Part shown: positions 1-64,000 of the stretch, one piece after another
How positions within the stretch are numbered: the first letter of the stretch is position 1
Layout of the letters: each line of letters starts with the position of its first letter
DNA from: Macrosoma leucophasiata
Lineage: Eukaryota > Arthropoda > Insecta > Lepidoptera > Hedylidae
Assembly: GCA_036365455.1 (NCBI GenBank)
Contig: JAWQUS010000025.1
Coordinates: 26,696,001-26,760,000 of the forward strand
DNA: 64,000 bases
Direction of reading: 5' to 3'
The notes under the pieces: generated by a model
The model's input: the letters and a program-made list of their open reading frames with translations, nothing else
Told to the model about the DNA's origin: nothing
Database searches by the model: none
Made by a program: the position numbers and the translations under genes

Positions 1-1870
1 CAAAGGCATATTAAATCAGGATTGACAACGCAGCTACATTAAAATCTCTGTGAACTGTACGCTTGTTTGCGACTTCATGACATAGAAAAACGCAAATTAG
101 CGTATTTTCTCATTTTCTGTTTAGATCAATCATACAATTAGGTAAACACTGTCGGCCGTGGGGAATTTCCCCGTTTATTTGTATGCAACTCATACAAACA
201 CAATGAAAGTTAAATTATTTTAGGAGCCCGCCGAGAATACAAAGTATGTACTATTGTTGTTATTGTAGGTAGATACGTAAATAGTTTGTGATGAGATCAA
301 CAAGACAATTCCAGAAAAATGTGTTAATACCACAGTCTAAAGAAAACGAACGTGTTAACTGTGATAATAACAACTACGTATAGAATTGACACTTCGACGT
401 CTCGCCTGATTTCCCCCCCTTGAGAGCTAGTCCTAGTCGGACAAACTTCAACGGAGAGGTGGCGAGCGGGCGAGCGAGCGGTCTATTTTTAGTTAATTTC
501 GTTACGTAGTCAGTGCGACGACTTACCTTTATCAGGATTGTTTTAGTTCATAGCCCTACGTGCTACATTTCTGTGTGCGCGTGTAAAAACTCGTCACTGA
601 TTGATGTTTGTTTATGTTGATTGTTTTCATTTTCTGAAAGTTTCCAACATTTACCTCAGATTTTGGGTAATGTGCCCGGAGATGTCAACAGTCTCGCCAC
701 CAGTTACATGGGCCAAAACGTAACAGGCGAATCGTGGGTTGTTGCATGTATGCTTGAATGCATGCATTTCCCTCTGCCTAACCCTCCGAAGATTACAGGT
801 GTGAAGTTATTCAAGTACTTATCTACTCTAATCTTTACCTCTTAACAACGAAAAATCCAACTAATTGTTCAGTAAAAAAACAACCAAACTGCTTATGTGC
901 TAATATTGCTCATTATTCCGTTGATTTATAATTGAAAACGTTTTATGTTCGCACAGAGTTGGGTTGCAATAAAACCGCACTAGCGATACGTTTTAGTGGT
1001 TTTATCTGATGTATCCACACGCGGAACTACACGTGATTACCTATAGCTACAAAGTTGGCAGTTGTGGTTGCTACTACATGCCTTTCAACCTCTATCCAAA
1101 TAGGTACTATAGGTAGGTTCACATATAGGATACACATAGCAACCACTGGGTAGTAACGTGAAGGTAAATTAGGTACCTACCTACATCAATTTAAAATCCA
1201 AATCATTTATTTCAAATTGGTCTACAAGGACACTTTTGCATTGTCGGGTTATAAGCTACCTATAGTGAATGACTTAGAAAAACAATCCAATAGGTATTCA
1301 TGAATACCAATTTAATAATAAAAGTTAACCAATATGTAAATCATCTAATTTTAAATTCCTTCATAGAAGAAAAAGAAAAATATGTTCGTCATTATCATAG
1401 TCGTTAGCAGAGTTCCAAGTGCAGGCACTACTGAGAAGAACTCCGCTACCCAACAAACTCAGCGTATTGCTCTTTTGTCAAAGCCTTCAATAAATAGAAT
1501 AAAGAAAATGTGAACGTCCATGGTATATAAATATTTGCATATAAACACATATGCAAATACCCGTCAACAGCATATCATGATAGAAAATAACACCCGCAAA
1601 TCACAGACCAGTCCCCACAATCAGCACCCGTTCATGAGTATGACGCATGTGGCAGCCATTGTTCTCCTCGACCATTTTGAAGGGAAGGGAGCAACCCGTC
1701 ACACGACGCCGCCGAAGGCAAAGCCATTAAAGAGAGCATGACTGTAATGATTATTAATTATTGTAATGACCCACTGGTAACTTTTCATCTACATAGCATT
1801 ATAGATGAAAGGAAAATCTGTTACAAAGCGAAACTTTAAAAAGCTGATCATCGTCCGAACAGTAGTCAGC
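1..1870. other. Repeat-bearing spacer, no gene recognised
   Basis: I see no convincing gene. Bases 1-90 match the 3' end of the dispersed repeat called family A below (compare 47500-47530). Bases 356-420 resemble 50640-50705, with a shared ACTACGTATAGAAT followed by ACACTTCGAC and CGCCTGATTTCC, so this is another dispersed repeat. The stretch 1400-1470 resembles 21935-22015. Short open frames here show no recognisable protein. A GTAAGT on the minus strand near 523-528 could be a splice donor, but no linked exon was found. Confidence 0.5.
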
Positions 1871-2275
1871 AGCATTGGCGGACTATGGTGGAAGGGGGAG
1901 GAACGCCGTAGGCCTCCATTCTGGGGGCGTCCACACGGGTCCACTGATTTTTGGATCATGAACCTTTTATACCTTTATGGATTTTAGAGCCCACGGAGTT
2001 TACAGGGATTACAGCCTTGATTTTTTGAGGCGATTTTTTTTGCTTTATAAATAAATCTCTCACCAAATGTGTAAGAGTATACCACGCGGAGACAGAGTAG
2101 ACATTTTCTTTTTGCTCGCGCGTTTTTGTTTGTTCCTTAATATCTAAATAAGAAATCGAGCGCCACATTATTCTTACCGGAGTGTCAATGGGTGTAATGC
2201 CGGAACTGGGCGGGGACCTAGAGGCCTCCTAATGCCGCCCCGGCCCTCTGATGACCTTAGTCCGCCACTTGGCAG
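1871..2275. mobile_element. hAT-like MITE (non-autonomous)
   Basis: The ends are imperfect inverted repeats: the left has GGCGGACTATGG and the right has CCTTAGTCCGCC. They are flanked by TAGTCAGC (1863-1870) and CAGTCAGC (2276-2283), a 7-of-8 target-site duplication. The roughly 405-bp interior has no transposase. An 8-bp duplication is typical of hAT elements; the assignment rests on that alone. Confidence 0.5.
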
Positions 2276-2291
2276 CAGTCAGCTTAAATAT

Positions 2292-2372
2292 CCCACACGA
2301 GCAACACGGGCCACCGGTCGCGGACCGGAGGGGAGTAGCCATATGCGGGCTTTACCACACAGTCACCACCAC
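2292..2372. repeat. Fragment of MITE family 1 (terminal part)
   Basis: It carries the terminal motif GAGCAACACGGGCCACCGG followed by GGACCGGAGGGGAGTAGCC, which is shared with the complete copies at 9874, 41564 and 63592. The other end is missing. Confidence 0.6.
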
Positions 2373-2802
2373 CACTATATAAATTGGGACTAAGCGCACT
2401 CACCTATTAAGTTGGAGAATCATCAATTTGATAGGCACTATGCAGTAGGTAAGTTTACATTGCTGCCTTGACGTAACGTGATAATTGCCACCATTTTATG
2501 AAAACAGCTATGATATAGGTACCTATGTACTTTTATTTGATGTTATTTAAGTTTAGTGCCTGTCAATTTTTAAATAGCAATGGATGAGTGGATGACATGC
2601 GAATGATTTGGAGTAGATCTGAAGTTTTATAAACCAAGAGGTATGTACATGTGATTTCAAAACAGTTTATGCACCAAGTGCCTTTATCTCATTATTGGTT
2701 CAAATCTTACCTTTTTGTGCTATTTGATTACCTATATCGGGTTTAGTTTAAAATTACAATTTTAAGTCATAAAAATATTTTTAGTTTGTAGTATTAACAT
2801 TC

Positions 2803-3200
2803 CATAGAGCAACACAGGCCACCGGCCGCGGCGGACCAGAGAGGAGTAGCCATATGCAGGCTCTCCCCTTCCCCTCAGTCAAAGTACAAGCACAACTGGG
2901 CCTACGCCTGTCGCCTAGATGTTTAAATGTGTGCGTGAAATTATATTATTATGTATTTTGTTAAAGTCAAGGTGCGAGTTTCGTAGTAATAGACGATTTC
3001 TGTAATGTGTGTGTCACACGTTACAGAAATCGGAACACGCATTTCCCTCCGTAAAATAAGACAAACTGTTTTGCATCGGTAATGTCGGCTTAGGTGACAA
3101 TTCATCCGCAAATGTATCTTATCCGCGGATGAAATGTCACTCGTTACAAACAGTAGGGGTCGACTCATCCAAGTTTTGTTGTTATTCGGAGCAATCGCCA
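2803..3200. repeat. Degenerate copy of MITE family 1
   Basis: It starts with CATAGAGCAACACAGGCC and continues through the family interior (AGCCATATGCAGGC, then GTTTAAATGTGTGCGTGAAA, then a stem around GATTTCTGTAA and TTACAGAAATC near 2995-3035). No clean right end is visible. Confidence 0.55.
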
Positions 3201-3471
3201 CCTAGGTAAATTACTAGTGGTCCTTTCATCCTAAGTTGTCGGCCGGTAGCCAGTATTGCTCGATGTTAAATATTATACAGTCCTATTATATAATATACAG
3301 CCCTGTAATTTCAAGGACGCAGGGAGTTTAGGTCTTAAGCGTAGCAATACCACATTGGAATCTTTGTGATTATTCAGATAGGGTATAGTATTTTCTACGT
3401 GAATGTGAACGGCATATAAAATAGTGCTACGCTCACACTTACGCTTGTTTACCGCCCCGATGATCGGACCT

Positions 3472-3995
3472 CCCGTAAGGTACGATTCCGAACTCCGCTG
3501 CACGCAGCAGGCTGGTCGCCATATATCTATCTATACAAATAAATAAAATTGGAGTGTCTGTTTGTAATGTAAAAATAACCGCTTTTTACTAAATGCATAT
3601 GTATGTATACACGGTACATATACCAAAACATTTTTTTTTTCAATTTTTATCTGTCTGTTTGTTCCCGCTAATCACGGCAACGGCTGGACCGATTTTGACA
3701 GGACTTTCACTGGCAGATAGCTTATGTAATAAGGAGTAACTTAGGCTAGGACTTTTGTACTAGCTTCGCCCACGACTTCGTCTGGGTAGATATACTGAAC
3801 AATCATAAATTCTCACGCGGACGAAGTCGCGGGCACATCTAGTTCTCGTATAAGTTTATATGAGATTTTAATATTACAAACAGACACTCTAATTCTATTT
3901 ATTTGTATACATTACATTCCGAGCCACGCGACAATGTCGTGGCAGCACTGTTGCGTGCAGCGGAGTTCGGCATCGTACCTTTAGGCAATTTAGGC
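3472..3995. repeat. Large inverted repeat around a Helitron-like fragment
   Basis: Bases 3480-3512 (GAACTCCGCTGCACGCAG) reappear inverted at 3952-3985 (CTGCGTGCAGCGGAGTTC type, imperfect). Inside them, 3533-3567 is inverted at 3873-3907. Between lies a stretch ending CGCGGGCACATCTAGT (ending at 3843), resembling the 3' end of the Helitron-like elements below. No coding capacity is seen. Confidence 0.4.
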
Positions 3996-4199
3996 TGAGA
4001 GACCTTTGGGCGCACCAATTGCCCGGTGAAGTAGACTAGTGCCGTCTAGTGCAGTCTTGAAAAGACAACTTGCCTTCATAAGTCCAATTAAAAAAATCTT
4101 TATGCCGCCATTGAAATGAGATAAACAATGTGAATACAGACCTCAAACCTCAACCACCTATTGTGAAAATAAAAGTCTTGATGATATTTTTTTGTGTTT

Positions 4200-4205
4200 T
4201 TTATT
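4200..4205 (-). promoter_or_regulatory. Poly(A) signal AATAAA of RpL35A
   Basis: The minus strand reads AATAAA about 26 bases after the RpL35A stop codon at 4231-4233. It is the first canonical signal downstream of the terminal exon. Confidence 0.55.
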
Positions 4206-4230
4206 TTAGTCTTATAATAAGAGGAGGATC

Positions 4231-4254
4231 TTAAATTCTCGAAGGATACATCAT
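4231..4254 (-). CDS. RpL35A coding exon 3 (terminal, 24 bases)
   Basis: Minus strand CAG, then codons for MMYPSRI and TAA. The acceptor is preceded by a pyrimidine stretch (TTTCTTTGTTTCAG). The phase matches exon 2, which ends after ...HRIRV. The family ends in a near-identical heptapeptide. Confidence 0.88.
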   Translation of the reverse strand: MMYPSRI

Positions 4255-7200
4255 CTGAAACAAAGAAATGTCAATTTTAGTGTATGAAGTCTGCCTTGAA
4301 AAATATATAGTTTATTTTTATTTTCTATCAGTAAATTATGATCCACATTTAGTTCAGGTTTCAAATGTCTTACCATCATTTAGAATAAATCAAGACTACA
4401 TAAGTCTTTTCAAAATTGTAATTGAATTAATTGATATCATAGTCTCAGTTAGCTAGCACAAGTTATAACATTTGCTGTGTTGTATTGCAGATGTTAGATA
4501 GACCTTTATAGCATACCTATGTAAGAACTAGTAGATTATTACATTAATAAATTAGTCTTCATCCAACATTCAGTGGATTCATTTGTGTCACACCTTCCCA
4601 ACATTACAATACTACTTATTTAAAATTGTAAAGGGCCATTTTTCTAATTATTTAAAAACACATGTTCAAGTGTCATCTATCTACATCTACACTTCCAACA
4701 TTCAAACCAAACGAATTACGCAAGACAGAGTATAAGATAGATACCAAAAGAGGTGGTAGACCCAATAACGATAATAGGCACTTCACACTATTGTGTTCTG
4801 GTCAGGTGGTAATACTTCCAGCATAGAGGCATAAACACCTTAGGCCTCAGAAGTGGCAATTGGCAATGCATCTACATTGAAAATGTTGTTTCATGCGGAT
4901 GTTTATAGGCTACATTACTGTATTACTTACAATTAATGTAAACTGTGTGCTTCATTGCCACTCCATGACATAAATAAATTACAAACTAATTATTTAATAA
5001 AAAAATGTCTGTCCAGTCCACAATATACGAGGGTGGAACCAAAAGTTCGTGGCCAAAACTACAAGGAGACATGACATCTTTTTAAATTTACCGTCATTTG
5101 TTAGTATGTCTTCTATTGATTTATTGTGCGCAGTTTCATTCCGATACTGCACAATATAAATTCTCTGTGATTATTTGTTTGAAGCATTCTGACGCGATTT
5201 TCAATAATGGAGAAAATTTAACATCGTGCAGTCATTAAGTACCTCAATAAAAAAGGCCTGTCACCAAAAGACATCCATCAAGATATGGTGAGCACTTTGG
5301 GGGAGTCTGCTCCATCGTATTCCAGTGTCAAGAAGTGGGTAGCTGAGTTTAAGCGCGGTCGTGAGAGCATTGAAGATGATCCTAGGAGTGGACGGCCTAC
5401 AACCTCTACCACGAAAGAAAACATCGATAAAATTTGTGATCTCGTACTGGGTGATCGACGTTTGACCATTGGTAAGATAGCTGAGACAACAGACATTAGT
5501 TATGGCCGGGTGCAATACATAATAACGAAAGAATTGGGATTCCATAAGGTTTCTGCTCGCTGGGTCCCGAGGTTGCTTTCAGCTGAACAAAAACGAGTTC
5601 GATTCACAATTTCGCGAGACTGTTTGGAACTTTTTGAGACTGATCCCGAGGACTTTTTGTCTAGATTTGTTACCATGGATGAAAGCTGGATTCACCACCA
5701 TATTCCTGAATCAAAGCAACAATCCAAACAGTGGAAAAGATCTGACTCACCTACACCGAAAAAGGCTAAAGTCGTTTTGTCGACTAACAAAGTCATGGCT
5801 TCTGTTTTTTGGGATGCGAAGGGCATTATTTTTGTAGATTATTTACCGAAAGGTCAAACGATTAATTCTAGTTATTATTGTAACCTTTTACGAAGACTAC
5901 GAGAAGAAATAAAAGAAAAAAGGCCGGGAATGTTGCGTAAGAAAGTTTTGTTCCATCAAGACAATGCACGTGTTCACACTTCGATTGAAACAATGTCTGT
6001 AATCCATGATTGTGGCTACGAATTGCTGCCCACCCACCTTATTCGCCGGATTTAGCCCCCTCAGATTATCATTTATTTCCAAATTTAAAAAAACATTTGG
6101 GTGGCTCGAAAATTTCGACCAAAGATGAGGTGATAGTCGCAGTAAGCGAGTATTTCGCCGACCTTCCGGAATCTTTTTTTTTCGAGTGGATAAACAAGTT
6201 GCAGTTCAGGTGGAAGAAGTGTGTTGAGCTAGATGGAGACTATGTCGAAAAATAAAAATAAAATTAGACCCACTTTTCTTTCATTTTCTTGGTCGGGCTT
6301 CGAACTTTTGGATCCACCCTCGTACGATGGTATTCAAGTGAGGTATGCAAGCAAAAAAATAAAAAGGAACCTAAAAGATTTTACCATAGTTGGCATGACC
6401 AATATGAATATTTATGGCAAATTAGAGCTTTCTGGAACTAAAGCATGGATGTCCATAGCTAAGCACAGAAACTTCGAGAGACAAACACGGCAAGCTACTA
6501 CTGCAAGTCTTTTACACTACAGATAAAAATTATTAAACCCACTCACCACTCGTATCCTATGTCCCATAGCGTGTGCGGGCAGGTTCGACTTGAAGCGGGC
6601 GCGCACGCCGCCGGAGTTGCCGTGCGGGCGGGTCACCTTGCCCCAGATCGCGCGCAGCTTGGTCTTCTTGCCGCGGGGACCGCCGGCGATTGGCGTCCGC
6701 TTCTTCGCTCTGTACACGTACACACACTTCTTGCCGGCGTAGAACGATGCATCGTCACGATCCCGGGCGCCTTCAATCTGTAATATTATTGTTTTATGGT
6801 TAAATTTGACAAAAACTAGAGAATGTTAGGTGACTATTGGGTTTGTCAGTTGTAATTTTTACAACACAGTGGTTCAGGTTTCAAATGTCTAAGCATCATT
6901 AAAAAAATAGGCATATGGAGTCCTTAAATTCCTCTGTCTAAGAAATTATTTAGCTGTTTAGGAATTATAATTACAAAATAAATCATCCTGGTTTAAGTGG
7001 TTTAATTATAAATGCAAAAATCAGTCTATTAGTATGTCTGTGCCGCTGTCACACCAAAAGAATCATGGCAATTTTGAGTGTCAGAAAATGTTGTTTACGT
7101 TCACTGGATAATATTTCCATGCTGTTTTACCATGTACCTTTTTTTTCATTTTTTCTGTACAAATCTTGCCATGATCCTTTGGAATGTGTAGCAAGTTGGA

Positions 7201-8957
7201 AATGAGCACCTTTTTTTTTACAATTCAACCACTAATTACAAACTTAATTTGGACAAAGTCGCAAGCAGTAAATAGTTGACTATAAACTGGCTGACTCGGC
7301 AAACACAGTTCTGCCATACAATAAAGGTAACATCCAAAACTATAAATTAAAAACCAGGGAGGAACATAAAATGCTCTTTGATTAAATGTTTGACATGTAG
7401 TCTGTATAAACAAAAAAGTAAAATGGCTATTTGCCTGGGATTTTTCCACTTTTCTCATTGTTTGAACCTTCACTGGACTTTCACAAAATATTTTATAACC
7501 AAAATTAGGCAAATCAGTGAATAACCCACATGCATCGATTTTTACACACCTTACCATTACCATTAAAATGGGAAATATTACTTATTGTATTATGATTAAA
7601 AACCAAACAATTTACTTAAGTATATGGTTAATGAACATGACTTTCTTACAACAGAAAATTATTTTAAAATTGACATTTACAAGTTTCCAGGAATTCTGTA
7701 TGGTTTCTCAAATAACTGAACTTTCTGCAAGGAATATAATTATTAGTATACATAACAGTACCATTTGTGGAGCTAGAAAGCTCCACTTAGATTTTGTAAA
7801 GAAAAGAAATCTGGGTGGCGTATTGTTTTGGCCATAAGAACACCAAGAATATATTATATTTTTTAATATTACATGATATTGTTTTGATCATGACAGGTGT
7901 CCCGACTTGCACAGGACGTCACGATTTTCAGGGCTTTGGGGACACATATGGATAAACACCTGATCTGGACACTAAATGTAGCAATAAATCAATCATCATC
8001 ATTACCTCAACCGAGACGTCCACTGCTAGACAAAAGCCTGTCTAAAGATCAATCATCTTTGGGTGGAGCCCCAAGGCTTTTGATAAATCAATGAATAAAA
8101 TCTTTTGGCTTGCTTTTTTACAGTCCGATTTTTACCCCTGGGTCCAGATTTATTTTACCTACTGTCCGGATTTAAAACAAATCAGACCCGGCAACACTAA
8201 TCATGACCTTCAAGTATGGCTAAACAGTTGATAACAATTGTAAAAATACTAATTATCAACAGAGAAGATGCTTTACACAAATACATAAAAATAACATTTT
8301 TTTTTTTTATGTTACAGAAGTGGCAAACAGGCATGCAGTTCACATTGATGTTAAGTGATCACTGCAGCCTATAGACACCCACACAAAGACCGAGGTCAAA
8401 ATGCAGATGCGTTACTACTCCTGAAGCCTAAGGTGTTATGCCTCTGTGCCGGAAATTACAGGGCCGTACATTACCACCTGACCGGAACACGATACAACAC
8501 GATAGTGCTGAACACTACCATTTAGCGGCAAGTATAAATAAACAATGAAACCTAACCTAAGAGCTGAGTAGACTAAGAATAAAGAACCTGTGTTTTGGTT
8601 TCTAATCACATGTACTAATACTATAGTTGTCAATTATTAATGTGAGATATCCATAGAAATTACAGGAAAGAGGCAGGCAGCTGTACATTCAATCAGCACC
8701 TTAATAAATGAAAGTATCGACAATTCAGAACTAACCTTCAAGAGGGCTGTATTTTCGTGTTGATTACGAAGACCACGCTTGTAACCTGTGAACACAGCCT
8801 TCGCGTACAGTCTGCCGTGGCGAGGCTTCGATGATACTTTGCGTACCGCCTTCGGGGGTTCCGCAGGCGCTGCGGGAGCGGCCTTAGCGGCCTTCTCTTT
8901 TGGCGCCTTGGTTTTAGGCGCTTTCGCCTTAGGCGCGGTCGAAGGAGCGTCTGCCAT
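4231..8957 (-). CDS. 60S ribosomal protein L35A (eL33), three coding exons
   Basis: Structural component of the large cytosolic ribosomal subunit. The model joins 8957-8736, 6777-6547 and 4254-4231, giving 158 codons plus a stop, with both introns between codons. The first ~45 residues are a Lys/Ala/Pro-rich extension, as is common in insect ribosomal proteins. The conserved core follows: [17 protein letters not shown], the [11 protein letters not shown] stretch, the [13 protein letters not shown] motif, the [14 protein letters not shown] stretch, and the C-terminal MMYPSRI. The terminal exon codes only seven residues and is easily missed; it was found by its match to the family C-terminus behind a good acceptor. 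A TOP-like start lies near 9206. The gene is divergent from DNAJC3. Both coding introns carry a snoRNA candidate, and intron 2 also carries a mariner. Confidence 0.93.
4323..4385 (-). ncRNA. Box C/D snoRNA candidate in RpL35A intron 2 (copy 1)
   Basis: On the minus strand: a 5-bp terminal stem TTCTA/TAGAA, C box ATGATGG (4379-4373), guide AGACATTTGAAAC, D' box CTGA (4357-4354), then D box CTGA (4331-4328) directly before the closing stem. Ribosomal-protein introns are the classic hosts of such RNAs. From memory, AGACATTTGAA is complementary to an insect 18S rRNA stretch containing TTCAAATGTCT. If so, it would direct 2'-O-methylation of the C paired five bases upstream of D'. A second copy lies in intron 1. 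Confidence 0.7.
4782..4972 (+). repeat. Repeat family A, degenerate copy
   Basis: It contains CACTATTGTGTTCTGGTCAG, CACCTTAGGCCTCAGAAG and a CTTCATTGCCACTCCATGAC tail in the order of the family consensus. It lies 3' of snoRNA copy 1 within RpL35A intron 2. Confidence 0.55.
5028..6322 (+). mobile_element. mariner transposon (Tc1/mariner), 1295 bp, inactivated
   Basis: The termini are 22-bp inverted repeats with one mismatch, starting CGAGGGTGGA and ending TCCACCCTCG, flanked by TA at 5026-5027 and 6323-6324. The length is normal for mariner. It lies in RpL35A intron 2, in antisense orientation to the host gene. Confidence 0.93.
5207..6255 (+). pseudogene. mariner transposase pseudogene
   Basis: The frame starts ATG at 5207 but meets TAA at codon 5 (5219-5221). 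It is then open from 5222 to about 6040 (first internal ATG 5285), where a frameshift moves the conserved [12 protein letters not shown] block into another frame (continuing to 6255). The N-terminal helix-turn-helix region and the DD34D catalytic signatures are visible: [17 protein letters not shown] and [11 protein letters not shown]. One stop and one frameshift make autonomous transposition unlikely. Confidence 0.9.
6547..6777 (-). CDS. RpL35A coding exon 2
   Basis: The acceptor CAG precedes ATT GAA GGC; the donor is GTG|GTGAGT at 6546-6545. It encodes 77 residues from [17 protein letters not shown] to GHRIRV, the body of the fold. Reading past the donor gives non-conserved residues, which shows that the donor is used. 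Confidence 0.92.
6839..6912 (-). ncRNA. Box C/D snoRNA candidate in RpL35A intron 1 (copy 2)
   Basis: On the minus strand: C box ATGATGC (6899-6893), guide TAGACATTTGAAAC, D' CTGA (6877-6874), D CTGA (6849-6846). The guide and D' region are identical to the intron-2 copy, while the second half differs. The terminal stem is weaker: CTATT and AATAG can pair outside an internal loop. It is probably a paralogue of copy 1; the C box is one base off consensus. Confidence 0.55.
7985..8092. repeat. Fragment of a dispersed CATCATCATT-ACGTCCACTGCT repeat
   Basis: The motif CATCATCATTACCTCAACCG followed by ACGTCCACTGCT is also seen at 30031-30075 and 23953-24000. It is a common type of lepidopteran dispersed repeat. 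It lies in RpL35A intron 1. Confidence 0.5.
8312..8534 (-). repeat. Repeat family A, nearly complete copy
   Basis: Reverse orientation. It shares GTGAACTGCATGCCTGTTTG, the GGTCTTTGTGTGGGTGTCTA block, CCTTAGGCTTCAGGAG and CACTATCGTGTTG with copies at 4782, 18362, 37781 and 47338. There is no ORF. It lies in RpL35A intron 1. Confidence 0.65.
8736..8957 (-). CDS. RpL35A coding exon 1
   Basis: ATG at 8957-8955; the donor is AAG|GTTAGT at 8735-8734. It encodes 74 residues: a Lys/Ala/Pro-rich extension and then [19 protein letters not shown]. Two bases before the ATG is an acceptor (TTTTTAG|GA), so the 5' UTR is itself split. Confidence 0.92.
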
Positions 8958-9177
8958 TCCTAAAAATCATCACTTTTAGATTAGACCACGAATTGTCAAG
9001 AGGTTATGTTGACATTTCACGACCAAACTAATCAAAAATAATCTCTTTGGAAAGCACAAATCTACCATTTCAGTATGCAACGAGAAAACCATTTTTATTT
9101 AGAATTGTTGAAACTGCACATATTTTTTAATAACGTAAATAATTAAATGCGAAAATTCACAATATTACAATACTAAC

Positions 9178-9206
9178 CGGACTCTATTTTTGTAGAAGTG
9201 AAAGAA
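9178..9206 (-). promoter_or_regulatory. RpL35A 5' UTR exon with TOP-like start
   Basis: The minus strand reads CGTTCTTTCACTTC near 9208-9195, a pyrimidine tract like those at ribosomal-protein transcription starts, followed by a donor CCG|GTTAGT at 9177-9176. With the acceptor at 8960 it forms a ~217-bp 5' UTR intron. The exact start base is inferred. Confidence 0.55.
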
Positions 9207-9873
9207 CGAAAATGTTGCTTTATCAGTTCAGTAAAATATTCTACTATTCTCCCATAAACTACTAACATTACTTTTTTATTTTGGAAGAGTCCCTGAATTT
9301 CAGTTGCAAATTTCGCAATTTGTGAGATCTAATGATAGTCCAGTCATTGTAGTAAGTTCACCTCGGAATTCGAGATACCCAACTGTAAGTCTGTAACTAC
9401 TTGTAAATTGCCACCTTAAAAGCTGTCTCAATACCTACATATGGTAAAGTGTCCGCAACTATTAAATTTCAAGGTCAAAGGTCACAAAAATAGCTTTTTT
9501 TTTAAATATCTCATTTCCTATGGGTTTTTTGCTATTTGTATAAATTAACACTATTGTGAAATACAAAATTCTCTACAAATTTTGTTTCAAAATTTTATAC
9601 GGTGAACCGTTTTCGGGATAGAGGGTGGAAAGCGCGCGGTTACAGGATCACTTCAGGTCAACTAAAAAAAATGTTTATGTTCAAACACAGGTGCACTATT
9701 TATTCCATCAGTGTGTGATGGGACGGCAATCCAACATGACCGTAGATCGGCCGCAGTACCGTAGACTTACGTGATTTACGTGCTCTCCGAGGCACTGGTA
9801 CCAGACTCCTAGCTACTACTAGGAAATTCCTTACAGAAAAAACAAAACAAAGTCGAATATATAAATGAGCTGA
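9207..9873. other. Spacer between divergent RpL35A and DNAJC3
   Basis: AT-rich, with no gene seen. It presumably contains both promoters together with 10195-10684. Short open frames show no family resemblance. Confidence 0.45.
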
Positions 9874-10194
9874 CATAGAGCAACACAGGAGGGGTATGTA
9901 GTAGCAGTAGGTATAGAGTAGCCATATGCAGGCTTTCCCCTCTGTCAAAGTTCAAGTACAAATGTGCCTACGCCTGTCACCGAAATGTTTAATTGTGTGC
10001 GTGAAATTGTTTATGTATTTTGTTAAAGTCAAGGTGTGAGTTTTGTAGTTATAGATGATTTTTATAGTGTGTATGTGTATCACACGTAGTCCCCCACCCC
10101 GCATAAAATGACAGACTGTTTTGCATCGTCAATAAACGCTATGGCTACTCTCCTCCAGTCCATTGCGGCAGCCGGTGGCCCGTGTTGCTCTATG
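9874..10194. mobile_element. MITE family 1 (hAT-like), full-length copy
   Basis: It starts CATAGAGCAACAC and ends GTGTTGCTCTATG. The terminal inverted repeats are long but interrupted on the left side, and the interior matches the family. No target-site duplication is evident, unlike the copies at 41564, 47123 and 63592. It sits between the two divergent genes, about 490 bp upstream of the DNAJC3 start codon. Confidence 0.75.
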
Positions 10195-10684
10195 TGCGTC
10201 GATAAGATTGAGAAACCTTAGTATAGGTATTGCCGCGTTCCAAATAATACTAAATTGGTAGAAATTACTAAAACGGCAACATCTACAATTTTCGTTTAGA
10301 AATTGGTCATGAATAAATTAATAAAAAAAATCGTTCAGAAATGTATTGTAGGTACGTGGGTATTCAACTCACCTAAAGCCGTATCTATTTAATCGTTGCC
10401 ATACGTCTTTTCATATTTTATGTTAGAAATATAACTGTCGATCAAATAATTCTTGCAATAACATATTCATGCCATGGCATAATTTTTAAATATAAAAATA
10501 ATTCTTATAGTGTACATTTTTTATCATCTGTTATCATCGATATGTCTGATTTGGACCAATCAGAACAGACCACGAAAAGAGACGAAGGAAAGATGGATTG
10601 TGGCTATGTCAAATAATTAGTTTTAAATTGAAACCCAATTGCTTTAATTTGCGTTAAGTATTGCTGTAATTAATTAATACAATA

Positions 10685-10750
10685 ATGGACTACCTATCAA
10701 ATATTAACTGGAACAAAGTGACACCATGCCTCGTTTTATTAGTGTTAGAA
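10685..10750 (+). CDS. DNAJC3 exon 1 (signal peptide), 3' boundary uncertain
   Basis: The ATG at 10685 opens MDYLSNINWNKVTPCLVLLV, a plausible signal sequence. The best-looking donor, T|GTAAGT at 10764, would create TAG or a frameshift with the available acceptors. A GTATTG donor at 10751 with the acceptor before 10859 keeps frame and gives ...LVLE-CTTQAEV. An alternative is GTTTTT at 10776 with 10857. Confidence 0.5.
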
Positions 10751-13700
10751 GTATTGTTAGAATGTAAGTGGAGCGGTTTTTGGTGGGATCCTTGTGGTGT
10801 TTAATATTATTTCTTTTGTATTCCGGGTATATTGAAGTGTGGTATGATAGTTTCAGAGTGTACGACGCAGGCGGAGGTGAACAAGCACCTAGAATTGGGG
10901 CGGGATTTCCTCGCCCGCGGTCAGCTATCCGATGCACTCACACACTATCATGCGGCTGTTGGTAAGTGGATCAGAAATAGAATTTCTAACATGATAATAT
11001 ACCAGTGCCAGCGGTAAAGACCTTTAGACTTCTCTGGTCCCTTTAGCTGTGATAATTTCCTTTGAGATATTCTGAATTGACCTTCATAATTCCATCAACA
11101 CTTCGTTTCATAAGATGTCAACAAAGACCATCACTTGTAATAAGTTCCAATAATAGGTGAAATAGGAATAAAAAAAATATGTAAAAAAATAGGTGAGTAA
11201 GAAAAATATGTACGCTACAACTAGTTAATTTCCTTTTTCTGATCATGAAAGCTGTAAAGTAACCAACCAATTATGGGTGATTGTGAGTCTTTTCAAGTAA
11301 CATTGACTTGTCAATTTGGTTGAGGGCTTGTCAACTGGCAAGAAAAATATGACAACTGATTTCAATTGTTGGTCGCCGTCGCCAGCGTTCTCTCGTGTCT
11401 TGATGGTTTAAGAGTCAAACATGCTTTTCATTATACAAATTCAGTGAAAGCAAGGTTTCTTTGAATGGTTTACTTTAATTTTCTAGAGAATATAATCATA
11501 ACTTTATGCAAACACCCCAAAGAAAATAGGTTTACTAATTCAAATACATACATTATTTAATTGTATCTTGCCTTTTGTTTCCTAGTAGTTGTCTAATATA
11601 GTTTTTATTAAGAACTGTAACTATTATTATCAGAAAAAAAGGGAAAGAAAAATTTGACTTCTGGCAGGAATTGAACCTGCAACCTTCTTACCAGTTTTTC
11701 TTTAATTTCTAAAGTTCACTCGCATGTGTTATTGCATAAAATAAAATATTACTATTATTATCAGAATAGATGATTTATAATGTTTTAAAAGTGGGTGTTA
11801 TGTTTTACAATTTGATATCAGTACTTGACTTTCACAAATTTAAACACAATTAGTATCATTCTTTGTCTACAAACCATTAAAAACATCAAAGTTATTAATT
11901 GATTATCTTATCTTTACAAATAAGAAACAATTAGGGAAATTATATTACATTTAAAATGTTAAAATTGTATGCCAAGATATGTATGCTCTTTAATAGCACT
12001 TGGCGCTCACAATACAGCGAAAACCCTCATTGAACAAGGTCTGCCCTCTTAATATTTCATCATATAGGTAGGGTACTTATTGTAAGACTTAAGGAACATC
12101 CAGGTAATTGAGTGAAAACTTTAATTTACAAAATAGAGGAGATCTTCCAAAATGTATGGAGCTTATGGAGCTTGGGCCCGTACTATATTGGACGAAGAAG
12201 CATAACATCGCACAAATCATTTTAAGCTATTCAAATCGTTCATTATACCTTCAATTAACTGTCGTAAGTATATTTCAAAATCAAGAATGTCATACTAGCA
12301 ATGTGGTGACATATTGTTGTCATACAAAAATGACATAAAATAAATATTTCCGACAAAAAAACAAGGATTCAAATAATTTTTTGAGTATTTTTCTATGATT
12401 TTACGTATCTTTCTCTATCTTTTGATATAGTGTACAAAGTGCGGGCCTAATGCGGAACTTGTGCTTTGACTGCAAAACAATGTTGACATTTAAAAAAAAT
12501 GTAGGACTGAAACGTTATTTCTAAATCCAAATGCCATAATTTACCCATATTTTTGTGCAAATCCTGTATTTGCAATTTAATGTGATAATAATTATTGTAT
12601 TGCAGAGGGTGATCCACACAACTATCTCACATACTTCAAGAGAGGAACCGTGTACTATGCACTCGGAAAAGCCAAGTTTGCCTTACAGGACTTTAGTAAG
12701 GTAATTCAACATTTCAATTTATGAAAATGTGCTTTACGTTTTGTTGTATGTATATTTGTATAATGAGGCTAAATTTATAAAAAACACTAGTTCACCTTGA
12801 AGTTATTTTTTTTGTTAATTATGTTTAGTCTAATTAATTTTAGATAATAGACCCAGAATCTATGAATTGCTTTCGATAAATCTAGTCAAGAATTTTAGTC
12901 ACAATATGTACATACATTTGCTATCGATGGATAGCAGTCGTTAAAACCTTGTCGGAGGCCTTATGGGCGGTTTGAAAACACCCGACAGTGGGTTGGCCAC
13001 TAACCCACCCACCTCCACCAATCCGCATTGGAGCAGCGTGGTGGAGTAAGCTCCAGGCCTCCCCCCAAAAAAAGGGGAGAGACTCGTGCCCAGCAGTAAG
13101 ACGTATAATGGGTTGCCATTATTATTATTATTTCACTCATTTATTCATAATCTCATTATATATTTTTTTACATATACATGTATATAAAGGAAAAAAAAAA
13201 AACAACGTATATATAAAAAAATACAAAATGGTTACCGCCGGTAGCGGGAGCAGGGTCCAAGCTGTCGGCGGTTAGGGGCTCAGAGAGAGGAACCTCCTCA
13301 CAATACGTGCCGTGTCGAGAAGAACCGCTTTCTGCACCAAGCCTTTGATCCAACTTCCCAGCGAGAGCCTCTTAAGGTGGTGGTCGAGGCTCTTCGCCAT
13401 GAGTCCGTTTACCGTGACGACTATCGGTACAATTACAGCCGAGTCCACATCCCACATGGCGACAATCTCGTGAGACAAGTCGAGATACTTAATTTGTTTG
13501 TCTTTTTCCGCTTTCACGAGATTCTCATCATGAGGGATGGTGACATCGACTATAATTGCGCGGCGTTCCAAGCGATCTATCACCACTATATCAGGCTTAT
13601 TGGCGACAATAGTCCTGTCAGTGATGATAGATCGATCCCAATACATCGTGACATGGTCATTTTCGAGTACTGGGTCGGGTGCATACCTGTAGTACGGCAC

Positions 13701-16700
13701 CTCCGTGGCTACAAGGTTGTATTTCAGAGCAAGTTGCTGGTGAATTATCCTGGCTACTTGGTTGTGCCTGTGCAAGTATTCGCCGTTGGCAAGGCTCGAA
13801 CAGCCGGACATAATATGCCTGAGGGATTCCCCCGGTCGGTGGCATGCCCGACATATGTCGACCGTGCCATCCTTCAGGATAAATTTCCGGTAGTTATTGG
13901 TCATTACCACTTCGTCCATAATTGCACATACAAAACCTTCGGTTTCCCCAAAGAGGTCCCCGAATCGTAGCCAGCCTACAGACGCAAGAAAGTCTACATC
14001 GGGCCCATGAAGAGCCCGGTAAAATCGTCCATGCAGCTCCTTGCCCTGCCATACACTCACGCGGTCACTGGTCGTCAGCACCACAGGTTTGCGCCAGTTC
14101 TCTTTAGCCAGTGAGAGAGGTGTGAGTCCACTGTCAACTGCTACCATATCCCGGTGCATACCCCTATCGGTGGCCCGAAAGTATTCTCTGAGATTGCACA
14201 CCTCACGGTTGTGGAGGGTTTTAGCACTAAGAAAGCCTCGGCCCCCACACTTCCGTGGGATGTACAATCTCATCACCGATGAGCGTGGGTGGTGCATCCG
14301 GTATGATGTCAGCAGAGAGCGGACCCCCCTGTCTAGGGCATCCAGGTCGGTCTGAGTCCACTTGAGTATGCCAAAGGAGTACATCAAGACTGGCATGACC
14401 CAACCGTTGAAAGCACGAACCCTATTACCGCCTGAGAGGAAACTTTTAAGAACTTTTTTCAGGCGGCCAAAGAATCGTACTCGCAACGATTGTTTCATGT
14501 CAGCCTCGCATATACCTAAGGCCTCTGACATACCCAAGTACTTGTAGGTTTCGGTTGCGGAGAGCGATCGAAGTTGAATGGAATCCGTGAGTTGTACTCT
14601 CTCGGATTCCATTATCTCTCCTCGAGTTACATGCATAACCGCACATTTTTCAATTCCAAATTCCATCCTGATAGAGTTACTAAAGTTTTCAGTCACCTTC
14701 AATAATTCCATCAGTTGCGAATTATTAGAACCGAATAATTTCAGATCATCCATGTAAAGCAGGTGAGATATCACCCGACCACCTCTTCGCAACCGGTAGC
14801 CGAGTCCTGAAGCCTCCAGTAGCGTACTCAGAGGGTTCAGGGCTAGGCAAAACCATAAAGGGCTTAGACTGTCGCCCTGGAATATACCTCTAGCAATTCT
14901 TACAGGTTCGCCAACCGCCAGGGGCTGCCGAGATCCTGGATAGCGAAGCACCGTGCTCCATTGCGACATACATGACATGAGGAAGGTGCGTAGGGTTGTG
15001 TTGATTTTATACAACTCCATCACCCTCATCAGCCATGTATGCGGTACGGAATCATAGGCCTTCTTATAATCTATCCAGCAAGTCGAGAGACTCTTTCGGT
15101 TACGACGAACCTGCTGGCTAATGGCCATGTCAAATAGCAGTAGCTCCTTAGCACCACGGGACCCGCCCCTACATCCATTCTGAGAGCTAGACAAGATGGA
15201 GTGGTCTTCTATATGCTTAGTAATTTTCACTCTCAGAATGGACGTAAGGAGTTTATAGACGGTTGGAAGACATGTGATCGGTCTATAGTTCTTGGGTTCC
15301 GCGGTGCTACCTGATTTGTGGAGCAGGTGGGTCACGCCAGTTGTTAAGAACTGTGGCAGCGTGCCCGAGTCCAGGGATGACTGGAACTGGGCAGCCAAAC
15401 GAGAGTGCGAGCTTCGCAGCCATTTAAGCCAGAAGTTGTGCAGTCCGTCCGGTCCCGGAGATTTCCAGTTCGGCAGCGGGCGAACTGCACTGGCCACGTC
15501 ATCCTCTGATATTAAAACATTCTCCATTTCTGGAATTGGCTCGCACGCTCCTTCAATGCCCAGTATCCAGCCATCCTCAGAGTGTCTGATAGGTTCCGAC
15601 CAGATGCTGCGCCAAAATGCAATCATGGTATCATCATCCGGTCGGCTCCCGCCAGCTAATCCGGGACCAGGCTGCTCCCACGTTCTGTAAACCCACCTTT
15701 GGTCACTTTGGAACATCCTGTTCTGCATGTATCGGTCCACACGTTCTTTATAACGCCTAATTCGGCTTGCCCATGCATAGACTTTCTGCTTCAGGAAGTC
15801 AATGCGTTCTGTGATGCGATCTAGGTAGTGCTGTGGGCTGACCCCAGTCCCTGAGAACGCTCGCCTCACAAAACGCATCACTCTTGGGCGTGTGTTGCCC
15901 ATCCTGAAGCAGAATAACTTGCCAATGAGTGCTCTGGTTTCTGCGATACGGCGCTCAATCCGGCACTGCCAGGCTGGTACGGCAGGTCTCGGTCGTGTAG
16001 CTGTGTCAATATTTGCTAATTTGACACGAGCTACGCGACACGCCGTGACCGCCGCACAGTACAGGATTGAGTGGGTATCGCTAAGGTCTTTACTATCATC
16101 TATGTACTCCGGTAATATTGTGTCCAGAGCACCCACCAGCGCTACATTACGTCTATGCATTGGCAGCCGGGGCAACCGCGGTCTACATTCGGTCAAGGTC
16201 GACCGATACTCAAGAAGAGCATGTTCCAAAGCGCCTCTCAGTTGCTCAATGTATTGGTTACTTACGGTAGTGGTGACCTCGTCTATCTCCTCCCCGCCGG
16301 CACATTGTGACACATTCACGACACTAACATGCTGCGACTGTACCACACGCGGCGGCGGGGTGGGGACAGAGCGGTCACTCGCCGCCTCGGAGCGTAGCCG
16401 ATCAAGCACAGTGTCATCGAGCATGTGGCCACGCTGAATGACACGCACCTGATCCGATAGACGTTGGCTCGAAACACAGACTGTTGGCTCAAGAACCTGG
16501 AACAGAGAGAGCATACGACTGCGGTACGCAGTGAGGTTAGTTCCTCCCTCTGTAGCCCCAAAGAATGCGCGCATCACGTTTTCATTTATTGGTTGCGTCC
16601 ATTTCATGCGCTGCACGTTACTACCGACAGCGGGGACCCTGCTCGGAGCCGGTTGGCCTCGAGGTCCCAAGCCGGCCGGTAGCCGGGGTCTTCCACGCCG

Positions 16701-19700
16701 ACGCGCAGGTGTTGGTGTCGACGGCGGGGAGTGGTACTCGTCGCTGGAGCTCGGCGCAACTGCGGTGGTCGACGTCGCTGCACTCGCGGAGGAGGCGGCG
16801 GCCGGCGGTTGCGAGGCGGGGCTCAGCGACGAGCCCGGTGCTGATGGGTGTGCTTCACGTCTGGCTTTCGCTCTTGTGATCATAATTCTTCATTATATTG
16901 CCATTTTACTGTTGTATATGTCGATGTTTATTGCTAATATTGTGACTTCTGTGACATTTCTTTCTTGTCATTTTATACGAAAATATCATTGTATTTGTTG
17001 TCGGTTTTAATGGAATAAATACCTTTAATTTTGGTGTGAACCTTTTCGCCGTTCCTTTTTATTGTGGTTTTGATTGCGGGTTGGGATGTTCGTCTGATTT
17101 TTATATTTTATTTGTGTAAATTTTCGGATCAAAGAATTATGTCAGTGTTCAAACGGAGGGTTGCCAGGCGTATTATTTATTATTATTATTATTATGTACG
17201 TACATTGTACATGTTATAATGTGACAGGCATGTACATCTTTCTCTTCTCTTACAGTGCAAGGGTTTTCTATATTTTTCTTTGGAGCACCATACATGTTTC
17301 ACAAATACTGATACACAAAGGTTTGGGTCTTATTGCCAATCAATTTGGTACCCTAAATTAAATCGCTAAAATGCACAGAGAATGAACGAGACAAATCGCT
17401 AATGATTATGTTCAGCTTGACCTACTTAATATTCTTTAGTCAGGGCGCCCGGACAAAAGTGTGAAGTTTTGTGTGGGCACCCTTAAGGTTCATAGTGGAA
17501 TAGCTAGCTGTACGACTCAATAAGTGTATGTGGTGATCAGGTGCTGGAGCTGAAGTCTGACTTCTCGACGGCGCGCTTGCATCGCGCCAATGTTTACCTG
17601 AAGCTCGCCCAGTATACAGATGCTAAGGAGGATTATCTTCAAGTTGTAAGTCTTTACTGCTTCTCATTTGGGTTACCTTTACAAAACAACTACTGGGAAC
17701 GAAGGTTTCTAATCGAACGCCTTTCCTAAAAATCATATGCATCTGCCTTCTCCGATTCGATGCTATGGTGGTAGCAAACAAGGATGCAGTTCACATTGAT
17801 GAGTGAATACTGAATCCTGTATACATATCGACACTGGAGGTCTAAATTGTAATTATTTTGCATCAATGGTGATTATTATGGAGCCATATTGTCGTCTGGT
17901 CTTGGCGAAATGCTTTCCCTCAACAGTACCTAATTGCATCAGAAAGAAAGACACAGTCAAGGAGCACTGCGCCGCGATCTATATTGCATATTATTGTCAT
18001 ATGCTACAATGTATATTTTAATTTGATAATGCCTCCTTCTCTGGACGGAAAAAGAGTGGTGTTATATAACCCATGATTTTGCGTCGGGGGTTGAAAATAC
18101 GTTCAGTATATTAACCCACCATTGTTTTCCCATTTATCAATGTCTCATTTCATAATATTTTCTCGTGACATAATCTTGTATTGAGTAATACATACATTGA
18201 CACACTCGCTCAATACATATTCATGTACTGACTGTGTTCCGTTGTACAAACATTTTCTCTGTTCGTTGAAGACAAACGCGAGTAATTTAAACAAAATAAG
18301 ATTGTTTCAAAAAAAAAAAACTCCCTTTCATTTCAACGGCTCTGTAATATCTGGCTCAGAGACATAACACCTTAGGCCTCAGGAGTGGTAATGTATCTGC
18401 ATTTTGATCTTTGTGTGGGTGTCTATAGGCTGCAGTCATCATTTAACTTCAATGTGAACTGCAAGCATGTTTACCTCTACCATTACATTAAAAAAAAAGT
18501 ATTTTATTAAGTATAAACACTTTGTTTATTTTCGAGGTTTTCTGGTAATGAAAAGTAAAAGGAAGCCCGGTAAAATATATAATTATAAGTCCAAGAGGCA
18601 GTATTTATTTATCAGCATTACGTCAATGAATTTTAGAGTATAATAATAATAAATAATGTTGTTTTCGTAGTATACGTTATACCGTATCACGAGGTTTATG
18701 AATATTTTCGTATAACTTTGAAACAAAGGACTAAAATATCTTGGTGATTAATCGCTATTACGGAAGTCAGAAACTGCGTTTGCTACACGGTATCGACTTA
18801 TGCTTAAAGTTAAACAATACATTGGTTTGTAATATTAAACATTGTATAGAATTCATGGTGATAAGAATATAGGTGCCTATGCATTAATGTATGTATTTGA
18901 TATAAACGATTCTTTATATGAAATGAAATTACATAGCCATTAGTCGATGATAAGTGAATAGAAACGTTTTGGTACACATCTATAAATGTAAGTGTATAAT
19001 TTTATTTTAGTGTAGATTTTTTGCCACTTTTGAGGCGTTAGATCTTTAGTCGTCGTCATTATTATATCAGAAATAGATAGATTTTGTCAGAAATCACCAA
19101 GACTGCACCGCACCATCCAACCAAAATATGAAGCTCTAAACACTACCAATTTAGAATCGGAAAGAAAAGGCGGCGGTGCCCACACCATCGCTCTCGCTGG
19201 AGCACTGGAGACATACTGGAGAGTAAAAAGCCTTCAAAGCTGCCACAATACACTCGATGAAATAATAAATGGTATCGTCGTCCAGACGTACACGGAGCCG
19301 CACAACGAGGAGGCGGTGCGCCTGTACCACGCGGTGGACGAGTACGCGCAGGAGCTGCGGCTGGCGGAGGCCTACTACCGCGGCGGGGACTTCCGCGCCG
19401 CCGCCGACCTGGCCACCGCGCTGCTGGACGTGTCCCCCTGGGCCGCGCACCTGCGGCAGCTGCGCGCCGAGTGCCACATCGCGCTGGTGAGTTCCTACAT
19501 CTCCGGCGCGCCGCCGCCGACCTGGCCACCGCGCTGCTGGACGTGTCCCCCTGGGCCGCGCACCTGCGGCAGCTGCGCGCCGAGTGCCACATCGCGCTGG
19601 TGAGTTCCTACATCTCCGGCGCGCCGCCGCCGACCTGGCCACCGCGCTGCTGGACGTGTCCCCCTGGGCCGCGCACCTGCGGCAGCTGCGCGCCGAGTGC

Positions 19701-22700
19701 CACATCGCGCTGGTGAGTTCCTACATCTCCGGCGCGCCGCCGCCGACCTGGCCACCGCGCTGCTGGACGTGTCCCCCTGGGCCGCGCACCTGCGGCAGCT
19801 GCGCGCCGAGTGCCACATCGCGCTGGTGAGTTCCTACATCTCCGGCGCGCCGCCGCCGACCTGGCCACCGCGCTGCTGGACGTGTCCCCCTGGGCCGCGC
19901 ACCTGCGGCAGCTGCGCGCCGAGTGCCACATCGCGCTGGTGAGTTCCTACATCTCCGGCGCGCCGCCGCCGACCTGGCCACCGCGCTGCTGGACGTGTCC
20001 CCCTGGGCCGCGCACCTGCGGCAGCTGCGCGCCGAGTGCCACATCGCGCTGGTGAGTTCCTACATCTCCGGCGCGCCGCCGCCGACCTGGCCACCGCGCT
20101 GCTGGACGTGTCCCCCTGGGCCGCGCACCTGCGGCAGCTGCGCGCCGAGTGCCACATCGCGCTGGTGAGTTCCTACATCTCCGGCGCGCCGCCGCCGACC
20201 TGGCCACCGCGCTGCTGGACGTGTCCCCCTGGGCCGCGCACCTGCGGCAGCTGCGCGCCGAGTGCCACATCGCGCTGGTGAGTTCCTACATCTCCGGCGC
20301 GCCGCCGCCGACCTGGCCACCGCGCTGCTGGACGTGTCCCCCTGGGCCGCGCACCTGCGGCAGCTGCGCGCCGAGTGCCACATCGCGCTGGTGAGTTCCT
20401 ACATCTCTGGCGCGCCGCCGCCGACCTGGCCACCGCGCTGCTGGACGTGTCCCCCTGGGCCGCGCACCTGCGGCAGCTGCGCGCCGAGTGCCACATCGCG
20501 CTGGTGAGTTCCTACATCTCTGGCGCGCCGCCGCCGACCTGGCCACCGCGCTGCTGGACGTGTCCCCCTGGGCCGCGCACCTGCGGCAGCTGCGCGCCGA
20601 GTGCCACATCGCGCTGGTGAGTTCCTACATCTCCGGCGCGCCGCCGCCGACCTGGCCACCGCGCTGCTGGACGTGTCCCCCTGGGCCGCGCACCTGCGGC
20701 AGCTGCGCGCCGAGTGCCACATCGCGCTGGTGAGTTCCTACGTCTCTGGCGTGCCATTCCACCTGTTACCGCCGTACCGGCCGCCGAGATGTCTCCGATT
20801 ATTGGTCGTCCGACGATCGCTCGGTATCTGCCCCCAGAATGTTGATCTACTACTTAGTGGCAGTGCCGACGTTAGGTTAGGTTAGGAGGGAGCGCAGAGG
20901 GGAGGGGGGGTCGACGTCCCAGGGCGCCAAAGTTCAGGAGGCGATCGGTGAGGTGAGCTATAAAAGTGAAGGAAAATGGACGGTTATTATTCTGTCTCTG
21001 ATGGGACCACTATACTATCCTGGATGTGTCTCTCTGGTCCGCGCAGTTCAGGGATCTGCGAGCAGGTGTTACATTGTGCTGGTGAGTTATTACATCTTTG
21101 TCGTCCTTTTTGACCCATAATTATCTTTCTAGCCATAAGATCTTTATTAGTAAATGATATATCTACAACAATCAATCATCGAACGATTGTCTGAATCTTT
21201 ACTATTCAGTTGACAATCCTCATAACCCAAACGCCAGTTTTCGAAGTATGCGCCCTGGTCCCTGTCGTTATTCGGTGAGCGTATGTGCCATATTATGTTG
21301 GTATGGTATTTAAGCTATGGGGGACTATCGCAGCGCTTCAAGAAGTGCTCCACTTAAAGATGGTCTCCCATGTTTCTCCCTACGAAGGATACTATATTTT
21401 TAGCAGTTCCTTAAGTGATGAGATTGCGACGAGGCGTGTTGACCGAGCGCGGTTGTTGCAGGACGACCTGTTCTCGGCCGTGTCGGACATCCGCTCGGTG
21501 AACCGGCTGCAGCAGGACTCCACGGACGGCTACCACCGCCTCGCCACCCTCCTCTACCAGCTCGGACACGTCAGCGATTCCCTCAAGGTTCGTTTTTATT
21601 TCGTTTTTCATTATTATGCACCTGATTCTATCTGTAATTAGTGCTCAAACACTGATATCGTTAAGGACTCAGGTCACAGATTTTGTCTCCTTAACAATTC
21701 TTAACTTCTTTTCTGTTCAAATGAAATCGTCTATTTCAAAATTGGTTTCGAACTCTTTCAAAATTATTATTCACTCCAGATAGTTTCAATACAAAACTAC
21801 CTAGAGTGAATAACTGATAAAAGTAATTAAATATGTATAAATTATAGTCAATATAAAAAAACATTTAACAAGAATATGATCATTCTTAAATTGTTCAATT
21901 TCTTAGCATAGAAGAAAAGAAAAAAAAAATCGTCATAATTATAGTAATTCTTTTAGCAGAGTTCCAAGCGCAGTCACAGCTGAGATGAACCTTGCTACAG
22001 AACAAACTAGGTGTGGTGTCATCATTCTTACCTTCACTGTTATCAGATTAATTATTTTTACGAGTCACCCTCGCTCTCGTACCGGACCACTCGCTGCTTA
22101 TTAACAATATTTGATTAAAAATTGACCCTCAGGAAATCCGAGAGTGCCTCAAACTGGACCCGGAGCACAAGAAATGTTTTCCCTTCTACAAGAAGGTGAA
22201 GAAGGTGGACAAGCTCCTGCTGGAGTGCGAGGAGAAGAGCGAGGCGCGGGACTTCGCGGGCTGTATCGAGAGCGCCGAGCGGGTGCTGAGGGCGGAGGAC
22301 GAGGTGACGCTAGTGGTGTTCGAGGGCAAGAAGTGGCTGTGTAGCTGTTCCGCTAAGGTAGGCATATTTAAAACGAATAAAATAACAATATATTTTGAGA
22401 AAAAAAAATTGTTTCCGTTATTGAATTAACTAGCGACCAGCCCCAGCGTCGCACGGGTAGCATTTATTATGTTGTGAGAGAAATAAAGTGGAAATTGATG
22501 AGAACTGGCAAAGAGCTTTGAGATTAAAAAAAATAAAAAAAATTGAGGAAGGTACAAAAGTCTAGAAGCCCCTTAGTTTTAATTCTATTCATGTGTGACA
22601 TTCTTGAGAACATACAAGATGTGTTGAAACGATGGAGCTAGATGGGAAAATATAGGCGATACGAAGTTTGAAATGTGATAAGGCTGCAGGTATTGATCAG

Positions 22701-25700
22701 GTTTCTGCCGAAAATATCTATACTAATATTATAAAGCTGAAGAGTTTGTTTGTTTGTTTGTTTGTTTGAACGCGCTAATCTCAGAAACTACTGGTCCGTT
22801 TTGAAAAATTCTTTCAGTGTTAGACAGTCCATTTATCGAGGAAGGCTTCAGGCTATATATCATCACGCTAATACTAATAGGAGAGGAGCACTAAAGAAGA
22901 ATGTTTCTAAATCGGGGGATTTTTTTTGAGATCTTCCACTGCGTGCGCTGCGTAAACGGTAAAAGTTTCACAAAAATCATGTAATACAGGTATTTTTCCC
23001 TTCAAAAGTTCTAAAAAAAAATCCGCGACATCATATGTCTATCTTTTAACTTTAGTTCACTATACGGTTTTTATACTAACCAAAGTTGCTCCAAACGAAT
23101 GCAGTATTTGCGAAGGTGTTTATAAAAACATGATATTATTAATCCTTATAGAAATAAATACGCTATTTATCACAAGTATTTCATTTAAAACAAAATTGCC
23201 CTTTACTTCATTCGATTCAAATCAATATCTTGGGAGATATCGCAGTTTTAAATAGTCCGTATACATCAAACCTTTGACACATTATTTCATTGTGAGGCAA
23301 TACGAAGTTTGCGGGGACAGCTAGTCAAATATATAATATGATTTGTAATTGAGGAGATATCATATACGTATAATAATAATAAAAGTGGACCCGAAATACT
23401 TCCCTGGGGCACACCTAATTCATTTATTTTATAGCTTGAATTATTCGTTTTTAGGACATGTTTTTCATCTATATTCCTTAACTGCACGTATTGTTTACGT
23501 CCAGTCAAGTAACTATTTAGCCAATCTAATGCAGGACCTCTTATGCCATATCTTTGACACATCTTGTTTCAAAAGCAGTATTTTGTGGTTAACAAAGTCA
23601 AAAGCGTTGCTCATGTCATGGAATACAACTGAAACTGGTATGCGTTTATCAACGGGATCAATAACATTATTTATTAAATTAAAAGCGGCTAAAGACGTGG
23701 ATTAGTTTTTTTGAAAATCCTATTGGTTTTTTTGTATGACTTCATTTTTGTTGAAAAAATTTATTAACCGGCTACGCATAACTTTTTCGATTATTTTAGC
23801 AAATGTGGGTATCAATGTGATTGGTCACATTCACATTTGTTGCCCTTTTTATGCAATGGTTTTACAACTGGAATTTTGGATTTCGGAGTTAATGCGCTCA
23901 TTAAGCGCAGACCGCTCGAGGCGGTCGGGCGCTGGTTGGGTGCCTTGCTGGTCGGACCTTTATCTTCATCATATCAGCCAGAAAAATGTCAACTGCTGGA
24001 CGAAAGCCTCTCCGATAGGCGATTATGGCATAAGATTGATATGCCATAATCACCACGCTCGGCATGCGGATTGGCGATTGCAGGGGCGGTAGTTTTATCG
24101 CAGGATGCTGCCGTGCGTAGCGTCATTGCACCACTACCTCCCCATCGGAACGGCTGGACTGCCATCGTTCGGGCGACCTGGAAGAATTCGCTTCCAGTAG
24201 AAGATTTTTTTTTCCGCTAGTGGGCGGCGGGGACGTCACCTCCCGACGCCAGATTACTCTTCATTGTAATGACTTATACCGTAGCTGCGGCCTATAACGT
24301 ATATCGAGTGATCGTGTGACAGGACGAGCAGTACACGGAGGCGCTGACACACTGCGCGGCGGCGCTGGCGCTGCGGAGGGACGCGCGCCTGCTGTGTGAG
24401 AGGGGAGACGCGCTGCTGGGGCTGGACATGTTCGACGACGGTCAGTGGCTCTCTCTCTCCCCCCCCCCTCTCTCACCACACACACTGGCCTGCGGAGGGA
24501 CGCGCGCCTGCTGTGTGAGAGGGGAGACGCGCTGCTGGGGCTGGACATGTTCGACGACGGTCAGTGGCTCTCTCTCTCCCCCCCCCCTCTCTCACCACAC
24601 ACACTGGCCTGCGGAGGGACGCGCGCCTGCTGTGTGAGAGGGGAGACGCGCTGCTGGGGCTGGACATGTTCGACGACGGTCAGTGGCTCTCTCTCTCCCC
24701 CCCCCCTCTCTCACCACACACACTGGCCTGCGGAGGGACGCGCGCCTGCTGTGTGAGAGGGGAGACGCGCTGCTGGGGCTGGACATGTTCGACGACGGTC
24801 AGTGGCTCTCTCTCTCCCCCCCCCCCTCTCTCACCACACACACTGGCCTGCGGAGGGACGCGCGCCTGCTGTGTGAGAGGGGAGACGCGCTGCTGGGGCT
24901 GGACATGTTCGACGACGGTCAGTGGCTCTCTCTCCCCCCCCCCCCCTCTCTCACCACACACACTGGCCTGCGGAGGGACGCGCGCCTGCTGTGTGAGAGG
25001 GGAGACGCGCTGCTGGGGCTGGACATGTTCGACGACGGTCAGTGGCTCTCTCTCCCCCCCCCCCCGCTCTCTCACCACACACACTGGCCTGCGGAGGGAC
25101 GCGCGCCTGCTGTGTGAGAGGGGAGACGCGCTGCTGGGGCTGGACATGTTCGACGACGGTCAGTGGCTCTCTCTCTCCCCCCCCCCCTCTCTCACCACAC
25201 ACACAAGCCTGCGGAGGGACGCGCGCCTGCTGTGTGAGAGGGGAGACGCGCTGCTGGGGCTGGACATGTTCGACGACGGTCAGTGGCTCTCTCTCTCTCC
25301 CCCCCCCCCTCTCTCACCACACACACTGGCCTGCGGAGGGACGCGCGCCTGCTGTGTGAGAGGGGAGACGCGCTGCTGGGGCTGGACATGTTCGACGACG
25401 GTCAGTGGCTCTCTCTCTCTCCCCCCCCCCCCCCTCTCTCACCACACACACTGGCCTGCGGAGGGACGCGCGCCTGCTGTGTGAGAGGGGAGACGCGCTG
25501 CTGGAGCTGGACATGTTCGACGACGGTCAGTGGCTCTCTCTCTCTCCCCCCCCCCCTCTCTCTCTCTCACCACACACACTGGCCTGCGGAGGGACGCGCG
25601 CCTGCTGTGTGAGAGGGGAGACGCGCTGCTGGGGCTGGACATGTTCGACGACGGTCAGTGGCTCTTTCTCTCCCCCCCCCCCCCCCTCTCTCACCACACA

Positions 25701-28400
25701 CACTGGCCTGCGGAGGGACGCGCGCCTGCTGTGTGAGAGGGGAGACGCGCTGCTGGGGCTGGACATGTTCGACGACGGTCAGTGGCTCTCTCTCTCCTCC
25801 CCCCTCTCTCCCTCCCCCCCCTCTCTCACCACACACACTGGCCTGCGGAGGGACGCGCGCCTGCTGTGTGAGAGGGGAGACGCGCTGCTGGGGCTGGACA
25901 TGTTCGACGATGGTCAGTGGCTCTCTCTCTCCTCCCCCCCCCCTCTCTCACCACACACACTGGCCTGCGGAGGGACGCGCGCCTGCTTTGTGAGAGGGGA
26001 GACGCGCTGCTGGGGCTGGACATGTTCGACGACGGTCAGTGGCTCTCTCTCTCTCCCCCCCCCCCCCCCTCTCTCACCACACACACTGGCCTGCGGAGGG
26101 ACGCGCGCCTGCTGTGTGAGAGGGGAGACGCGCTGCTGGGGCTGGACATGTTCGACGACGGTCAGTGGCTCTCTCTCTCCCCCCCCCCCTCTCTCACCAC
26201 ACACACTGGCCTGCGGAGGGACGCGCGCCTGCTGTGTGAGAGGGGAGACGCGCTGCTGGGGCTGGACATGTTCGACGACGGTCAGTGGCTCTCTCTCTCC
26301 CCCCCCCCCGCTCTCTCACCACACACACTGGCCTGCGGAGGGACGCGCGCCTGCTGTGTGAGAGGGGAGACGCGCTGCTGGGGCTGGACATGTTCGACGT
26401 CGGTCAGTGGCTCTCTCTCTCTCCCCCCCCCCCTCTCTCTCTCACCACACACACTGGCCTGCGGAGGGACGCGCGCCTGCTGTGTGAGAGGGGAGACGCG
26501 CTGCTGGGGCTGGACATGTTCGACGACGGTCAGTGGCTCTCTCTCTCTCCCCCCCCCCCTCTCTCTCTCACCACACACACTGGCCTGCGGAGGGACGCGC
26601 GCCTGCTGTGTGAGAGGGGAGACGCGCTGCTGGGGCTGGACATGTTCGACGACGGTCAGTGGCTCTCTCTCTCCCCCCCCCCCCCCTCTCTCACCACACA
26701 CACTGGCCTGCGGAGGGACGCGCGCCTGCTGTGTGAGAGGGGAGACGCGCTGCTGGGGCTGGACATGTTCGACGACGGTCAGTGGCTCTCTCTCTCCCCC
26801 CCCCCCCTCTCTCACCACACACACTGGCCTGCGGAGGGACGCGCGCCTGCTGTGTGAGAGGGGAGACGCGCTGCTGGGGCTGGACATGTTCGACGACGGT
26901 CAGTGGCTCTCTCTCTCCCCCCCCCCGCTCTCTCACCACACACACTGGCCTGCGGAGGGACGCGCGCCTGCTGTGTGAGAGGGGAGACGCGCTGCTGGGG
27001 CTGGACATGTTCGACGACGGTCAGTGGCTCTCTCTCTCCTCCCCCCTCTCTCCCTCCCCCCCCTCTCTCACCACACACACTGGCCTGCGGAGGGACGCGC
27101 GCCTGCTGTGTGAGAGGGGAGACGCGCTGCTGGGGCTGGACATGTTCGACGATGGTCAGTGGCTCTCTCTCTCCTCCCCCCCCCCTCTCTCACCACACAC
27201 ACTGGCCTGCGGAGGGACGCGCGCCTGCTTTGTGAGAGGGGAGACGCGCTGCTGGGGCTGGACATGTTCGACGACGGTCAGTGGCTCTCTCTCTCTCCCC
27301 CCCCCCCCCTCTCTCACCACACACACTGGCCTGCGGAGGGACGCGCGCCTGCTGTGTGAGAGGGGAGACGCGCTGCTGGGGCTGGACATGTTCGACGACG
27401 GTCAGTGGCTCTCTCTCTCCCCCCCCCCCCTCTCTCACCACACACACTGGCCTGCGGAGGGACGCGCGCCTGCTGTGTGAGAGGGGAGACGCGCTGCTGG
27501 GGCTGGACATGTTCGACGACGGTCAGTGGCTCTCTCTCTCCCCCCCCCCCGCTCTCTCACCACACACACTGGCCTGCGGAGGGACGCGCGCCTGCTGTGT
27601 GAGAGGGGAGACGCGCTGCTGGGGCTGGACATGTTCGACGTCGGTCAGTGGCTCTCTCTCTCTCCCCCCCCCCCTCTCTCTCTCACCACACACACTGGCC
27701 TGCGGAGGGACGCGCGCCTGCTGTGTGAGAGGGGAGACGCGCTGCTGGGGCTGGACATGTTCGACGACGGTCAGTGGCTCTCTCTCTCTCCCCCCCCCCC
27801 TCTCTCTCTCACCACACACACTGGCCTGCGGAGGGACGCGCGCCTGCTGTGTGAGAGGGGAGACGCGCTGCTGGGGCTGGACATGTTCGACGACGGTCAG
27901 TGGCTCTCTCTCTCCCCCCCCCCCCCTCTCTCACCACACACACTGGCCTGCGGAGGGACGCGCGCCTGCTGTGTGAGAGGGGAGACGCGCTGCTGGGGCT
28001 GGACATGTTCGACGACGGTCAGTGGCTCTCTCTCTCCCCCCCCCCCTCTCTCACCACACACACTGGCCTGCGGAGGGACGCGCGCCTGCTGTGTGAGAGG
28101 GGAGACGCGCTGCTGGGGCTGGACATGTTCGACGACGGTCAGTGGCTCTCTCTCCCCCCCCCCCCCCTCTCTCACCACACACACTGGCCTGCGGAGGGAC
28201 GCGCGCCTGCTGTGTGAGAGGGGAGACGCGCTGCTGGGGCTGGACATGTTCGACGACGGTCAGTGGTTCACTCTCTCTCTCTCTTCCCCCCCCCCTCCCC
28301 CTCTCTTTCACCACACACACTGGCCTGCGGAGGGACGTGCGCCTGCTGTGTGAGAGGGGAGACGCGCTGCTGGGGCTGGACATGTTCGACGACGGTCAGT

Positions 28401-28439
<39 letters not shown>

Positions 28440-31400
28440 CTCTCCCCCCCCTCTCTCTTTCTCACAACAACACGCACACACACAGCCACTCTCACACACG
28501 CACATCACACACAATGCAAATCATATCTATTATGCTTTCATTAAAATTTCACACATTTTGAAAAATGTTTTTGATATTAAAACAACACATCATGTGCAAT
28601 TAACACGTGGTGGAATTAAACGTTAAAAAAATCATAGTGGACACTCCTCTATTATGCTTTCTGTCTCATTTTCACCCACTTTAAATCTTATGTATTTTAC
28701 TGTCGCTATTTCGTTTCATCAATCAACTTTCAAATCGCACTGATGGTAAAGAAAAGACAAGTTCCACGCTATATGAAAAGATAGAGAAAAATAAGCTAAA
28801 TCGAGAAAAATTCCAAAAAAAAATTGAGTCGTTTTTTTGTCGGCAATATTCATATTATATAATTTTTGTATGGCGTCAATATGTCATATTGCTACTATAA
28901 CATTCTTGTTTTTGAAATATACTTACGACAGTTAATTAAAGGTATAATAAACGATTTTAATAGCTGAAAATGATTTATTATTTTATGCTTCTTCTCTCAA
29001 TATATCGTACCAGGTGCAGGCCCAAGCTCCATACATTTTGAAACGCCTCCTTTTCACTTCAAAACTGATACGTCAAAGTTATACCTATCGTTATTTCAAT
29101 GTCATATTTTATGTTTCATTGCAGCAATCCAGTCTTTCAAAGAGGCGTTAGAGTTGGAAGAAGGTCTACAGCGAGCCAAGGACGGTCTCAGTCGCGCCCA
29201 GAAGTTGCAAAAACAATCAGAACAGAGAGATTATTATAAGATTTTAGGTGTTAAAAGGTAAGCCGATTTAATTTGTTAAACATATCTTAACAACTTTTAA
29301 TTGCGCGAACATCTCAAATGTGGTCATTCCGATCAAGATATAAATTTTAATAAAACATTCGGTAGCTCAGTTGGAAGAGCGGCTGGACTAGATTCCCAGT
29401 AGGCCGCGAGTTCGAGTCTCGCCTGAAGTCAAATTTTTCTTTCCTGTTTTTCTTTATAAAAATATATTTTCACAAGGGTGTGTTAATGCGAAATAATTTA
29501 TAAACAAAAACGTTTGAGAAAAATATGTGCTCGCGATCTTTACTGACAATATTCTTAATCCGTCAGCTCACAAGAAAGATATGACAATTGATTTCATATT
29601 GTTGGTGGCCGATAGCAGCCGCATTTGGCTCAACAGATTAACTACTTTTAAATTATAACAATAATTTCAGCGAAAATGAGCAGAATAATGCACACTATTG
29701 GAATATTTACGAGCGGAAAACGAGCCGCCTATTACCCACATTAAACATTTTTCGTCCGATTTTTCATTAAAAAAAGTGATAAATTACAACTCGAATTTTT
29801 GAACGCGAATATAGCTAAAATTGATGTGTACATGAGTTTTTTTTGTTTTAGTGTGATGTTTCTATCCTTCTTTAATTCGTTAGGTGAGACGTGGTTTCCT
29901 TAGCCATTCCTATTCTGTGTTTGATGTCGCGGTAGCCAGTTTTAGAATTACTGGAACCTTGAGACCCTAATATTTATGAAAAATTAAGTTGTTTAGCTTT
30001 TATTTTGTCCCAGTTAAGACTTTTTTTTATTATCATCATTATCATCTCAACCGAAAGACGTCCACTGCTGGACAAAGCCTTCCCCAAAGATGTCCACAAC
30101 AGTGTTGTGCGTCATCAGGGGAGTTCACATTGATCGTAAATAATACTGAAGGAAACACTGGCCTTCAGTATTATTTATGATCAATGTGAACTGCACGCTT
30201 GTTTGCCATTGAATGCCGTTAACGAACGTGTGGGTGTGGGGGGGGTGTGGTGTGTGGTGTGTGGTGCAGGAGCGCCAGCAAGCAGGAGATCGTGAAGGCG
30301 TACCGCAAGGCGGCCCAGAAGTGGCACCCCGACAACTTCCAGGGCGACGAGAAGAAGATCGCCGAGAAGAAGTTCATCGACGTCGCCGCCGCCAAGGAGG
30401 TACGCTTGACGTCGAAATAATATATCTATTCTTATTTTCACTGTAACAGTAAATTTAATTATGAATAAAAATCCCTACTTAATATTATAAATGTGAAAGT
30501 TACTCTGTCGGTCTGTCTGTCTGTTACCTTTTCACGTCCAAACGAGTGAACCGATTTTGATGAAATTTGGTACAGAGATAGAGTTGACTTTGAGAAAGAA
30601 CATAGGCTCTTTTTGTCTCCTTTTATTATCCTTTTATTGGTATGCGGCCTCTTTGATACTAAAAAAACAACGTTTAATTGATTTTTTTTTTTTTGGAAAT
30701 CTGCCCCACCCCCTGTCATAGGGGGTGGCAATTTGTAGGGAGTATTCCACAATTTTCAAGGTAGAATGTTGAAACTTGGTATGCGGACTCTTTGAGTCTA
30801 ACAAATAATTTCGTACATAATTTTGGTACCCAGACTCTTTGTTACTGAAGAAAACAACGTTAAAGTTCTTAAAATATATACTTTTTTTGGAAATCTGCCC
30901 CAACCCTCTAAGAGAGGCGGTGATAGTTTGTACGGGTATTTATCAGTTTTTAATGCCGTTTTTTATGTCGTGATAGTGGCAAACAAGTATGCAGTTCACA
31001 TTGATGTTAAGTATAAGGCCTAAGGTGTTATGTCTCTGTGTCGGAAATTACAGGGCCGTATCGTTATGAGAAGTTTCTCATTCCTGAACTAAACAGTATA
31101 AAAATTGGTATACAGACTCATGATTAGGAATAGTAAAAATGATCTGTTTAAGTGAAATGGACAAAATATCCTCCTAAATGAAAAATGGAAGGGTACTGTT
31201 TGTATGGAATTGAGGTTAACATTTGTGTGGGATTTTTGGTAGTTTGTAAGTTAAAGACTTGAAAAGTGATGTTCCAGTCTTTCTGTTAGGAATAAAAAAT
31301 GGGTACGTGTATCAGTATTTTGTCAAAATCGCCCCTAAACTTTCAAATATAAGGGGTTAAAATTAAATAGAGATTTTAGAAGTTATAGACGTGATTAAGT

Positions 31401-32233
31401 ACTCCATTTTTTTTTTTAAAAAAAAGGTATGCGACGGGAAACATGATTAGGATATTTCGATGGGATTGTAAAATTTAAATTATTTATAAAACGATATCCA
31501 CGCGGGCGAAGCCGCGGGCAACAGTTAGTAATCTATAATATAAAGTTGAAGAGTTTGTTTGTTTGCTTGATCGCGCTAATCTCAGGTCCGATTTGAAAAA
31601 TTTTTTCAGTGTTAGATAGTCCATTTATCGAGGATGGCTTTAGGTTTGTAACATCACGCTAAGAAGAATCGGAGAGGGTAGGTAACAAAGCAACCGCGCG
31701 AAGCTAGTAATAATATATCGCTGAAACGTTTGTTTATTTCATCGTACTAATTTCAGAAACTTATACAAATTTGAAAAAATATATATATGTGTAAGATAGT
31801 CAATCCCGACAATATTTCTTCTACGACTTTTTCAAACGATAGTTTTTAAAATTAAAGTTAACCCGTACAAATTTTCTTTTTGCTTCTGATCTAACATTTA
31901 CTCCCAGGGGAGGAACGCCACGCACCTCGCTCCGGCGAAACGGCGCCGCGAGCGGCTAGTAAAAAATAAAGCTTCGTCTCTATCTTCATCTCGTGTAACA
32001 ATCCGCCGAGCATGATGTCTTTTGTCCTGTAACTCGAGGTGGGAGTGGACGAGTGAGTGACGGGCGCGCTCGGTCCGCAGGTGCTGACGGACCCCGACAA
32101 GCGCGCGCAGTTCGACGGCGGCGTGGACCCGCTGGACCCCGAGGCCGGCCGCCAGGGCGCCCCCTTCCAGCACTCGCCCTTCCACCACTTCCAGCACGGC
32201 AGCCCCTTCCAGTTCAAGTTCCACTTCAACTAG
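10685..32233 (+). CDS. DnaJ homolog subfamily C member 3 (P58IPK), 11 exons
   Basis: ER-luminal co-chaperone: TPR repeats bind unfolded clients and the J domain stimulates the BiP ATPase. It is also described as an inhibitor of eIF2alpha kinases. About 485 residues are predicted. Order: hydrophobic signal segment (exon 1), TPR units from NKHLELGRDFLARGQLSDAL through exons 2-8, the QRDYYKILGVKR start of the J domain (exon 9), HPD at 30325-30333 (exon 10), and the family C-terminus FKFHFN (exon 11). All junctions from exon 2 on are GT-AG and keep frame. No KDEL is present, as in the family. Coding exons are very GC-rich against AT-rich introns. Exons 5 and 8 are each followed by a tandem array made of their own 3' ends. 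Exon 1 splicing is uncertain. Confidence 0.93.
10859..10961 (+). CDS. DNAJC3 exon 2 (TPR 1)
   Basis: The acceptor TTTCAGAG precedes TGT ACG ACG; the donor is G|GTAAGT at 10962. It encodes CTTQAEVNKHLELGRDFLAR and onward, strongly like the first TPR helix pair of the family. It ends in phase 1. Confidence 0.85.
11640..11750 (-). repeat. tRNA-like-core fold-back element, partial copy
   Basis: The minus strand has GCAGGTTCAATTCCTGCC (a T-arm/B-box-like stem-loop) followed by GAAGTCAAATTTTTCTTTCC. The flank GTTCACTCGCATGTGTTATT also borders the 57685 copy. Only the 3' half of the tRNA-like core remains. It lies in DNAJC3 intron 2. Confidence 0.5.
12606..12700 (+). CDS. DNAJC3 exon 3
   Basis: The acceptor TATTGCAG is followed by AG GGT GAT CCA CAC; the donor is AAG|GTAATT. 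It encodes EGDPHNYLTYFKRGTVYYAL and continues to QDFSK, the second TPR. It ends between codons. Confidence 0.93.
12940..13118 (+). repeat. Older LINE/SINE-type 3' tail, split by a later insertion
   Basis: It carries GGAGCAGCGTGGTGGAGTAA, GGCCTCC and CCCAGCAGTAAGACGTATAA, typical of tails common in Lepidoptera. It appears to continue at 17158-17195 (GGGTTGCCAGGCGTATTATT) after the inserted LINE. It lies in DNAJC3 intron 3. Confidence 0.55.
13119..17157 (-). mobile_element. R4/Dong-like LINE, apparently full length
   Basis: This 4.0-kb element in DNAJC3 intron 3, antisense to the host, is flanked by an exact 9-bp repeat GGGTTGCCA at 13110-13118 and 17158-17166. Joining the flanks restores a plausible uninterrupted older repeat. 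The 3' end on the minus strand is a short run of AAT/TAA units. The single ORF runs 16883-13272. Confidence 0.8.
13272..16883 (-). CDS. LINE polyprotein: reverse transcriptase plus restriction-like endonuclease
   Basis: This ORF of 1203 residues is uninterrupted. The N-terminus is Ala/Pro/Ser-rich. The RT domain spans roughly residues 500-780, with LPTVYKLLTS, DYKKAYDSVPH, GIFQGDSLSPLWF and the catalytic YMDD at 710-713. A C-terminal zinc knuckle lies at 1011-1028 (C-x2-C-x8-H-x4-C). A restriction-like endonuclease core follows, with KPD at 1096-1098 and D1113 (VDVTIP). RT followed by CCHC and a PD-(D/E)xK nuclease, with no APE domain, is the R2/R4/NeSL group layout. R4/Dong is favoured by the TAA-rich end, but the clade is inferred. 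The intact frame suggests recent insertion. Confidence 0.85.
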   Translation of the reverse strand: MITRAKARREAHPSAPGSSLSPASQPPAAASSASAATSTTAVAPSSSDEYHSPPSTPTPARRRGRPRLPAGLGPRGQPAPSRVPAVGSNVQRMKWTQPINENVMRAFFGATEGGTNLTAYRSRMLSLFQVLEPTVCVSSQRLSDQVRVIQRGHMLDDTVLDRLRSEAASDRSVPTPPPRVVQSQHVSVVNVSQCAGGEEIDEVTTTVSNQYIEQLRGALEHALLEYRSTLTECRPRLPRLPMHRRNVALVGALDTILPEYIDDSKDLSDTHSILYCAAVTACRVARVKLANIDTATRPRPAVPAWQCRIERRIAETRALIGKLFCFRMGNTRPRVMRFVRRAFSGTGVSPQHYLDRITERIDFLKQKVYAWASRIRRYKERVDRYMQNRMFQSDQRWVYRTWEQPGPGLAGGSRPDDDTMIAFWRSIWSEPIRHSEDGWILGIEGACEPIPEMENVLISEDDVASAVRPLPNWKSPGPDGLHNFWLKWLRSSHSRLAAQFQSSLDSGTLPQFLTTGVTHLLHKSGSTAEPKNYRPITCLPTVYKLLTSILRVKITKHIEDHSILSSSQNGCRGGSRGAKELLLFDMAISQQVRRNRKSLSTCWIDYKKAYDSVPHTWLMRVMELYKINTTLRTFLMSCMSQWSTVLRYPGSRQPLAVGEPVRIARGIFQGDSLSPLWFCLALNPLSTLLEASGLGYRLRRGGRVISHLLYMDDLKLFGSNNSQLMELLKVTENFSNSIRMEFGIEKCAVMHVTRGEIMESERVQLTDSIQLRSLSATETYKYLGMSEALGICEADMKQSLRVRFFGRLKKVLKSFLSGGNRVRAFNGWVMPVLMYSFGILKWTQTDLDALDRGVRSLLTSYRMHHPRSSVMRLYIPRKCGGRGFLSAKTLHNREVCNLREYFRATDRGMHRDMVAVDSGLTPLSLAKENWRKPVVLTTSDRVSVWQGKELHGRFYRALHGPDVDFLASVGWLRFGDLFGETEGFVCAIMDEVVMTNNYRKFILKDGTVDICRACHRPGESLRHIMSGCSSLANGEYLHRHNQVARIIHQQLALKYNLVATEVPYYRYAPDPVLENDHVTMYWDRSIITDRTIVANKPDIVVIDRLERRAIIVDVTIPHDENLVKAEKDKQIKYLDLSHEIVAMWDVDSAVIVPIVVTVNGLMAKSLDHHLKRLSLGSWIKGLVQKAVLLDTARIVRRFLSLSP
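17541..17645 (+). CDS. DNAJC3 exon 4
   Basis: The acceptor GATCAG precedes GTG CTG GAG; the donor is GTT|GTAAGT. It encodes VLELKSDFSTARLHRANVYL and onward to the LQV end (35 codons, both ends between codons). It is a TPR unit. Confidence 0.93.
18362..18490 (+). repeat. Repeat family A, partial copy
   Basis: It contains ACACCTTAGGCCTCAGGAG, TTTTGATCTTTGTGTGGGTG and AATGTGAACTGCAAGCATG, collinear with the other copies. It lies in DNAJC3 intron 4, which otherwise shows nothing recognisable. Confidence 0.6.
19286..19486 (+). CDS. DNAJC3 exon 5
   Basis: The acceptor GTCGTCCAG precedes ACG TAC ACG GAG; the donor is CTG|GTGAGT at 19487. It has 67 codons, from TYTEPHNEEAVRLYHAV to RQLRAECHIAL. Residues match the family block ending in RAEC. 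Its last 93 bases and the donor are the source of the array that follows. Confidence 0.92.
19394..20752 (+). repeat. 113-bp minisatellite made from exon 5 3' end plus splice donor, ~12 copies
   Basis: Each unit is the last 93 bases of exon 5 plus the first 20 intron bases (GTGAGTTCCTACATCTCCGG). The first copy is the real exon; eleven follow at exactly 113-bp spacing, nearly identical (a C/T change in two units, more in the last). Every unit keeps the donor but has no evident acceptor. Reading through units shifts frame (113 = 3n+2), so the array is not coding. The intron resumes unique sequence near 20753. Confidence 0.95.
21462..21587 (+). CDS. DNAJC3 exon 6
   Basis: The acceptor TTGTTGCAG precedes GAC GAC CTG; the donor is AAG|GTTCGT. 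It encodes 42 codons, DDLFSAVSDIRSVNRLQQDS to HVSDSLK, a TPR unit. Joining with exon 5 restores family spacing exactly. Confidence 0.93.
22133..22357 (+). CDS. DNAJC3 exon 7
   Basis: The acceptor ACCCTCAG precedes GAA ATC CGA GAG; the donor is AAG|GTAGGC. It has 75 codons, EIRECLKLDPEHKKCFPFYK, then KKVDKLL, through WLCSCSAK. This is one of the most conserved family segments (ECLKLD-HK-CF-YK-VKK). Confidence 0.95.
22717..23325 (+). mobile_element. Helitron-like non-autonomous element
   Basis: It begins TCTATACTAATATTATAAAG and ends GCGGGGACAGCTAGT. TC...CTAGT ends with a GCGGG stem near the 3' end match the common lepidopteran Helitron pattern. It lies in DNAJC3 intron 7. Confidence 0.55.
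23340..23870 (-). pseudogene. LINE reverse-transcriptase remnant
   Basis: Minus-strand fragments contain YGIRGPALDWLNSYLTGRKQ and the motif GVPQGS (23562-23349), preceded in other frames by KIIEKVMRSRL-like and SNAFDFVNH-like pieces. Several stops and frameshifts are present. The layout resembles Jockey/CR1-type RT. It lies in DNAJC3 intron 7. Confidence 0.75.
23950..24240. repeat. Dispersed repeat family C
   Basis: It shares TTTTATCGCAGGA, CCATTCCAA-like and GCATGCGGATTGGCGAT blocks (partly inverted) with 46470-46700 and 58754-58975. There is no ORF. Confidence 0.5.
24323..24440 (+). CDS. DNAJC3 exon 8
   Basis: The acceptor GTGACAG precedes GAC GAG CAG TAC; the donor is GACG|GTCAGT at 24441. 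It encodes DEQYTEALTHCAAALALRRD to LGLDMFDD, ending in phase 1 and completed by exon 9 (A-IQSFKEAL). Its last ~70 bases seed the following array. Confidence 0.92.
24371..28440 (+). repeat. ~120-bp minisatellite made from exon 8 3' end plus splice donor, ~33 copies
   Basis: The unit is exon 8 sequence from CTGCGGAGGGACGCG to TTCGACGACG, donor GTCAGTGG, then CT/C-rich tract, TCTCACCACACACACTGGC. Thirty-three copies of GACATGTTCGACG were counted, spaced 119-138 bp because the C and CT runs vary. A block with four marker variants (about 25760-26400) recurs about 1240 bp later (27000-27640), a higher-order duplication. Frames through the array are spurious. The last copy runs into (CT)n at 28405-28436. 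Confidence 0.95.
28441..29124 (+). other. Unique part of DNAJC3 intron 8
   Basis: CT/CA-rich sequence to ~28515, then AT-rich sequence with nothing recognisable up to the acceptor TTCATTGCAG. Confidence 0.5.
29125..29257 (+). CDS. DNAJC3 exon 9 (last TPR helix and J-domain start)
   Basis: The acceptor CATTGCAG precedes CA ATC CAG TCT; the donor is AG|GTAAGC. It encodes AIQSFKEALELEEGLQRAK, then SEQRDYYKILGVKR, the linker and first J-domain helix. It ends in phase 2. Confidence 0.95.
29352..29445 (+). repeat. tRNA-like-core fold-back element, copy
   Basis: A-box-like TAGCTCAGTTGGAAGAGCGG and B-box-like GAGTTCGAGTCTC are followed by GCCTGAAGTCAAATTTTTC. The 5' acceptor half does not pair with the 3' end, and the anticodon arm is irregular, so it is not a normal tRNA gene. 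The 3' flank matches the inverted arm of the 47611 copy. It lies in DNAJC3 intron 9. Confidence 0.6.
30124..30190. repeat. 29-bp inverted repeat (hairpin)
   Basis: Arms 30124-30152 and 30162-30190 differ at one base, with a 9-base loop. The right arm continues into a family A tail (TGTGAACTGCACGCTTGTTT). Confidence 0.75.
30270..30399 (+). CDS. DNAJC3 exon 10 (J domain core with HPD)
   Basis: The acceptor GTGGTGCAG precedes G AGC GCC AGC; the donor is GAG|GTACGC. It encodes SASKQEIVKAYRKAAQKWHP, then DNFQGDEKKIAEKKFIDVAA. HPD at 30325-30333 is the Hsp70-activating motif. Confidence 0.96.
30472..31529 (+). mobile_element. Helitron-like element with nested repeat
   Basis: It begins TCCCTACTTAATATTATAAA and ends GCCGCGGGCAACAGTTAGT, with a GCGGGC/GCCCGC stem just before the end. 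A reverse family A piece is nested at about 30971-31065. A second, shorter relative follows immediately to 31708 (ending GCGCGAAGCTAGT). Both lie in DNAJC3 intron 10. Confidence 0.55.
32081..32233 (+). CDS. DNAJC3 exon 11 (C-terminus)
   Basis: The acceptor GTCCGCAG precedes GTG CTG ACG GAC; the stop TAG is at 32231-32233. It has 50 codons, VLTDPDKRAQFDGGVDPLDP, a His/Phe/Gln-rich stretch, and the conserved FKFHFN end. Confidence 0.95.
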   Translation: MLTDPDKRAQFDGGVDPLDPEAGRQGAPFQHSPFHHFQHGSPFQFKFHFN

Positions 32234-35200
32234 CGCCCCCCACCACCACCCCCACCACCTGCTGCAGGGAGGCGGACTACTCGGTTTGTTTCCGTCGTTG
32301 CATTTGTTTATCTTCAATCTCTTAAGTCCTCTAATGTCCTCCAGACCGAATTTCGGCCCCGGCGGTTAGTCGGTGGTTTTTAAGTTCTGCGCGTACTATA
32401 CGCGGGAAGTTTCTGTTTAAATATATATATCGTCTGCTCCTTTATCGTGATGTCGTTCTCGTTACACGTGCACGCCGATCGTTTACACGCTGAAAATGTT
32501 TTATACAATATTTTTTTGTTTTGTGTCATAGAAAAGTTAATTTTTTTACCCTACTAAAATCAATTTCGATGAATTGACATCTGTAGCTCACTTTATTCGG
32601 AACTGTATTATTCATCAATAAATTGTGCATTTACATATCAAACAAAATTTGATTTTCGCAATAATTTTAAATTATATTTATTAATTGTATTATAATTGGT
32701 GAATATTACCAAATTTGTTTGATATGTAGTGTCTAAATATTAAGCTTTCACTTACTAGTTAAAGCCTAATATCCAGTCACTTAACAGTGAACGGTAGTAT
32801 GATCAATACCTAAAAAAAACGCTCTAAAGGAGATCACATTTTCATGCAGCACATTTAATATTTTATTTGATGAAATCCTAAGTAAATGTTAAAAATTCAA
32901 TACCATTTCTTTCAAATTTTTAATCATATTTTTGAAGTGGCAATATTTTATGCACTAGCCTTCCTGCAAATTGACCAAAATGCAATCACATCTGTGGCCA
33001 TTACAAATCTTTTTCAATGAAAAAGGTTAACACATAAATTTAATGCATGTTTGTTGTTGAACATGGAATCACAAAAGTGTAATCTAATTACCTTCCTTAT
33101 AAGGAAGTGTAAGATTGCATTCTCAAAAAAAATTGTATGAATACGATGTTATTTTTTGTATATTTCATAAAGGTTAACTTATAATACGAAGCTTCAAATA
33201 CATCGTTACCATGTGTATTTCTTTTAATACATATTTATTTTTAACGAGCTATAAAATTGATCGATTTTACGCGACGAAATATAGATATACTTGCTGATTA
33301 TATTGATGAAAAATAACATTGTATTTATAATTGAAAACTGTGTCGTAAGAAAGTCTGTTAGCAGATTAGTTAGACAATATAAATGTAGAATAAATAATTC
33401 TCGTGATACATAGTCCACATTAATAATTGCGCTTCATACTTTATTTCAAAGAAAAATGCATAATTTTATTTCTACCTCGAACTGCGGGCAATTGTTAAGA
33501 CGTTTATAATATTGCATATGTAATTGCCAGAGCTCTGTAAATATGAATGTAAAATAATAAAATCTTGCTATATAGTATTTGTTTGTACGCGGAATGTTAT
33601 TTTGTGTACTAATGAAGAGCCATTTCTCGTAATGAAAAAAATCCATAAACAGCCGAACCCTATGGGCTTCCGCCACGAGCTGACCTCGCATCCAAATCGT
33701 CAGAATTTCGGATGGGAGCTTTGATTTGGTTCACTTTACATCTTCTCTGAGTATCTGATATTCTTGAGTAATTTTTCACCTTCATTTTTGAAAGAATCAA
33801 ATGTTTTTGAAAATGGCGCGGCGTCAACGTCACGGGTCAAGTGCGTGTCAGATATTCTTAGAGGGTGTAAAATGTGCCCGAACAATGCTCCTATCCAAAA
33901 TTCAGACGATTCGGAAGATGAATAAGATCGTAGCGACCTTTTGAATTTTTTTAAGGGTTACCCTTCGGGCGCCCCCCTATATACAAACCTCAGATTTAGT
34001 GGAGTAGTAGTATTTCCCATATCTTAATCTGACGCGCTCGAGTAAATGTAAAAAAAGCATCCTGGGCCCCCGACTATTGCTGTTAGATTGTGAACGTTGA
34101 CCATTACAGCGTGTTTGTAACATTGTAACAATTTGTGTCATGTTTATTCAGTTTATTCTTTACTGGCTGCTTTGTAAATGTTTTGGTACAAGTGTTGCCA
34201 AGTTGCGATATAATAATATATTATTTTTATTACGAGATTTGGATTCGAATGTTTTTTTGCGAACAAGTACAAAAAGTATGTCGCAGTTTTGAAGCCTTTG
34301 CGATGACTAACAGCTTCGAATGGGAAATTCTTTTATAATCATTTTAAAAAAATGTTTTAATCGAAGCGCGAGACTGATGTAAGCTATTATTAATGTATCT
34401 CAGTTATTTATTAATTTTACTTTCAAAAGTAGTTTTATTTATCATCATATAACATATACAGCTACATTTAAAATTGAATTGAACGCATGTTAACTTAATA
34501 GTATATAATAATTTTGAACATTTATGCAGATAAATATTTAAATACATTATTTGTTTAGATAATATATACTTCACTGAATCATGTTTAACTTATTCTGAAT
34601 ATCACATGAACATACAGCATCCATCAAGATTTATTGAACATCGACCTGAAGGAGACTTCGACTTATTTCGGATCTGTAGAGCGTTATTATTCTTGCACAT
34701 CGACCTGAAGGAGACTTCGACTTATTTCGGATCTGTAGAGCGTTATCTCTTTCACACTTTACCTTTGTGACGTTTGTCGACAATTTTGATCAAGTTTTGA
34801 CCAATACCGCACTATCAGTGCTTACGTAGGCAGTGTGTAGCAGAGATAACGCTCTACGAAGTCGAAACTGGCGGATTGTCTCTTTCATAGGCTCGTTGTA
34901 CAACATTTCTTGCTGTAATTTTTTTTTATTTCAAAAAATTCGCCCCACGGTGTGTAAAACTTTAGATTAATTTTATGCTAGTGCTTACGCGATATTAACT
35001 CCTATTTTAATTATCCTATATTTATTGTTGTTTTCACAACTACACACACGTAGACAATATCACAAACGTAGTCTGGGGGCCTAGTCCAAGACTTAAATGG
35101 AATATTTGTTTTTGAAATTACGGGATGGTGACGACAATTCTTTGACTTTATTATAACTTGTTAGTCTTTCGTACACGCTAGGTACAGTCAGGGAACTCTC

Positions 35201-36846
35201 GGCTTATTCAAAATCAAGCAAATATGGCTTTTATTACCACCGCATAAGGTGTCTGTGTGATCGAGCGGCCAGTTCCCCGATAGTACGTCAAATCTAAACG
35301 TAACTAATAAGTAAGACGTCTTTTCGTATCTATTGAAGTTAAATAAAAACTTATTATATTATTTAATTTATTTTACTCATAGTTCAGGTCAACAAGTTTT
35401 CTCGTTAGTCAAATATGTTCATCGGGTATTCTTAGATCTTTGTTCCCCGTCCCGTGGTTTCTACTTGTGGAAGAGGGATTCGCGTACACTGTCGTACGTC
35501 CCTTCTGATCTGCCAATACTACTACGATAATATCTTTAAATACTTACTAATTTATTGAAAATGACAAAAGGAAAATTTTTTTTTTATATTGAGTTAATGA
35601 ATGGAATTACGGAAGAAACAAAAACGATACTAAGTGGGCGAATTTTGTATTTTATTAATTAGGAAAATTGCCATCACCGAATTTTGGAAATACCTGACGC
35701 AATGAATTGTTAATTGTATTTTTACATATTGTATGTGTTCATATAGTTGTATCGGCACATGTTAGGCGTCTATATTGTCATAATAATTATACTTACACAG
35801 TTTTTCATGTAAAAATAATTTTCCTTTTAAACAAAAACTTCTGCTCAATATTGCCTGAAGTGGTTCCTGCGTTCCCAGCGATATACAAATCTGTTTCTTC
35901 AAATCGAATGTGTTTAGTCGCCATACTGTCCCTCGGACCGCGCCGGCGCCGGTCCAAGACTTAATAATTAATAAATATTTATTTTGTAAGGTATTTTGTT
36001 GTGATTCATATCTTTGTAAATATTTTTTAGAATTATAAGTAATTATGAGATATTTTTTGTATTTTTTTGCATGTACCTTTTTACCCTGACAAAAAATATG
36101 AGTTATTTTAATAGTTGCAAGTGTAAAATAAAGCAAAATTAGATGATTAAAAATATATTTATTACAAATAAGTCGCTACTCAGTAGCCTACAGAATATGT
36201 TTCGTAAAATAAACATTTTAATTATAAACTCAGTCTTACTACCAAGTTGATAGTAATATAATAAGATTTAAATAGTATTAATTAAATTAATCTTAACAAT
36301 TTTAATAATGCTATAATATACTCTTTTGGTCAAAATCATTAAATATACATACATAATACACTTTTTTGTGTATGTTTCTTCTTAGATAAAGATATAAATA
36401 ACAATTTTAACAATTCAAGGAATCTGAAAATGTACACCAATTACCAAATGAAATAAACAATTTCAATTCAATATAATAATTTACCTTTCTGCCGAGGAAA
36501 TTGAATATTCATTGAAATATGTAATTTTTTTTTTTTTTTTTTTTCCGAAAAGTTTAAATATAGTTTATTTAAATTTAACTAAAGTATGTATGTACCATTT
36601 TGAAATGAAATTTGAAATGAAATTTATTTGACGTTAACATATGTAGTACAATTTTTGGAATAGGTACATATTTCAAGGCAAATTGACATATAGGTGCATA
36701 ATAGTTAAATTATGGGCATAGTACCATTCTTCTTGCTAGGCTATTTGTTACAATAGTCTGTGTTAAGAAGAAGAGTACCGCCCCCCGGGTGGGTATAGCA
36801 TGCAATTAAATTCGATGAGGCATTTACTTAATTATAGTAATTGCTA
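32234..36846 (+). other. DNAJC3 3' UTR and AT-rich spacer
   Basis: AATAAA at 32617-32622 is the first poly(A) signal; others follow (for example AATAAA near 36126), so the 3' UTR end is unknown. A 59-bp-period duplication at 34638-34746 (TCGACCTGAAGGAGACTTCG) is followed by an inverted echo of its end, GATAACGCTCTAC near 34845. No protein-coding gene was recognised; short frames here are unremarkable. Confidence 0.5.
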
Positions 36847-36943
36847 GTCCATCTGACGCGATTCAAAATATTACTTTATTAAATACCTACCTACGCATGG
36901 TAGGTATTTAATAAAGTAATATTTTGAATCGCGTCAGATGGAC
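36847..36943. repeat. Perfect 45-bp inverted repeat with 7-base loop
   Basis: Arms 36847-36891 and 36899-36943 are exactly complementary, with loop TACGCAT. AATAAA occurs on both strands inside the arms. It lies about 90 bp beyond the stop codon of the lectin gene, between convergent genes. Confidence 0.9.
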
Positions 36944-37035
36944 ACGGACCTTAAAAAGGTTCGAGATAATCTAGAGTCGCCTTCGTATTTGGTTTAAAGA
37001 AATCTGTATTCGTGTTTGGGATAAACATATTTGTT

Positions 37036-37352
37036 TTAAGACTCGTCATCAACCTGCAGCAATTTGGGCTTCCTCGTGTTATCTAAGAGCTTGCGCGCGG
37101 CGCGCTCTATCTCGTTGCTCAGCTTGCTCTTGTCCTCCTCCAGCTGGCAGATGTACCGGTGTCGCAGCGCACAGTCCTGTCCCCTGAACACGTAATCGTT
37201 TATAGCGGGGTCGTGGACCAAGGCCAAGCAGCGACCTTCGCCCACGATGCTGGAGGTGGCGTTGGAGGAGTTGTTGGTTTCGACCGGCTTGGCCGAGTGC
37301 GACCAGATCCACAGCAGGCCGGGGTTCAGGCCGCCGGTCCAGAAGTCGCTAC
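37036..37352 (-). CDS. Lectin exon 5 (second half of CTLD, C-terminus)
   Basis: The acceptor TTCCAG is followed by GT AGC GAC TTC TGG; the stop TAA is at 37038-37036. It encodes GSDFWTGGLNPGLLWIWSHS, then GEGRCLALVHDP and the DCALRHRYICQ end of the domain, followed by a charged tail. Confidence 0.9.
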
Positions 37353-40300
37353 CTGGAATGGAAACGTAGTGTTTTTATTATTCGATTACAGTTTCATATC
37401 CGGGAAGGACGAATAGGATAGTCATCATCGTAGAACGACACGGACTACCGGTGCGACTGGGTTGAATCTCGCTTTGCTCAAAAGTGATTATGGAAGACTT
37501 CTGGGTTTAGGGAGCATGTCATTTAATCAGGTACTGATAAAACTGATTGGCGGGCAAATTTCTAGCGAAAAGGATATTTTTGTCTCGGTAAATGAAAATT
37601 CTTGTAACTTTCTGCGCATCTATTTAGGTACGTAAGATTTCGACAAATTCTAAGTTTCGTTCTTCGTTTAGGTTTGTTAGAAAAAGTACTAATTGAACAG
37701 TTTGGATTCTAATGAGAACGTTCCCAAGGAGAATAAGTTTACCCTCAAATTTGAAAATTTACTGGTGGTAGAGCTCCAACTGTAATTGGACCACGGCCTT
37801 GTAATTTCCGGCATAGAGGCATAACATCTTAGGCCTCAGGAGTGGTAACGCTTCTGCATTTGACCTCGGTCTTTGCGTGGGTGTCTACAGGCTGCAGTCA
37901 TCGCTTAACATCAACGTGAACCGCACGCTCGTTTGCCACTTCCATAACAGAAAAAAAAACCCGTTGGACGCGAATGCGCTCCGTCAGACTCTGCTCAATC
38001 TGCGGCCGGATTACACCCATAGAGAGAATCCATTCCGTGAGGATGTTTCCGGAGCGAGTTTAAAGCTGCTTCTGCTCACCTTTAAGTTTCTTATCGGCCA
38101 GCAGCGTGGAGTGGAGCGCGCGGCGCTGAGCGGGCCCGGCCAGCTCCAGCAGCGCGGCGGGGGGGCGGCGGCGGCGGCAGGCGCGGCTGGCGGCCTGCCA
38201 GTCCGCCGCCTCGCGCGACCACTCGTAGCAGCCCGAGCCCACGCGCGAGGAGTTGCCCGGGCACGGCTCTGCGTGTAACGTGACATAAGAAACCACCGCC
38301 TTGTACGCGACATATCTAGCATCAGGTGCCTGCAAAGTTACCACCTATCTTGCGAGCGTTACGTCGACGACACGACGCAGCTTCGATTACTCGGCGATGT
38401 GACCGTATATGTATTAGGCACTCTAGGTAGGTAGGTACTGTAAAGTGACGCAGGGCGGGTGCGTAAAAAAATAGATAACGCCGTGCCTAATCGACCACGA
38501 ATAGGTATACCTAGTTTTTTTTCTGCGTGTTCTGAATAGACGATTGAGCACCAGAACCTACTGTCGACATCTCCGACTTTTTAGATGCCCACCGAATACA
38601 GAAGTTACGACGGTCATTAAAGAGGAAGGAAATTAAAGATAGCTACCTCGTTGACGATCTGTGAGAGAACAGATTCGCCGTTCGATCTGGAAGACAAGTT
38701 GGTATTATATTTTATGTACGATAGATTTCATTCAAATTTGTTTTAGGTAAATTGGGCCATCATTTAATTTTTTAAAACGGCTGTCATCGCTTCGCGATTC
38801 CTAATCAAATTAGTAAACAAATCCTGTGCCGAATCGTTTAAGACATCAAACTGGATGTTAGCAATATACCTACGGCGAGGCGGCGAGAGCGGCGCGACCT
38901 AACGCATAGATTCTTATTGAAGTGAACTGGATGGCGGCAGCGCGACGGCACTGTCGACCACCCCACAGTCGCCGTCGCCCTGCAGATCGCTGACATACAG
39001 TTTGAGGCCTTAGATTTTCGCTTAGAATCCAAAGTCCATACATAATCCAATCAAATATTCGAACATTACCTGGCTTAGCCTCAGTGCCCGCGACCAAAAT
39101 GTGCATGTTCTCTTCCATCTTGCGAAGCCGCTTCTCCATGAGGTCGACGCGGTAGACCAGCTTCTCGATGGCGCCCAACAGGTACAGGTCGGTCTCTGAC
39201 ACCTGCTTGCGCGGAGGGTCGTCGACGCGGTCGATCGTGTTGAGCCGTTGTGGAGGACGCGAGCCTGGCGATGGAGGTGGCTGGAAGGACATAAAGAAAA
39301 CAATATTTTTGTTGGTCTATGTCAGAGGTTCCCAAACAATTTTTTTTGTATTCTTTCAATTTTTTTCTGGTTTCGGTGGACCCCTTGCTAACATTCCCAT
39401 ATATCCCATTTTTATTTACGTAGACCCCATCGAGTCTCCCATAGACGCCAAGGCTTCTATATGGACCACTTTGGGAATGGAATATGGACCACTGATCTAT
39501 GTTAACTGCTTTGCTATCCGCTGCCATTTTGGTTTTAGCTTACGCATAACTTTCCTCATAGAAAGACATTTTTTGGATAGAAACCATTGATAAAATGAAA
39601 AGGAATCCTTCGTCGTAGTCTATCTGCCTGGTTTTCTGTCTTACAAGTCACTTTTCACTGAATAGAAAACTATTGGACGGAAGGATCAACATAATTGGCA
39701 AGAAATAACGCCTTATCTTCTTGTAGTAATTGAAAAGTCAAAAACTTATGATATGCACTTGTAATTAATATAACTTGTATGCTTCAAGGTAGTTACTCAC
39801 ATAACTCGGCTTAAACTTGTCCGTATTAGAAGGACGATTCACAATTTTTCCTCCACTTGGTGGCGGTGTTCCCTCCCACTCGTTGTAACTCTGAGGTCCT
39901 TGGAAGCCGTGCTGGCCCGGTGGAGGCATGTGGTGGGGCGGGGGCGGCGGTGGGCCCCCGTGGTGCATGTGATGGGGCCGCCCGTGACCTCCTGGCCCGT
40001 GGCCCGGCGGCGGCGGAGGAGGCATTAACGGACCGTCTATTCGCTCAGTCACGTAGTAACCATTCGCCGCGGGAAGCGCCATGATGCGACCTACAATTTG
40101 GTTTCTCGATTACTTCATCAGTTATTGTTTGGTACGATCTGATTATATAACGCTACTGCTGTGCCAGTAAACTTCGTATCGCCTTAGCTGGTGAAGGTCG
40201 CGGGAAATCGCTGTATGAGGGTGGCCCGGGACAGTTCGTTGTGGGAATCTTTAGGAGAGACTTTTGTTCAGTATTTGCTTCAGTCTGACGTTAACCTTCA

Positions 40301-40546
40301 TCTCAATCTTACAGAAATAATAGTATTTAAGTACATAGGTACTTTCTTTGCAGTGATCTATATTTATGAGTTCTCTAAGAACTTACCATGTCTATCAGAC
40401 TGCACAGGGGCTGAGATAGCCCACTCCTCCAGTAGAGAGCTCCAGGGACCTTCCACCGGCGCGCAGACATCCTCTGTTATTGTGACATTGTTCGAGCACA
40501 CAATTCCCACCATCAGCGCTAAACTCAACGCCCATGTTAACGACAT
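37036..40546 (-). CDS. Secreted C-type lectin-domain protein, five coding exons
   Basis: The model joins 40546-40387, 40090-39801, 39280-39070, 38268-38080 and 37352-37036, about 388 residues with consistent phases. A signal peptide (MSLTWALSLALMVGIVCS) is followed by a Gly/Pro/His-rich linker, a charged helix likely to be coiled coil (EKLVYRVDLMEKRLRKMEEN), and one C-type lectin-like domain (GSGCYEWSREAADWQAASRA, then FWTGGLNP, WIWS, CLALVHDP, CALRHRYICQLEE). The EPN/QPD and WND calcium-sugar motifs are not obvious, so sugar binding is uncertain. It is probably extracellular. Insect lectins with proline-rich linkers exist (for example the Clect27/schlaff type), but no orthology is claimed. 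Confidence 0.85.
37781..37950 (+). repeat. Repeat family A copy
   Basis: It contains GGCATAGAGGCATAACATC, TTAGGCCTCAGGAGTGG and GTGTCTACAGGCTGCAGTCA. It lies in lectin intron 4 (between exons 4 and 5). Confidence 0.65.
38080..38268 (-). CDS. Lectin exon 4 (first half of CTLD)
   Basis: The acceptor CACGCAG is followed by AG CCG TGC CCG; the donor is AAAG|GTGAGC. It encodes EPCPGNSSRVGSGCYEWSRE and onward to STLLADKKLK, with the first domain cysteines. The Arg-rich RRRR stretch is unusual for the fold. Confidence 0.88.
39070..39280 (-). CDS. Lectin exon 3 (linker helix)
   Basis: The acceptor CTTCCAG precedes CCA CCT CCA; the donor is CCAG|GTAATG. It encodes a Pro-rich start and then heptad-like VSETDLYLLGAIEKLVYRVD and LMEKRLRKMEENMHILVAGT, consistent with oligomerisation. 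Confidence 0.85.
39323..39494. mobile_element. hAT-like MITE, 172 bp
   Basis: It starts CAGAGGTTCCCAAAC and ends TTGGGAATGGAA...CCACTG (imperfect inverted ends). Target-site copies GTCTATGT (39315-39322) and ATCTATGT (39495-39502) agree at 7 of 8 bases. It lies in lectin intron 2. Confidence 0.65.
39801..40090 (-). CDS. Lectin exon 2 (Gly/Pro/His-rich linker)
   Basis: The acceptor ATTGTAG precedes GT CGC ATC ATG; the donor is TAT|GTGAGT. It encodes GRIMALPAANGYYVTERIDG, then a poly-Pro and His/Gly-rich segment, then PQSYNEWEGTPPPSGGKIVN. Confidence 0.85.
40387..40546 (-). CDS. Lectin exon 1 (signal peptide)
   Basis: ATG at 40546-40544 follows an acceptor-like GATTAATTGCAG; the donor is CATG|GTAAGT. 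It encodes MSLTWALSLALMVGIVCSNN and VTITEDVCAPVEGPWSSLLE. The acceptor just before the ATG implies an upstream non-coding exon, possibly that at 44379. Confidence 0.82.
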
Positions 40547-41563
40547 CTGCAATTAATCAAATAAATTCTAGGCTCTATTACTCAGTAACTATAAGATCGA
40601 AGTGTCTCTAAAGTTACTCATAACATCGCTAAGACAAACTATTGCGAAATACCATGAAAACATTAAGATCACATCACTATATTCTGAAATTGTTCTTTCT
40701 TATCGGACACCTCAATTGGCTGTCCGATAAGCAAATTCTGTTATCTGTGAACTGTTTTCATTATTTCATGCAATGCGATGATGCGGGTAAATCAATACAT
40801 TAACTCGAGTACTTATGCGTTATCTGCTATTATGATTCAAGTTCTTAACATGTAAGATATAGATAGGTACCTAAGTAGTAAATAGGTAGTTATGTGATTT
40901 TGTTATTAAAATATAGGTTTAGATTTTATCTTTTGCTACGTCAGTTATTCGACGAATAAGTGTACCTACCTACTTATTCAAGTCAGATAATGCTTTTTAA
41001 GTTTTGGAAACGAGCGTATGAAAGGCGTTTCTTTCCATTTCGGGACCTATTGATCGAAGTGGCATTTCAGTAGTTGCACTGTAGATAGTTGTAACCACAG
41101 AATAGATATTAATCTATTCCGTGGTTGTAACTACCTACAGTGCCTACTTCAAAGTAAGGAAGTTTTCAGACTTATCTGCAGGATCCGCATTTAAGCCGTC
41201 AAGACAATGGCGGGCCAGGCAATGAGAAGAATCTCCGACAGGTGCGAGTTCACGGGATCACACACGGCGAAGAATCCATGGCTCTACCTAAGTTTTATAG
41301 AGGCGACCGTGCAACGGAAGATTAAGCGTAGACATGTTACACATGAGGTGGAACGAGATCCTAGTCAAGTGCAACCTCTGAATGAGGGCGACACTGGACT
41401 TCTTTGTTGACATATTTAAGGAGGTTTCGAGAAGCAGTCTGCTTGCTGCAATACTTGCAGCTGTCATAATGACAAGGAATATTCTTAACTCAGAGATGGT
41501 TCCAGTTTCGTTTGGGTGAGCCCCGGAATCTAGATATGAGGAAGGGGATTGATCTGATCCAGA
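40547..41563. other. Spacer upstream of lectin coding exons
   Basis: It contains an imperfect 32-bp hairpin (arms 41076-41107 and 41112-41143, about four mismatches). No gene was recognised; the 68-codon frame at 41207 has no family resemblance. Confidence 0.45.
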
Positions 41564-41890
41564 CATAGAGCAACACGGGCCACCGGCCGACCGGAGGGGA
41601 GTAGCCATCGCGTTTATTACCGATGCAAAACAGTCTCTCAATTTATGCATGGTGAAATGCGTGTGACACAGACATACACAAAAAAAATCGTCTATTACCT
41701 ACTACGAAACTCACACCATTAATTTAATAAAATACCTACATAAACAATTTCACGCACACATTTAAACATCTCGGCGACACGACAAGCGTAGGAACACTTG
41801 TGCTTGTAATTTGACAGAGGGGAAAGCCTGCATAATTATATGGCTACTAACCTCTGGTCCGCCGCAGCCGGTGGCCCGTGTTGGTCTATG
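41564..41890. mobile_element. MITE family 1 (hAT-like), full-length copy
   Basis: It starts CATAGAGCAACACGGGCCAC and ends CCCGTGTTGGTCTATG, with inverted repeats over ~45 bp. An exact 8-bp target-site duplication GATCCAGA lies at 41556-41563 and 41891-41898. There is no ORF of note. Confidence 0.9.
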
Positions 41891-43299
41891 GATCCAGATG
41901 AACACAGATCTTATCTAGGTAAAACATAAAGCATTCAGCAAGATTCACAAGACTAAATGAATTTGGGAGGGAGAGACTTGAAAATACTCCCTCTTGGACA
42001 ATCGGACCCATCAGTAAAAATTATTACACAACATTATTGTCAATGGTTCTTATGTATCATTGTGTATTATTATTATGTAAGTGTACTAGTTTGGCGACAT
42101 CATCACTCATATCACGTACACAATAAACATAAAGATTATCTATTTATGATTATGCAACTCTCCAACTGAGAAAGTTCACTACCTACTGGTAAAGTAGTGC
42201 AGAAGTTAGAACCTACGTTATATCTATTTATCTATCTATATAAATCCATAATATACCTATTTTAGGGCAATTACTAGGTATTGTCTTATTTGTGTTATTG
42301 TAACAAGAACGTCCAGATTAGCAAAGGCATAATATTTTGTAGCAAGCAATAACTTGAGTGGTGGTAGAGTTCCAGTGGCCGTGTTAACGACGAACGACAA
42401 GGTCGTAGGCAATACAGGCTAATACAGCATTAGGTATTGCTGAATGGTAGTATTCAGCTCTATCGTGGTGCTCCGCCTAGATGGTAAGATAATGTAGGTA
42501 CGGCCCCGACATTTCTATGGCACAGCGCAGATCACAGTGACGAATCTAAATTGAAGTTACTGGCTGAGACTTCTGGCAGGTGTCCTTGATTACTAATCCC
42601 AGTTAACGTTACTTTATTTCTAAAATAGTTTCATCAATTAGGTATATCTCATCGACACCAACTACGGTAGGTAGTTGGTGTCGATGAGATATAATTGATA
42701 GAAGATGCTCGATAACTTCTATTTATCATACCCTTACTACGTAGGTAGGTAGTACTATAAAAACAAAGCTCTCCAAAAATATCTACATCGTAAACTTGAA
42801 AGTCAAAGTCAAAACATGAAGCCTCGTAATGAATGAATCACCAAAATGATCCGGTTGAGAGGTCGCGGCGCGGGCGGGTCAAGTTACGTGCGTTGCGCAA
42901 GCGCAGAGAAAGTGGTCGCCGACGTAAACAACGCGAACGCCCGCACCGCGCACGCCGCGGACCCCGGACAGATTTCACGATATCCGCCTACGCCGGTTCC
43001 ACAGGATTGCTTAATTTATTTTAAAATCTAGACTTGATGAGGATAATTTCTAAAATCTACATTTTATGTAGGTACCTATATTAAATAGGAACCTAGGCAG
43101 TTAGGTACAGTGGTGTAAGAAGGGGACGATGGGATCTCCGTCAGAATACTGCACCGGACAGTAAGTATGGCAACCAAAACATTATCTGGTAACGCTGTGT
43201 CTGCGGTTGCGTTATTTCTTCATATTTCTCAGTAAAGAGTGATCAGGAGTAAGTAAATAATGAAAAATAGCTCTTATCCTACTTATTCTATCCTACCAA
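41891..43299. other. Spacer with hairpin and GC-rich patch
   Basis: There is a perfect 23-bp hairpin (42643-42665 and 42671-42693, 5-base loop). A short CpG-rich patch lies at 42845-42970 in otherwise AT-rich DNA. Neither overlapping reading frame there resembles a known protein; it could be a promoter or 5' exon. Confidence 0.4.
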
Positions 43300-43526
43300 T
43301 CCTACTAATATTATAAATGCGAAATTTTGTATGTTTGTTACTCCTTCACGCAAAAACTGATGAACTGATTTACATGAACTTTGGCACACACGTAGAGGTT
43401 AACTTAGATTAACACCTAGGATAGTTTTTATCCCGAAAAAAGTTGCTGTGGGATGATTTGATGAATTTCCACATGTTTCGCGAAAAGTGCCGCGACACGC
43501 GGGCGAAGCCGCGGGCAACAGCTAGT
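43300..43526 (+). mobile_element. Helitron-like non-autonomous element, 227 bp
   Basis: It begins TCCTACTAATATTATAAATG and ends GCCGCGGGCAACAGCTAGT, with the stem GCGGGCGAAGCCGC just inside the end. No transposase is present. Confidence 0.65.
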
Positions 43527-44378
43527 AGCTTCTATGATAGAGATGTAGAGCACCTGTGCATTACGGGATCAATTAATACAATAATAGATATAGAATCATC
43601 TGTTTTCAGCCGTTGTAGTTGAATGAAAGCAAGGTAGGAACTTATGTATGTTTACAACAGTGATCTTATCTAAGTATATCAATGCCACTTGGTATACCTA
43701 TGACCACAAATTATCTTACTTTTTTGCAGCACATTTGGTAGGTTGTGCAATGTCCTAGTCTCTAAAGGACTGATAATTTGTATTACAAAAAAATCTTGAC
43801 AACGTTCATTGGTTCGATGTCTACGATTGAATCATTTATTACGGAACTACTGCGTGAACAGAAACCAAACAGGCCATGTAGATATTACATGCCGGATGTG
43901 ACGAATGCTTCACTACTATGAACATCCTAGTCCATTGAAAGACGCAACACCTACCTATTTAGATAAAGTAGCAAGCAACAATTTTGTACTGTTGCTAAAA
44001 GACCTACACACAATACTAAACGTCTCAGTCCTGTTCTTAAGACTCAAGGCACAGTACAAGTGCTCAATGTCTTAAATCTGAGCCTCTATTACTACCAAGA
44101 TTATCGTAACACGGTGTTTCAATAATTAGCACTAAGTATTGAATAGATTTCTAAGATAATGGGATGGTGCCCCGTACTCCATGTGATTTTTTGCTGATGG
44201 TAGAATATCATAATTTGCATTTAGGCTATTAAACCTAGCCTAGGCCTCCTATAACGCTCGTTTTATTTTACTCGATACTACCTTTTTTTTTATTTATAAC
44301 TGCTCAGAAATCTACTAGTGGGTACAATATTACTCAAATAAAGAGAAATATATTTCTCAAAATATTATGATGACTCAC

Positions 44379-44610
44379 CTCGAATAAATTAATAATCACA
44401 TTCGACGCGTGCGTGTACTCGCAACTCGCGTGACTGTTACCGGAGTTAACTTTCGCGCACTCTTCACCAAGCAACCACCGATGCTACACTGCCCGCTCTG
44501 TCCGCTGCCGGGCCTGCCGGGCCTGCCGGTCCCCACACCGGTGTTTGTTGGTGACTGCATCGATATCCACGTAATCTTTGTGCCACATTCACGCAGTAAC
44601 ATTGCGTATC
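44379..44610 (-). other. Possible 5' non-coding exon of the lectin gene
   Basis: The minus strand ends with the strong donor GAG|GTGAGT at 44378-44377, after a GC-rich stretch containing GGCAGGCCCGGCAGG. Lectin exon 1 begins right after an acceptor, so an upstream non-coding exon is expected. The link is inferred and would give a ~3.8-kb intron. Confidence 0.35.
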
Positions 44611-47122
44611 ATAACGAGATAAGAATCAGTTTTGTATGAATAGGATAACGGCGGAGTGCTCAATGATAACACGGAGAAATTGGATTTTTCCCAATTGATT
44701 TTTTTCGAAAAAGGACGGCTTCTTTTGCCGACACAAAGACGTGTGCAGTTACTTTTAACCTGTGCCACTCTATTCTATGTTGTGGTGGGTGACGTTATAC
44801 ACCTTTGTACACATATAACCACAGACATATTGAAGTAGATAACGTGTACCTACCTATGTTCTTCGCGTGCAACAAGAGTGATTAGTTTTCATCCTTCATT
44901 AGTGTTTCATTTAGACTACACTCCACTGTCATTATGCTCACATTACTGGTTCTTTAGATAAAGTTGAAGAATCTTTTTATAAAAACACGCAATAGAATGA
45001 AAACGATAAATACCTACCTACTTGACATTGTTTTGTCACTCATCACTTTGCTTCACGTTACTGTACCTCCAGTAGTAGAGTCAGAGAGAGATATGTAATA
45101 ATACTAGGTACTGTAATAATACTGGTAGAGTGCTATGAGATCCAGACGAATAGCCATCTATCTACACAACGCTAATAATAGGCACTGAAAGCAATGCCGG
45201 ATGAAGCCGGTGCGGGGCCCGTAGCAAATGTGACCATGGGGCCCTAGAGTTACATTGCTTACTGAAATTTAGGATGTAGGTAAATAAAACAGAACATTTA
45301 CGAAAAGGCATTGAAAACAATATTAGGGGATTCCCTCTGTTAGTATTGTGGTATTGCCAACTTGCAACATAATAATATACCTATATAATTACAGTGTGGC
45401 CAACGCTCACTTTGAGAATAGCTAAGGTGTATTACATATTTGTGGGTTTTTTTTTGGGCACAGACGCGGGGCCCCCCATGGCGCGGGGCCCGTAGCATTT
45501 GCTGCCTCCTGCTATATGGCTTATCCGGCACTGACTGCAAGCTTCTCATCCACTGTACTTTCATGCCTCATGCAGTAGTAGATACTTATCTAAGTAGGTA
45601 CTACTATACTTGTCTGATGCTGAAAGTGATATCTTTAACTCTGAATAACTTTTTGTTAATTATTAACTGTTAATTCAGTGACTTAATTAAAATCAAAGAG
45701 TTAAAGTTACTTTATAACATTTTATTTTTACTATTTTTACTTTTACACCACAAGGCTATGGAAATAAAATAATCAGATTATGTCGCTTTCCAAATAAAAT
45801 GTATTTGAGTGGTCCCTTTCCAACCACTTTCAAAACCAAGTTTAAGCGAGTGTTCCATCAGCTACGAACAAGTTTGACAGGGTTGTAAAATATCTTGATT
45901 CTTGAAGATATATCTAAAGTACCTATTTAGGGACATGGAGAATGTCCAGTATTTTTAAGATTATTTTGTTTATAAAACAATACAAGATAATTAAATACTG
46001 ATGTATCCACGGATTATCTATTCTGTGAATATATATGGAATCCCAGCTTATAGAAATCAAATAAAATTGTAGTTACCATCGCCTGCATTATATTCCACAT
46101 AACATACAACTATATTCCATATGGAATACGTTTAAACGACAATTTCACTTGTAGATAGGTATTTAATATTATATCAGAATGCAGCCTGAAGTGAATAAGC
46201 AAGCGAGACATTGCAGCGAAGCGGGCGGATGAGTCGGTTGCGCAAGCGCAACTTTCGTTGCAGGGTCGTGGATTCAAACGTTCACATCCGCTCACCTCAT
46301 ATCTATAGATTTTGACTAACATGTCACATATTGAATTTGACAAACAGAATCACTCAAAAATCACACTTCTCCCCAGCGAGTGAACAATTATAGCCCAATT
46401 TGTAGCAAATTACCTACTAAGGTCTTTCTAAATATCTAGGTCGTCGGCATCGGGTTATTCTTTTTATAGTGCAGTCAACCTAACAATGGCGATCAAACCA
46501 TTCCAATAGGATACTAACAAAAAGGGGCTGCAGAGTCCTGCGATAAAACGACCGCCAATCCGTTTGCCAAGCGTGGCAATTGGCAATGGCCAAACACTGT
46601 TCCGGAGATAATTGAACGCTTTTTCCAACAGTCGGTGTCTTTCGGCTGATGATGAGAGCTCCAGTGACGGAGTTCAACGGCGTAGGCCGCCATCCACCAG
46701 CAAGTATCACCGCATTGCCTCTCTTATCTATCTGTCGCTAAATGTTATTGCTCCGTAATTTTCACAGGGGCAAAATAATTAAGGCCTCGGGGGTGACAAG
46801 ACAACATACCTATCTACCACGTGTCTACATGGTCAACTTTGGTTTTAGTGTACACGTCTATTGGCTGCAGTATTCACTTAGGCGATTCGCACACTGCACG
46901 GCATCACGAACCGTAATTCGGTACTGCGTGTTCTTACATTGCTTGAAAGTATCTGTTTTTGTATTGAAACACGCGTAGGGCAACACATAGAAAATGCATT
47001 CACGCGCAATGTTGTAGATCACACGCCTACATGCGGAGAAACACGCATCTAGTTACCTTTAGGTGAAATCTTTATGATACGGATTTGCAATCCCGCAACC
47101 GCGCGCGTGGTTGCGTTGCCAC
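44611..47122. other. Spacer with dispersed repeats
   Basis: About 45190-45540 has imperfect inverted ends (GCCGGATGAAGCC and GGCTTATCCGGC) around GGGGCCCGTAGCA repeats, probably an old DNA transposon fragment. 46470-46700 is a family C copy, and 46740-46900 is a degenerate family A copy. No gene was recognised. Confidence 0.45.
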
Positions 47123-47186
47123 CATAAAGCAACACGGGCCACCGGCCGACCGGACCGCCGCGGCCGGTGGCTCGTGTTGCTCTGTC
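47123..47186. mobile_element. Minimal 64-bp MITE family 1 copy (termini only)
   Basis: It consists of little more than the two termini: CATAAAGCAACACGGGCCAC at the left and GGTGGCTCGTGTTGCTCTGT at the right, joined at the centre. An exact 8-bp target-site duplication GTTGCCAC lies at 47115-47122 and 47187-47194. Confidence 0.85.
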
Positions 47187-47337
47187 GTTGCCACTCACCC
47201 CGCAGCGTAGCCTTACCATTCATTTGAACTGCATATAGGTTGTGTCGCCACCACCATCACTTGAAAAAAATATATCCTGAATATTCTGTGGCTTTGCATA
47301 GAACAGGAAAGGTTACCTAATATACTTGCCGCTAAAT

Positions 47338-47530
47338 GGTAGTGTTCAGCACTATCGTGTTCCGATTAGGTGGTAATGTACGGCCCTGTAATTTCCGGCA
47401 CAGAGGCATAACACATCAGGAGTGGTAACGCATCTGCATTTTGATCTTGGTTTTTGTGTGGGTGCCTATAGGCTGCAGTCATCACTTAACATCAATGTGA
47501 ACTGCATGTTTGTTTGCCACTTCCATTACA
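47338..47530 (+). repeat. Repeat family A copy
   Basis: It contains GGTAGTGTTCAGCACTATCG, TTCCGGCACAGAGGCATAAC, GTGCCTATAGGCTGCAGTCA and AATGTGAACTGCATGTTTG, ending with a short A-rich tail. A degenerate relative follows at 47838-48022. Confidence 0.7.
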
Positions 47531-47610
47531 TAAAATGAGGAAGTGGTTAAAAAGTTAATGGTTTGTTTTTATATTATTTCGCGTTAACACATGCTTGTGA
47601 AATATATTTT

Positions 47611-47759
47611 ATTTTAAAGAAAAATGGAAAGAAAAATTTGACTTCAGGCGAGACTCGAACTCGAAAGAACTTCGAAGAGCGGCTGGACTAGATTCCCAGT
47701 AGGCCGCGAGTTCGAGTCTCGCCTGAAGTCAATTTTTTCTATCCATTTTTCTTTAAAAT
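47611..47759 (+). repeat. tRNA-like-core fold-back element, complete copy
   Basis: Inner arms 47638-47663 and 47707-47732 are a perfect 26-bp inverted repeat containing the B-box-like GAGTTCGAGTCTC and GACTTC/GAAGTC. The arms extend outward to about 53 bp with mismatches (TTTTAAAGAAAAATGGA). The core has GAAGAGCGGCTGGACTAGAT. The flank matches the 29352 copy in inverted orientation. Confidence 0.7.
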
Positions 47760-48022
47760 AAAAAATAAGTTAATGGTTTACTTGAAGTAGAGTTCTAGTG
47801 TAGGAGCTCGAGGGCGTGGGCACCACCGCATTGCTCTATCTAACTGCACTATCATGAGCCGGTGGTTATCTATGGCCCCGTAATAAAAATATCACAGAGA
47901 CAGGTCTCCGGGATGGAAATGCATCTGAATTTTCCCCTTTGGTTTTTTTGTAGATGTCTATAGGCTACAGTCATCATTTATTATCCGTGTGAGCTGCATG
48001 CTTGTATGCCCTCTCCGTTATT

Positions 48023-48496
48023 ATAAAAAAAAGAAATCACACATAAATAACAAACATTTAATAACAGAATTAGGTATAACGTTACAATAGTATAATTAAC
48101 TAATAAATAGTGAAAATGGTCATTTTTGTTCACAATTCTCTCAGTTAAACAATTAAAATTTAATTCATTTCTGAATTGAATACACATTAATATACTCGTA
48201 CATCTGTCGCTACATAGAGCCCAGTAGAACAATGAATTTAGTTTTTCTTTAAATAATTTATAATTATTTTCATGTACAATTGTATAGACAAGGACATTAG
48301 AAGTGCGGAATTAAAAAAAAAAGTTTCTTAAAACGATTGTCTAAAATAATCTTTGAAAAGATATTCTATTTGTTTCACTTATTCAGTTGCTACAGAAGCG
48401 TCATCATTACTTGATACGTTTCGTCCTATAAATTATTCTTTTTTACTTCTTTGCCATAATCTGTACCATAAAAGTACTAGTTACATGTCAGATATG
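48023..48496. other. AT-rich spacer
   Basis: No gene, clear repeat or RNA was recognised. Confidence 0.4.
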
Positions 48497-48801
48497 TAAG
48501 GCGGCCAACTGTCCCAGATTCTGCGGGACCGTCCCGTACTGCTGGATGTAATCCCGCTTTGCAAGAATTCATAAAATAGTCCCGCATAACGTTGGATGTG
48601 TCCCGCATGTTCCCCATTCGGTGCATTGACGTACCACGTATTTTAGAAATATGTAAATGACTTCAGTACTTATAAAGATTTGTGTTTTATATTATTTTGG
48701 TTAGTGCATTTATACTGACATAAGTTCATACTTCGCATTCACCATAGCCTATCTATCTACAAAAAGTCCCGCATGCTATTTTCAGTAAGTTGGCCGCCTT
48801 A
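48497..48801. mobile_element. hAT-like MITE, 305 bp
   Basis: The ends TAAGGCGGCCAACT and AGTTGGCCGCCTTA are perfect 14-bp inverted repeats. Target-site copies CAGATATG (48489-48496) and CGGATATG (48802-48809) differ at one base. The interior repeats GTCCCGCAT-like motifs. Confidence 0.8.
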
Positions 48802-50000
48802 CGGATATGAACAAGACTGTTTGTAAAGTTTAGGCAAGTAAGGCTTTTTAAATAATGTAAATTAACAAAAAATACATTTGCCGCAGTATTCACACAATAA
48901 GTTTAGGTATCTAATTTACATAAATAGTTAGGAGGAATTATTAATTTAATAAAACAATATTTTGTAATGTTGTATTTTAAGCAGATCAGACAAGAACAAT
49001 TAATACCACTTAATAAGAATTTAGCAAATCGATGTCGCTTAGGGACATTTCCAACACCGGTGTTGTTACCAAGTCCAACGAAGGACCATCTTAACTTCAG
49101 TTTTGGAGAACCCTTTAAAATAAATAGAGCTGGTTTTGGAGGCTTGTGGCAACATAGGAGCTTTAAAATTACTTTACAAAATAAAATGATCAATATTTTT
49201 CAATGATCAGAAAATAAATTTTAGGGTTAACAAACAGCTTTCAGAGTTTAATTCGCTGAATAAAATCGCCGGAAGCCGTCTAGCCTAAATCCGGCCCTGA
49301 TTATAAAAAAAATACTTCGGCGACTTGCCTTGCCTATTCTTTAGTTAGTTCTGTATTCTTTTAGCCTCTTAACAAGCATATATATAGAATAATTAATATA
49401 AAATATAGAGTCAACATTAACTAAAATAATGTTAAATTACTATACAAATCTTATTTGATATTTTGGATACAAAACTGTACACTATAATATAAATTTTACC
49501 TACCCTACTGGTCGATGTGGCAGTTATATACTTAACCTATGGATATGTACAGAAATATTCTTAGTTAGGTATTACTTTTTCGTTGAAAGCGAATTGATAA
49601 CATAATATTTTACAAAAGATGGTGTTTTATAATCCTGATTAAGTGTCTAAAGTCTGTATAGGTTTCAAAAATAAAACTTACTAAAGTAGGTACTTGTATT
49701 TCATCAGAAATTACACCGCGAAAATTCATATGAAGATACAAAATGAAAAGATGGAGCGCCGCAACGAAAAACATCAGTAGATATTGTTTGTTTTCTAGTT
49801 CTAGTGTACTCGACTGAGCAAATATATTTGACAATTTGTGTGTAAAGTATGAGGAGTGAGCCACAAAAAAATATGGTAATCATGCATACATACATATTTA
49901 GGTACTGTGCTAATTTCTATAAGCATTTTAAGGTACAGTATCTAAATATGTATGTATGCATGATTACCATATTTTTTAAGTAAGTAAAGTTGGATGGCCT
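48802..50000. other. AT-rich spacer with long hairpin
   Basis: Arms 49865-49908 and 49935-49977 form a nearly perfect ~43-bp inverted repeat with a 26-base loop (ATGGTAATCATGCATACATA). No gene was recognised. Confidence 0.5.
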
Positions 50001-50029
50001 CTCATTTAATCTGTGGACAGTGGGCTCGT

Positions 50030-50100
50030 CCCGCATGTTCGCGTGTCCCGCGTGTCCTGCGTGTCCCGCGTGTCCCGCGTGTCCCGCGTGGCCGGTCTGC
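50030..50100 (+). repeat. 9-bp minisatellite (CGTGTCCCG)n
   Basis: Six to seven imperfect copies lie just 3' of the last cadherin exon (minus-strand gene), probably in or beyond its 3' UTR. The open frame across it is not credible coding. Confidence 0.75.
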
Positions 50101-50271
50101 GGGGAGTTCCCGTGTCCCGTGGGTCAGAAGCGGTCGGTTAATTCGCTAGTGTTCGTCCCGCGGTGCGGTATGTGCGGTGGTCAGCCGGAGAAGTTTGCAG
50201 TGAAATCCCGCGTGTCACGGTGCGGGATGCGGGATGCGGACGTGCGGGATGCGGTGCGGCGGCGGTGGCGG

Positions 50272-50343
50272 TCAGAAGTAGACGGTGAGGTTCATGTGGT
50301 CGCCGACGGCGGGGTTGGTCGCCTCCGCCACGCTCTCCCCGCC
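50272..50343 (-). CDS. Cadherin last exon
   Basis: The acceptor GTGTGCAG precedes GGC GGG GAG AGC; TGA is at 50274-50272. It encodes GGESVAEATNPAVGDHMNLT then VYF. Its phase matches the previous exon. Confidence 0.8.
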   Translation of the reverse strand, partial: GGESVAEATNPAVGDHMNLTVYF

Positions 50344-53300
50344 CTGCACACAGCCAGCCTTTAGTGGTCTACCTCAGCGGTGCCCCGTTTGAATACTGCG
50401 TTATCAGTTTAAGGTTCGGTCGCACCAAACTATTTGTTAAAGTTATTGTAAAATTTTATATCCTTCTCTAACGTTAACAAATTTGTTTTAGTTAGAGAAG
50501 GATGTAAAATGTTACATTTGATTAACAATAACTTTGACAAATATTTTGGCGCAACTGAACCTAAGTGTTTCAGTAATTCATTCGCCCCTAAATGGTAGTG
50601 TTCTAAATGGTAGTGTGTGTATGGTGTGTCGTGGGAGAATATGTAATAATACTACGTATAGAATGGACACTTCGACCTCCGACGTCCCGCCTGATTTCCC
50701 CTCTCGCAGCCCACAACCCTCGGGTCCCGGTCCTCGGTCCGGCAGCCTCGTGCACCTACTGAAGTTGCGCGCGGGCAACTATGTGTGTGCGTGATAAAAC
50801 AACTTAACTGACTAATTTCTGTGCAGAAGGTAACCAGAATAAGCGTTTGATAAAATTCCATATTTTTGGGTGTGCCTTTGTTTCCGGCACCGACATTATT
50901 TACTGGTGGTGTGGTGTGGTGTGGAGTGGTGTGGTGTGGTGTGGTGTGGTGTGGTGTGGTGTGGTGTGGTGTGGTGTGGTGTGGTGTGGTGTGGTGTAGT
51001 GTGGTGTGGTGTGGTGTGGTGTGGTGTAGTGTGGTGTGGTGTGGTGTGGTGTGGTGTGGTGTGGTGTGGTGTGGTGTGGTGTAGTGTGGTGTGGTGTGGT
51101 GTGGTGTGGTGTGGTGTGGTGTGGTGAGGTCAGAGGTAAGTGCGACAGGTGTGCGTGGTGTGTGCGGAGTGTGCGCGGCGCATCTGCGTGTGGTGTGGTG
51201 TGGTGTGGTGTGGTGTGGTGTGGTGTGGTGTGGTGTGGTGTGGTGTGGTGTGGTGTGGTGTGGTGTGGTGTGGTGTGGTGTGGTGTGGTGTGGTGTGGTG
51301 TGGTGTGGTGTGGTGTGGTGTGGTGTGGTGTGGTGTGGTGTAGTGTGGTGTGGTGTGGTGTGGTGTGGTGTGGTGTGGTGTGGTGTAGTGTGGTGTGGTG
51401 TGGTGTGGTGTGGTGTGGTGTGGTGTGGTGTGGTGAGGTGAGGTCAGAGGTAAGTGCGACAGGTGTGCGTGGTGTGTGCGGAGTGTGCGCGGCGCATCTG
51501 CGTGTGGTGTGGTGTGGTGTGGTGAGGTCAGAGATAAGTGCGGCAGGTGTGCGTGGTGTGTGCGGAGTGTGCGCGGCGCATCTGCGTGTGGTGTGGTGTG
51601 GTGTGGTGAGGTCAGAGATAAGTGCGGCAGGTGTGCGTGGTGTGTGCGGAGTGTGCGCGGCGCATCTGCGTGTGGTGCGGTGTGGTGTGGTGAGGTCAGA
51701 GATAAGTGCAGCAGGTGTGCGTGGTGTGTGCGGAGTGTGCGCGGCGCATCTGCGTGTGGTGTGGTGTGGTGTGGTGAGGTCAGAGATAAGTGCGGCAGGT
51801 GTGCGTGGTGTGTGCGGAGTGTGCGCGGCGCATCTGCGTGTGGTGTGGTGTGGTGTGGTGAGGTCAGAGGTAAGTGCGGCAGGTGTGCGTGGTGTGTGCG
51901 GAGTGTGCGCGGCGCATCTGCGTGTGGTGTGGTGTGGTGTGGTGAGGTCAGAGGTAAGTGCGGCAGGTGTGCGTGGTGTGTGCGGAGTGTGCGCGGCGCA
52001 TCTGCGTGTGGTGTGGTGTGGTGTGGTGAGGTCAGAGATAAGTGCGGCAGGTGTGCGTGGTGTGTGCGGAGTGTGCGCGGCGCATCTGCGTGTGGTGTGG
52101 TGTGGTGTGGTGAGGTCAGAGGTAAGTGCGGCAGGTGTGCGTGGTGTGTGCGGAGTGTGCGCGGCGCACCTGCGTGTGGTGTGGTGAGGTCAGAGGTAAG
52201 TGCGGCAGGTGTGCGTGGTGTGTGCGGAGTGTGCGCGGCGCACCTGCGTGTGGTGTGGTGTGGTGTGGTGAGGTCAGAGGTAAGTGCGACAGGTGTGCGT
52301 GGTGTGTGCGGAGTGTGCGCGGCGCACCTGCGTGTGGTGTGGTGTGGTGTGGTGAGGTCAGAGGTAAGTGCGACAGGTGTGCGTGGTGTGTGCGGAGTGT
52401 GCGCGGCGCACCTGCGTGTGGTGTGGTGTGGTGTGGTGAGGTCAGAGGTAAGTGCGACAGGTGTTCGTGGTGTGTGCGGAGTGTGCGCGGCGCACCTGCG
52501 TGTGGTGTGGTGTGGTGTGGTGAGGTCAGAGGTAAGTGCGACAGGTGTTCGTGGTGTGTGCGGAGTGTGCGCGGCGCACCTGCGTGTGGTGTGGTGTGGT
52601 GTGGTGAGGTCAGAGGTAAGTGCGACAGGTGTTCGTGGTGTGTGCGGAGTGTGCGCGGCGCACCTGCGTGTGGTGTGGTGTGGTGTGGTGAGGTCAGAGG
52701 TAAGTGCGACAGGTGTTCGTGGTGTGTGCGGAGTGTGCGCGGCGCACCTGCGTGTGGTGTGGTGTGGTGTGGTGAGGTCAGAGGTAAGTGCGACAGGTGT
52801 TCGTGGTGTGTGCGGAGTGTGCGCGGCGCACCTGCGTGTGGTGTGGTGTGGTGTGGTGAGGTCAGAGGTAAGTGCGACAGGTGTTCGTGGTGTGTGCGGA
52901 GTGTGCGCGGCGCACCTGCGTGTGGTGTGGTGTGGTGTGGTGAGGTCAGAGGTAAGTGCGACAGGTGTTCGTGGTGTGTGCGGAGTGTGCGCGGCGCACC
53001 TGCGTGTGGTGCGCGGCGTCGTCCCAGCTGAGCTTCTTGACGCGCGCCGGGATCGTGGCGCTCGGCCACGCCACCCCCGACCGCCCCACGCCGCTACACA
53101 TACACTCACATTAAAAAATATATATAAATCACCGACGTATCCGTCTCAGAACAAAAAATGTAAAGTGAATAACGCTAGATATAGATATACACTAAATATT
53201 GCGATTTCGATGACGTGGGACAATATAACCCTCGAACTTCGATACCGCTTTCGGCAGTCACGGCTGAAATTACCGCGCTTAAAAGTAAGAGAGCTCCCAA

Positions 53301-56300
53301 ATCTAATCGAATAACGGCCGAAATCATACAACTAATGGATCTACGGGAGCAAACACAATACACAAAATATATGAGTGAGTGAGTGTCTGACGTAAATAGC
53401 CTCGAAACTGGGCAAAATTATCCTGCCGCCGCACAAAAAGGCCCACTTCTAAATGAAACGATTGCAGAACTTATATCACACGTCAACAAAGTGCTCCTGC
53501 ATTTAATTAAAAACTGTAAAACAGCTCCTTTGTGTACTGAAAAACCACAAGAGCAAGCCGGCTACGTCAAGGAAAAAATAAACTCAGAAACAAAATTCTA
53601 AATATTCAGCAACTGACAGAAATGTCCCACGAATTAGAATTCAACCCTCCTGTCGTTTTGTGTTTTATTGACTACAGTAAAGCCTTCGACTGCGTGAACT
53701 GGTCAGTTCTGTGGAAATTCATAAAGAACTTGTAGTACCTACCTACTTTATCTAGTATTACTGATTCAGGCGCTATATCAGCACAATCAAAATACTGTGA
53801 AAGTCGATAGGGCAACATCAAAACCCTTCAAATTTGAAAAAGATTTGTTAGACAAGGTTGCATTCTCTCACCCGTTCTATTCAACGTTTACCGTGAACGT
53901 GGACAGACAAACTTTTGAAAATTGTTTTTTTTGTTATGTCACTGCAGTTGGCAGCATGATTACTAATCTCCGTTACGCCGATGATAAAACGCTCTTAACG
54001 AAAGTGAATAAATCCAAAATCTCCTTGACATAAGGCATTAAAATCAACTATTTCAAAACTAGAATCATGCTAGTAAATCGCACCAATTCACTTATAATCA
54101 CTGAAACATTACCCGTCGAAATGGTAGAAGATTTCATTTTTCTGGGCACCACCCTCAGCAACATAGGTTCTTGATACAAGAAAATTAAGCGACTTATAGT
54201 TATGGCTGAAAGCGCAATGTCCCAGCTTCAACGAATATGGGAAGACCGCAACATATAACACAGAATAAAAAATAAAGTCCCTGGTCCTAGTTTTTCCATC
54301 TTTCACTACGCCTCGGAAACTTGGACATTAAAAAAAAGATCCGGACGAAATGAGAACCTCCTCCTTTTTTCGATGTCGGTAAAAAAGCAGGCTGTACGAT
54401 TTCTATATATCGCACAATACGTGCAGCTCCCGCGGGGTCCCGCGGGGCCGCCATTCCATCAACTTCATTTTATCGTATTTTTGTAAAACTATTTTGTGTG
54501 CTCCAATAAACCAACTACAAGAAACAAGTATTTCAAATTCCTTTATCTCACTTAACAATTAAAGAGTAGGGGTACGCACCCTACACAGGCCGATCGCGTT
54601 CGTATCGATGCTTAGTGTTGGCAAAAAATGCTTCCATTTTTTATTTCGTATTAACAAATCTATCATACGTAAACTGAAGATCAAAACCTGGTTTTCTAGC
54701 ACCTTTCTACGACCTGTTTTGGAGTTCTTTGAAGACATTGTCCACAAAGATGGACGCAACCTCGAGCAGCTGACGATTGCTGACGATTACTGGCGAGGTC
54801 GATGGCGACCGTGAGGTTGCAGCCCTAACGTTGTGCAAAGGTGGTTTGACCAAATTCGTGCTACGCTGAACATCAAGCTGCACAATGCTCTCCATGTCGC
54901 TAAGGACAAGCACAAATGATAAATATCATTTTATAAGAATACTTTTTTCACGATTTTAATGACCTCCGTACGGGTCTTTCAGGTTTCTCGAAATACATTT
55001 CGGAACCGTCACCATAAAGCAAACATGACAACAGACCGACATGTGCGTACCTGCGGGAATGCAAGTGGTCGCTCATCAGGGCGGCGGCCGCGGCCTCCGT
55101 GGCCGTCAGTGCCGGTCCCGTGCCCCCCGCGCCCCCCGCGCCCCCCGCCGTGCCGTTGGCGGGGGGCGTGGCGTGAGTGGAGGGGGCGGGGGAGGGCAGC
55201 GTGGGGGGCGCGGGCGCCACTTTGCTCTTGTTGGGGAACCGCTGCGACTGTCTGCTGGCTGAGCCTGGAATGTAACCGTTATGTTATTATCAGATCGATA
55301 TTAGACGCGACCGAAAGGTACGAAACATCCACTACATAGGGCGCCACGTAATATAACACCAAGGAAATACAAATATTGAAAGAAAGAAAGAAAATAATAC
55401 ATGAAACACATGAAACGCACACACGAAGTTTTCAAACGAGTTCCCAGACTACCGTTAGAGATAGACGTTGAAGGAGTTTTGGAAAGCTAAACTCACATCT
55501 AGCGTGAATAACTCGTACTAAAATCCACGAAAGAGTGTCGAAAACGAATTGAAAGACACGGAAGAGCCAACTGGTTTCTTTTACTGATTAGATTTTCACC
55601 ATTGGTCCAATGGTGAAAATCAAATTTGCGGTTGATCCGATTATGTTTACATTTTTTTTTAGGTCTGAAGGTTAAGGAAAGACAAGCAAACGGGCCACCT
55701 GATGGAAAGTGGTCACCGTCACCTATGAACATTAGAATTTGAACCACTACGGGAGTCGCCAACGAGCTGCCGGCCCAAAAACATTGTACGACGGGAAGGC
55801 GCTGAGTTGTAGACTCACATCTGGCGGGCTGCAGCGTGGAGGTGCGCAGGTCCAGGCTGCTGGTGGAGGCCGCCAGGATGCTGCTGGCGCCCGCCGACAC
55901 CGACACCAGCGAGCCGCCCCCCCCGGCCCCCCCAGCCCCACCGGCGAGGGCGGAGGAGGGGGGCTTCACGCCGGGGATGGCGCTGCCCGCTGTGTTTTTT
56001 GCGCGACGACGGCGACTGTAATGTAAGATAAAAGCTTACGATTTGATGATAAACATGAAGAAATATAGTTGAAAAAATATACTTTGAAAATAACATTTTT
56101 ACAGGAGTAATTGGACTTTTTCGTTTCATACAGTACTGGGGGGCGCCGGCCAGCGCGCTGCCCCCCGCCCCCCGCCCCCCTAGAGGACACGTATATACAG
56201 TACTCACGCGCGGTGTAGGTGCAGGTGCAGCAGGAGGGCGGCCAGCAGCAGCGCCAGCAGGGCCAGCGCCGCGGCGAACAGCGCCAGCAGGGGGGCGCCG

Positions 56301-59300
56301 GCCAGCGCGCTGCCCCCCTCGGCCGCCTCCGCCGCCCGCAGCCTCACCACCACCGGCACCGACGTCTGCATATACATTATATCAATTATTAGCTGATTAA
56401 ACCTCTACAGAAACGACAGAGTAAGATCCATCGAATAGGGTATGTTTAATTCATGCCACCTCCATATAAAAATGAGTATAAAACAAAACAATTATAAATC
56501 CGTAGCGTGAGTGCCGTTGTACACACTCAATATGCATCATAATCACCCAATTTTTTTTTTATATATGTTTAATTTATACAAGTGTCTGTTCCGGTGTGGG
56601 GATCGAGCCCGCGACTCTCGGTCTATGGACAGACATCGTCGAACTAACTAGGTCGTCAAAAGTCTCATCTGTTTAAGGCAATAAGGCAGATTGTTTCAAC
56701 AGAAAACATGATAAATGATACTTAAGTGAGCAAAGCGAGCATAAAGTAGCGTGTACAGGTACAGTGAGACAGCGAGACAGCGAGACAGCGAGACAGATAC
56801 GGATGATGAAGTCTAGACGCGGAGGGCGCGGAGGGCGCGGACCTGGCGGGGCGGCGCGCCGGAGTCGACGGCGGTGGCCACGAGGTGCACGAGCGACGAG
56901 TTGAGGCCGCGCAGCGCCTCCGAGCGCAGGAACATCTCGCCCTCCGGACTCACGTAGAACATCCTGCCGGCAACCGCTGCCTTTACTTGGCCGTTTGTAC
57001 TCGTTACGTAGTAGTTGGGGAGCCCGACGGGACTCTAACGCGTCGGATTGAGACTCCATGCACAGTACTGAGTGTCTCCAACGATTCTGAGCTGTTTATA
57101 ATGCCGCACAAAATTCTGACGATTTGGATACCTACGAGAAGCAGCTTTTAAAAATATTGAACGGAAAACCTACGAAAACGGCTGCATATCGACAGCTGAG
57201 ACTTGTTGCAGATACTTAACGTGGTGCAAGGTATCCCTCATATAGAAAAATGAATTAACAAATGGGCATACCTACATGTACCTAAAAATGCCCATTCCTT
57301 AGATGGACGAAGCCCTGCAACGTCCCGAGACGTGTTTGGTGAATTTCCTTTATTCTATTTTATTGCGATTACAAGAATCGCTTATGATAGGTCACAAAAT
57401 GTATACCTAATTACTATTTATTTTACACGTCATATCATCAGTATATCAGTAGAATGTCTCACTTTCTCTTTTACAAACAGATAACAAAGAGTTTAGAAGA
57501 AGAAAAAGAGACATTCCTTCGAAGCAGGCAGTTAAGACAGCTTAAACTTCAAGAGGCTGAAAGACTACAAGATAGCAATCCTTATGTTATATAAAATATG
57601 ATCCTATTATGATATGAATATTGTTGTACTTTACAATAACACATGCGAGTGAACTTTATAAATTAAATAAAAAACGACAGAAAGAAAAATTTGACTTCGA
57701 CTAAGCTTTAGGTAGCTTAGTGGTAAAGCGGCTGGACTGGTTATCCTGAGGTCGCAGGTTCGATTCCTGCCCGAAGTCAAATTTTCTTGCTGTTTTTTCT
57801 TTAATCAATAATGTTTTCAGTTACACCCTAGGAATGTGGGAGTATGTCCGATTAAATGGGATAATAAACAACAATCAGGTAAAAACTTTTGTTTTGAACT
57901 TTGTGAATGAAAGAACGAAAGATGTAAATAAGTAAATATTGAAAAATAAAAACAGTAGGTAGGTACACAATCTGCTATATTGTGGTTTTATCAGCAAATT
58001 ATTTAATGCAACCTCAATTAAATAGGTAATTAAATTGCAATATTATCGATGTTTTGACCTACCATATTTATAATTTACAATCGATCATATCACCTTAAGT
58101 ACTTTATTTGATTATATATTTTATTAAATAATTTATGAGTTGCGACCTTTTTATGTCATGAAGTAGCAAACAAGCATATCTACAGTTCACATCGATGGTA
58201 AGTAGGTAATACTGTTGTCTATACATCTACATGAAACCAGACATTTCAATGTTGCGTTTGCATTCTTAAAAAGTCTTCCGGGTTTATGCGACATGCAACG
58301 CAACCCCAAAAATATCGGACCTTTCCTATCTGTATTAGATAAACCCTTCCAATCTACTGTATCGCGTCTATGAATCTTAAGAGACATTCGTACATACCCA
58401 GCGTCCGCTCCCCGTAGCGTGATCGTGACGGTATCGGACGTATCCCCGTCGTGAACGTCCAGCTTGCCCACGGCCAGCAGCCCGTCATGCCCACTCCCAC
58501 TCCCACTCCCACTCCCACTGCCCGCCCCGTCGCTCCCCCGCCCAGCGCTGGGCTCGTCCACGCGGAACTCGTACTGCGGGTAGCGGAACCGCGGCTCCCA
58601 CTCGTTCACGTTTCCCACCGTTATGTTCACCGTTGCTGTGTCGTTCTGGAATAAACGGTTTATAAATGGCTGGCGTCGGGACGTGACGACCCTAGCGGAA
58701 AACACCCAGCGGATCCAATTTTTCTTCTAGGTACTGGAAGTTAATTCTTACACTAGTGCAGTCAGTCAACCGAACAATAGCGGTCAAACCATTCCAATGG
58801 GGCGGTAGTAGGTGCAACAACGCAAGATGGGCAACGACGTCCTGCGATAAAACTACCGCCACTGCGATCGCCTATCCGCATGCCAAGCGTGGAGATTATG
58901 GAATATAACCCTTAATAGGGTAGGCTTTGGTTCAGCTGTGGACATTTTTCGGCTGTTAAGATGATTATAATGAAACTCCGAGGCCGCGAGGATGACACTG
59001 GAAAACCCCCAGGAAATGGAATGATCCTAAGATTAGCTCCGGGAATAAAATATAATACACGGTTATCTCTGATAGCTTCCAACCCGGGGATCGAACCCAA
59101 GACCCCAGCGTAGCAGTAGCTGCTACTAAACGAAAGGATAAGAAAAATCAAAGACGTAAACGATGACAAAAGCTATTCAGTAAGCGATCCAGATGAAGGA
59201 ATCAGAATGAAACCTATCGGTCAAAAAAGATAGAAACAAAAGCTACCTACTATCGATGAGCTTCGGTTCACATGCATTTTTTTTGTCAAAATGAGGTTAT

Positions 59301-62300
59301 AAAATTGGTAGGTACGTCGTCCGCTTGATACTATTGAGGTTCATTTTATCCCAAAAAATTACAAAATTGAGGATATACTCACGCGCGCGCTCTACAACTT
59401 TATTATCGGCATGCGACCATATGTATAAAGTATTATTTCGTACAAAAACTCGGGATACCAGGCGACCGTACCGGAGTAAACAACTCCGTTATGGTCGCCT
59501 GGTTAAATCAGACTTACTTTAATATAATTAACAACCATTTAAAAAAAGGTAATCGATATTTAAGATTTATTAACATTTCATCAACCTTAAGAAAACTTAT
59601 ACACCAATTAAATGAAATACACATAAATGTTAGCTTAGTTGCCAGTCTTCTAAATATCATTTCTGAAAGAACTTGAACACCATTGTGGTAAAACACTGCA
59701 GTGCACTATAAGTAATCACTTTTGGTTATTATTTTGTATACCTCGCAGATATAAGTAGGTGGACTGAGCAAACAGGCATAAAAATATTAAAAAAAAGTTA
59801 CATTACAAAAAAAATATTTTAGTACAAATCAATTCAAGGTTTTCGAGACATGAGACTCTTGAACATCTCCCTGAACTGCAGGAGGCCCGGTTCGTTCTTC
59901 CTTTTGTACCAGTCCTCCGTCTTCAGAATATTGAACCACGCTATCAACTTGTCGTATTTAGCGGCGATGGGCACCAGCTCGTTGAGGGAGGACACTGTGG
60001 CCACACACGATATGTCAGCCAGCGTCAGACTAGGGCCGGCCACGTATTTAGTCTTCCCCAAGTATTTCTCCAGGATTCCGTAGCACTCCTCTATATCTGC
60101 GCGATGTTTATCACTGATTTTAGGCTCGCCGACGAACAACGGTCTGAACGCTGCCACCATACGAGGGAACAGGAAAGTGGAGTCGAAGCAGAACCTCTCG
60201 TGAACCACGGTCCGTGTCTTCAAGTCTTCCGGGTACAGGGCGGACTCGTCGCCGTACTTCGTGATCAAGTACACGATGATCGCGTGGCTGTGGGTCACGA
60301 TCGTGTCTCCGTCTTCCAACACCGGCACGGTGCGTTGGGGGTTCTTCTCCAGATATTCCGGAGTCTTGTTCTCCCCGGCGAACACCTTGATCTCCTCGGT
60401 TTCGAAGTCCAGTCGGAGAATGTCGGCCACCATGAGGACGGAGCGCGTGGGCGAGCCCAGTTCCAGCGTGTAGAGCAACATGTCCCCGTCCGGTGCGGTC
60501 TGAAGTCTCGAGGGCACTGGCGTCGCCTTGCGCTATCGTGATATTTTTATCGACTGATAAGTGATGCGATCGCTAAATTCGTTTTAACGCTTAAGTACAA
60601 TGTATATAATTCGTTATTCTTTCTTAAATATATTTACCTGTTGGATATGGATTTAATTAGCTATTAAATGAATAATATTTCAACTGAAATATTATTTATT
60701 TAATATGCATACATTTACTTGTTAATTAACTTTAAAGTTTATTTTTGAACTCGCGAAAAATAAAAGATTATAATATGACAAGGTCGTCTAGGTCAAGATT
60801 AACGTAAGATAGAGGATGTCGATATTTGACCCAAACTGTTGTTGGAAGTTTAACTTACAGTTATATGTAGATTCACGTTAAAGGATCACACAGTGCCCAC
60901 GACTTCTTCCGCGTAGATACCGTACAATAATTTTGTTAAACTCTACGCGGATAGAGTCGCGGGCACAGCTAGTCTAAATTAAATACGTTTATGTAAACCG
61001 ACCGCATTCAACACCGTTTAAAAGTTTTGAAGCAGTACTCGAAGTAATTTTAAATCGACGATAACTTCTTTTTCTCTTAAGCGATTTCGACGGCAAAATT
61101 ACAACCGTCCAGTGCTAAACGTTCGAGCCGAGCCGCCGACGGAGGGATAGAGCGAAAAAAAATAAGAATTTCTGGTCGAAGGAATCTCGTTGTGGAAATT
61201 GAAAGGAAAGGAAGTCCAAAAACAGCAGGCGCGGCACGTACGTGGTGCCCGTCGGTGACCATGACGCGGTAGTGGTAGTGCGGCGTGTCCTCGTAGTCCA
61301 GCGCGGCCCGCAGCAGCAGCTCGCCGCGCGCGTTGATCGCGAACTTGTCCAGGAAGCCGCGCTCCGACACGTAGAACTGCAGCGGCCGCGTCTGTGGCAC
61401 AACAGGGCACGCTCTTTCGATACAGTTTTCTTGGAGAAAGTCAACGACTATGATGAACAGCTTTACAGTTTAGAGCTTTAACACTCTGTCCTCGGGCGCC
61501 ACCACATTGTAGTGGGTGCGCGAGAGGAAGCGAGGGAGTGGGAGAGAGAGAGAGAGAGCGTGACGTGACCTGTGCGGCGTGCGGCGTGGTGTGCAGGGTG
61601 GCCAGCAGCGTGCCGGCGGGCGCGTCCTCGGGCGCCACCACACTGTAGTGGGTGCGCGAGAGGAAGCGAGGGAGTGGGAGAGAGAGAGAGAGAGCGTGAC
61701 GTGACCTGTGCGGCGTGCGGCGTGGTGTGCAGGGTGGCCAGCAGCGTGCCGGCGGGCGCGTCCTCGGGCGCCACCACACTGTAGTGGGTGCGCGAGAGGA
61801 AGCGAGGGAGTGAGAGAGAGAGAGAGAGCGTGACGTGACCTGTGCGGCGTGCGGCGTGGTGTGCAGGGTGGCCAGCAGCGTGCCGGCGGGCGCGTCCTCG
61901 GGCGCCACCACACTGTAGTGGGTGCGCGAGAGGAAGCGAGGGAGTGGGAGAGAGAGAGAGAGAGAGAGAGAGAGCGTGACGTGACCTGTGCGGCGTGCGG
62001 CGTGGTGTGCAGGGTGGCCAGCAGCGTGCCGGCGGGCGCGTCCTCGGGCGCCACCACACTGTAGTGGGTGCGCGAGAGGAAGCGAGGGAGTGGGAGAGAG
62101 AGAGAGAGAGCGTGACGTGACCTGTGCGGCGTGCGGCGTGGTGTGCAGGGTGGCCAGCAGCGTGCCGGCGGGCGCGTCCTCGGGCGCCACCACACTGTAG
62201 TGGGTGCGCGAGAGGAAGCGAGGGAGTGAGAGAGAGAGAGAGAGCGTGACGTGACCTGTGCGGCGTGCGGCGTGGTGTGCAGGGTGGCCAGCAGCGTGCC

Positions 62301-62361
62301 GGCGGGCGCGTCCTCGGGCGCCACCACACTGTAGTGGGTGCGCGAGAGGAAGCGAGGGAGT

Positions 62362-62394
<33 letters not shown>

Positions 62395-63043
62395 TGACGT
62401 GACCTGTGCGGCGTGCGGCGTGGTGTGCAGGGTGGCCAGCAGCGTGCCGGCGGGCGCGTCCTCGGGCGCCACCACACTGTAGTGGGTGCGCGAGAGGAAG
62501 CGAGGGAGTGGGAGAGAGAGAGAGAGAGCGTGACGTGACCTGTGCGGCGTGCGGCGTGGTGTGCAGGGTGGCCAGCAGCGTGCCGGCGGGCGCGTCCTCG
62601 GGCGCCACCACACTGTAGTGGGTGCGCGAGAGGAAGCGAGGGAGTGAGAGAGAGAGAGAGAGCGTGACGTGACCTGTGCGGCGTGCGGCGTGGTGTGCAG
62701 GGTGGCCAGCAGCGTGCCGGCGGGCGCGTCCTCGGGCGCCACCACACTGTAGTGGGTGCGCGAGAGGAAGCGAGGGAGTGGGAGAGAGAGAGAGAGAGCG
62801 TGACGTGACCTGTGCGGCGTGCGGCGTGGTGTGCAGGGTGGCCAGCAGCGTGCCGGCGGGCGCGTCCTCGGGCGCCACCACACTGTAGTGGGTGCGCGAG
62901 AGGAAGCGAGGGAGTGAGAGAGAGAGAGAGAGCGTGACGTGACCTGTGCGGCGTGCGGCGTGGTGTGCAGGGTGGCCAGCAGCGTGCCGGCGGGCGCGTC
63001 CTCGGGCGCCACCACACTGTAGTGGGTGCGCGAGAGGAAGCGA

Positions 63044-63076
<33 letters not shown>

Positions 63077-63327
63077 CGTGACGTGACCTGTGCGGCGTGC
63101 GGCGTGGTGTGCAGGGTGGCCAGCAGCGTGCCGGCGGGCGCGTCCTCGGGCGCCACCACACTGTAGTGGGTGCGCGAGAGGAAGCGAGGGAGTGAGAGAG
63201 AGAGAGAGAGCGTGACGTGACCTGTGCGGCGTGCGGCGTGGTGTGCAGGGTGGCCAGCAGCGTGCCGGCGGGCGCGTCCTCGGGCGCCACCACACTGTAG
63301 TGGGTGCGCGAGAGGAAGCGAGGGAGT

Positions 63328-63362
<35 letters not shown>

Positions 63363-63560
63363 TGACGTGACCTGTGCGGCGTGCGGCGTGGTGTGCAGGG
63401 TGGCCAGCAGCGTGCCGGCGGGCGCGTCCTCGGGCGCCACCACACTGTAGTGGGTGCGTGAGAACCGCAGCGGCTGGTCCCCGCCGCCCCCCCCGCCCCC
63501 GCCGCCCGTCACGCCAACGGTGGCGAGCGCGTAGCGGTCTGGGTTGTCCACTTGCGTCGC
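50272..63560 (-). CDS. Transmembrane cadherin, 3' nine exons (gene continues past right edge)
   Basis: Calcium-dependent adhesion-type receptor at the plasma membrane. Exons 63560-63372, 61391-61242, 58645-58398, 56963-56843, 56365-56208, 56015-55819, 55264-55051, 53093-53000 and 50343-50272 join in frame. Visible order: cadherin repeat strands (HYSVVAPEDAPAGTLL, GELLLRAALDYEDTPHYHYR, NVNEWEPRF, a degenerate DxNDxxPxF), a final repeat (FRVDEPSAG, MFLRSEALRGLNSSLVHLVA), one transmembrane helix (APLLALFAAALALLALLLAA), a basic RRRRAK stop-transfer, then a ~190-residue low-complexity cytoplasmic tail ending MNLTVYF. No catenin-binding region was recognised, so it is not a classical cadherin. A Cad86C/Cad87A-type insect cadherin is possible but not shown. 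Two exons are followed by arrays of their own 3' ends. A GST gene lies inside one intron. Confidence 0.88.
50413..50561. mobile_element. Fold-back MITE, PIF/Harbinger-like
   Basis: The arms cover nearly the whole 149 bp (GGTTCGGTCGCACCAAAC at left, GGCGCAACTGAACC at right; ATATCCTTCTCTAAC near the centre). It is flanked by TAA at 50410-50412 and 50562-50564, a 3-bp duplication typical of PIF/Harbinger. It lies in the last cadherin intron. Confidence 0.6.
50906..51435 (+). repeat. (GTGGT)n pentanucleotide tracts
   Basis: Two tracts (50906-51125 and 51190-51435) of GTGGT with rare GTAGT variants flank one 84-bp array unit. They are continuous with the array to the right, whose units each contain a short GTGGT run. 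Confidence 0.9.
51126..53010 (-). repeat. 84-bp minisatellite spanning a cadherin splice donor, ~20 copies
   Basis: On the minus strand each unit begins with the last ~10 exon bases CCACACGCAG and the donor GTGCGCC, then about 70 intron bases including CTCACCACACCACACC. The real exon (53093-53000) is the transcription-upstream copy. Units are nearly identical, with variant sublineages (GACAGG/GGCAGG, TGTGCG/TGTTCG) arranged in blocks. Because 84 = 3 x 28, several frames stay open for hundreds of codons on both strands; these are not genes. Confidence 0.92.
53000..53093 (-). CDS. Cadherin cytoplasmic exon
   Basis: The acceptor TGTGTAG precedes C GGC GTG GGG; the donor is CAG|GTGCGC at 52999. 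It encodes GVGRSGVAWPSATIPARVKK then LSWDDAAHHTQ. The phases match both neighbours. Confidence 0.82.
53240..54330 (+). pseudogene. LINE reverse-transcriptase remnant
   Basis: Plus-strand fragments in shifting frames: NRITAEIIQLMD-like (~53300), QAGYVKEKINSE (~53560), VVLCFIDYSKAFDCVNW (~53650) and ITNLRYADDKTLLTK (~53960). They follow the order of RT motifs, with stops and frameshifts between. The clade is not determined. It lies in a cadherin intron. Confidence 0.75.
54331..55050. other. Rest of this cadherin intron, nothing assigned
   Basis: A minor conserved-looking stretch at 54710-54910 (plus strand LEFFEDIVHKDGRNLEQL in one frame) is unidentified and may be a decayed transposon. Confidence 0.35.
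55051..55264 (-). CDS. Cadherin cytoplasmic exon (Pro/Gly/Ala-rich)
   Basis: The acceptor ATTCCAG is followed by GC TCA GCC AGC; the donor is CGCAG|GTACGC. It encodes SASRQSQRFPNKSKVAPAPP, then a Pro/Thr-rich stretch, then Gly/Ala repeats and MSDHLHSR. Confidence 0.83.
55660..55745 (+). repeat. Fragment of a dispersed repeat
   Basis: It contains CAAACGGGCCACCTGATGGA, then AAGTGGTCACCGTCACC and ATGAACATTAG, a motif common in lepidopteran dispersed repeats. It lies in the cadherin intron between the cytoplasmic exons. Confidence 0.45.
55819..56015 (-). CDS. Cadherin juxtamembrane exon
   Basis: The acceptor CATTACAG is followed by T CGC CGT CGT; the donor is AGAT|GTGAGT. It encodes RRRRAKNTAGSAIPGVKPPS, then a Gly-rich stretch and SSILAASTSSLDLRTSTLQP. 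The basic start is the cytoplasmic anchor. Confidence 0.85.
56138..56166 (-). repeat. 29-bp copy of transmembrane-exon sequence in the next intron
   Basis: It is identical to exon bases 56290-56318 (GGGGGCGCCGGCCAGCGCGC and onward). It is bounded by CAGTACT at 56131-56137, which repeats CAGTACT at 56198-56204 next to the donor. It looks like an incomplete tandem duplication across the exon-intron border. Confidence 0.85.
56208..56365 (-). CDS. Cadherin transmembrane exon
   Basis: The acceptor TCTGCAG... (TATGCAG|ACG in essence at 56366) leads to ACG TCG GTG CCG; the donor is CGC|GTGAGT at 56207. It encodes TSVPVVVRLRAAEAAEGGSA, then the 23-residue hydrophobic helix and LLHLHLHRA. It is split in phase 2. 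Confidence 0.86.
56843..56963 (-). CDS. Cadherin membrane-proximal extracellular exon
   Basis: The acceptor CCGGCAG is followed by G ATG TTC TAC; the donor is CAG|GTCCGC. It encodes MFYVSPEGEMFLRSEALRGL and LVATAVDSGAPPRQ. The A-D-x-G-x-P motif of cadherin repeats is visible as AVDSGAPP. Confidence 0.88.
57480..57595 (+). other. Orphan exon-like reading frame (unidentified)
   Basis: After a good acceptor (CTCTTTTACAAACAG) the plus strand is open for about 37 codons, ITKSLEEEKETFLRSRQLRQ, then LKLQEAERLQDSNPYVI and TAA. It is charged and likely helical, and looks like a last exon or the 3' end of a retrocopied transcript. No upstream plus-strand exon was found. It lies in a cadherin intron. 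Confidence 0.35.
57663..57805 (+). repeat. tRNA-like-core fold-back element, copy with best core
   Basis: The core has A-box-like TAGCTTAGTGGTAAAGCGG (D stem GCTT/AAGC), a perfect T stem GCAGG/CCTGC around TTCGATT, and acceptor halves GACTTC/GAAGTC separated from the core on the 5' side by about ten extra bases. Outer A/T-rich arms are inverted. The left flank ATAACACATGCGAGTGAAC matches the 11640 copy inverted. It is not a canonical tRNA. Confidence 0.6.
58398..58645 (-). CDS. Cadherin extracellular exon with Ser-Gly microsatellite
   Basis: The acceptor ATTCCAG precedes AAC GAC ACA GCA; the donor is GCTGG|GTATGT. It encodes NDTATVNITVGNVNEWEPRF, then FRVDEP and a (Gly-Ser)n run from a GGGAGT hexanucleotide repeat (about 58493-58520), then LLAVGKLDVHDGDTSDTVTI. 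Confidence 0.88.
58754..58975. repeat. Dispersed repeat family C copy
   Basis: It contains GTCAACCGAACAATAGCGGT, CAAACCATTCCAAT and CCTGCGATAAAAC, collinear with 46470-46640. It lies in a cadherin intron. Confidence 0.55.
59457..59503. repeat. 21-bp inverted repeat (hairpin)
   Basis: Arms 59457-59477 and 59483-59503 have two mismatches and a 5-base loop (ACCAGGCGACCGTACCGGAG). The stem is short for a pre-miRNA. Confidence 0.6.
59834..60481 (-). CDS. Glutathione S-transferase, delta/epsilon-like, intronless
   Basis: Conjugates glutathione to electrophiles in the cytosol (detoxification). It has 215 residues, a normal length. The thioredoxin-fold N-domain has the catalytic-region Ser in LELGSPTRS and the glutathione-site NPQRTVPVLEDGDTIVTHSH; the alpha-helical C-domain has SLTLADISCVATVSSL. 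The start at 60481-60479 is the first ATG giving the family N-terminus (MLLYTLELGSP). Upstream codons are open without an ATG in that frame, and CTTCAG just upstream may be a 5' UTR acceptor. It lies wholly within a cadherin intron on the same strand. No poly(A) tail or flanking duplication marks it as a retrocopy. Confidence 0.93.
   Translation of the reverse strand: MLLYTLELGSPTRSVLMVADILRLDFETEEIKVFAGENKTPEYLEKNPQRTVPVLEDGDTIVTHSHAIIVYLITKYGDESALYPEDLKTRTVVHERFCFDSTFLFPRMVAAFRPLFVGEPKISDKHRADIEECYGILEKYLGKTKYVAGPSLTLADISCVATVSSLNELVPIAAKYDKLIAWFNILKTEDWYKRKNEPGLLQFREMFKSLMSRKP
60482..61241 (-). other. Upstream region of the GST gene within the cadherin intron
   Basis: It is AT-rich. Bases 60890-60975 end CGCGGGCACAGCTAGT and look like a Helitron 3' end. 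The GST promoter should lie here; no confident TATA or initiator is called. Confidence 0.4.
61242..61391 (-). CDS. Cadherin extracellular exon
   Basis: The acceptor TGCCACAG precedes ACG CGG CCG CTG; the donor is CAC|GTACGT. It has 50 codons, TRPLQFYVSERGFLDKFAIN, then GELLLRAALDYEDTPHYHYR and VTDGHH. The L-D-Y-E and V-x-D-G features are cadherin hallmarks. Confidence 0.9.
61487..63470 (-). repeat. ~139-bp minisatellite made from a cadherin exon 3' end plus splice donor, ~15 copies
   Basis: On the minus strand each unit runs from CGCACCCACTACAGTGTGG through GTGGCGCCCGAGGACGCG to GCCGCACAG, donor GTCACGTCACG, a (CT)n tract and CCTCGCTTCCTCTCG. The real exon (63560-63372) is the upstream copy. 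Unit lengths differ through (CT)n, and short/long variants alternate, suggesting a two-unit higher-order period. Each unit has a pyrimidine tract before CACTACAG, so it could in principle act as an exon of its own. Long frames across it are spurious. Confidence 0.94.
63372..63560 (-). CDS. Cadherin extracellular exon (first in window)
   Basis: The acceptor TTTTTGCAG precedes GCG ACG CAA GTG; the donor is CAG|GTCACG at 63371. It has 63 codons, ATQVDNPDRYALATVGVTGG, a Gly run, then HYSVVAPEDAPAGTLLATLH. The poly-Gly insertion between strands is unusual for the fold. Confidence 0.88.
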
Positions 63561-63591
63561 CTGCAAAAATTATCTGCCGTTGTCGCCGACC

Positions 63592-63904
63592 CACAGAGCG
63601 ACACGGGCCACCGGCCGACCGGCGGACCGGAGGGGAGCAGCCATATTATTGAGGAACGCCTGCATGGCTTTCCTCTCTCTCAAAGTACGAGCACGAGTGA
63701 CTCTGGTGCCTGTCGCTGAGATGTTTAAATGTGTGCGTGAAATTTTGTATTTTGTAAGGTGTAAAAATCGTCTCTTAATACGAAATTCACATTTCGTTTT
63801 AATAGACGATTTTTGTTGGGTTGACAGACTGTTTCGTCTTGCATCGGTGATAAACGCTATGGTTACTCCCCTCCGATCGGCCGATGACCCGTGTTGCTCT
63901 ATGA
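63592..63904. mobile_element. MITE family 1 (hAT-like), full-length copy
   Basis: It starts CACAGAGCGACACGGGCCAC and ends CCCGTGTTGCTCTATG, with long inverted ends. An exact 8-bp duplication CGCCGACC lies at 63584-63591 and 63905-63912. It is 24 bp from the acceptor of the cadherin exon, in the upstream intron. Confidence 0.88.
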
Positions 63905-64000
63905 CGCCGACCAAATAAAAGTCAAAATACTGCAAAGGAATTATTAAACGATTTAGTAATTTTACTATGTAAAAAATCAACAAATATAAATGCTACAAAT

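What the first reader, a model, noticed from the sequence alone, without database searches (positions are those of the whole stretch)
19394..63470. Donor-anchored minisatellites: four arrays in two unrelated genes each repeat an exon's 3' end plus its 5' splice site
DNAJC3 exons 5 and 8 (plus strand) and two cadherin exons (minus strand) are each followed by a tandem array whose unit is the exon's 3' end (10-93 bases), the GT donor and the start of the intron. Copy numbers are about 12, 33, 20 and 15. The genuine exon is always the transcription-upstream copy, and no array covers an acceptor or a mid-intron site. Recurrence in two genes, on both strands, suggests a shared process at GC-rich exon/intron borders (replication or R-loop slippage, or selection sparing copies beyond the donor). 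It yields dozens of duplicate donors per intron. I know of no named class for this.
Basis: seen in the sequence. Interest (0 to 1): 0.87.

Follow-up and report, generated by a model that had tools for sequence, protein, structure and literature searches.

The report
Repeated exon ends beyond splice donors
In this moth or butterfly genome the ends of several exons, together with their splice-out signal, have been copied over and over into the intron that follows, as has been described before in lancelets, where such repeats are called mirages.

Summary
Four tandem arrays (12, 33, 20 and 14 copies) each repeat an exon's 3' end, its donor and the start of the intron, in DNAJC3 (exons 5 and 8) and in a protocadherin-16/Cad96C-like cadherin. 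All four first-copy donors join in frame to the next exon, and orthologues run on across the junctions. A class name exists: lancelet 'mirages' are minisatellite-like duplications of exon/intron borders, found on either side of the exon. A sample chosen by kinesin homology, blind to repeats, shows the process beyond this window: 8 of 72 matched exon pieces carry copies on the donor side (three as arrays, five as decayed or short echoes), 1 of 72 on the acceptor side; a neighbouring unmatched exon carries one more array. GC-rich exons are favoured. The donor bias is suggestive (8:1, p=0.02) but weakens once the GC-richer 3' borders are allowed for. Best explanation: ordinary tandem duplication at exon borders, kept where it is silent because the first-transcribed donor stays correct, amplified in GC-rich DNA, then decaying in the intron. 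Splicing itself could not be tested.

The parts
19286..19486 (+). DNAJC3 exon 5, donor CTG|GTGAGT
   Evidence: In-frame exon chain; aligned to DNAJC3 of the PDB (2y4t)
19394..20755 (+). Array A1: 113-bp unit, 12 copies (93 bases exon + 20 intron), 12 of 12 donors intact
21020..21097 (+). Decayed lone copy of exon 5 end + donor, 76% identical, GTGAGT retained
   Evidence: Score 60 against a maximum of 22 in 200 shuffles
24323..24440 (+). DNAJC3 exon 8, donor GACG|GTCAGT; joins exon 9 as FDD-A-IQ where 2y4t reads YDEAIQ
24365..28413 (+). Array A2: 119-136 bp unit, 33 copies; units 12-21 and 22-31 share the same order of variants, a segmental duplication of about 1,242 bp
53000..53093 (-). Cadherin exon H, donor CACGCAG|GTGCGC
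   Evidence: Frame; orthologues over H|I (7 of 8 aligned)
51104..53011 (-). Array A3: 84-bp unit, 20 copies by donor count, 11 GT and 9 AT, ending in an ACCAC tract (to about 50906)
63372..63560 (-). Cadherin exon A, donor GCACAG|GTCACG
   Evidence: Frame; orthologues over A|B (8 of 8 aligned)
61488..63463 (-). Array A4: 134-150 bp unit, 14 full copies plus a truncated last one, (CT)n of variable length
56208..56365 (-). Cadherin exon E (hydrophobic, probably transmembrane), source of a remnant copy
56138..56166 (-). Exact 29-bp copy of an exon E segment in the intron after exon E; followed by the same AGTACTGTAT that follows the exon's donor
   Evidence: blastn self-comparison and printed sequence

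Best explanation
These are 'mirage'-type minisatellites. Tandem duplications with short or imperfect homology at their ends arise at exon borders in this genome. When the unit starts inside an exon and ends in the next intron, the original exon keeps its length and its donor, and every extra copy falls into the intron. The first donor is transcribed first and lies next to the exon, so it is probably the one used; the extra copies are then close to neutral. GC-rich units expand by unequal exchange or slippage and are homogenised; unused copies decay into lone echoes. Shown: the anatomy, intact reading frames, spread over other genes, the range from fresh to decayed, and the GC association. Inferred: which donor is used, near-neutrality, and selection as the cause of the donor bias.
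For: All four window donors join in frame and orthologues support the junctions. Kinesin sample: arrays at L030 (31 bp x 17.2), L036+L038 (92 bp x 12.8), L041 (124 bp x 2.5, 82%) and L046+L066 (143 bp x 11.4, to the edge of the stretch) are all donor-anchored; decayed or short donor-side copies at L030 (second exon), L031, L044, L062 and L065. 8 donor-side against 1 acceptor-side in 72 exon pieces (p=0.02). Pieces with copies are GC-richer (p=0.002). Turnover: the ten-unit duplication in A2, alternating 134/136 bp steps in part of A4, one-sided variant spread in A3. Nine A3 copies without GT argue against upkeep of the extra donors.
Against: No RNA evidence for donor choice. One acceptor-side copy exists (L042, 26 bp), and lancelet mirages include an acceptor type (PMC3087553). 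GC-rich windows lie about twice as often over exon 3' ends as over 5' ends even without the 8 pieces that bear copies, so part of the bias may be composition; with a 2:1 expectation 8:1 has p of about 0.14 (hand arithmetic). A looser scan of the window flagged weak matches on both sides alike.
Confidence: 0.58

Rival explanations
1. Composition alone: minisatellites form in GC-rich DNA, exons are the main GC-rich DNA here, arrays inside exons are purged, and the donor side wins only because 3' borders are GC-richer.
For: GC association; GC-rich windows over 3' ends exceed those over 5' ends by about 2:1 in the kinesin sample; GC-conditioned chance in the window rises to about 1e-3.
Against: In the window donors and acceptors are about equally likely to lie in a GC-rich unit, yet 5 of 15 donors and 0 of 17 acceptors bear copies (A3 by TRF). 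By exons rather than windows the kinesin difference is small: 12 against 9 at GC 0.60, 20 against 24 at 0.55. Copies also occur at pieces of GC 0.53 and 0.54.
Confidence: 0.2
2. Mutational bias at donors: transcription-linked breakage, R-loops, or CT- or C-rich tracts just after the donor start the duplications there.
For: A2 and A4 have CT or C tracts just after the donor and A3 an ACCAC-rich unit; L030 and L036 have C- or CT-rich stretches within about 20 bases of it.
Against: A1, L041, L046 and L065 have no such tract there.
Confidence: 0.13
3. Functional: the arrays supply many alternative donors or regulate splicing, as reported for the human IFI6 minisatellite.
For: IFI6 transcripts use downstream repeat units as donors (statement in PMC4526556); 12/12, 33/33 and 14/14 donors intact in A1, A2 and A4.
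Against: A3 lost GT in 9 of 20 copies; homogenised arrays keep motifs without selection; potential unit-exons in A2 and A4 (62 and 73 nt) would shift the frame.
Confidence: 0.05
4. Assembly artefact.
For: No reads were available; PMC3087553 notes that one lancelet mirage appears wrongly assembled in the draft.
Against: Ordered variants, a segmental duplication inside A2, decayed copies of several ages, and recurrence in DNAJC3, a cadherin and kinesin genes on five contigs.
Confidence: 0.03

Closest known systems
Lancelet (amphioxus) 'mirages': Adh3, globins BflGb6 and BflGb9, also TnC and PGBD5 (passages of PMC3087553 and PMC3902484 seen; Canestro 2002 seen only as cited)
   Same: Minisatellite-like tandem duplication of an exon/intron border, concerted evolution, genuine exon intact; reported not to disturb regular splicing
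   Different: Here in an insect; up to 33 copies against 3 and 6 in the BflGb6 haplotypes (copy number of Adh3 not seen); 8 of 72 exon pieces of one gene family; a lean to the donor side, whereas BflGb6 is acceptor-type
Human IFI6 (6-16, G1P3) donor minisatellite (Turri 1995, seen only as cited in PMC4526556)
   Same: Repeat units carry a splice donor at an exon end
   Different: One gene, with use of inner donors reported; whether inner donors are used here is unknown
Intron gain by tandem duplication of AG/GT sites (Rogers 1989; Gao and Lynch 2009; both seen only as cited in PMC3087553)
   Same: Tandem duplication that multiplies splice sites
   Different: Here the intron already exists; no new intron was shown
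Human internal tandem repeats in segmental duplications (passages of PMC2812944 seen)
   Same: Tandem repeats at an exon-intron boundary can alter gene structure
   Different: Recent human paralogues, half of the repeats coding; no donor polarity in the passages seen

Membership tests
Mirage (lancelet exon/intron-border minisatellite) | Tandem units spanning an exon/intron border | tested here: met
Mirage (lancelet exon/intron-border minisatellite) | Genuine exon and border remain intact at the edge of the array | tested here: met
   In-frame chains and orthologue-supported junctions for the four window arrays
Mirage (lancelet exon/intron-border minisatellite) | Concerted turnover of units | tested here: met
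   Segmental duplication, alternating steps and variant gradient, read from the copy lists
Mirage (lancelet exon/intron-border minisatellite) | Normal splicing in spite of duplicated sites | not testable with these tools
   No RNA data
Mirage (lancelet exon/intron-border minisatellite) | Length polymorphism and somatic instability | not testable with these tools
   One assembly, no reads or second haplotype
IFI6-type donor minisatellite | Inner repeat donors are used in mRNA | not testable with these tools
   No RNA data
Intron gain by tandem duplication | A new intron lies inside a formerly continuous exon | tested here: not met
   The four window arrays lie in introns bounded by genuine exons

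The most novel reading that the evidence does not exclude
In this lepidopteran the copying of exon 3' ends into the following intron is a frequent, ongoing and polarised genome-wide process (8 of 72 exon pieces in the sample). Co-transcriptional order protects the first donor and purges acceptor-side copies. Introns become archives of former exon sequence, and the coding exon, as a member of the array, evolves together with its intronic copies.
Probability: 0.35. Interest if true: 0.75.

Novelty: new member of a known kind. Interest (0 to 1): 0.56.

Why it matters
If general, it would show mirages to be a common way in which introns grow in some animals, provide many natural tests per genome of how a cell picks one donor among identical ones, and reveal coding segments that share a homogenising array with non-coding copies. 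The donor bias makes the 'first donor transcribed wins' idea directly testable from genome and long-read RNA data.

Tried and rejected
Rejected: exon duplication or mutually exclusive exons (the units start inside the exon and carry no genuine acceptor). Recursive splicing at the A3 CAG|GT units was considered and left as speculation. A reading of the 143-bp array at C15 (L034) as a mirage was dropped: it carries GTGAGT, but I recognised no exon beside it by eye. L057 and L021 hold similar GC-rich minisatellites that are not exon-derived. A search for tandem donor patterns over the whole genome (AGGTGAGT or AGGTAAGT twice, 85-115 bases apart) was sent many times and never answered. My notebook says 73 kinesin exons; the checked number is 72. 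Of the 76 rows, three matches spanning the whole domain in one stretch and one overlapping row were left out. Rows whose matched part lies in the intron and not in the exon (L055, one of L031) were dropped before the count; the stricter rule gives the same eight and one. A looser scan of the window with 15 plain shuffles per border flagged 9 of 17 3'-border queries and 7 of 17 5'-border queries; apart from the exon 5 donor (score 60) and exon E (59, whose copy lies downstream of the exon although the 5'-border query found it) all scores were 33 or less, and I set them aside as chance or low complexity.

Full report
WHAT IS THERE. The window is from a lepidopteran-like genome: of the 25 best relatives of its cadherin (50 found), 24 are named from moths or butterflies (order recalled from the names) and one has no name; the best is Galleria at 51% identity over the whole query. 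The assembly G000 holds 616 Mb in 61 contigs, and the window is C25:26696001-26760000. TRF confirms the four arrays. Copy by copy: A1 has 12 donors CTG|GTGAGT; A2 has 33 GTCAGT donors; A3 has 20 copies, 11 with CAG|GT and 9 with CAG|AT; A4 has 14 full copies with CAG|GTCACG. Exonic share of the units: 93, 76, 12 and 92 bases.

THE GENES ARE INTACT. DNAJC3 exons 4-11, spliced from the first-copy donors, form one open frame to a stop. The protein matches DNAJC3 of the PDB (2y4t, human by recall, whose query held exons 5, 7, 8, 10 and 11 only). The exon 8/9 junction reads FDD-A-IQ where 2y4t reads YDEAIQ; the exon 5/6 junction reads RAECHIAL-DDLF against RAECFIKEGEPR, without a gap by eye. Cadherin exons A-I likewise form one open frame to a stop after two acceptors were reset by frame. 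Of the 50 proteins found I aligned 8: all 8 cover the A|B junction and 7 of 8 the H|I junction, some with small gaps at the border. So all four arrays sit on genuine donors, and the first copy is the one that fits the protein. That the genuine exon comes first is a logical consequence of duplicating across a donor, not an extra regularity.

TURNOVER. In A2, units 12-21 and 22-31 show the same order of variants over 1,242 bp. Several steps of A4 alternate between 134 and 136 bp. A3 variants spread from one end. In A4 the 75 exon bases before the donor are the same in 14 of 14 copies, and A1 units match at 99%, so the coding segment is itself a member of a homogenised or recently expanded array. 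A lone 76% copy of exon 5's end with its donor lies at 21020-21097 (score 60 against a maximum of 22 in 200 shuffles). A 29-bp exact copy of part of cadherin exon E lies 152 bp downstream, followed by the same bases that follow the exon's donor. At E<=1e-4 within 1.5 kb, 4 of 17 exons have donor-side copies and 0 of 17 acceptor-side copies; A3, whose exon part is 12 bases, is not seen by that test and counts by TRF. In total 5 of 15 donors and 0 of 17 acceptors. A looser scan flagged weak matches on both sides, told in Tried and rejected.

CHANCE. Placing units of these sizes at random, the chance to span a mapped donor is 0.020-0.030 each, a product of about 4e-7. Restricted to placements of GC 0.60 or more it is 0.126-0.192 (about 7e-4), and at 0.65 or more 0.148-0.244 (about 1.7e-3) (unit GC of A1, A2 and A4 is 0.75, 0.69 and 0.71, that of A3 was not computed). 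Composition thus explains much of the striking look, but not all.

OUTSIDE THE WINDOW. To test generality I listed kinesin (PF00225) matches in the same assembly: 76 rows. I fetched all 72 distinct exon pieces, leaving out three full-domain matches and one overlapping row. The pieces are HMM matches; some run a little into introns (stops inside). 67 of 72 have at least 150 bases on the donor side and 68 of 72 on the acceptor side; the rest of the flank varies from 400 bases to whole introns. The choice was blind to repeats, but two stretches (L038, L066) were added afterwards to follow arrays already found. TRF arrays of period 25 or more and at least 2.5 copies in these 72.7 kb (length): four, all donor-anchored: L030 (31 bp x 17.2), L036+L038 (92 bp x 12.8, 99%), L041 (124 bp x 2.5, 82%), and L046+L066 (143 bp x 11.4, running to the edge, on an unmatched neighbour exon). 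A 15-bp array in L057 falls below the period limit. Blast self-comparison at E<=1e-4 within 1.5 kb gives 8 pieces with donor-side and 1 with acceptor-side copies (L042, 26 bp), with the low-complexity filter on or off; with at least 20 exonic bases required it is 8:0. Below threshold: one donor-side (L031, E=0.001) and one acceptor-side match (L061, E=0.003). Alignments show L031 and L065 as exon end + donor + intron at about 75% identity; L030 (second exon), L044 and L062 are shorter exon pieces in the downstream intron. In 20 random 10-kb stretches, 6 of 20 held an array of period 25 or more with at least 3 copies; exons there were not annotated.

HOW STRONG IS THE DONOR BIAS. 8:1 gives p=0.02 one-sided, 9:1 with L046 0.011, 13:1 with the window 0.0009; the window is the discovery set and so not independent. 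Pieces with copies are GC-richer (8 against 64, p=0.002). GC-rich 100-bp windows cover exon 3' ends about twice as often as 5' ends even without the 8 pieces (359 against 174 at GC 0.60), though by exons it is 12 against 9, and 20 against 24 at GC 0.55. With a 2:1 expectation 8:1 is not significant (about 0.14) and 13:1 is about 0.03 (hand arithmetic). I call the bias suggestive.

MECHANISM. Some junctions show short or imperfect homology between exon and intron ends, for example GTACC in L046 (by eye, not tested against chance), as for ordinary tandem duplication. A duplication over a donor leaves the exon and its first donor in place and sends the copies into the intron. A duplication over an acceptor puts decoy acceptors upstream, which are transcribed first. 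This order argument is my inference. Loss of GT in 9 of 20 A3 copies speaks against upkeep of the extra donors. Units of A2 and A4 hold a pyrimidine tract and an AG before the exonic part; used as exons (62 and 73 nt) they would shift the frame.

WHAT IS KNOWN. The class has a name. [quoted passage not shown] PMC3902484 (passage seen) adds TnC and PGBD5. Human IFI6 has a donor minisatellite (as cited in PMC4526556). In the library searched, only these two lancelet papers hold the phrases of the 2002 mirage title or the words mirage, minisatellite and amphioxus together. The listings showed, by title and start of abstract, no insect case; the library lacks most subscription papers, so this does not prove absence.

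VERDICT. Real, present well beyond the window in the one gene family tested, and of a known kind, in a new phylum and with larger arrays than those seen in the lancelet passages, with a donor lean that deserves a proper whole-genome test.

Noticed in passing
59837-60482 (-): Glutathione S-transferase gene in one open frame (GST_N and GST_C Pfam hits), same strand, nested in the cadherin intron between exons B and C.
   Followed up: partly
37039-38344 (-): Two GC-rich exons of what looks like a C-type-lectin-like gene; only a weak Pfam match (UL45, E=5e-4, below its cut-off).
   Followed up: no
51104-53011, + strand: 15 of the 20 A3 copies listed (counted by eye) carry AGGTAAGT on the opposite strand, so the array also repeats a consensus-like antisense donor.
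   Followed up: no
L021 1-316; L057 624-944: Similar GC-rich minisatellites with a 15-bp theme (GTCCCGACGCCCAGC) at two unlinked places, not exon-derived.
   Followed up: partly
L034 537-1628: 143-bp x 7.6 array with GTGAGT; its flank resembles, by eye, sequence in the window near 63.9 kb, perhaps a dispersed repeat.
   Followed up: partly
L042 187-303 and 757-782: The single acceptor-side copy: AATTTCAG|GCAAYAGTAA repeated 479 bp upstream of the exon.
   Followed up: yes
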